Part shown: positions 1 through 30,639 of the stretch, piece by piece
Numbering within the stretch: the stretch's first letter is position 1
Layout of the letters: each line of letters starts with the position of its first letter
Virus record (IMG/VR): IMGVR_UViG_3300023174_000480
Coordinates: 1 to 30,639 of that record
Strand: one strand, 5' to 3'
DNA length: 30,639 bases
DNA from: a virus
The notes under the pieces: model-generated
What the model was told of the DNA's origin: nothing
The model's input: the letters and a program-made list of their open reading frames with translations, nothing else
Database searches by the model: none
Made by a program: the position numbers and the translations under genes

Positions 1-126
1 GCCGCCTAAACTTTTAGGAACGATATGATGTATTTCACTGTACTTGTCGTTGGTTAACACTCGATTTTGAGCTCGATCAATAATATTGTTGTACCATCGG
101 GTGTATTTGTTGTCGCAGAAGATCAT
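1..126 (-). CDS. HNH homing-type endonuclease, N-terminal fragment
   Basis: The reverse strand reads an open frame of 42 codons from an ATG at 126 to the window edge, so the C-terminal part is missing. The visible end, SEIHHIVPKSLGG, is the characteristic start of an HNH nuclease core, with the paired histidines followed by IVPKSLGG. Such enzymes are free-standing or intron-encoded homing nucleases in T4-like phages and cut DNA with a single divalent metal. A perfect late promoter TATAAATA lies directly upstream at 131-138 and no Shine-Dalgarno site is visible. The gene runs divergently from its neighbour. Family assignment rests on this short motif only. Confidence 0.72.
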   Translation of the reverse strand, partial: MIFCDNKYTRWYNNIIDRAQNRVLTNDKYSEIHHIVPKSLGG

Positions 127-130
127 GTTA

Positions 131-138
131 TATTTATA
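131..138 (-). promoter_or_regulatory. T4-type late promoter (TATAAATA), minus strand
   Basis: The reverse complement of 131-138 is TATAAATA, identical to the T4 late consensus recognised by gp55-RNA polymerase. Its last base is 5 nt from the ATG at 126. In T4 the motif covers about -13 to -6, so transcription would start on the start codon. Confidence 0.6.
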
Positions 139-164
139 GTACTTTGGGTTTACCTTTGACTGGG

Positions 165-193
165 TTGACCAATAATTCCCAAAATGCTATAAT
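165..193 (+). promoter_or_regulatory. sigma70-type early promoter
   Basis: TTGACC (165-170), a 17-nt spacer and TATAAT (188-193), with TGC before the -10 giving an extended -10. It precedes the small gene at 221. A near copy of the whole element lies at 514-545. Confidence 0.85.
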
Positions 194-220
194 ATGGACT
201 TAACAACAAAGGAGCCAAAC

Positions 221-490
221 ATGAGTGATTTAGTTACCGATTTGCATGATGAGATGATCAACAGTGTAGCACCAAACTACAGTATCAATTATGAAGCAGA
301 GGCTCTTGCCAGTTACAACGCCACCGGTGATGACTTGATGGAGATGCTTGAGACTCGTGCCACGGACTTTATTGCAGAGACTACAGGGGCAGATGTGCGC
401 GAGGACTTGGGTGGTATCGCAGTGTTTTTCCGTGGTAGTACTTTGGTTGCATTTTATGATTATGAGCAGTTTAAAGGGCATGTGTTCTAA
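221..490 (+). CDS. small acidic phage protein, unknown function
   Basis: An 89-aa protein starting MSDLVTDLHDEM. I chose the ATG at 221 rather than 194 because AAAGGAG (208-214) sits 6 nt before it. The sequence is rich in Asp and Glu, has no cysteine or membrane segment, and ends in a beta-rich stretch (GGIAVFFRGSTLVAFYDYEQF). It lies directly behind a strong sigma70-like promoter, so it is probably transcribed early by unmodified host polymerase, when phages make small host-takeover proteins. I do not recognise the family; an early host-interaction role is inferred only from position. Confidence 0.7.
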   Translation: MSDLVTDLHDEMINSVAPNYSINYEAEALASYNATGDDLMEMLETRATDFIAETTGADVREDLGGIAVFFRGSTLVAFYDYEQFKGHVF

Positions 491-491
491 G

Positions 492-517
492 ACCCTGAGC
501 CCGAAAGGGCTTTGGGT
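492..517 (+). terminator. GAAA-loop hairpin after the small early gene
   Basis: AGCCC (498-502), GAAA loop and GGGCT (507-511) form a compact stem. ACCC (492-495) and GGGT (514-517) can extend it past a weak G-T and T-T step. No long U tract follows, so termination would be weak. The 3' arm runs into the -35 of the next promoter. Confidence 0.45.
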
Positions 518-545
518 TGACCAACAATTGCCATTCTGCTATAAT
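517..545 (+). promoter_or_regulatory. sigma70-type early promoter, near copy of 165-193
   Basis: TTGACC (517-522), a 17-nt spacer and TATAAT (540-545), again with TGC before the -10. GGGTTGACCAA and TGCTATAAT are identical to the first promoter. It drives the gene at 569. Confidence 0.85.
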
Positions 546-568
546 TACATATAATTTAAGGAGCCCTG

Positions 569-1705
569 ATGAACGCAACACGAGCCGCTGTCAAGCCATT
601 GAACCCCCGCAGTCCTGATACCAAATACACAGGACTAGAACCCACATGGCGTGTACAACCCACGGATGACCGAACCAGTCAAATGAGTTCGGCGTTTTCG
701 TGGTACAATTACTTCTACGGCAAAAAAGATGCACGTGAAATGCTAGTAGCATATTTGGAAAGTCATGGGCGCCGAGCAGATGTTCGTGCATTAAAAGGAG
801 TGCCAGATCATGCTATTCGACTGACCACTGCATGGTTGTGTCGTATGAGCATGGTGGGACTGGAACTCACAGATTCTGAACAAGTGCGATTGGAAGGCTA
901 CATCCAGGAAATACTAAAATCACGTGAACCTGAAGTAATGGTTGTAGAAGCCGTACCAGCGGCAGCCAAGCCCAACATTCAAGATCGCCTGCGTGAAAAA
1001 GTATCGGAATGTGCCGGAGAGCTGGACGGTATGTTTGATGAGTTTGTTGTTGCTGGCGCTAAAATGTCAGCGGACTACAAACCAATCACAGTTATCCGTG
1101 GGCTAAATGTAGCACCTCAAATGATTTCGGACATTGCAAATATTTGGAAAGCCAAATTGTCAGAGTTTGAAACCGTGATTGAAGGTAAAGATGCACAGTT
1201 GGTCGAAGGTTACAGTCACCTCAGCAAAATTCAAATGCGTAATCTTGTGAAGTTTTGCGAAGCAGTAATCAATGACTGCGGTGCTTATGTGCAGATCAAG
1301 AAAGTGGAACGCAAGCCACGCAAGGTCAAGGCAGTGCCGCCCGAGAAACGTGCCGCAAAATTCAAAGTCATGATGGAATTTGCCGAGCTCAAACTCAAGG
1401 GCTTGCCGGCCGCAAGCCTTGTGGACAAAGCCGAAGCCTGGTTGTACGACACCAAAAAGCGCAAGTTGATCCATCTTGTGGCCGACAGTCACACACAGGC
1501 ATTCACTGTGAAAAGCAACAGCATCATTGGTTTCAGCACCATTGAAACCATGCAAAAAACTGTGCGCAAGCCAGCAGACGTTGTGAAGGCTGTGCAAGCC
1601 GCAGGCAAGCCGGCAGCACGTAAGATCTACAAGGATCTCACCACAACAGAAACACCGTTCAACGGACGTGGAACTGAGAACCTGGTGATACTAAAAGCCT
1701 GGTAA
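569..1705 (+). CDS. hypothetical phage protein, 378 aa, early promoter
   Basis: The start at 569 is supported by AAGGAG (558-563) 5 nt upstream, and the gene has its own strong sigma70-like promoter at 517-545. The protein has a Trp/Tyr-rich N-terminal part (SWYNYFYGKKDAREML), a middle region and a strongly basic segment near residue 250 (KKVERKPRKVKAVPPEKRAA) that could bind nucleic acid. No catalytic motif or membrane helix is visible. Its stop codon TAA forms part of the late promoter of the next gene. I do not recognise the family. Early expression and a basic patch would fit a DNA- or RNA-binding protein, but that is speculative. Confidence 0.75.
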   Translation: MNATRAAVKPLNPRSPDTKYTGLEPTWRVQPTDDRTSQMSSAFSWYNYFYGKKDAREMLVAYLESHGRRADVRALKGVPDHAIRLTTAWLCRMSMVGLELTDSEQVRLEGYIQEILKSREPEVMVVEAVPAAAKPNIQDRLREKVSECAGELDGMFDEFVVAGAKMSADYKPITVIRGLNVAPQMISDIANIWKAKLSEFETVIEGKDAQLVEGYSHLSKIQMRNLVKFCEAVINDCGAYVQIKKVERKPRKVKAVPPEKRAAKFKVMMEFAELKLKGLPAASLVDKAEAWLYDTKKRKLIHLVADSHTQAFTVKSNSIIGFSTIETMQKTVRKPADVVKAVQAAGKPAARKIYKDLTTTETPFNGRGTENLVILKAW

Positions 1706-1708
1706 ATA
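1701..1708 (+). promoter_or_regulatory. T4-type late promoter (GGTAAATA)
   Basis: GGTAAATA contains the stop codon (1703-1705) of the preceding gene. Counting the motif as -13 to -6, transcription would begin near A1714, inside the hairpin at 1711-1725. Confidence 0.65.
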
Positions 1709-1710
1709 CA

Positions 1711-1725
1711 GGGACTTGGAGTCCC
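1711..1725 (+). promoter_or_regulatory. hairpin covering the ribosome site of the neck-like gene
   Basis: GGGACT (1711-1716), TGG loop and AGTCCC (1720-1725) form a perfect 6-bp stem. The Shine-Dalgarno site GGAG (1718-1721) is split between loop and 3' arm, 6 nt before the ATG at 1728. Late transcripts starting near 1714 would lack GGG of the 5' arm. Confidence 0.55.
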
Positions 1726-1727
1726 AC

Positions 1728-2498
1728 ATGCCAGAACAGCAACAACAATCACTGCCCACACTGAAGCAAAACTTAATTGAATATGTCAAGCTTCAACTGG
1801 GTGGTGATATCATTGACCTAGAACTAGACCCCTCACACTACGAAGCGGCTTATCAAAAAACCATTGGCACTTATCGCCAACGAGCCAACAATGCCTATGA
1901 AGAAAGCTACAGCTTCATGCAGTTGGTCCAGGACGTGAACATATACGAACTGCCACAAGAAGTCATAAGTGTGCGACAGGTGTTTCGCAGAACGTTTGGA
2001 GACAGTTCAGGACCATTTGCCTCAAATTTTGATCCGTTTGCACAAGCGAGTATCAATGTGTACTTGATGAACTTCAACGTGGCAGGCGGCCTGGCCACCT
2101 ACGATTTCTACAGTCAGTATATTGAACTAGCCGGGCGTATGTTTGGTGCATTCATGGCCTACACCTATAACCCTGTGACAAAAAAACTGCAACTCATACG
2201 AGATCCCAAAGGCTCAGGCGAAACTGTGTTGCTGTGGAGTTACAACTTGAAACCTGAATTTAATCTGCTGAGTGATTATCAAATATCACAATGGATCCGT
2301 GACTACATGGTGGCCAACTGCAAAATGATCATTGGTGAAGCACGTGAGAAATTTGGCACCATTGCCGGGCCACAAGGTGGCGGCACCTTGAATGGCGCTG
2401 CCATGAAATCCGAAGCACAGACTCAAATGGATGCTCTTATTGAACAACTCAAAATGTATGTGGATGGCTCGCAACCTCTTACCTGGGTTATTGGCTAA
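1728..2498 (+). CDS. virion structural protein, neck/head-closure type (possibly gp13)
   Basis: A 256-aa protein. The ATG at 1728 is preceded by GGAG at 1718-1721; an in-frame TTG at 1716 is less likely. The N-terminus (LIEYVKLQLGGDIIDLELDP, then YEAAYQKTIGTYRQR) and the following YELPQEVISVRQVFRR stretch resemble myovirus neck or head-closure proteins that connect the portal to the tail. The gene has its own late promoter, as expected for a virion protein. I am confident it is structural but less sure that it is gp13. The C-terminal half has a Gly-rich loop (GPQGGGTLNG) and ends in WVIG. Confidence 0.6.
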   Translation: MPEQQQQSLPTLKQNLIEYVKLQLGGDIIDLELDPSHYEAAYQKTIGTYRQRANNAYEESYSFMQLVQDVNIYELPQEVISVRQVFRRTFGDSSGPFASNFDPFAQASINVYLMNFNVAGGLATYDFYSQYIELAGRMFGAFMAYTYNPVTKKLQLIRDPKGSGETVLLWSYNLKPEFNLLSDYQISQWIRDYMVANCKMIIGEAREKFGTIAGPQGGGTLNGAAMKSEAQTQMDALIEQLKMYVDGSQPLTWVIG

Positions 2499-2524
2499 AC
2501 TACTCACACTTTTTGTTAAAATTG

Positions 2525-2533
2525 TGTTATAAT
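2525..2533 (+). promoter_or_regulatory. extended -10 sigma70-type promoter
   Basis: TGT followed by TATAAT (2528-2533) matches the extended -10 form (TGnTATAAT). No good -35 is present at the right distance. It lies in the 73-nt gap before the exonuclease gene. Confidence 0.55.
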
Positions 2534-2571
2534 CCTTGTACACAAGTATCAGGAGAATCAAAATCGACTTA

Positions 2572-3081
2572 ATGATCGACATTGAAGGTTTGGCAACAGG
2601 CCCTGAAGCAACAATATTAACCATTGCGGCTCAGGCATTTGATCCTCTTGGCACTGGCTACTACCAGCACAAATACTATGCTAGAATTGATCTTGAGAGC
2701 CAGGAGAATCGTACCATTGAACAAGGCACCATAAACTGGTGGGCCCTTCAAGGTCCCGCACAAGATGAAGCCTTTGCAGAAGATGGACGTATACCACTAG
2801 ACCAAGCACTAGATGAATTGCACCGGTTATGTTGGAAGTGCAATCGTATCTGGATGAACGGTCCCACATATGATGCCAACATCTTGGAGCATGCCTACAA
2901 AAGCTACAGCAAACCCTTGCCTTGGCAGTATTACAAGATCCGTGATGCACGAACGGTATATAGTTTGTACCCAGGGTTGCCTCGACCAGTGACCAGCCAT
3001 CATGCGCTGGAAGACTGTCGCAGACAAATTGACATGTTGCAAACAACCCTGGCACATTTAAATATCAAGGAACTGGTATGA
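2572..3081 (+). CDS. dexA: DexA-like 3'-5' exonuclease (DEDDh family)
   Basis: A 169-aa protein. Acidic residues of the RNase H-like exonuclease fold are visible: D3 and E5 in MIDIEGL, the aspartate in NGPTYDANIL, and the His/Asp pair in SHHALEDCR. The segment TIEQGTINWWALQGP resembles the corresponding TIEWW region of T4 DexA. DexA degrades ssDNA or host DNA and contributes to nucleotide recycling. AGGAG at 2551-2555 is 16 nt from ATG 2572 but 7 nt from an in-frame ATC at 2563, so an unusual AUC start giving three more residues is possible. The gene follows a sigma70-like promoter and overlaps the kinase gene by 4 nt (ATGA). Confidence 0.85.
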   Translation: MIDIEGLATGPEATILTIAAQAFDPLGTGYYQHKYYARIDLESQENRTIEQGTINWWALQGPAQDEAFAEDGRIPLDQALDELHRLCWKCNRIWMNGPTYDANILEHAYKSYSKPLPWQYYKIRDARTVYSLYPGLPRPVTSHHALEDCRRQIDMLQTTLAHLNIKELV

Positions 3082-3728
3082 TCATTGGCGTTTGTGGATT
3101 TATTGGCTCAGGTAAAGATACCATTGCAGACTACCTGGTAAATTTACATCACTTTCGCAGAGAAAGTTTTGCCAACACACTCAAAGACGCTGTGAGTGCT
3201 GTGTTTGGTTGGGATAGAACCATGCTGGAGGGTCGTACCAAACAAGCCCGTGAATGGCGTGAACAAGTAGATCCATGGTGGGCCCAACGCCTGGGTATAC
3301 CACACTTGACACCACGTTGGATACTACAGAACTGGGGCACTGAAGTGTGCCGCAAGAACTTTCACGATGATATCTGGATTGCCAGTTTGGAAAACAAACT
3401 GCGGTCCAGTACTGACGACATTGTAATAAGTGATTGTAGATTTCCCAATGAAATTGCTGCCATTAAAAAAGCTGGTGGGCGTGTGGTGCGTGTGGTACGT
3501 GGTGCCGAGCCTGAATGGTATAGCGCAGCCGTGAGCCTCAATCGTGGCCCAAACGGTAATTCTAACTGGGCACTAAGTGGTAGGAAACTAGAACAACTGG
3601 GCATTCATGCGTCAGAAACAGCCTGGGTGGGCACTAGATTTGATGCTGTACTAGACAACAACGGCAGCTTGGAAGACCTATATCAGCAGGTCAAGCGTCT
3701 GGCTCAAGATCACCAGGCCGCCAAATAG
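3078..3728 (+). CDS. gp1: deoxynucleoside monophosphate kinase (T4 gene 1 type)
   Basis: A 216-aa cytoplasmic kinase that would phosphorylate dNMPs to dNDPs, recycling nucleotides from degraded host DNA. The N-terminus MIIGVCGFIGSGKDTIADYL contains the Walker A loop (GFIGSGKDT). The segments WILQNWGTEVCR and DIVISDCRFPNEI are typical of the phage dNMP kinase family. Its ATG overlaps the exonuclease stop in ATGA, so the two are translationally coupled; degradation and salvage make a natural pair. Its last 38 nt overlap, tail to tail, the 3' end of the minus-strand HNH-type gene. Confidence 0.9.
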   Translation: MIIGVCGFIGSGKDTIADYLVNLHHFRRESFANTLKDAVSAVFGWDRTMLEGRTKQAREWREQVDPWWAQRLGIPHLTPRWILQNWGTEVCRKNFHDDIWIASLENKLRSSTDDIVISDCRFPNEIAAIKKAGGRVVRVVRGAEPEWYSAAVSLNRGPNGNSNWALSGRKLEQLGIHASETAWVGTRFDAVLDNNGSLEDLYQQVKRLAQDHQAAK

Positions 3729-4035
3729 TTTCTAAACGTGAAATTTCTTCCACACAATTTCTGCACACTGTGCGAAGATTTTTCAAAGCTGAATTGTTGA
3801 GATCTCCATCCACGTGATACACCAGCAACTGGCTGGTAAGTCTAGCTCTAAACCCACATCGATCACATGTGGGTTTTTTCTTGTACCCTGCTGATTGCCA
3901 ACGAGGCACCGGCGGCTTTAGTTTTTTTCTTTTTTTAATACAAGTAGTACACTGCGATCTGTAGTACACTCGATCGTACTTGTGATAAGCAATGGCTCTG
4001 TGCCTAATCTTACAAACACTACACATGGGTCTCAT
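3691..4035 (-). CDS. HNH-type zinc-finger endonuclease-like protein
   Basis: A 114-aa protein if it starts at 4035; the frame extends upstream to an ATG at 4050. It has three Cys pairs: CSVC near the N-terminus, CTTC, then CDRC (in PTCDRCGFRARL), plus a final CRNC. VYHVDGDLNNSALKNLRTVC is the HNH-like core, with H and N placed as in HNH nucleases. Small proteins of this type occur near gp18 in T4-like cyanophages. I prefer 4035 because GATAAATA (4041-4048) ends exactly 6 nt before it, which would give a leaderless late transcript. It is transcribed against all neighbours and overlaps the kinase 3' end by 38 nt. Confidence 0.75.
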   Translation of the reverse strand: MRPMCSVCKIRHRAIAYHKYDRVYYRSQCTTCIKKRKKLKPPVPRWQSAGYKKKPTCDRCGFRARLTSQLLVYHVDGDLNNSALKNLRTVCRNCVEEISRLETIWRPGDLEPDA

Positions 4036-4040
4036 ACTGT

Positions 4041-4048
4041 TATTTATC
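4041..4048 (-). promoter_or_regulatory. T4-type late promoter (GATAAATA), minus strand
   Basis: The reverse complement of 4041-4048 is GATAAATA. With the motif at -13 to -6, position +1 is 4035, the A of the preferred ATG. Confidence 0.5.
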
Positions 4049-4098
4049 ATGCGGACCTATATATAGGCTGCCGTAACACACCTTTTTTTGGATATACC

Positions 4099-4106
4099 TA
4101 TAAATA
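4099..4106 (+). promoter_or_regulatory. T4-type late promoter (TATAAATA) of the tail sheath gene
   Basis: Perfect TATAAATA, 26 nt from its last base to the sheath ATG. This leaves room for a leader with AGGAAG (4121-4126). Confidence 0.8.
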
Positions 4107-4131
4107 TCTACAACTTGAAAAGGAAGACATC

Positions 4132-7100
4132 ATGGCACTAACATCACCAGGCGTAGAAGTAACAGTAATTGACGAGAGTCAGTACATCCCTTCCGCGGTA
4201 AACACAGTACCCTATTTTTTAATTGCCACTGCACAGAACAAAGCTGACGCAGCCGGCGTGGGTGTTGCAGCCGGCACAACTGCTGCCAATGCAAACAAAA
4301 CTTATCTCATTACCAGTCAGCGAGATTTAGCAGCCACTTTTGGTGTGCCATTCTTCTACAACACCACGACTGGCACTCCAATCAATGGATACGAACTCAA
4401 CGAGTACGGCTTATTGGCAGCATATTCTGCACTGGGTGTTACAAACCGTGCTTATATTCAACGTGTGGACATTGACCTAACAGAATTAACTGCAAGTTTG
4501 AGTCGTCCCACAGGCAATGCCAACAATGGCGCTTATTGGTTGGATACCAGTACCAGTTTGTGGGGAATTTTTGAATGGAGTGAAGTTACCAGTGCATTCA
4601 CAAATCAAGTGCCCACAGTACTGACCAGCACAGCTGATGTAGTAGATGCAGCAACTGAAGATTATACTCCTTTACAAACCATTGGCAGCATTGGGGACTA
4701 TGCAGTCAGCTCGGTCAGCACTGACAATCCAATATATTACAAACGTGGCGGTCCCACTGCTGCTCAAACCAGCAAGACTGCATTGAGCAACCTTTACAAC
4801 ACTTGGGTATTGGTCGGCAGCGATGATTGGAAAACTTCTTGGCCCACAGTGCAAGGAACAAATTCAGTCAGCACAGCATTGGTCAATGGTTACAACATGT
4901 TCATCAATGGTCAGTTGGTCACAGTTGGCTCAGGCGGCACAGCACTTACTGTGGCTGGACTTGCTACAGCCATCAACAATGCCAATATACCAGGTGTGTC
5001 AGCAGCCTCTATCAGCAACAAGCTCACAATTTATGCTGACTCAAACGCAAGCAACGACGGTTCAACAGCCAATGGCGGCGTTGTTTCTATACAAGCTGGT
5101 CCCAACAGTGGCGCTTCTTTGTTGACAACATTAGGCATTACAGCCATTGAATATTATGCGCCAAGTTATTTGCCAGGTTACAGCTATCAGCAACCACGTT
5201 GGTCATCAAGCCAGGCACAGCCAGCACCCACAGGCAGTGTGTGGCAAAATATTAGTTCAGCTGGCAACGGCATGAGTTTAAAAGTCAAAGTATACAATGC
5301 TGCATTGGATGTATTTGTACCACAGGTCAGCAATGTATATGCAAATGATGGATCCGCTAATTATGCTCTTGATCCCTCAGGTGGTGGCAGAAACATTCCA
5401 GTAGGCACCACTTATGTGCAGTACAATGTATCAAACTATGTTGACAACATGGTCACTGCAACTGCTGTAGTGCTTGAAAGAATTGCACTGGGTGCCACAG
5501 TGATTACAGGTGACACTGTGCCTACCACATTTATAAATGGCAACAGTTTTTATCTAACTTCTTCAGAAGCCGGATCAAATGTTGAGACTACTTATGTAGT
5601 GACTTTGGCTGGCACAACAGTCAGTGCATTTATTAATGCTGTAAGTGCTGCCAACATTCCGTATGTGAGTGCATCTGTCAACACTGCCGGTAACATTGTG
5701 TTCACACACAGTCAAGGTGGTGTAATGTATTTGTTGAACAACGTTGGAACACCAATCACAACTGCAGGTTTTACGTTGAGCACTACCAATGTAAGACAAA
5801 GTAGCGGTGCCGCAAATGAATTGGTGTTGAGTAACTGGGTTACTGCACCTGAGTTCACTTACACTGCCAGCGACACTGCACCTGATCAAGATCCTGCAGA
5901 TGGACGACTGTGGTACTATAGTTCTGTGGATGATGTTGACATCATGATTCAAGAAAACGGTGCCTGGGTTGGTTATCAAAATGTAACCAATGACACTCGT
6001 GGCTTTGATTTGACATTGACCAATGCATCCGGTCCTATTGTTGCAGCCGATGCGCCTGTCACACAAAACAACACAGCCGAAAGCCCATTGCAATACGGTG
6101 ATCTGTGGGTGGACACTGGTGACTTAGAAAACTATCCCAAACTGTATCGCTGGGAACAAGTCAGCGGAGTTGATCAATGGGTTGCAGTCGACACCACAGA
6201 CCAAACTTCATCCAACGGTATTTTGTTTGCGGATGCACGTTGGGCACCCAACGGCACAACAGATCCTGTGGCAGATCCATTCCCAACCATTGTGAGTTTG
6301 TTAACCAGTGACTATTTGGACTTGGATGCACCTGATCCTGCACTGTACCCCCAAGGTATGTTGTTGTGGAACACACGCCGTTCAGGTTACAATGTCAAGA
6401 GTTTCCAATTGAATTACTTCAATTCAACCACATTCCCTGATGACACATTGCCTGTCGTGACCAACACCTGGCTCACAGCATCAGGCAACAAAGCCAATGG
6501 TGCAATGTACGCTGGTCGTCAGGCACAACGTAAATTGATTGTGTCTGCAATGAAGTCAGGTATTGACACCAGTTTGACAGCAAGGGAAGAACAAAATCAA
6601 TTCAACTTGATTGCAGCTCCTGCCTATCCTGAACTGGCTGTAAACATGGTTGCACTCAGCAACGAACGTGCCAACACATTGTTTGTTGTGGGCGACACGC
6701 CCATGCGCCTGGCTGCCAATGGAACTGACCTGGTCACTTACGCTACTGACAACGGTGGCTTGGGTGTGCCAACAGAAGACGGCTTGGTCATTGGATCACC
6801 TTACTCTGCTGTGTTCTATCCTTCATGCCAGACCACAGATCTGTCAGGCAACGCAGTGGTGCAACCACCAAGTCACATGATGGTGCGTACAATCCTACGC
6901 AGTGATGCAGTGAGCTATCCATGGTTGGCACCTGCAGGTACGCGCCGTGGTGTGATTGACAATGCCACTGCCATTGGTTACATTGACAGTGCCACTGGTG
7001 AGTTTGTGCAAACTGCTATTGGCCAGGGCTTGCGTGATGTGTTGTATTCAAACAATATCAACCCAATCACATTTATTCCAGGAGTTGGTATCACAAACTT

Positions 7101-7461
7101 TGGTAACAAAACACGTCAAGCTACCAATACTGCACTGGATCGTATCAACGTTGCTCGACTGATTTGCTTCTTGCGTGGGCGCCTGGAAGAAATTGGCAAA
7201 CAGTATTTGTTTGAACCCAATGATCAAATCACACGTAATCAGATCAGCAATACCATCAACAGTTTGATGATTGACTTGGTTGCCAAACGTGCGCTGTACG
7301 ATTACTTGGTGGTGTGTGATTTGAGTAACAATACTCCATTCCGCATTGACAACAATGAACTATGGGTTGACGTAGCTATTGAGCCAGTGAAAGCCGTGGA
7401 GTTTATCTATATTCCATTGCGAATCAAGAACACTGGAGAAATCAGTGGTGTGGCAGCATAA
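4132..7461 (+). CDS. gp18: tail sheath protein gp18, enlarged
   Basis: This contractile sheath subunit has 1109 aa against 659 in T4. I chose the ATG at 4132 because it has AGGAAG 5 nt upstream and yields the family N-terminus MALTSPGVEVTVIDES. The C-terminus is also typical: FLRGRLEEIGKQYLFEPND, then a VVCDLSNNTPFRID segment and FIYIPLRIKN. The extra length lies between these ends. It contains an Ala/Ser/Thr/Gly-rich domain (about nt 4860-5150) and several short G-x-hydrophobic-W units (YWLDT, SVWQN, RLWYY, DLWVDT), probably surface-exposed beta domains on the outside of the tail. It has its own late promoter and precedes the tube gene, as in T4. Confidence 0.95.
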   Translation: MALTSPGVEVTVIDESQYIPSAVNTVPYFLIATAQNKADAAGVGVAAGTTAANANKTYLITSQRDLAATFGVPFFYNTTTGTPINGYELNEYGLLAAYSALGVTNRAYIQRVDIDLTELTASLSRPTGNANNGAYWLDTSTSLWGIFEWSEVTSAFTNQVPTVLTSTADVVDAATEDYTPLQTIGSIGDYAVSSVSTDNPIYYKRGGPTAAQTSKTALSNLYNTWVLVGSDDWKTSWPTVQGTNSVSTALVNGYNMFINGQLVTVGSGGTALTVAGLATAINNANIPGVSAASISNKLTIYADSNASNDGSTANGGVVSIQAGPNSGASLLTTLGITAIEYYAPSYLPGYSYQQPRWSSSQAQPAPTGSVWQNISSAGNGMSLKVKVYNAALDVFVPQVSNVYANDGSANYALDPSGGGRNIPVGTTYVQYNVSNYVDNMVTATAVVLERIALGATVITGDTVPTTFINGNSFYLTSSEAGSNVETTYVVTLAGTTVSAFINAVSAANIPYVSASVNTAGNIVFTHSQGGVMYLLNNVGTPITTAGFTLSTTNVRQSSGAANELVLSNWVTAPEFTYTASDTAPDQDPADGRLWYYSSVDDVDIMIQENGAWVGYQNVTNDTRGFDLTLTNASGPIVAADAPVTQNNTAESPLQYGDLWVDTGDLENYPKLYRWEQVSGVDQWVAVDTTDQTSSNGILFADARWAPNGTTDPVADPFPTIVSLLTSDYLDLDAPDPALYPQGMLLWNTRRSGYNVKSFQLNYFNSTTFPDDTLPVVTNTWLTASGNKANGAMYAGRQAQRKLIVSAMKSGIDTSLTAREEQNQFNLIAAPAYPELAVNMVALSNERANTLFVVGDTPMRLAANGTDLVTYATDNGGLGVPTEDGLVIGSPYSAVFYPSCQTTDLSGNAVVQPPSHMMVRTILRSDAVSYPWLAPAGTRRGVIDNATAIGYIDSATGEFVQTAIGQGLRDVLYSNNINPITFIPGVGITNFGNKTRQATNTALDRINVARLICFLRGRLEEIGKQYLFEPNDQITRNQISNTINSLMIDLVAKRALYDYLVVCDLSNNTPFRIDNNELWVDVAIEPVKAVEFIYIPLRIKNTGEISGVAA

Positions 7462-7467
7462 CGAAAC

Positions 7468-7490
7468 TGGGGGCTTGAATCAGGCCTCCA
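7468..7490 (+). terminator. hairpin after the tail sheath gene
   Basis: TGGGGGC (7468-7474) pairs with GCCTCCA (7484-7490), with one G-T pair and a 9-nt loop. ATTTC follows, so the U tract is short. It separates the sheath from the next late promoter and could be a weak terminator or an mRNA-stabilising stem. Confidence 0.5.
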
Positions 7491-7495
7491 TTTCA

Positions 7496-7503
7496 GGTAA
7501 ATA
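7496..7503 (+). promoter_or_regulatory. T4-type late promoter (GGTAAATA) of the tail tube gene
   Basis: GGTAAATA lies 23 nt (last base to ATG) before the tube gene, leaving a short leader that carries AGGAG (7512-7516). Confidence 0.75.
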
Positions 7504-7525
7504 AACACAACAGGAGACATAACAA

Positions 7526-8161
7526 ATGCCATCAGCATCATTAAACAACATGACAGTACCCTTGGCCAGCGATCAAAGCGCAAGTAGCCAAGGTCTGTTG
7601 ATGCCCAAACTCAAATATCGCTTTAGAGTGAGTTTTGAAAATTTTGGACCACAAAGTGCCACCCCAGTAACTGAATTAACCAAACAAGTGATAAGTTTTA
7701 CTCGTCCAAACTTGACCTTTGAAGAAATTGCATTGCCCATTTACAACTCAACATTGAAATTGGCTGGACGTCACTCATGGGCCGATGTCACCTGTTCAGT
7801 GCGCGACGATGCTGGCGGCAATATCACCACGTTGATTGGACAGCAAATGCAGAAACAAATGGACTTTTTGGAAATGAGTTCTGCGGCTAGTGGTATTGAT
7901 TACAAATTCACAACCAAAGTTGAAGTGCTGGATGGTGGCAATGGCGCCACTGCCCCAGTAGTATTGGAAACATGGGAACTGTATGGTTGCTATTTGAAAG
8001 GTGCCAATTACGGTGACTTGAACTACGGCACCAATGAAGCAGTCACAGTAGAAATGACCATTGCTTACGATAACGCCAACCAAAGCCCAACTGGTGTTGG
8101 TGTTGGCACAGGCTTTGGCCGTACCATTGCTGGTGCTGTCACAGGCGCTGGCCAGGCCTAA
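7526..8161 (+). CDS. gp19: tail tube protein gp19
   Basis: This 211-aa inner tail tube subunit would polymerise into the DNA conduit inside the gp18 sheath. The N-terminal block LMPKLKYRFRVSFENFG and the middle segment TRPNLTFEEIALPIYNST are typical of T4-like cyanophage gp19. AGGAG (7512-7516) supports the start. The C-terminus is a Gly/Ala/Thr-rich tail. It follows the sheath directly, as in T4, under its own late promoter. The next gene encodes a longer protein with the same order of blocks, so a duplication of the tube fold is likely. Confidence 0.92.
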   Translation: MPSASLNNMTVPLASDQSASSQGLLMPKLKYRFRVSFENFGPQSATPVTELTKQVISFTRPNLTFEEIALPIYNSTLKLAGRHSWADVTCSVRDDAGGNITTLIGQQMQKQMDFLEMSSAASGIDYKFTTKVEVLDGGNGATAPVVLETWELYGCYLKGANYGDLNYGTNEAVTVEMTIAYDNANQSPTGVGVGTGFGRTIAGAVTGAGQA

Positions 8162-8163
8162 AC

Positions 8164-9411
8164 ATGGCAAATTTTGGTCAAGACTTCCTCAAAGGGGTCA
8201 CCCAAGGTATTGACCTCAAAAGTTTTGGTAAAGATGTAGTCCAAGGATTCTTAGGCAACGATGTCTTGCGTGATTACACTCACGCAAGCAAAACGTTTAC
8301 CACCAACGCCTACGAACTCAAACCCAGATTCAAGTTTTTATTCCATGTGAGTTTCACGTTGAATGTCACAGAGATTCCGTTTTTGAAAGGTGCATTCAGT
8401 GCCGACGATCAAATGAATCTCAGCCTCACAGTAAAAACTGTTGACCTTCCCAAGTTCAGCATAGATACCGAAACGCTGAATCAATACAATCGCAAAAGAA
8501 TCATACAGAAAAAAATCAATTATGAGCCAGTGAATATAACATTTCACGATACCAGCAATGACCTGGTGCGCAAAATGTGGTATTACTACATGAGTTACTA
8601 TTACAAAGATCCTTCACAAAGATATTTGAATCCCAACAACAACAATGGTACCAATGGCGAAAGCAGCCTGCGACAAGCAGGCTTTGGTTACAATGATCGA
8701 GACATCTACGACAAAGAACGCATTGGCAATGTAAACGACTGGGGCTACATTGGCGAAGCCTACAACGATGGCAACACTGCTGGCACCACTGGCAAACCGC
8801 CATTCTTTCGAGACATCAGAATCTACGGCATGGATCAGCGCAAGTTTGCCGAATATGTGCTGATCAATCCTTTAATCACCAGCTGGAGTGGTGATACCTA
8901 CAGTTATGCCGAAGGTGGCGGTATCATGCAAAACACTATGACTGTGGCTTATGAAACAGTGAAATACTATTCAGGTGCAGTGGGCGCGGCACAATCAGGC
9001 GGAGATCCCAACGTGCAAGGATTTGCCACAGATGCACACTATGACAAAACTGTCAGCCCCATTGCTAGACCAGGTGCCAACGCCACAGTGTTTGGTCAAG
9101 GCGGATTGTTGGATGCCGGTGCTGGAATACTTGGTGACCTGCAAAGTGGCTCAGTGTTGGGCTTGATTGGTGCTGCGCAAAAAGCAGGACGTCTCAATCA
9201 AACATTTAAAGGCAAAAATCTTGGTAGTCTGGCTGCCAGTGAAGCAGTGAGACTGGGAACTCAAACCATTCAACAAGGTGTCACACCTGGTGGTGTCAGA
9301 GCAGTGGCCAACAAAGTTGATGGATGGGTATTTCCCACGCCACAGAACACTGGACAAAATGGATCAGCCCAAGGCAGAACCAATCCTAACCCATTGACAA
9401 ATCAAAGATGA
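8164..9411 (+). CDS. tail tube-related structural protein, 415 aa
   Basis: It begins 2 nt after gp19. Three blocks align in order with gp19: LKPRFKFLFHVSF against KLKYRFRVSF, the TVDLPKFSIDTETLNQY segment against RPNLTFEEIALPIYNST, and ITSWSGDTYSYAEGGGIM against the gp19 YGDLNYGTNEAVTVEM stretch. Between the second and third blocks is a Tyr/Asn/Gly-rich insertion, and a roughly 130-residue C-terminal extension is rich in Gly and Ala. T4 builds its tube start and cap from gp19-like proteins such as gp54 and gp48. A tube initiator, terminator or baseplate-junction role is likely, but I cannot say which. Confidence 0.75.
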   Translation: MANFGQDFLKGVTQGIDLKSFGKDVVQGFLGNDVLRDYTHASKTFTTNAYELKPRFKFLFHVSFTLNVTEIPFLKGAFSADDQMNLSLTVKTVDLPKFSIDTETLNQYNRKRIIQKKINYEPVNITFHDTSNDLVRKMWYYYMSYYYKDPSQRYLNPNNNNGTNGESSLRQAGFGYNDRDIYDKERIGNVNDWGYIGEAYNDGNTAGTTGKPPFFRDIRIYGMDQRKFAEYVLINPLITSWSGDTYSYAEGGGIMQNTMTVAYETVKYYSGAVGAAQSGGDPNVQGFATDAHYDKTVSPIARPGANATVFGQGGLLDAGAGILGDLQSGSVLGLIGAAQKAGRLNQTFKGKNLGSLAASEAVRLGTQTIQQGVTPGGVRAVANKVDGWVFPTPQNTGQNGSAQGRTNPNPLTNQR

Positions 9412-9767
9412 GCACTGTAAACTACGCTAACCCCAAAACAGACTTGTCTGTGAGAATCTTTGACAGTTTCTATGATTACGATGTCAATATTCCTGCTGAC
9501 GAATACGATATAGTACACACTTATTTTTTGAGTGTGATGACCACACGACAGGCCGCAGGCAACTTCACTGTGAGTTTGTTCAGAGTGGCACAGGACACTG
9601 GTATTCCTGCACTGACATTGTTGAAAGAATTTCAAGGACTCAATGGTATGAGTCTCAGTGCAAGTCTAGCATATTACCTTAATAGCATTCGTAGTAGAGC
9701 CACACTGCTAGGTGTGGGAACTCCTGTGCAACCAAATTTCTACCAGGCTAGAAATGTACTGGTATGA
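9408..9767 (+). CDS. conserved phage structural-type protein, 119 aa
   Basis: Its ATG overlaps the preceding stop in ATGA, and its own stop overlaps the gp4 gene in the same way, so the three genes are translationally coupled. Visible blocks include DEYDIVHTYFLSVM, NFTVSLFRVAQDTGIPALTL and LAYYLNSIRSRATLLGVG. I recall similar proteins in T4-like cyanophages but know no assigned function. It has no cysteine, signal peptide or membrane segment. Its place between tube and head-completion genes suggests a virion assembly role. Confidence 0.75.
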   Translation: MSTVNYANPKTDLSVRIFDSFYDYDVNIPADEYDIVHTYFLSVMTTRQAAGNFTVSLFRVAQDTGIPALTLLKEFQGLNGMSLSASLAYYLNSIRSRATLLGVGTPVQPNFYQARNVLV

Positions 9768-10195
9768 GTCACTGGGCACAAGGACCATACACTGTGATCA
9801 ACCGCGAAAAGTACGTGGGCAACGGCACCCCACGTTACAGATCAGGTTGGGAACTCAGCTTCATGAAGTTCTGTGACAGTAACGACCATGTGTTGCAATG
9901 GGCGTCAGAGAGCGTGGCTATCCCTTATCGACATCCACTCACTGGCAAGATGACACAGTACATTCCAGACTTCCTGATCACTTATCGCACCAGAAACAAC
10001 ACCATCCGAGCAGAACTGATAGAAATCAAGCCCAAAAAGCAAAGTGTAATAGAATCAAAAATGAGCAACAAAGATCGTGCTGTGGTAGCAATCAATTATG
10101 CCAAATGGGACGCTGCCACTAAATGGGCCAGAAACAACGGCCTGACCTTTAGAGTGGTTACAGAATCTGATATGTTTCACAACGGCCGGAGTTGA
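9764..10195 (+). CDS. gp4: head completion nuclease gp4 (TnsA-like fold)
   Basis: This 143-aa protein matches the T4 gp4/gp50 head-completion protein, which acts after DNA packaging so that heads can join tails. The family has a TnsA/PD-(D/E)XK-type nuclease fold, and the residues are visible: the glutamate in YRSGWELSFMKFCD, the aspartate in YIPDFLITY, and ELIEIKPKK with the E-x-K pair. The segment VLQWASESVAIPY is also characteristic. It overlaps the previous gene by ATGA and is followed by the gp16 late promoter. Confidence 0.9.
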   Translation: MSHWAQGPYTVINREKYVGNGTPRYRSGWELSFMKFCDSNDHVLQWASESVAIPYRHPLTGKMTQYIPDFLITYRTRNNTIRAELIEIKPKKQSVIESKMSNKDRAVVAINYAKWDAATKWARNNGLTFRVVTESDMFHNGRS

Positions 10196-10197
10196 CC

Positions 10198-10205
10198 CAT
10201 AAATA
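10198..10205 (+). promoter_or_regulatory. T4-type late promoter (CATAAATA) of gp16
   Basis: CATAAATA ends 5 nt before the gp16 ATG at 10210 and is flanked by CCC and GGG. The predicted transcript start falls on the start codon, and no normal Shine-Dalgarno site is present. Confidence 0.55.
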
Positions 10206-10209
10206 GGGC

Positions 10210-10728
10210 ATGACTCGTAAACTTGAATCCTTGTTTGATTTACCTCCTTCAACACCGGTGGAAGACGAACCCACTCCACCACCTGCAGAAGACCTGCGTA
10301 GTCAACTGCAAACCCTAGACGACACCATAGACAAAATTGATGCTGCCTTGCCCGGAGTGCGTGGGCTGGAAGCCAATGATACAGAGATGGATTCTCTATC
10401 TAAAATGGCAACTGATAGCTATGATGAATTAATGACACTGGGCATGCAAGTGGACTCAAGATTTGCCAGCGAAATTTTCTCAGTAGCCAGCAATATGTTG
10501 GGACACGCCATCACAGCAAAAACAGCCAAGATGGACAAGAAGCTGAAGATGATTGATCTACAGTTAAAGAAAATGCGATTGGATCAGCAACAAGCAGTGA
10601 TAGATGCCCGGGCCGCAGAAGCCGGCGACGGCGAAGCCATGCAAACAGCACAGGGCATGGTGCTGAGTCGCAATGATTTATTGGATCGGTTGCTGGCCAG
10701 CAAAGATCAAAAAGATAAAAAAGAATAA
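10210..10728 (+). CDS. gp16: terminase small subunit gp16
   Basis: A 172-aa DNA-packaging regulator; T4 gp16 has 164 aa. The central block SYDELMTLGMQVDSRFASEI, then SNMLGHAITAKTAK and KLKMIDLQLKKMRLDQQ, fits the helical core of the T4 small terminase family, which forms rings that regulate gp17. The N-terminus is Pro/Glu-rich and probably disordered; the C-terminus is charged and ends in a Lys/Asp run. In T4 genes 16 and 17 are adjacent, but here gp17 lies about 7.6 kb away. The stop TAA forms part of the next late promoter. Confidence 0.82.
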   Translation: MTRKLESLFDLPPSTPVEDEPTPPPAEDLRSQLQTLDDTIDKIDAALPGVRGLEANDTEMDSLSKMATDSYDELMTLGMQVDSRFASEIFSVASNMLGHAITAKTAKMDKKLKMIDLQLKKMRLDQQQAVIDARAAEAGDGEAMQTAQGMVLSRNDLLDRLLASKDQKDKKE

Positions 10729-10731
10729 ATA
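10724..10731 (+). promoter_or_regulatory. T4-type late promoter (AATAAATA)
   Basis: AATAAATA includes the gp16 stop codon. Its last base is 18 nt from the ATG at 10749, and AGGA (10737-10740) lies close to the predicted transcript start. Confidence 0.5.
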
Positions 10732-10748
10732 TGTTACAGGAACCTGAT

Positions 10749-11357
10749 ATGAAACCATTTGCCCATTACCTCGCTGAAAGCGAACGTACATACAACTATC
10801 GTATCAAACTGCTAGGTAAACCACCTGGCGATTTGGTCGCACAGTTGAAGAAAAAGCTGGATCAATTTGATCCTGTAAAGATGGGTGATCCCCGGACCAC
10901 CCCTATACAGATCATTCCCACTGACTTTCCCAACAACAAAAATGATTCAGTAACAATGTTTGATGTGAGCTTCCGGTACCCAGCCATTGAGCCACAAATC
11001 AAACAGCTGGCACAGTTGTTGGGTATGGATCCCAATCATGTGGTCATGCAGACAACACCACACGTGGATGGCCTTGTTGACGAGTATGAACAGATTGATG
11101 CTGAAAACAAGGACTTGTTGGACAAAACAGACTATCCTGCACCCAACGCAGAACAACGTGCCTTGAGCAAAGACTACTCAACTGGTCCTTATGACCATGC
11201 TGTGTTGAAAAATGCTTACCGTAGTGATTTTACCATTGCTGGTGGTAAAACACCCGCCGCTAAAACCACAAATGATATTGCTCAGGGTACCAAGAGCCCA
11301 ATGACCAAGATCAATCGCCCCGCCAAGCCAGCCACTGGCGCTAACCCAAGAGGATAA
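10749..11357 (+). CDS. probable head or virion protein with T4-like N-terminal targeting motif
   Basis: I chose ATG 10749 over ATG 10731 because AGGA (10737-10740) is 8 nt upstream and the product then begins MKPFAHYLAESE. This resembles T4 capsid-targeting sequences (MKTYQEFIAE), with LAE fitting the gp21 protease consensus (I/L)-x-E. The next block RTYNYRIKLLGKPPGD recalls cyanophage virion proteins. The C-terminal third is low-complexity, Pro/Ala/Thr/Lys-rich and basic. No enzyme motif is visible. A protein packaged inside the head or a core component is the best inference. Length is 202 aa. Confidence 0.7.
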   Translation: MKPFAHYLAESERTYNYRIKLLGKPPGDLVAQLKKKLDQFDPVKMGDPRTTPIQIIPTDFPNNKNDSVTMFDVSFRYPAIEPQIKQLAQLLGMDPNHVVMQTTPHVDGLVDEYEQIDAENKDLLDKTDYPAPNAEQRALSKDYSTGPYDHAVLKNAYRSDFTIAGGKTPAAKTTNDIAQGTKSPMTKINRPAKPATGANPRG

Positions 11358-11362
11358 TTCAA

Positions 11363-13672
11363 ATGACATTTTTTTATGATCTCAACAAAAAACTAGACAG
11401 CATTCGCGAAAAGCCTGAAGTCACACACCAGCAGTTGAACGAGCGTGACGAAGGCAAGCCAGGCAAAAACTTTGCCAAGATTGCCAAGGATGCTGGCGAG
11501 CGTTATGGCAGCAAGGCTGCTGGCGAACGTGTGGCTGGTGCTGTGCGTAACAAACTCCGAGATCAAGGCAAGTTGGAAGAACAACAAGTTGATGAAAAAG
11601 TAGAAGTGTATCATCGTGGTGCCGACGCTGATTGGGCCGGCATGTCAAAAAGTACAAAAAACCCCAACGATCCTGGGGCAGTAGCGCATCGTAAATCAGC
11701 AGCTGATGCAGCGAGAGCAGCAAGAACAGGCGGAGACCTTAAATTCAAAGGCCAGTCACAAGTTACTGATATTGCAACAACTGGCCAGGGAGCAAAAGTA
11801 CACGCAACAAGATCACCAAAAGATGTTCAAGAAGGTGGATCCTACTTGAATTATGCAGATTCTGCGGCAGAAAATCCAGCACCTCCCAAGAAACCAATGG
11901 CTGCGCCAGCACCCAAGCCACAAGGCGTAATGGACAAAGTGAAAAGTATTGGAAACAAAGTTGCCGGCGGTATCAACCGACTGGTTGGGCATGGCTCAGA
12001 CGAAGAAATGCGCAAGGACTTGCAACGCAAGTCAGGTGCCGCTGTCACAGGCAAAATGCCACAACAAGTTAAAGAAAAAATGTCACCAGCAAAACAAAAA
12101 AGTTTTGCTGCCTTGGCACCTCCCGCAGATAAAATCACTTTTGCTGACAAGATTGCCGGCGCCAAAAAAGAAGTTGACGAAATGCTAGGCGATGTGGCTG
12201 CCGAAGCCATGCGCAGTGCATTGGGTGGCGGACGAGGTCGCAATGCTGAGATGGACGAAGAACGTTCCAAAGGTACTGCGTTCGACATGAGCACACCAAG
12301 AGCCGCTACTCCCAAAGTTGGCAGCGTTGAACGTGGTCACAAACACGACATCAAACACACTGCCACAGGCCGCATGGTCACACGCAGAGTGGATGACCAG
12401 GGCAATTCAGTTGGTGCTGATGATGCATCCGACACACAAGCAGGGCCACGTGGACGTGGCAGACCAAAAGGCACCAAGGGTGCTATTGGCGCCAAGGGAC
12501 CCAGCGGCCGGTCAAAGTTGATGACCCGAGAAGGCGACAACGAAAGCAGCGAATTAAAAGCCGCCATGACACTGTTGAAAAAGGCTGGATACAAAGTCAG
12601 CAAAGCAGTGGGCGAAGAAAGCACTCACACTCGTGATGACCGTGCTGAAAAGGCCGGCAAAAAAGTCACCAAAGACATCGAGTACGATGAAAAAGAAAAA
12701 GACAACACCCACGGCAAAAAGCGTGGGCCTGAAGATGCCAAGGCCGAAAAAGCCGGCAAAAAGGTAGCCAAAGATATTGAACACGACGAAAAGAAAAAAG
12801 ACAAAGAAGTTGATGAATCAACCACCAGTGGATCAGTTGCTACCAGCACAGCCACCAAAAGCAGCAAAGGCAGCATGATTGGCAAAGGCATTTATGATTC
12901 AATGAATCGTGAACTGGAACAAATGATTGCTGAATCAATGAGCATCAACATGAGTGACTCAACAGAAGGCAACAAAAGTCTTACTGTCACAGCCACAGAT
13001 GATGACGCATTGAAACTGGCCATGATGTTGAAGTCAGCAGGCCTGGGCGGTCAAGGCCGTGAACTGCAAGGCGATCATTCACATGGTGAAGAAGCATGCG
13101 ACACCTGCGGCATGGCCGATTGCGGCTGCGGTGATGTGCATGAAGCAGTGGATGAAAATTCACCAGACTGGCCTACCAACACTGAAACCAGTGACAACGC
13201 CATGCAATACTCAGGCGGTTTGAACAAACCCAAAGCCAGTGGCATGGCAACCATACCAGTCACAGACGTTTCAGTAGATGGCAAAGACATGTTTAGCAAA
13301 CAAGTACACGAAGACGACCTGCGTAGAATGATGGAAATGGCCGGTATCAAACAAGCAGAGTTAGAACCATGGAAAGAAACCATGAAAGAAACAGCCGACG
13401 ATACCTGCAGTGATTGCCACAAAGATCCTTGCGAATGTGATGAAAGCGTGGAAGAAAGCATTCAGCGCATGCGAGAAATCGCCGGTATTAAAGAAGCCAA
13501 AAAAGACGTTGAAGAAGAAAAAACCGAAGAAGGCAATTTATTCACAGGCAACTTGGCCAAGGCTCGTGCTGATGGTAAAAAACAAGCCGACTTAGATGGT
13601 GACGGTGACATGGAAAAAGTTCGTGAAAGCATCTTTGCTTTAAACAATCAATGGCGAGCATACAAAGGATAA
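11363..13672 (+). CDS. large low-complexity virion-type protein with zinc-knuckle-like repeats
   Basis: A 769-aa Lys/Glu/Ala-rich protein, probably mostly disordered, with an SD-like AGAGGA about 8 nt upstream. An AT-hook-like GRGRPKGTKG lies near nt 12450-12480. A roughly 20-residue unit (EKAGKKVTKDIEYDEKEKD) repeats 99 nt downstream. CxxCx4CxC appears twice (13097-13129 and 13406-13438), each followed by an M-x-E-x-A-G-I helix (MMEMAGIKQ, MREIAGIKE). Near the end lies an EF-hand-like DLDGDGDMEKVRE. SIRE and IAE segments could be gp21-type cleavage sites. I infer a DNA-binding internal head or core protein; no enzyme activity is visible. Confidence 0.75.
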   Translation: MTFFYDLNKKLDSIREKPEVTHQQLNERDEGKPGKNFAKIAKDAGERYGSKAAGERVAGAVRNKLRDQGKLEEQQVDEKVEVYHRGADADWAGMSKSTKNPNDPGAVAHRKSAADAARAARTGGDLKFKGQSQVTDIATTGQGAKVHATRSPKDVQEGGSYLNYADSAAENPAPPKKPMAAPAPKPQGVMDKVKSIGNKVAGGINRLVGHGSDEEMRKDLQRKSGAAVTGKMPQQVKEKMSPAKQKSFAALAPPADKITFADKIAGAKKEVDEMLGDVAAEAMRSALGGGRGRNAEMDEERSKGTAFDMSTPRAATPKVGSVERGHKHDIKHTATGRMVTRRVDDQGNSVGADDASDTQAGPRGRGRPKGTKGAIGAKGPSGRSKLMTREGDNESSELKAAMTLLKKAGYKVSKAVGEESTHTRDDRAEKAGKKVTKDIEYDEKEKDNTHGKKRGPEDAKAEKAGKKVAKDIEHDEKKKDKEVDESTTSGSVATSTATKSSKGSMIGKGIYDSMNRELEQMIAESMSINMSDSTEGNKSLTVTATDDDALKLAMMLKSAGLGGQGRELQGDHSHGEEACDTCGMADCGCGDVHEAVDENSPDWPTNTETSDNAMQYSGGLNKPKASGMATIPVTDVSVDGKDMFSKQVHEDDLRRMMEMAGIKQAELEPWKETMKETADDTCSDCHKDPCECDESVEESIQRMREIAGIKEAKKDVEEEKTEEGNLFTGNLAKARADGKKQADLDGDGDMEKVRESIFALNNQWRAYKG
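12647..12804 (+). repeat. in-frame tandem repeat within the 769-aa protein gene
   Basis: Two copies of about 59 nt (12647-12705 and 12746-12804), spaced 99 nt apart and therefore in frame. They encode EKAGKKVTKDIEYDEKEKD and EKAGKKVAKDIEHDEKKKD. Confidence 0.8.
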
Positions 13673-13676
13673 TAAC

Positions 13677-13865
13677 ATGAGTTCAAACAACATGATGAGA
13701 CCTTACAGTGAGGTGGCAGCAGAAATTGCACAGCGTAATGCCAACAATTATGTGCCACCCGCCATTCCGTCAGTGAAACAAACACCTGTGGAGATCCCGG
13801 GTGTGATGTATCAAGCACGAGAACTATTTCAACCCATAGTTTCCAAACCTGAAGGTAGCAAATAA
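13677..13865 (+). CDS. small protein, 62 aa, unknown
   Basis: It starts MSSNNMMRPYSEVAAEI, 4 nt after the preceding stop, with AAAGGA about 8 nt upstream. It is rich in Asn, Pro and Gln, has no cysteine or membrane segment, and looks extended (NYVPPAIPSV, VEIPGVMYQ). Its stop overlaps the next start in TAATG. Its place in the virion cluster suggests a minor structural or assembly factor. I do not recognise the family. Confidence 0.65.
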   Translation: MSSNNMMRPYSEVAAEIAQRNANNYVPPAIPSVKQTPVEIPGVMYQARELFQPIVSKPEGSK

Positions 13866-14191
13866 TGGCCGTTCAAGTTGTCAACTCAGCAAGCAATGTG
13901 GCCTGGACCGCAGACAAAGTGGAATTTGCCACTACCACAGCTAATGTGACTTTTCAAGTTAGTTTGACTCAAACAACCTATCAACAGTCCAATGGCACAC
14001 CAGCCAACACCAGTATGCCAACTGGTAATCTCTATGCCAATGCCATTGTTGTGCCTGGTAATTCAGTGCAAACATACTATGTGGGTGCAGGAAATTATTT
14101 AAATATTGTCACAGGCAGTGGGTTCACTGCCACTGCAATGGGCACCACTACATCAGGAACATCTGGCGTATACGGATCAACTTCCACTTAA
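13865..14191 (+). CDS. small beta-rich virion-type protein, 108 aa
   Basis: Coupled to the preceding gene through TAATG. The composition is dominated by Thr, Ser, Val, Asn and Gly, with almost no charge, as in phage surface or decoration domains (NVTFQVSLTQTTY, GNLYANAIVVPGNSVQTYYVG). The C-terminus is a Gly/Thr/Ser run (MGTTTSGTSGVYGSTST). I expect a beta-sandwich, perhaps displayed on the head or tail. There is no signal peptide, and the family is not recognised. Confidence 0.65.
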   Translation: MAVQVVNSASNVAWTADKVEFATTTANVTFQVSLTQTTYQQSNGTPANTSMPTGNLYANAIVVPGNSVQTYYVGAGNYLNIVTGSGFTATAMGTTTSGTSGVYGSTST

Positions 14192-14193
14192 TC

Positions 14194-14568
14194 ATGAGAG
14201 CCACTGAGTTCCTTTTTGAAAAGCAAGAAGGCAAACTTCGACACAGATATCATCAGGCCACTCGTGGCTTGAATCGATTTCGTGATCCAGGTGGCTATGA
14301 CCGTACCTATGAACTCAACCGTGTGATGATGGCAGTGGCCTGTGCTGACGGAACTGATAGTCCTATAGACATGGATGCAGCCAGTTGGGTGGGCAAATAC
14401 AACACAGCACACCCGTATACTGACGAAGAAGCTCGAATGATGAAACAGGCTTTCAAAGCAGTGGGCAGTGAAACACATGACATGAACCATGGCGACAATC
14501 ACAGTCAAGAGCCCGATGACACACACAAAGCCAGTCCCATGCAAGCATTCATGGGGTATCCCAGATGA
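14194..14568 (+). CDS. probable internal head protein, first of a tandem pair
   Basis: A 124-aa protein beginning MRATEFLFEKQEG and ending SPMQAFMGYPR. The next gene has the same ends (MRAREFLNEQ and SPVKAFAGYPR), so the two are tandem paralogues whose middles have diverged. The N-terminus resembles the capsid-targeting sequence of T4 internal proteins, and LFE fits the gp21 cleavage rule (I/L)-x-E. The middle is helical and charged (YTDEEARMMKQAFKAVG), followed by a His/Asp-rich stretch (ETHDMNHGDNHSQEPDDTH). Its stop overlaps the next ATG in ATGA. The packaged-protein role is inferred. Confidence 0.65.
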   Translation: MRATEFLFEKQEGKLRHRYHQATRGLNRFRDPGGYDRTYELNRVMMAVACADGTDSPIDMDAASWVGKYNTAHPYTDEEARMMKQAFKAVGSETHDMNHGDNHSQEPDDTHKASPMQAFMGYPR

Positions 14569-14957
14569 GAGCCAGAGAATTTCTAAACGAGCAAGCTACC
14601 TTGCCTCCTGAGGACGCTGATCCCATGCGTTACACGTATGTTCTACCAGGTGTTAGTGCAGCTGATCCTTATCAAACTTATCGACTGGGAGTTGCAGTTG
14701 CAAGAGCAAGAAGCGATGTTGGTGAGGACGATCACAACATTAATCCTTTTAAACCTGAATGGTCAGCAGAGACTGTTTTTGGTGATCATGCTGTAATTGC
14801 TGGGTTCAATAACACTGTGGATCCCATAATTGATGCTGCATTGGCAATGACCAAAACACCCGGCGGCAAAAAATTGGTGTCAACCCCACTCAGCGATGAA
14901 CCCAACTTTGTTGAAAAAGTCAGTCCAGTAAAAGCATTTGCTGGTTATCCAAGATAA
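14565..14957 (+). CDS. probable internal head protein, second of a tandem pair
   Basis: A 130-aa paralogue of the preceding gene, sharing MRA-x-EFL at the start and SP-x-x-AF-x-GYPR at the end. LNE at residues 7-9 fits the T4 prohead protease rule. The middle contains VLPGVSAADPYQTYRLGVAV and a helical DPIIDAALAMTKTPGGKKL segment, quite different from its neighbour, as expected for fast-evolving internal proteins delivered with the DNA. It is coupled through ATGA. No catalytic motif or membrane segment is visible. Confidence 0.65.
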   Translation: MRAREFLNEQATLPPEDADPMRYTYVLPGVSAADPYQTYRLGVAVARARSDVGEDDHNINPFKPEWSAETVFGDHAVIAGFNNTVDPIIDAALAMTKTPGGKKLVSTPLSDEPNFVEKVSPVKAFAGYPR

Positions 14958-14961
14958 AATT

Positions 14962-15765
14962 ATGAAAAAATTATTGTTAACACTATTGTTGCTGTCCTCA
15001 CAAGCATTTGCCTGGGACCAGGCGGCCCCTCTAGCAGTGGACCACTGTAAAGCACACAATCCTTATGGCTGGGCACAGACTTCAAAACCGGTCACAGCTA
15101 TTTGTCGCAGAGCATACTTTGTAGCATACGATGCAGCCGCAAAGATTCCCAACTATGTTGCATACACACTAACACCACCCAACGCCTTAGGCTGCTGGCC
15201 AAGAACCAATGCGTTTGTGGCAGATGCCAGTGTGCCCAATGGTGCCAGACCTGATGACTATGCAGGCACAGGTTACGACAAAGGCCACGCTGCTCCTGAT
15301 GGTGACTTGAGTTGGGACCAACAAGTGGAATACGAGTCATTCCTAATGACCAACATGTATCCACAACTGGGTGGATTGAACCGTGGCATTTGGAAACTGT
15401 TGGAAACCAGTGTACGTGGTTGGACTGTGCAACAAAACCAAACCTACACCATCTACGTGGGCGCTGTGTATGACACCGCCACTGACAAAAAGATTGGTGC
15501 GGGTGTTGTTGTGCCCACAGGATTCTACAAGATTGTGATCAATCAAGCCACAGGTGCCATGGCTGGCTGGTACTTCCGACACGAAGGCGGACAGGGCAAT
15601 GACTTGACTCGAGCTCGTGCTGCCATTAGTGCAATTGAAGCCAAAGCCGGAGTGAAGTTTGCTTACCCTGCCAATGCACAGGAACTGCCAATTGGTAGCG
15701 AATGGCCTGTAGACTTTGGCGCACTCACAACGGCCAAACGCCAAAAATGCAAGAGCTCCGACTAA
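14962..15765 (+). CDS. secreted DNA/RNA non-specific endonuclease
   Basis: A 267-aa protein with a clear signal peptide (MKKLLLTLLLLSSQAFA, then W), which fixes the start at 14962 and predicts export to the periplasm or outside. The nuclease core belongs to the Serratia/NucA/EndA beta-beta-alpha-metal family: GYDKGHAAPDGDLSW carries the catalytic His in the DRGH motif (here DKGH), and NMYPQLGGLNRGIWKLLE supplies the metal-binding Asn and the N-x-x-x-W-x-x-x-E helix. Four cysteines (HCKAHNP, ICRR, GCWP, QKCKSS) may form disulphides. A signal-peptide nuclease is unusual in a T4-like virion cluster. It may block incoming phage DNA or scavenge nucleotides; both are inferences. Confidence 0.88.
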   Translation: MKKLLLTLLLLSSQAFAWDQAAPLAVDHCKAHNPYGWAQTSKPVTAICRRAYFVAYDAAAKIPNYVAYTLTPPNALGCWPRTNAFVADASVPNGARPDDYAGTGYDKGHAAPDGDLSWDQQVEYESFLMTNMYPQLGGLNRGIWKLLETSVRGWTVQQNQTYTIYVGAVYDTATDKKIGAGVVVPTGFYKIVINQATGAMAGWYFRHEGGQGNDLTRARAAISAIEAKAGVKFAYPANAQELPIGSEWPVDFGALTTAKRQKCKSSD

Positions 15766-15766
15766 C

Positions 15767-15780
15767 ACCGTAAATACGGT
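15767..15780 (+). promoter_or_regulatory. palindromic T4-type late promoter (CGTAAATA) before radical SAM 1
   Basis: The promoter CGTAAATA (15769-15776) lies inside the inverted repeat ACCGT-AAAT-ACGGT, which ends just before the ATG at 15781. The predicted transcript start is at or within 1 nt of the ATG. There is no Shine-Dalgarno site. Confidence 0.55.
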
Positions 15781-16914
15781 ATGAGCAATTTCTACTGTGC
15801 GGCCCCCTGGCGCGGCTTACATATCAATCCCCGTGGTGACGTCAAAACCTGCTGTGCCGGTGACCCTAACATGCTGGGCAACCTCAACACTCACAGTATT
15901 GAAGAAATCTTGCATGGCCCTGTCATGCAAGAAATACGCCAGAGCATACAGCGTGGCAAACCACATGCCTACTGCTACAACTGTGTGCAGGCCGAACGCT
16001 ATGGTAGGAGTGAACGTGACTGGCACAACAATGTTAGTCCTGAGTTTGATCCTACCACTGCTGACAATCTTGAACATCGTCCTACCTTGATTGATGTGCG
16101 ATGGAATACCACATGCAATCTCTCTTGCAACTACTGTGCCGAAGCTTGTAGCTCAAAGTGGGCAGCACTCAAAGGAATTGCAACCAAATCCGGAGCCAGA
16201 CCCTACTACGAGCAGGTGTGTGATTATTTGGAACAACATCGTGACAACATACGTGAAGTGGCCTTGGTAGGCGGCGAGCCCTTGTTGTTGCCTGAAAACG
16301 ATCGACTGCTAGATGTGATACCTGAAGATTGCATAGTCACCTTGATCACCAATGTGGCCGTGGACTTCTCTACTAATCGCATTGTAAAAAAATTGTTAGC
16401 ACGTGACCGTGTGGGCTGGAGCCTCAGCTTTGACAACACAGGTGAAAGATTTGAGTATGTGCGACACGGTGCAGACTGGCCTCAATTGTTGCGTAATTTA
16501 GAAATCCTGCGCCCCTTGATGCAGAGTGGACAGCATTGGGGAGGTATACATGCAGTGTACAACATCTACAATGCCACACGCTTGATAGAACTCACTGAGT
16601 TTGCTAGATCACAAGGATTGACCATACACTGGCAGAGCCTGTATCAACCCGACTGCTTGGATCCACAACGACTGGGAGATCAAACTAAACAGCTGGCCTT
16701 GCAAGAAATAGACAGTTTGCTGGCGCTGGACATCTGCCTGGAGAGCGAGCGATTGTTTTTTCAAACAGTCAAGAGCAATATACCGGCTGCCAGAGACGAT
16801 CTGCGTACCGAGTTTGCCGTACACATTCAAGATATTGAAACACAGTATCACATAGATAAAGCAGGCCAGTTCAAACAACTGTGGCCAGAATTATGGAAAG
16901 CAACGAATGTTTGA
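15781..16914 (+). CDS. radical SAM protein 1 with N-terminal twitch-like Cys cluster
   Basis: A 377-aa protein. The radical SAM CxxxCxxC motif is C112-C116-C119 (TTCNLSCNYC), followed by VALVGGEPLL, the GGE motif that contacts SAM. The N-terminus FYCAAPWRGLHINPRGDVKT carries C6, with C24/C25 and C65/C68 (YCYNC) completing a likely auxiliary [4Fe-4S] site. This matches the N-terminal twitch-domain radical SAM type that I recall from marine phages. Its substrate is unknown. It has its own late promoter and overlaps the first SGNH gene by 8 nt. Acting on a peptide, sugar or lipid are all possible. Confidence 0.85.
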   Translation: MSNFYCAAPWRGLHINPRGDVKTCCAGDPNMLGNLNTHSIEEILHGPVMQEIRQSIQRGKPHAYCYNCVQAERYGRSERDWHNNVSPEFDPTTADNLEHRPTLIDVRWNTTCNLSCNYCAEACSSKWAALKGIATKSGARPYYEQVCDYLEQHRDNIREVALVGGEPLLLPENDRLLDVIPEDCIVTLITNVAVDFSTNRIVKKLLARDRVGWSLSFDNTGERFEYVRHGADWPQLLRNLEILRPLMQSGQHWGGIHAVYNIYNATRLIELTEFARSQGLTIHWQSLYQPDCLDPQRLGDQTKQLALQEIDSLLALDICLESERLFFQTVKSNIPAARDDLRTEFAVHIQDIETQYHIDKAGQFKQLWPELWKATNV

Positions 16915-17647
16915 TGACAACATCAAAGTACCATACCAAATTGACCTGGCAAGTAAGACGTTCAACTGGCTTGGAGAAGACAATGCAGAAAATTTTGAAC
17001 GGCACTGCAACGATCCAGCAAAACTTCAGCTGCTCGATCAGGCTGGCTGGCTGGACCAAAAAATCACTTACCAGTTCAACCGCCAGGGTTTTAGAAGTGC
17101 AGAGTTTGACAGCGTCGAGGATTATTTTGTATCAGCGGGATGTAGTTTTACTTTTGGCACTGCAATACAAACTCAGCAAAGATACACGGACATTGTGGCC
17201 AATCAACTTGGATTGACCTCCTATAATCTAGGCATACAAGGAGGCAGTGACGACACCAGTGTTAGACTGCTGCTGACTTGGTTAGACCAACTCAAGCCAA
17301 AGTTTGTGATTTACCAAAGTACATTTCCACAAAGATTTGAAATAATACACAATGACACAGCTATAATTTATGGCATAAATGCGGCTCTTGGTGGTCGTGT
17401 GCCAACAGATCATGGCGCATTATACAAACAGTTGTTGGCCACTCCGTCCAATGAACGAATCAGAGCCTGTAAAAATCAACTGGCAGTGCGCGAACTTTGT
17501 CGAAACAAAAACATAAAATTAATTGAAATAAGTTACATTGATTTTTTAAAAACTCACGATGCAAGTGCAAGAGATCTGCATCATCCAGGCGCTGGGGCCA
17601 ATCAATCAGTGGCACAAATGATCTTGAATGAATTGTCTCAGTCATGA
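16907..17647 (+). CDS. SGNH/GDSL-like hydrolase 1
   Basis: A 246-aa protein. GCSFTFG with S80 as nucleophile is SGNH block I, YNLGIQGGSDDTS supplies the following Gly/Asn region, and ARDLHHPGAG near the C-terminus supplies the Asp/His pair of block V. SGNH enzymes hydrolyse or transfer acyl esters on sugars and lipids. There is no signal peptide, so it acts in the cytoplasm. It overlaps the radical SAM gene by 8 nt and the next SGNH gene by ATGA, so the three are co-translated. FRSAEFD directly before the catalytic block is shared with its neighbour. Confidence 0.8.
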   Translation: MFDDNIKVPYQIDLASKTFNWLGEDNAENFERHCNDPAKLQLLDQAGWLDQKITYQFNRQGFRSAEFDSVEDYFVSAGCSFTFGTAIQTQQRYTDIVANQLGLTSYNLGIQGGSDDTSVRLLLTWLDQLKPKFVIYQSTFPQRFEIIHNDTAIIYGINAALGGRVPTDHGALYKQLLATPSNERIRACKNQLAVRELCRNKNIKLIEISYIDFLKTHDASARDLHHPGAGANQSVAQMILNELSQS

Positions 17648-18423
17648 ACACACCACCGTTACACTGCAATATTAATGATTTAGGAAACAGAACACTTGAT
17701 TGGTTTCCTAGTGATACCAATGAACGCCTTCAAGAGTCCATGCAAAGGCACAAATCTAAAAAATATATTCAAAGCAAGGGATGGGACCAACCAGGAGCCA
17801 TAACATATAAATTCAACAGTGATGCATTTAGGTCAGCAGAATTTGATCCTGCTGCTGATAATCTTGTGGCTCTGGGATGCAGTTTTACCATGGGTGTGGG
17901 ATTGCCAACACATTCGGTCTGGCCCAGTCTACTGGGGCATGCACTGAATCTATCGGTGTGCAATCTTGGCTGGGGCGGTTTTTCTGCAGATGCTTGCTTT
18001 AGGATGGCTGAGTATTGGATACCATATCTCAATCCAAAGTTGGTTGTTTTTTTAGTTCCAGACAGGTCACGATTAGAAATAATTGTTGATGAAAAAACTG
18101 GTAACACATTTGATCTCATGCCCGGCAATTTTGAACATTATTCGGATCTAAATGGATTTATAAAACATTGGTTTGGTCAAGATGAAAATTCTAGATTAAA
18201 TAACAAAAAAAATCAATTGGCGGTAGAAGCCATATGTCATCAACTAGGCATACCAATTTTATGCTATGAAGTTTCTCAAGAAATGATTGGATTGGCTCGT
18301 CTTGATCTTGCTAGAGATTTATCACATGCTGGCCCTGAAACTCATAAGAAATTAATTGAAAAAATTATAAATGATTACACCAAAAAATTTAGAAACAGTA
18401 CTGGTCAAAGCACCGCACCGTAA
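17644..18423 (+). CDS. SGNH/GDSL-like hydrolase 2, paralogue of hydrolase 1
   Basis: A 259-aa protein. FRSAEFD and GCSFTMG occur at the same residue numbers as in hydrolase 1 (both place S80 as nucleophile), followed by CNLGWGGFSADA and a C-terminal ARDLSHAG. KNQLAVEAICHQLGIPIL also matches KNQLAVRELCRNKNIKLI of hydrolase 1, so this is a tandem duplication with diverged substrate region. The 3' end is AT-rich and overlaps the gp17 start by 53 nt, an unusually long overlap at the edge of the accessory block. Two SGNH proteins side by side suggest different acceptors or an obligate pair. Confidence 0.8.
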   Translation: MNTPPLHCNINDLGNRTLDWFPSDTNERLQESMQRHKSKKYIQSKGWDQPGAITYKFNSDAFRSAEFDPAADNLVALGCSFTMGVGLPTHSVWPSLLGHALNLSVCNLGWGGFSADACFRMAEYWIPYLNPKLVVFLVPDRSRLEIIVDEKTGNTFDLMPGNFEHYSDLNGFIKHWFGQDENSRLNNKKNQLAVEAICHQLGIPILCYEVSQEMIGLARLDLARDLSHAGPETHKKLIEKIINDYTKKFRNSTGQSTAP

Positions 18424-19951
18424 AGAAGTTTATACTGAAGATGAACTGCTGGAGTTCGCAGCCTGTGCTGACCCTGTGACAGGGCCACTGTACTTCATGG
18501 ATAACTTTTTCTTTATCCAGCATCCCACACGCGGCAAGATGCTGTACCATCCATTTGAGTATCAAACTAGACTGATTGAAACCTATCACAACTACAGATA
18601 TTCGATATCCTTGATGCCCCGACAAACCGGCAAGTCAACATCGGCCGCTGGTTACCTATTGTGGTATGCAATGTTTGTGCCTGATTCAACTATCTTGGTT
18701 GCCGCACACAAATATACCGGTGCACAAGAGATCATGCAACGTATTAGATATGCGTATGAACTATGCCCCAATCACATACGTGCAGGTGCCACCAGTTACA
18801 ACAAGAACTCACTGGAGTTTGAAAACGGATCACGTATTGTGGCACAAACCACTACAGAAACAACAGGACGGGGTATGAGTATTTCACTCCTGTACGCTGA
18901 CGAGTTTGCGTTTGTACGACCCACCATTGCCAGAGAGTTTTGGACTTCTATTTCACCCACACTGGCCACCGGTGGTAAGGCTATTATTACCTCAACACCC
19001 AACTCAGACGAAGATCAATTTGCGTACTTGTGGAAAGGTGCCAACAAGACTCAGGACGAGCATGGCAATACCACCAAACTAGGCATCAATGGATTCCGTG
19101 CATTTAGAAGTAACTGGCGCGAGCATCCAGATCGTGATGAGCAATGGGGTCTTGAACAACTGGCACAACTAGGCGAAGATCGATTTCGCCGGGAAATGGA
19201 ATGTGAATTTGTTATCAATGATGAGACCTTGATCGCTCCTACCAAATTGTTGGACTTGGAGGGAATAGAACCCAACCGACGAACTGGGCAAGTACGCTGG
19301 TACAAAACTCCTGTCAAAGACAAAATATACATTGTGGCACTAGACCCCAGCCTGGGCACAGGTGGTGATCCTGCAGCCATACAGGTGTTTGAAGCAGATA
19401 CCACAGAACAAATAGCCGAGTGGCGACACAACAAAACAGACATTCCCACACAGGTCAAACTCCTGGCAGACATTGTGAATGAACTGTACGATGTCACCAA
19501 AGATGACAAAAAGATTTATTATTCTGTGGAAAACAACACTATTGGAGAAGCTGCTTTGATCTCAATAAACGAGTATGGAGAAGAGAACATCCGGGGTTAT
19601 TTTCTTAGCGACAACTCAGTCACAGGTACCACCGGGCGCAGATTCCGCAAAGGATTCAACACCACAAACCGAGCCAAACTCACTGCCTGTAGCAAGTTCA
19701 AAATCCTTGTGGAATCTGGGCGCATGAAGTTATATAGCAGACCCTTGATCTCTGAACTCAAAACCTTTGTTGCATCCGGGGGCAGTTACGCTGCCAAACC
19801 TGGCGAAACAGATGATCTTGTGATGAGTTCGTTGTTGGTTGTGCGCATGCTGATGATGTTGCAGACCTATCATGCAGAATTAGACACGCAAATGAAAGAT
19901 CACGGCGACAACATAATTGAACCAATGCCGTTCATATCAATGCTGCGCTAA
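18371..19951 (+). CDS. gp17: terminase large subunit gp17
   Basis: This 526-aa DNA-packaging motor has an N-terminal ATPase with Walker A MPRQTGKST and Walker B SLLYADEFAF, followed by the coupling segment ITSTPNSDEDQF. The C-terminal RNase H-like nuclease has IVALDPSLGTGGD and a late DD pair (GETDDLVMS). The N-terminal block DNFFFIQHPTRGKMLYHPFE is typical of T4-like cyanophage gp17. The ATG at 18371 lies inside the preceding SGNH gene with a 53-nt overlap and no clear ribosome site; a later internal start is possible. Its stop TAA is embedded in the next late promoter. Confidence 0.95.
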   Translation: MITPKNLETVLVKAPHRKEVYTEDELLEFAACADPVTGPLYFMDNFFFIQHPTRGKMLYHPFEYQTRLIETYHNYRYSISLMPRQTGKSTSAAGYLLWYAMFVPDSTILVAAHKYTGAQEIMQRIRYAYELCPNHIRAGATSYNKNSLEFENGSRIVAQTTTETTGRGMSISLLYADEFAFVRPTIAREFWTSISPTLATGGKAIITSTPNSDEDQFAYLWKGANKTQDEHGNTTKLGINGFRAFRSNWREHPDRDEQWGLEQLAQLGEDRFRREMECEFVINDETLIAPTKLLDLEGIEPNRRTGQVRWYKTPVKDKIYIVALDPSLGTGGDPAAIQVFEADTTEQIAEWRHNKTDIPTQVKLLADIVNELYDVTKDDKKIYYSVENNTIGEAALISINEYGEENIRGYFLSDNSVTGTTGRRFRKGFNTTNRAKLTACSKFKILVESGRMKLYSRPLISELKTFVASGGSYAAKPGETDDLVMSSLLVVRMLMMLQTYHAELDTQMKDHGDNIIEPMPFISMLR

Positions 19952-19954
19952 ATA
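19947..19954 (+). promoter_or_regulatory. T4-type late promoter (GCTAAATA)
   Basis: GCTAAATA includes the gp17 stop codon (19949-19951). Its last base is 8 nt before ATG 19962, so the predicted leader is about 2 nt. Confidence 0.55.
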
Positions 19955-19961
19955 CACAACT

Positions 19962-22196
19962 ATGACAATGGAAGCATTACCTCAAGATCTAGCCGATTTC
20001 TTGGTCACAAAGAACTTTGACCCGGAATATTTTGACGACAAAGGCCAGCCCGCTGAAGCAGGCGACGCCAAAACCATGAAATTTGACTATGTGGCCAGCA
20101 CCGGCAAAAACTATGGCACAGCAGTGATTGTGATTGCCGACAACGAGCTCAGCTTGTTCTATGGTGACAACCTGGGCAGGGGCATGGAGCCTGAAGACAA
20201 ACAAGAGTGGTTTGAATTCTTGGAACAACTCAGCAACAAAGCGGCCAGCCATTCAGCAACTTGGAGCCCCAAGGACATCAATCAACTCAAACACACACTT
20301 GCTGGCATTGCTGCCATCAAAGAGGGCTTGTTTGAGGGCTACTACGGCAATCGTCGAGTCAGCTACATGGGCGAGCAGACACATGCCAGATTGGTGATCA
20401 ATCACAATCGTCAGCTGGGAGAAAATGACAAACGTTTTCGCTATGTGGAAAGTTTGTTTATCGAAACAGCTGACCAAGAACGTTTCCGTTTGCCATTCAA
20501 AAGTCTGGCAGGCGGCCGAGCCATGCTGGAACATGTGCGCCAAGGCGGACGTCCATATGACATACGTGGCAACCACATCACAGAAATTGTGAGCGAAATG
20601 GCTGTGCTGAGCCGATTCAACCGTGCGCAACACAATCGTGTGTTTGAAGGTGTCACACAAGAGCTGGTGGAAAGCGCAAGACAATACTATCAAAACTTAC
20701 AAGAAACCGTCAAGCATCTTGGCAGCTCACGTGGCTATCAAGCATACTTTGAATCATGGGCTCCTGACCAAACAGGTGAAGCCGAAGCCCTGGTAGAAAA
20801 TCTACGCGACCTGTTTGTGGAACAAACCCTGGACGCTAGAATTGAAGCTGCCTTGCCCACACTGGCCAAGATACAACAACAAGGAAACAACATGAAAGAA
20901 GCGCAAATATTTGAAAACTGGATCAACAATCTCAGTGAAGGCACCTGGGCACTACCAGAAACTCCAGAGCAACAGGAAAAACTCAATCAGCTGATGAGTG
21001 CAGAACTCATTGTTGGTCCTGATGCTACCAATGCCACCGAGTTGTTGTACAGCATTGTGGGCGATGATGAGCTGTTCGACATCCTCAACGACCTGGCTGA
21101 CAAGAGTCAAGGCCGTGCCAACATTTGGGACGACTCAGATGTGCAACGTAGACTAGCCGAACTGGGCATTCAAACTCCTCAAAGTACTGAAGCAGAGCCT
21201 GCTGATGTTGACCAAGACACAGCACCGGCAATGAAAGAAGACTTTACTAGTTTTGGGGACAAACATACCGGTGCCTATAGAGATAATTTTGAACTTTGGA
21301 TCACAACAAAAGGTTTATACAACTACGAAGATGAACTGTTGGGGTATTTTGATAAGTTTGTTGACGGTGGCGGATTACCAAGCACAGCCGGTCAACAGTC
21401 AGTTGAAACCTGGAAGCAGAGAATGAAAAGAGACGGCGAAAGTGTTCAAAAAACCGACGATGTGGCGGAAGGCGACAACATGGCTACATTTGTAGAAAGC
21501 AATGAATTGAGTCGCATGCTCCGACATGCTGGCGTACCTGTGAAAGAAAGTGTGTTGACAGATAGTACAGGCAGCACCCTGGAACACATCAAAGACACGT
21601 TCCAGCGAGATGTCAAGGACTTTACCCAGTCTGGTGACATGAGCGATGCCTTGTATGATGCATTGTATGACTACTACTTTGATGACATGCCATATGGCAC
21701 AAAGAAAGCCAGAGATGGTGATCCTCATGAGTGGGTCAGCGATCGCTTTGCTCAAGACATTGGTCTGGACGAAGGTTGGAAAGGTGCATTGGCCGGCGGA
21801 CTTGCTGGTGCAGGACTAGGCAGTGTGGTACCAGGACTGGGCACATTGGCCGGTGGCATTGCTGGTGCTTATGCAGGACACAAAATTGGCGATCAAGGCC
21901 TGAGCGATCCAGACAAACAATGGAAATCACCAAGCCAGGAACCAAAACAACAAAAGCCAGTAAGCGAGTGTAACTATACCATGGAGGGCGAATATTGCCC
22001 AGAACACGGCTTGGCTGAATGTGGTCAAGCTGACGGTGGTGCAGTAGGCATGCCTTACAGCATGGGCGAAGGCACAGACGATCCAATCAACTCAAACTCA
22101 GCAATGACCGGCAGCTACTATGAAGGCAAAGAAACCGAAATACAAGAAGGCGATGCACTTCTGGCAAGAATAAAATCACTGGCTTTGCTCAGATGA
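19962..22196 (+). CDS. large virion-type protein with glycine zipper and Cys motif
   Basis: A 744-aa protein; ATG 19968 is an alternative start. No Shine-Dalgarno site is visible. A middle domain contains RVSYMGEQTHARLVINHNRQ, then RFRLPFKSLAGGRAMLEHV and RPYDIRGNHITEIVSE, which I recall from T4-like cyanophage proteins of unknown role. The C-terminal part has a glycine zipper (GALAGGLAGAGLGSVVPG, continuing to IAGAYAGHKIGD), a likely membrane-inserting hairpin, then CNYTMEGEYCPEHGLAEC. AAIKEGLFEG includes two possible (I/L)-x-E protease sites. A packaged or ejected protein that perturbs the host membrane is conceivable but unproven. Confidence 0.75.
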   Translation: MTMEALPQDLADFLVTKNFDPEYFDDKGQPAEAGDAKTMKFDYVASTGKNYGTAVIVIADNELSLFYGDNLGRGMEPEDKQEWFEFLEQLSNKAASHSATWSPKDINQLKHTLAGIAAIKEGLFEGYYGNRRVSYMGEQTHARLVINHNRQLGENDKRFRYVESLFIETADQERFRLPFKSLAGGRAMLEHVRQGGRPYDIRGNHITEIVSEMAVLSRFNRAQHNRVFEGVTQELVESARQYYQNLQETVKHLGSSRGYQAYFESWAPDQTGEAEALVENLRDLFVEQTLDARIEAALPTLAKIQQQGNNMKEAQIFENWINNLSEGTWALPETPEQQEKLNQLMSAELIVGPDATNATELLYSIVGDDELFDILNDLADKSQGRANIWDDSDVQRRLAELGIQTPQSTEAEPADVDQDTAPAMKEDFTSFGDKHTGAYRDNFELWITTKGLYNYEDELLGYFDKFVDGGGLPSTAGQQSVETWKQRMKRDGESVQKTDDVAEGDNMATFVESNELSRMLRHAGVPVKESVLTDSTGSTLEHIKDTFQRDVKDFTQSGDMSDALYDALYDYYFDDMPYGTKKARDGDPHEWVSDRFAQDIGLDEGWKGALAGGLAGAGLGSVVPGLGTLAGGIAGAYAGHKIGDQGLSDPDKQWKSPSQEPKQQKPVSECNYTMEGEYCPEHGLAECGQADGGAVGMPYSMGEGTDDPINSNSAMTGSYYEGKETEIQEGDALLARIKSLALLR

Positions 22197-22204
22197 TATA
22201 AATA
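22197..22204 (+). promoter_or_regulatory. candidate T4-type late promoter (TATAAATA) upstream of gp32
   Basis: Perfect TATAAATA directly after the preceding stop codon, 134 nt from the gp32 ATG. Transcripts from it would run into the hairpin at 22224-22254. Confidence 0.5.
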
Positions 22205-22207
22205 CAC

Positions 22208-22236
22208 TTGACACGTAGACAAGAAGCGCATATACT
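22208..22236 (+). promoter_or_regulatory. sigma70-type early promoter of gp32
   Basis: Consensus TTGACA (22208-22213), a 17-nt spacer and TATACT (22231-22236). It lies 102 nt before the gp32 ATG. The -10 sits inside the loop of the terminator hairpin. Confidence 0.85.
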
Positions 22237-22258
22237 ACTACAGTGTTTGCGCTTTTTT
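22224..22258 (+). terminator. intrinsic terminator overlapping the gp32 promoter
   Basis: AAGCGCA (22224-22230) and TGCGCTT (22248-22254) form a 7-bp stem with a 17-nt loop, continuing into a T run (22253-22258). It would end transcripts arriving from upstream. Transcripts from the embedded promoter lack the 5' arm. Confidence 0.6.
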
Positions 22259-22337
22259 GTTTGTAAGTCACAGGCAACCAAGATCTAAACATTTAGATAG
22301 GCAACATAACATAGGCAACTTATTAAGGAGAAAAACT

Positions 22338-23333
22338 ATGGCATCATTAGCAGAAATCAGAGCACGACTACAGGCAGCAGAAGGCAACAAAGGCGGAAGC
22401 CAAACAGGTGGAGACAATTCGATTTATCCACACTGGAACATGGAAGAAGGACAAAGTGCAACACTGCGATTCCTTCCCGACGCAAATACCAAAAACACAT
22501 TTTTCTGGCAAGAACGAGCAATGATTCGTTTGCCTTTCGCTGGCATCAAAGGCGAAGGGGATAGCAAGCAAGTGTACGTACAAGTACCTTGTGTGGAAAT
22601 GTGGGGAGACGCTTGCCCTATTCTGGCAGAAGTGCGCACCTGGTTCAAGGACAAGAGCCTTGAAGAAATGGGTCGTAAATACTGGAAGAAACGCTCATAC
22701 ATCTTCCAAGGCTTTGTGCGTGAGAATCCCTTGAGCGAAGACAAAACACCAGAAAATCCCATCCGACGTTTCATCATCGGACCACAGATTTTCACCATCA
22801 TTAAAGGCGCATTGATGGATCCTGAGCTGGAAGAATTGCCCACAGACATCTTGCGTGGCTTGGACTTCCGTGTTACTAAAACTGCCAAAGGTGGTTTTGC
22901 TGACTACAACACTTCCAAGTGGGCACGTAAAGAGTCTGCACTGACCGAAGCAGAACAGGCTGCCATTGAAACACACGGCCTGTATGACTTGAGCACATTC
23001 CTGCCCAAGAAGCCCGGCGATGTTGAACTGAAGGTGATCAAAGAGATGTTTGAAGCATCAGTTGATGGACAACCTTATGACACAGAACGTTGGGGTCAAT
23101 ACTTCCGTCCTGCTGGTGTTCAAGCACCTGGTGGTGCCGGAGCCGCACCGGTGGATGAGGACACACCTGCGCCAGCAGCCCGGCCTGCACTCAAAGTGGC
23201 AGCACCCACACCAGCCAGTGACTTTGACGAAGACGATGTTCCCTCAGCAGCCGCACCAGTGGCCAAACCTGCAGCCTCAGGACAAAATGCCCAGGACATC
23301 CTGGCCATGATCCGTAGCCGTCAACAGAAGTAA
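22338..23333 (+). CDS. gp32: single-stranded DNA-binding protein gp32
   Basis: A 331-aa protein that coats ssDNA during replication and recombination and works with UvsX and UvsY. The start at 22338 has AAGGAG (22325-22330) 7 nt upstream and gives the N-terminus MASLAEIRARLQAAEG. The core includes HWNMEEGQSATLRFLPD, FFWQERAMIRLPF, a CVEMWGDACPI cysteine segment and RRFIIGPQIFTI. The C-terminus is an Ala/Pro/Asp-rich linker with an acidic DFDEDDVPS and a short DILAMIRSRQQK tip, the usual protein-interaction tail. It is driven by a strong sigma70-like promoter, consistent with early expression. Its stop overlaps the next start in TAATG. Confidence 0.92.
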   Translation: MASLAEIRARLQAAEGNKGGSQTGGDNSIYPHWNMEEGQSATLRFLPDANTKNTFFWQERAMIRLPFAGIKGEGDSKQVYVQVPCVEMWGDACPILAEVRTWFKDKSLEEMGRKYWKKRSYIFQGFVRENPLSEDKTPENPIRRFIIGPQIFTIIKGALMDPELEELPTDILRGLDFRVTKTAKGGFADYNTSKWARKESALTEAEQAAIETHGLYDLSTFLPKKPGDVELKVIKEMFEASVDGQPYDTERWGQYFRPAGVQAPGGAGAAPVDEDTPAPAARPALKVAAPTPASDFDEDDVPSAAAPVAKPAASGQNAQDILAMIRSRQQK

Positions 23334-23959
23334 TGCGTACAGCTCTGAACACAGAGCTGTTTCCAGATTGTGAAGTGGTAGAGATGCCACTTCACAATCA
23401 ATGGATTTACTCAATTCAAAAAAACGGAAGCAGTAGTTTAAGAATTCAACAGTCAAGAGACAATCTTGCAATGTTTGTCAATGAAAAAATAAACGATCTT
23501 GACTTTGTGGATGTGTACATTAGAGAGCCCCGAGACAGATACATAAATGGTATCAATACCTATTTGCAATTTCTCAAACGCGATCATCCTGAATTGGATT
23601 ACAAAACTGCGTTTTGGTTCGCTCGACGTTACAAATTTTTAAACACACATTACTTGCCACAATTTTATTGGATAGCAAATCTCAGCAGATATTTGCATAG
23701 TGATGCAAAAATACGTTTTAGAAATTTTCAAGACTTTGGCAAAGTAGCTCGTATCAATGCCAAGCCCACTGGAGTAACGGCACCTAGTGAAGATTTTATT
23801 GAAACACTGTTTAAAGACGATGTGAATATTGAATTTTGGTTGTTTCTTGATCAAATTTTATGGGACCTGTGCGGTCAAGAATTATCTTGGCAACAACTGT
23901 TAAATCATTACCAGGATTGTCATCCTAATATTATAAAAAATGTATTGCCCAAGACTTGA
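23333..23959 (+). CDS. sulfotransferase-like protein (PAPS-type)
   Basis: A 208-aa protein. IYSIQKNGSSSL (residues 25-36) matches the 5'-phosphosulfate-binding loop of sulfotransferases, and VYIREPRDRYINGINTYL (residues 61-78) matches the 3'-phosphate-binding motif (R-x-P-x-x-R). Such enzymes move sulfate from PAPS to a sugar, lipid or tyrosine. It is shorter than most, so the acceptor domain is reduced. It is coupled to gp32 through TAATG and its end overlaps the radical SAM 2 start by 20 nt. The region is visibly AT-richer than gp32, suggesting later acquisition. The acceptor is unknown. Confidence 0.72.
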   Translation: MRTALNTELFPDCEVVEMPLHNQWIYSIQKNGSSSLRIQQSRDNLAMFVNEKINDLDFVDVYIREPRDRYINGINTYLQFLKRDHPELDYKTAFWFARRYKFLNTHYLPQFYWIANLSRYLHSDAKIRFRNFQDFGKVARINAKPTGVTAPSEDFIETLFKDDVNIEFWLFLDQILWDLCGQELSWQQLLNHYQDCHPNIIKNVLPKT

Positions 23960-24908
23960 TCATTTTGTAAGATTTAACCCCAATGGTACAGTGAGCCGTT
24001 GTGGCCATATGACTCGAGCGCCCGAATTTTCTTCATTGGAAGAAATGGAACAAAGTCCGTGGTTAAAAAATACAAAATTAAGTTTTCACAAAGGTATCTG
24101 GCCTAGTGAATGCAGTAGATGTAAGCAAACAGAATCAATCAACAGTACCAGCATCAGAATCAATGCCGTGGACTTTGATCAAAAACAAACCAGGCAAGAC
24201 TATTTGACTGTGGGCGGTGTGTTGGACAATGTGTGCAACAGTGCATGTCAAACTTGTAATGAAAACCTGAGTACAAAGATTGGCAGTTTGAAGTCTCGAG
24301 ACTATATCCGCATTGACAACAGTACTCGCTTCTGGTCATTGCCTCTAGATCGTGTGGTACACCTGGATATCAACGGTGGTGAACCCAGTGCCAGCAAAAA
24401 TTATCGGCACATACTTAAAAATATTCCAGCCAATGTTACCAGCGTTAGAATCAACACCAACTGTGCATTGGTAATGTCCGAAGTTAAAGATTTAGTCGAT
24501 CGTGGAATAAATGTCACGGTCACTGTGAGCTTGGATGGCATTGGTCGCAAACATGATTATGTTCGTTGGCCCATAAGTTGGCGTCAATTTGAACACAACT
24601 TACTAACATACCAACGCATGAATGTGGATTTAAATACCTGGACCACCGTGAGTGCGCTAAACATTGGAGACTTAAAGAATATTTTTTCTTACGTACAACA
24701 GCATGATTTAAAAAATTCTTGGGCATTGTTAGAAAATCCCAAAGTGCTCAATGTAAAATACAGTAATCATTTGACAAGGACTGCTGATGTACCAGACGAG
24801 TTAAAGTCCGTTGTGGCCTCGGCAGAGGATAACACTGTTGAACTGCAATTATTCACACTGGAACAAGATCAGTTACGTGGTATTAAATTCGGGGAGTACT
24901 ACCAATGA
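23940..24908 (+). CDS. radical SAM protein 2, twitch-like N-terminus
   Basis: A 322-aa protein. CxxxCxxC is C99-C103-C106 (NVCNSACQTC), with HLDINGGEPSASKNY as the GGE motif. An N-terminal cluster C3, C21, C58 and C61 has the same layout as in radical SAM 1 and probably binds an auxiliary [4Fe-4S] cluster. The mid-barrel contains TVSLDGIGRKHDYVRWP, close to VRHG or IRHG stretches in the other copies. It overlaps the sulfotransferase-like gene by 20 nt and the SDR gene by ATGA. It is the most diverged of the four: G-x-x-E/K motifs after the Cys triad differ (CNENLSTKIGSL). Confidence 0.82.
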   Translation: MYCPRLDHFVRFNPNGTVSRCGHMTRAPEFSSLEEMEQSPWLKNTKLSFHKGIWPSECSRCKQTESINSTSIRINAVDFDQKQTRQDYLTVGGVLDNVCNSACQTCNENLSTKIGSLKSRDYIRIDNSTRFWSLPLDRVVHLDINGGEPSASKNYRHILKNIPANVTSVRINTNCALVMSEVKDLVDRGINVTVTVSLDGIGRKHDYVRWPISWRQFEHNLLTYQRMNVDLNTWTTVSALNIGDLKNIFSYVQQHDLKNSWALLENPKVLNVKYSNHLTRTADVPDELKSVVASAEDNTVELQLFTLEQDQLRGIKFGEYYQ

Positions 24909-25480
24909 AAATAGCCATAACCGGACACACAGCCGGAATAGGACAGGCATTTGCAAATATTTTACAAGGCCGCGGTCATGACATTGTGGGTTTGAGCAAA
25001 CGAAACGGTGACAACATTAGAAATATTTCTAAGATTGTAGAAAAAATTACCCCGTGTGATTTGTTCATAAACAATGCACAGGCCGGATATGCACAAACTG
25101 AATTGTTGTATGCAGTATGGGAAGCCTGGCAAGACCAACCGGGCAAACATATTTGGTGTATAGGTACAATGATGACCATGATACCAATTGCACCACCGGT
25201 ACCAGGACAAAGCGACATGGCCATGGTCATGTATAGGAATCAAAAAAAAACATTGGATGATGCGGTGGCTCAGTTGAGATATAAAAAACATTTACCAGTG
25301 ATCACCATGATTAGACCAGGGATTGTGGCCACACAGCCAGGGCAAACAACCGAATGGCCAAATTGTGATGTTGATGTTTGGACCAACACAATAATTACAA
25401 CCATGTTGTTGGCCAACGAACAAGGCATGAGATTCAATGAGTTGTCATTGGGTTCGGCCAAAACCACGCTGCCATTATAA
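24905..25480 (+). CDS. short-chain dehydrogenase/reductase (SDR), compact
   Basis: A 191-aa NAD(P)-dependent oxidoreductase. The cofactor motif TGHTAGIG is at the N-terminus (TGxxxGIG), NNAQAG replaces the usual NNAG, and MYRNQKK contains the catalytic YxxxK. The position of the catalytic serine (WCIGTMMTM) shows Thr or Gly rather than Ser. IRPGIVATQPG is the usual PG motif. It is shorter than the typical 250 aa. It overlaps radical SAM 2 by ATGA and radical SAM 3 by TAATG, so all three are co-translated. It probably oxidises or reduces a sugar or polyol intermediate. Confidence 0.82.
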   Translation: MKIAITGHTAGIGQAFANILQGRGHDIVGLSKRNGDNIRNISKIVEKITPCDLFINNAQAGYAQTELLYAVWEAWQDQPGKHIWCIGTMMTMIPIAPPVPGQSDMAMVMYRNQKKTLDDAVAQLRYKKHLPVITMIRPGIVATQPGQTTEWPNCDVDVWTNTIITTMLLANEQGMRFNELSLGSAKTTLPL

Positions 25481-26619
25481 TGAACAGCAAAGAGTACTTG
25501 ACCAATCGTGCATTTTGTCCAGTACCGTGGACCAGCATCATGTATAATTTTGATGGCTCAGTTAAGAATTGTATTCGCAGTGCTGCACCAATTGGCAACG
25601 TCAGAGACTCAGACATAGAACAAATACTTGGCAACGATCATCTAATCAAAGCAGACATGCAGACTGGAAAAAAGTTTGCTCGATGCGATCCCTGCTACAG
25701 CCTAGAGCAAGAAAAAACTAATTTCAACATCATAAGTGATCGTGTGTTTTATCTTAAGGAATTGCGGGACGTTGATTCTGCCTTGTATGACACCATGAAT
25801 TTTGCATTACACACTGTGGACATACGTTGGAGTAATCTTTGCAACTTTGCCTGTGTGTACTGCAATCCAGAATTCAGTAGCAAGTGGGCCAGCGAGCATG
25901 GCGTTGTTATGTTGACGCCTGTGGATCAACAAGTTGAAAAATTTAAACAATATATTTTTCGACATGCGCCACAGTTGAAGCATGTGTATTTGGCCGGCGG
26001 TGAACCCTTGTTGATGAAAGAGAATTTGGAATTTTTAACACTGCTGAAAAAGGTAAATCCGGGCGTAAATTTACGTGTCAATACCAATCTAAGCAAAATG
26101 GATACTAGAATTTTTGAATTGATTTGTGAGTTTAAAAATGTGCATTGGATTGTGAGTGTAGAGACCATGGAAGCCGAATACGAATATATACGACATGGCG
26201 GAGTGTGGCAAGATTTTGTAGATAACCTACAAATCATCAAACAATTGGATCACAAGATATCATTCAACATGTTGCATTTTTTGTTGAATTATCGCAGTAT
26301 TTTTGATTGTGTGGACTACTTGTCCCATCGAGGATTTCACAACAATAGTTTTGTAATTGGTGCGCTGACAGGACCGGCATACCTAAATATTAGACATTTG
26401 CCAGACAGTGTGTTAAACTCAGTGAAGAAGATTTTAGCAGATCGTATTTCGGAGCATCCAGGATATTTGTTAGAAAATGGATACCAAAACATGATAAAAC
26501 ATCTGGACCAACCGATAGAAAAAGATTTGACCGGGTCCTTTGACAAACTAGCATTGATGGATCAACGGCGTAAATTAGACAGTAGAGCAATTTTTAAAGA
26601 TTTATACAAGGAAGAGTAA
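25480..26619 (+). CDS. radical SAM protein 3, twitch-like N-terminus
   Basis: A 379-aa protein. CxxxCxxC is C121-C125-C128 (NLCNFACVYC), and VYLAGGEPLLMKEN is the GGE motif. The N-terminus FCPVPWTSIMYNFDGSVKNC carries C13 and C31, with C69 and C72 (ARCDPC) completing the auxiliary cluster. It is closest to radical SAM 1: both have the FC-x-x-PW start, a D-x-R-W before the Cys triad, SSKWA after it, and IRHGG or VRHGA before a W-x-x-x-L/F segment. It is coupled to the SDR through TAATG and ends 1 nt before UvsX, whose ribosome site lies in its 3' end. Confidence 0.85.
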   Translation: MNSKEYLTNRAFCPVPWTSIMYNFDGSVKNCIRSAAPIGNVRDSDIEQILGNDHLIKADMQTGKKFARCDPCYSLEQEKTNFNIISDRVFYLKELRDVDSALYDTMNFALHTVDIRWSNLCNFACVYCNPEFSSKWASEHGVVMLTPVDQQVEKFKQYIFRHAPQLKHVYLAGGEPLLMKENLEFLTLLKKVNPGVNLRVNTNLSKMDTRIFELICEFKNVHWIVSVETMEAEYEYIRHGGVWQDFVDNLQIIKQLDHKISFNMLHFLLNYRSIFDCVDYLSHRGFHNNSFVIGALTGPAYLNIRHLPDSVLNSVKKILADRISEHPGYLLENGYQNMIKHLDQPIEKDLTGSFDKLALMDQRRKLDSRAIFKDLYKEE

Positions 26620-26620
26620 T

Positions 26621-27679
26621 ATGGGAAAACCATTTGACGTAAGCAAGTTCCGCAAGGAAATCACAAAGAGTATCGACGGACTCAGCATCGGATTTAACGA
26701 TCCCACAGACTGGATTTCAACAGGCAACTATGCCTTGAACTACCTGATCTCAGGGGATTTCCATCGTGGCATTCCCCTGGGCAAGGTCACAGTGTTTGCT
26801 GGCGATTCTGGTGCAGGCAAAAGTTACATCTGTTCAGGCAACATTGTGAAGAACGCACAAGAGCAAGGTATCTTTGTGGTGTTGATTGACAGTGAAAATG
26901 CACTGGATGAAGACTGGCTCAAGGCACTGGGTGTGGACACAAGCGAAAGCAAACTGTTAAAACTTAGCATGGCCATGATTGATGATGTGGCCAAAACCAT
27001 CTCCACATTCATGAGTGATTACAAGGCCTTGCCCGAAGGCGAACGTCCCAAGGTCATGTTTGTGATTGACTCATTGGGCATGTTGTTGACTCCCACAGAC
27101 GTCAACCAATTTGATGCAGGCGAAATGAAGGGTGACTTGGGTCGTAAACCCAAAGCTCTCACAGCCTTGGTTCGTAATTGTGTGAATATGTTTGGTAGTT
27201 ACAATGTGGGCTTGGTTTGTACCAACCACACATATGCCAGCCAAGACATGTTTGACCCTGATGACAAGATCTCCGGCGGTCAAGGTTTTATCTATGCCAG
27301 CTCAATTGTTGTGGCCATGAAGAAGATGAAGCTGAAAGAAGACGAAGACGGCAACAAAGTGAGTGACGTAAACGGTATTCGTGCAGGTTGCAAAGTCATG
27401 AAAACACGCTATGCCAAACCTTTTGAAGGCGTGCAAGTGAAAATTCCCTACACCACAGGCATGAGTCCTTACTCGGGCTTGACTGATCTGATTGAGAAAA
27501 AAGAGCTGCTCAAGCGTGAAGGCAACAGCTTGGTGTTTACCACAAGTGATGGTGAGATCATCAAGAAGTTCCGTAAGGCATGGGAAAAGAACGATGATGG
27601 CTGCCTGGACAAAGTCATGGTGGACTTCAAGAATATCAAAACTGAGGTAAGTACAACCGACACTGTGGAGGAAGAATAA
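26621..27679 (+). CDS. uvsX: UvsX recombinase (RecA-like)
   Basis: A 352-aa strand-exchange protein for recombination-dependent replication and repair. FAGDSGAGKSYI is the Walker A loop, VMFVIDSLGM is Walker B, and DKISGGQGFIYASSIVV lies in the loop region that contacts DNA. The N-terminal segment GFNDPTDWISTGNYALNYL is typical of T4-like UvsX. AGGAAGAG lies a few bases upstream, inside the end of the radical SAM gene. The acidic C-terminus (TTDTVEEE) resembles that of T4 UvsX. Its stop overlaps the acidic small gene in TAATG. Confidence 0.95.
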   Translation: MGKPFDVSKFRKEITKSIDGLSIGFNDPTDWISTGNYALNYLISGDFHRGIPLGKVTVFAGDSGAGKSYICSGNIVKNAQEQGIFVVLIDSENALDEDWLKALGVDTSESKLLKLSMAMIDDVAKTISTFMSDYKALPEGERPKVMFVIDSLGMLLTPTDVNQFDAGEMKGDLGRKPKALTALVRNCVNMFGSYNVGLVCTNHTYASQDMFDPDDKISGGQGFIYASSIVVAMKKMKLKEDEDGNKVSDVNGIRAGCKVMKTRYAKPFEGVQVKIPYTTGMSPYSGLTDLIEKKELLKREGNSLVFTTSDGEIIKKFRKAWEKNDDGCLDKVMVDFKNIKTEVSTTDTVEEE

Positions 27680-27939
27680 TGTCAGCAGAAGTAGCAAGCG
27701 AAATTTGGGGTGAGTTAAAACGATACGTCAACGTGGTAGATCGCATGGAGGCTGCCGAAAGCATTGTGGCCATTCTAATTGATCACGATCACAGTGTCGA
27801 CGACATTCGAGATGCCTTCAAAGGCGATTCAGATATCAAGAAAGCCTTGACTGCATACCTGGACAATGACAAAGACTATGAAGAAGAAGAAGAAGAATTT
27901 GAGGACGAGGACGACTACAACAAAGAAGATGACTACTAA
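27679..27939 (+). CDS. small acidic protein downstream of UvsX
   Basis: An 86-aa protein with a helical N-terminal part (EIWGELKRYVNVVDRMEAAE, then DIRDAFKGDSDIKKAL) and a C-terminal tail of about 25 residues that is nearly all Glu, Asp and Tyr. The tail includes a GAA microsatellite (five repeats near 27880-27895). It is coupled on both sides through TAATG. Acidic tails like this mimic DNA and occur on gp32 and UvsX partners, so a regulator of recombination or replication is plausible. I recall a similar small gene after uvsX in cyanophages but not its function. Confidence 0.75.
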   Translation: MSAEVASEIWGELKRYVNVVDRMEAAESIVAILIDHDHSVDDIRDAFKGDSDIKKALTAYLDNDKDYEEEEEEFEDEDDYNKEDDY

Positions 27940-29120
27940 TGTCTGAGGACAGAGACTATTATTGCTCTTATAAATTTAAGTATCTAAAGGTTGATTTGGT
28001 ATCTAACGCCACATACAACTGTCATGCTGCCAAACAACATGCCATTGACTTTGAATGGCTGGCCAACAATCGAGGAAATTTATTCAATACTGAAATTAAT
28101 GTTGCTGAACGGCAAATGATGTTGGCCAATCAGCGCAATTCCAGTTGCGAAGAAAATTGTTGGCCTCTTGAAGATAAAGGCGCAGTCAGTCCAAGGATGT
28201 GGCAAAACGGTAAAATAAAAACACATACAGATGTTCACACACAACCAGAAATATTAGAAATAAAATTGAATGACAACTGCAATTTATCTTGCTCGTATTG
28301 CTGTAAAGAATACAGCAGTGCCTGGCGCAGAGATTTAGCTGTCAACGGCGACTACAAAATTAACACCAATGATGCACGATATCAACTGACCAGTCGCGAC
28401 AAGATAATGATCAAAATCAGTCAGAATGAAGTTAAAAATACCAAACAATTTCAGCAGTTGATGGATGAAATAAAAAGTTTTGCGCCAGGACTGAAAGAGA
28501 TAGTGATCACTGGTGGCGAACCTTTGTTAGACAATCAGTTGTTTGATGTGCTAGATGCAGTATCAAACAGTTCAGCAGTGATCAACATTTATACTGGGCT
28601 GGGAGTGGATGTCAAACGATTTCAGCGCATGTTAGACAAGATAAAACAAATTCCCACAGCAATGATATCTGTCAGTGCAGAATGTACCAACAAGTTTTAT
28701 GAGTTCAATCGCTACGGAAATCTTTGGACTGAGTTCATTAACAAGATTGAATTATTGCAAAAATCCAATATTGAATTTAGATTTAGCACAGTCATATCTA
28801 ACCTCACCGTGGTCGGACTAGCAGATTTTATCAAGCATTTTATCGATCATCGTATAGGACTGGTGTTTGTTAACCAGCCCAGCATGATGGCCCCGTATGT
28901 GTTGGATGTTGACAGTAAAAAAATGATCTTGCAAGATATCCAATCGTTACCAGAACACTATCGAACACAAATTGCACAGTCTATACAGGCTGATCCCAGC
29001 AAAACACAACAACAGCAAATGTCAGAATTTTTAAAAGAGTACGTGACTCGTAGAAATCTTGATCTAAGCATTTATCCAAAAAGTTTTTTAGAATGGCTGG
29101 ACATACATGTGGTACAGTAA
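27939..29120 (+). CDS. radical SAM protein 4, diverged twitch-like N-terminus
   Basis: A 393-aa protein. CxxxCxxC is C114-C118-C121 (DNCNLSCSYC, followed by another Cys), and IVITGGEPLLDN is the GGE motif. The N-terminal cysteines C9, C28, C70 and C74 (SSCEENC) fit the auxiliary-cluster layout of the other copies but with different spacing, and the FC-x-x-PW motif is absent. It sits alone between the acidic partner of UvsX and the UvsY-like gene, coupled through TAATG upstream and a 14-nt overlap downstream. Its substrate is unknown; its sequence suggests a subfamily distinct from copies 1 and 3. Confidence 0.82.
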   Translation: MSEDRDYYCSYKFKYLKVDLVSNATYNCHAAKQHAIDFEWLANNRGNLFNTEINVAERQMMLANQRNSSCEENCWPLEDKGAVSPRMWQNGKIKTHTDVHTQPEILEIKLNDNCNLSCSYCCKEYSSAWRRDLAVNGDYKINTNDARYQLTSRDKIMIKISQNEVKNTKQFQQLMDEIKSFAPGLKEIVITGGEPLLDNQLFDVLDAVSNSSAVINIYTGLGVDVKRFQRMLDKIKQIPTAMISVSAECTNKFYEFNRYGNLWTEFINKIELLQKSNIEFRFSTVISNLTVVGLADFIKHFIDHRIGLVFVNQPSMMAPYVLDVDSKKMILQDIQSLPEHYRTQIAQSIQADPSKTQQQQMSEFLKEYVTRRNLDLSIYPKSFLEWLDIHVVQ

Positions 29121-29559
29121 AGTTGTAGCAGATCTTGGCAATATACCTGACTTCATTGCACACTTTGAAAATGAACTGCAAGACGCCAAACGTGACTGTA
29201 AAATTGGCGGCTTGGTAGAAAAGAACATCACCGCCTTGCCAGGCATAACTGAACATAGATTCAATCAGTTACAAGAGATTGAAGCTGTGTTGAACTACCT
29301 CAACATACAACTGCGCAAAATACGGCGCCGACATTTCCAAAAGTATCTAGAAGGATATGCCCGTGCGTTGACCAGCCGTGATGCTGAAAAGTACGTGGAC
29401 GGTGAAGAAGAAGTCGTGGACTTTGAAACCATCATCAATGAAGTGGCACTGCTACGCAATCGTTGGCTGGGTATCATGAAAGGCCTGGACACCAAGCAGT
29501 GGCAAATGGGCCACGTGGTGCGACTGCGCACAGCAGGCATGGAAGATATCACGGTATAG
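29107..29559 (+). CDS. uvsY: UvsY-like recombination mediator
   Basis: A 150-aa protein beginning MWYSKVVADLGNIPDFI, a strongly conserved start in T4-like cyanophages. The C-terminal part (IINEVALLRNRWLGIMKGL, then KQWQMGHVVRLRTAGMED) aligns by eye with the end of T4 UvsY. UvsY loads UvsX onto gp32-coated ssDNA. UvsX lies 1.4 kb upstream on the same strand. The middle is helical and basic (LRKIRRRHFQKYLEGY). It overlaps radical SAM 4 by 14 nt. The UvsY call is from memory of the T4 sequence and should be tested. Confidence 0.65.
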   Translation: MWYSKVVADLGNIPDFIAHFENELQDAKRDCKIGGLVEKNITALPGITEHRFNQLQEIEAVLNYLNIQLRKIRRRHFQKYLEGYARALTSRDAEKYVDGEEEVVDFETIINEVALLRNRWLGIMKGLDTKQWQMGHVVRLRTAGMEDITV

Positions 29560-29560
29560 C

Positions 29561-29674
29561 ATGACCGATCAAGAACGCTGGCAAAGAGATCTAGCAGAAA
29601 TGGAATTCTTCCTGCTGATATTGTTCATTGAGGCCTGGACAGCTTTTTGGTGGTGCGTGAGTCATGTTGGTTAA
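29561..29674 (+). CDS. 37-aa membrane-like peptide
   Basis: A complete short frame starting MTDQERWQRDLAEME, 1 nt after the preceding stop, and ending at TAA 29672-29674, which lies inside the next late promoter. Residues 16-33 (FFLLILFIEAWTAFWWCV) form one hydrophobic segment, so the peptide would be a single-pass membrane protein with a charged N-terminus. The nearest SD-like site, GGAAG at 29541, is 15 nt away, so translation may depend on coupling. Function unknown; small phage membrane peptides often act in lysis or exclusion. Confidence 0.55.
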   Translation: MTDQERWQRDLAEMEFFLLILFIEAWTAFWWCVSHVG

Positions 29675-29677
29675 ATA
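29670..29677 (+). promoter_or_regulatory. T4-type late promoter (GTTAAATA)
   Basis: GTTAAATA includes the stop of the 37-aa frame. Its last base is 6 nt from ATG 29683, so the predicted +1 is the start codon itself. There is no Shine-Dalgarno site. Confidence 0.6.
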
Positions 29678-29682
29678 TCTGC

Positions 29683-30444
29683 ATGAAAATTATACTTGTA
29701 ACCGGGGGCTTTGACCCTGTCCATTCTGGACATATTGCCTATTTCAAAGCAGCACGAACATTGGGCGACATGCTCATTGTTGGCCTAAACAGCGACGAGT
29801 GGCTGGAACGCAAAAAGGGTCGGGCATTCATGCCCTGGAACGAACGCCTGTGCATCATCAACAATTTGAGCATGGTTGATGAAGTTTACACCTTTGATGA
29901 TTCAGACGGTTCTGCGTGTCATTTTATAGAGCAGATCCGTGCGCACTATCCCAATGATGAACTGGTGTTTGCCAATGGCGGAGACAGAACGTCTGACAAC
30001 ATTCCTGAAATGCGTATGTTAGACGTTGAGTTTGCATTTGGCGTAGGCGGAGATGACAAAAAGAACAGCTCTAGTTGGATATTGCAAGAGTGGAAAACAC
30101 CCCGGACTGAACGTGCCTGGGGATACTATCGTGTGCTGCACGAAGTAGGCGCTAATACCAAACTCAAAGAACTCACAGTCATGCCCAAGACCTGCTTGAG
30201 CATGCAACGTCATGACAGTCGTGCAGAATTTTGGTTTGTGGCCGAAGGCGAGGCCACAGTGTACACCCTGGATGAAGCATCAACAGATCAAGAAATCAAG
30301 TGTCAACTAACTGTGCATGAAAACACATTTATTGCTGTAAATGAATGGCATCAGTTGTGCAACGAAACTGATCAACCGCTAAAGTTGATTGAGATTCAAT
30401 ACGGTGAACGCTGTGTTGAAGAAGATATCGAACGTAGAACATGA
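29683..30444 (+). CDS. nucleotidyltransferase-cupin fusion
   Basis: A 253-aa two-domain protein. Residues 1 to about 130 form a cytidylyltransferase of the HxGH class (GGFDPVHSGHIAYFKAARTL, with HSGH at 14-17), like the RfaE/HldE C-terminal or glycerol-3-phosphate type; WNERLCIINNL follows. Residues from about 140 form a cupin like the C-terminal domain of type II mannose-6-phosphate isomerases (RAWGYYRVLHEVG, KELTVMPKTCLSMQRH, AEFWFVAEGEATV). The usual second cupin histidine is replaced by Ser (HDS). The protein probably makes or modifies an NDP-sugar or polyol. An ATGA overlap couples it to the glycosyltransferase. Confidence 0.82.
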   Translation: MKIILVTGGFDPVHSGHIAYFKAARTLGDMLIVGLNSDEWLERKKGRAFMPWNERLCIINNLSMVDEVYTFDDSDGSACHFIEQIRAHYPNDELVFANGGDRTSDNIPEMRMLDVEFAFGVGGDDKKNSSSWILQEWKTPRTERAWGYYRVLHEVGANTKLKELTVMPKTCLSMQRHDSRAEFWFVAEGEATVYTLDEASTDQEIKCQLTVHENTFIAVNEWHQLCNETDQPLKLIEIQYGERCVEEDIERRT

Positions 30445-30639
30445 CACCTATTCCTATCTTTGTGGGCTACGATCCCAGAGAAGCAGTGGCCTATCATGTG
30501 TGCGTGAACAGTATTATCAGACATGCCAGTCAGCCAGTGGCCATTGTGCCTGTGGCCTTGAACTTGTTTCAAGACTATGATGAAACACACACTGACGGCA
30601 GCAATCATTTTATCTACACACGGTTCCTTGTGCCACACT
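30441..30639 (+). CDS. glycosyltransferase, GT8-like, N-terminal fragment
   Basis: The frame is open from ATG 30441 to the window edge (66 codons). The N-terminus MTPIPIFVGYDPREAVAYHV, then CVNSIIRHAS, and later NHFIYTRFLVP, resemble phage and bacterial GT8-type sugar transferases, in which FVGYDPRE begins the nucleotide-binding fold and Y-x-RF-x-VP is a conserved helix. Coupling to the nucleotidyltransferase-cupin gene by ATGA suggests the two act in sequence. The catalytic DxD motif lies beyond the window, so activity cannot be judged here. Confidence 0.7.
   Translation, partial: MTPIPIFVGYDPREAVAYHVCVNSIIRHASQPVAIVPVALNLFQDYDETHTDGSNHFIYTRFLVPH

Follow-up and report, generated by a model that had tools for sequence, protein, structure and literature searches.

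A radical SAM and sulfotransferase-like gene cassette within the replication operon of uncultured aquatic T4-like phages is almost always gained or lost intact

Gene content of the window

The window, defined here as the whole stretch of 30,639 nucleotides that was analysed, comes from a T4-like phage, probably a jumbo phage. Its proteins gave PHROG matches for gp17, gp32, UvsX and UvsY, and neither tRNAs nor Rfam families were found in it. The gene content and coordinates of the original prediction were confirmed: four radical SAM proteins are encoded among gp17, gp32, uvsX and uvsY, and all the named genes are intact open reading frames. The features located below are all on the plus strand.

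Four adjacent genes, hereafter the cassette, occupy positions 23333-26619, bordered upstream by a gene for a gp32-like single-strand DNA-binding protein (22335-23333; PHROG 1192, E 1e-65) and downstream by a uvsX-like recombinase gene (26621-27679; PHROG 97, E 3e-66). In gene order 1 to 4, they are predicted to encode a PAPS-type sulfotransferase-like protein of 208 amino acids (ST; 23333-23959), a short N-twitch radical SAM protein of 322 amino acids (rSAM2; 23940-24908), a short reductase-like protein of 191 amino acids (SDR; 24905-25480) and a further N-twitch radical SAM protein of 379 amino acids (rSAM3; 25480-26619). The stop codon of the gp32-like gene overlaps the start of ST in the sequence TAATG. 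A candidate promoter region for a gp32-cassette-uvsX operon lies at 22197-22236, where TATAAATA (22197-22204) and TTGACA-17-TATACT (22208-22236) were recognised as consensus matches only.

The other genes of interest lie on both sides of the cassette. Upstream of gp17, an N-twitch radical SAM gene (rSAM1; 15781-16914) is followed by two SGNH-hydrolase-like genes, SGNH1 (16907-17647) and SGNH2 (17644-18423), the latter overlapping the start of gp17. Their assignment is based on Ser (GCSFT in SGNH1) and DxxH motifs recognised in the sequence and in an alignment with relatives; no family match above cut-off was obtained for either, and a single sub-threshold DUF6473 match concerned SGNH1. On the other side, a fourth N-twitch radical SAM gene (rSAM4; 27939-29120) lies between an acidic ORF and uvsY, followed by a nucleotidyltransferase-cupin gene (NT-cupin; 29680-30444), assigned by CTP_transf_like and MannoseP_isomer domains, and by the start of a GT8-like glycosyltransferase gene (30441-30639) cut by the contig end. 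A full-length relative of this last gene, in a related contig of 212 kb (G001), passes the Pfam Glyco_transf_8 model (PF01501).

Inheritance of the cassette and of its neighbours

The distribution of the cassette was determined in 136 gp32-uvsX intervals of relatives, sampled with uvsX as anchor and thus independently of the cassette genes. None of the four genes was present in 123 of these intervals, all four were present in 12, and two were present in the one remaining interval, so that 12 of the 13 occupied intervals held the full cassette. A second sample, found via the cassette genes themselves, contained the full cassette in 115 of 117 non-redundant intervals. On the uvsX tree, all informative independent pairs were concordant (10/10; p = 0.002), and in 14 long contigs without the cassette at this site, neither an SDR nor a full-length ST was found elsewhere. 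Half-cassettes were rare (L327, L211 and L081), and in four contigs (L163, L166, L179 and L181) the whole set was present but reordered and away from gp32 and uvsX. Median dN/dS values of 0.10-0.21 across the cassette genes revealed purifying selection on every one of them. These results showed that many uncultured aquatic phages contain the cassette in their DNA-replication operon and gain or lose it almost only whole; therefore, its four genes very probably form a small biosynthetic pathway. Alternatively, the genes could belong to no common pathway and stay together solely through physical linkage. Their contiguity at a fixed site would fit this, as would the hypervariable islands that T4-like phages usually have, but we regard it as improbable given that the complete set is retained in another order at other positions, that partial sets are very rare and that each gene is under purifying selection.

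The neighbouring genes behaved differently from the cassette. The original prediction had placed about ten genes in one candidate pathway: those for the four radical SAM proteins, both SGNH proteins, ST, SDR, the nucleotidyltransferase-cupin and the glycosyltransferase. Comparison across relatives supported this only in part, since ST, rSAM2, SDR and rSAM3 are hardly ever separated, whereas rSAM4, NT-cupin, rSAM1 and SGNH also occur without the cassette. In detail, of the 112 intervals that lack the full cassette, 20 contained rSAM4, which showed no correlation with the cassette on the uvsX tree; NT-cupin was present in 43 of the 75 loci that lack the full cassette and have room for it; and relatives of rSAM1 and of the SGNH genes occurred both with and without the cassette. 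Large contigs also yield about 10 to 15 matches each to N-twitch radical SAM proteins, and several pathways or targets are therefore likely. A single pathway of all these genes thus appears very improbable. Since rSAM1-like and SGNH-type genes adjoin the relocated cassette in L163, L166, L179 and L181, a looser link of these genes to the cassette is possible. We consider rSAM1, SGNH, rSAM4, NT-cupin and the glycosyltransferase as optional neighbours, some of which perhaps tailor related products.

A search for further partners, among ORFs of at least 60 amino acids, showed that ST and SDR were the only families present in 6/6 contigs with the cassette and in 0/3 without it. At this length limit, no extra gene tracked the cassette genome-wide, and no glycan gene was tied to it across the compared contigs with and without it. 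An optional fifth gene weakly resembles aspartyl/asparaginyl hydroxylase. Fe-S assembly genes were rejected as fixed partners because IscU is also present in a contig without the cassette.

Searches of cultured phages by tblastn with rSAM3, rSAM2 and an ST relative found no carrier of the cassette: the two radical SAM queries gave only distant generic radical SAM matches, in Vibrio phages, and the ST relative gave none. No relative of rSAM3 was found in the bacterial genomes searched, where the sole rSAM2 match is a MAG contig. This contig starts with a gp41/DnaB-like helicase, similar to the one that adjoins the cassette in L163 and L166, and it is therefore probably a phage contig. Among 229 genomes of the class of this MAG, the cut-off of the N-twitch model NF033640 was exceeded in two, namely that MAG and another with an uninformative neighbourhood.

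Active-site residues, predicted folds and the candidate pathway

Profile analysis with NF033640 (N_Twi_rSAM, twitch domain-containing radical SAM protein; curated cut-off of 170 bits) matched all four radical SAM proteins of the window, as originally predicted, with rSAM1 (197 bits), rSAM3 (239 bits) and rSAM4 (174 bits) passing the cut-off and rSAM2 (141 bits) remaining below it. The core CxxxCxxC is invariant in the four proteins. Sequence reading located the N-terminal cysteines at C6, C24 or C25, C65 and C68 in rSAM1, at C3, C21, C58 and C61 in rSAM2, at C13, C31, C69 and C72 in rSAM3, and at C9, C28, C70 and C74 in rSAM4, the last pair being CxxxC instead of the CxxC of rSAM1-3. The twitch cysteines are conserved among relatives of both rSAM2 and rSAM3, all seven cysteines of rSAM2 are conserved, and the GGE residues are intact alongside the cysteines in alignments of the cassette enzymes. 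Judged by these residues, the SAM and Fe-S sites of the radical SAM proteins appear intact, in agreement with the original prediction.

In SDR, the TGxxxGIG and YxxxK motifs are invariant across 23 relatives, and the family matches are weak (adh_short, E 0.005; Epimerase, E 0.001), both below cut-off. In ST, alignment with relatives revealed conserved KNGSSS and RxPxxR motifs, with K30, N31, R64 and R69 unchanged across 20 relatives, so that both the 5'-phosphosulfate loop and the 3'-phosphate motif are present; the latter reads RxPxxRxxS in most relatives, and the window copy has Asn instead of Ser. No sulfotransferase family profile matched the window ST, one relative gave a weak Sulfotransfer_2 match (E 0.015, below cut-off), and an ST profile had no meaningful match among PDB sequences. 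The structural model (pLDDT 89) retrieved PAPS sulfotransferases as its first 28 matches, with a best Z of only 5.4 and glycan sulfotransferases ranked first, and Foldseek gave a best E of 0.4. The motifs support the assignment of ST as PAPS-type sulfotransferase-like, and the low-scoring fold model is compatible with it. PAPS synthesis by the phage itself was rejected, as a partial APS-kinase-like match was found in only 1 of 10 contigs.

The rSAM3 model matched radical SAM folds, BlsE (Z 11.1) included, and the peptide-, nucleotide- and sugar-acting enzymes among these matches differ by about 1.5 Z at most. Its best matches include the peptide- or protein-acting SkfB, SuiB and anSME, which would suit a cassette that modifies side chains of a host or phage peptide or protein in a RiPP-like manner, with SDR and ST finishing or sulfating the product; the hydroxylase-like optional fifth gene would also suit this. 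We consider such a role unlikely, since the cassette genes overlap or abut in the window and leave no space between them for a precursor peptide gene, and no additional family tracks the cassette among ORFs of at least 60 amino acids; a distant or very short precursor could be missed in this way. Nucleotide-acting viperins and MoaA are also among the matches and, together with the location within the gp32-uvsX replication operon, would be compatible with synthesis of a modified nucleotide or DNA base, to be incorporated in phage DNA or to act against the polymerases of the host or of competitors. This appears a rather improbable function, because the cassette, where relocated, is found at a distance from gp32 and uvsX, the window radical SAM proteins scored at most 36 bits with the viperin NCBIfam profile (cut-off of 180 bits), and we know of no sulfonated DNA base. 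A defence system was likewise rejected, PADLOC viperin scores of up to 40 bits reflecting the shared core only.

The interpretation that we tentatively favour, at slightly less than even confidence, is that ST, rSAM2, SDR and rSAM3 constitute one self-contained phage pathway, co-transcribed with gp32 and uvsX, which oxidises, reduces and sulfonates a small acceptor, most likely a sugar. The pathway reading is based on the all-or-none presence of the genes, their concordance in independent pairs on the uvsX tree, their absence elsewhere in long contigs with an empty site, their togetherness after relocation, their intact active-site residues and the purifying selection on them. In the order of steps that we infer, the host would supply the acceptor, and rSAM2 and rSAM3, each with a putative auxiliary Fe-S cluster in its N-terminal twitch domain, would carry out a radical oxidation, dehydration or epimerisation of it. 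SDR would next reduce or epimerise the resulting carbonyl, and ST would transfer a sulfonate group from host PAPS. The acceptor, most likely a sugar or sugar nucleotide, would become part of a host-surface or virion glycan, from which the phage would presumably benefit. A sugar is favoured because the ST model ranks glycan sulfotransferases first, the sugar-acting BlsE, DesII and AprD4 match the rSAM3 model, and G001 carries glycosyltransferase-type genes downstream.

Relation to known systems and significance

In aminoglycoside synthesis, the radical SAM enzyme AprD4, which has an auxiliary cluster, is encoded with an NAD(P)H-type reductase. The cassette may be analogous in its pairing of a radical SAM enzyme carrying a predicted auxiliary cluster with a reductase, and this offers a lead; however, the auxiliary domain of AprD4 is C-terminal, in contrast to the N-terminal twitch of the cassette enzymes, and its antibiotic pathway has no sulfotransferase. 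NF033640 defines a sequence subfamily whose model name states no reaction, and it is silent on ST, SDR and the cassette.

Among phages, T4-like marine viral genomes were shown to carry up to 12 radical SAM genes each, with IscU or A-type carrier genes (PMC5332604). G001 resembles these genomes, with about 10 radical SAM genes and both IscU and an A-type carrier, but that study reports gene counts and Fe-S assembly and not a co-inherited ST-rSAM2-SDR-rSAM3 unit. Phages of OM43 also carry a sulfotransferase-type gene in an aquatic phage genome, whose function in phages was termed unclear (PMC10580990); these enzymes have a Sulfotransfer_3 domain, whereas the window ST has no significant match to it. 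The pelagimyophage hypervariable region gains radical SAM genes as cassettes (PMC7029224), and both cases concern radical SAM genes gained as a cassette by aquatic T4-like phages, though not necessarily the same cassette. The open-licence literature searched yielded no account of a radical SAM and sulfonation pathway of four enzymes fixed inside a replication operon.

Single metabolic genes and glycan-modifying genes are already known in phages. We give about an even chance that the cassette represents an undescribed phage pathway, in which two dedicated N-twitch radical SAM enzymes act with a reductase and a sulfotransferase to make a new sulfonated metabolite or glycan used in infection. Such a pathway would occur in many uncultured aquatic T4-like phages, which would exchange it whole, and, apart from one phage-like MAG contig, it would be missing from all cultured phages and bacterial genomes that were searched. 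The present results reduce the ten loosely listed genes to four suited to joint cloning and testing, and relatives that have or lack the cassette at this one site provide a natural test set. If true, this would assign a function to N-twitch radical SAM proteins for the first time; a single phage contig may hold 10 to 15 matches to these proteins.

The phage backbone and the gp32-uvsX interval

The window, 30.6 kb long, is a fragment from an uncultured virus record, and its proteins match PHROGs families for gp17, gp32, UvsX, UvsY, tail sheath and tail tube. The closest relatives of its terminase are those of jumbo phages, e.g., PA5oct (54%), which has a similar backbone from the terminase through to a UvsX-like recombinase but no gene annotated as radical SAM along it. 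The genes named in the original prediction are present at its coordinates as intact open reading frames, except the last, which is truncated by the contig end. Of the four radical SAM proteins (rSAM1 to rSAM4), three scored above the cut-off of the N-twitch family NF033640 (170 bits), and rSAM2 fell below it. The core cysteine motif is invariant in all four, each of which has four N-terminal cysteines on reading of the sequence. A DNA/RNA non-specific endonuclease gene (PF01223; 14962-15765) with a signal-peptide-like N-terminus lies immediately upstream of rSAM1, and a short acidic ORF with no Pfam match (27679-27939), kept in most relatives, occupies the gap between uvsX and rSAM4.

Four adjacent genes between gp32 and uvsX (23333-26619), here called the cassette, encode a PAPS-type sulfotransferase-like protein (ST), rSAM2, a short reductase-like protein (SDR) and rSAM3. 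The overlap of gp32 and ST is TAATG, the genes after ST overlap or abut as far as uvsX, and upstream of gp32 lie the best promoter-like site and TATAAATA, both being consensus matches only. This organization fits a single operon that would comprise gp32, the cassette and uvsX.

One study reports marine T4-like viral genomes that carry as many as 12 radical SAM genes and also Fe-S assembly genes (PMC5332604), sulfotransferases have been noted in phages with a function called unclear (PMC10580990), and another paper mentions radical SAM "gene cassettes" in the pelagimyophage hypervariable region (PMC7029224). A description of the four-gene cassette was not found in the open-licence papers searched, nor was the cassette found in the collection of cultured phages searched.

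Co-occurrence of the four genes in relatives

Scanning of IMG/VR with rSAM3 yielded 276 related stretches; of these, 80 loci were retained, the majority with the order ST, rSAM2, SDR, rSAM3 between gp32 and uvsX; the same arrangement was recovered by rSAM2 and SDR scans. The full set was present in 115 of 117 closed gp32-uvsX intervals found via cassette genes, each counted once. An extra family matched between rSAM2 and SDR in 44 of these 115; this optional fifth gene (L013, 2679-3149, and 21 other loci) weakly resembles aspartyl/asparaginyl beta-hydroxylase and is absent from the window.

Since such counts are biased by their anchor, the scan was redone with the cassette-independent uvsX. 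Among 136 closed intervals, 123 had none of the four genes, 12 had all, and one (L327) had ST and rSAM2. The cassette state changed 12 times on a quick tree of uvsX that had 136 rows, the window among them, after removal of one contig counted twice. In independent pairs taken on supported branches, ST and rSAM3 were concordant in 10 of 10 cases where both differed (sign test p ~0.002), and SDR and rSAM2 were likewise concordant (p ~0.002). No association of rSAM4 with the cassette was found on this tree (median p 1), and the nucleotidyltransferase-cupin gene had too few independent pairs for an association test.

The 14 long contigs in which the site is empty (40-203 kb) are fragments, and absence is valid only within their assembled part, where SDR was not found anywhere, ST gave a single weak partial match, and rSAM2 gave paralogue-level matches only (no higher than 75 bits, whereas orthologues score roughly 400-560). 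ST and SDR were the only families present in 6/6 contigs with the cassette and 0/3 without it, rSAM2 and rSAM3 being missing from this list because paralogues exist.

Physical linkage alone, as genes lying side by side, does not explain this joint presence well: the whole set is kept in another order, SDR-rSAM3-ST-rSAM2, and in another place, adjoining neither gp32 nor uvsX, in L163, L166, L179 and L181, and L214 has this order yet is sited between gp32 and uvsX. Genes of the rSAM1-like and SGNH types border the relocated cassettes, some of which also have Fe-S assembly genes (SufE, FeS_assembly_P) nearby. Rare partial sets, namely ST-rSAM2 (L327), SDR-rSAM3 (L211) and rSAM3 alone (L081), suggest two sub-modules within the cassette.

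Other arrangements were also observed. L215 (NZJL01000003.1), filed under a Porticoccaceae MAG and with the appearance of a phage contig, carries SDR-ST-rSAM2 and other radical SAM genes, with no rSAM3 adjoining SDR. Closely spaced five-gene arrays of N-twitch radical SAM genes occur in two large contigs, at 139-147 kb of G013 (9047-16694 of L227, G013:130001-150000) and at 13.8-23 kb of G014 (L230, G014:8001-28000); no ST, SDR or rSAM2 matches were found in the G013 array stretch. Phage-borne IscU and A-type carrier genes (L220, 7623-8012, and L223, 18681-18998, in the 212 kb contig G001; NifU_N E-value 3e-52 for IscU) are present also in contigs without the cassette. A PIG-L type de-N-acetylase gene of G001 (PF02585; L226, 6418-6927) adjoins an SGNH-like gene and has relatives in contigs G013 and G015.

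Enzyme integrity and structure models

Every core and twitch cysteine and the GGE motif of rSAM2 and rSAM3 are kept in relatives (for C13 of rSAM3, in 90% of rows or more), as are TGxxxGIG and YxxxK in SDR. Median dN/dS, estimated on the limited set of pairs that were unsaturated, was 0.10 for rSAM3, 0.14 for rSAM2, and 0.21 for both ST and SDR. No sulfotransferase family match was found for the window ST, in which the motifs KNGSSS and RxPxxR are present. The first 28 rows of the search with its model (pLDDT 89) were all sulfotransferases, the best alignment being to 3-O-sulfotransferase 5 (Z 5.4, rmsd 4.4, 144 residues). From motifs and model, ST is likely, not proven, to be a sulfotransferase, because Z is low and Asn in the window replaces the Ser found in the 3'-phosphate motif of most relatives. 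The rSAM3 model (pLDDT 80, N-terminal part poor) confirms a predicted radical SAM fold; its matches to BlsE, SkfB, NifB, MoaA, anSME and DesII all fall within ~1.5 Z, a spread that does not discriminate substrate.

A candidate pathway

The two radical SAM enzymes of the cassette would act on an acceptor by radical chemistry (oxidation, dehydration or epimerisation), SDR would reduce a carbonyl of it, and ST would sulfonate it. PAPS would need a host source, because an APS-kinase-like match was found in only one of ten contigs and is partial (a small P-loop kinase gene, G001:179663-180061). For the pairing of such an enzyme with a reductase, aminoglycoside synthesis offers a precedent in AprD4, a radical SAM enzyme whose structure is among the matches to the rSAM3 model. 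A peptide or a nucleotide is a possible acceptor; most weight is given to a sugar-type acceptor. The genes that the original prediction listed are confirmed, and its idea of a single pathway of about ten genes is supported in part. rSAM4 showed no association with the cassette; what stands is the four-gene cassette, a unit smaller than that gene list and better supported than the sequence alone allowed.
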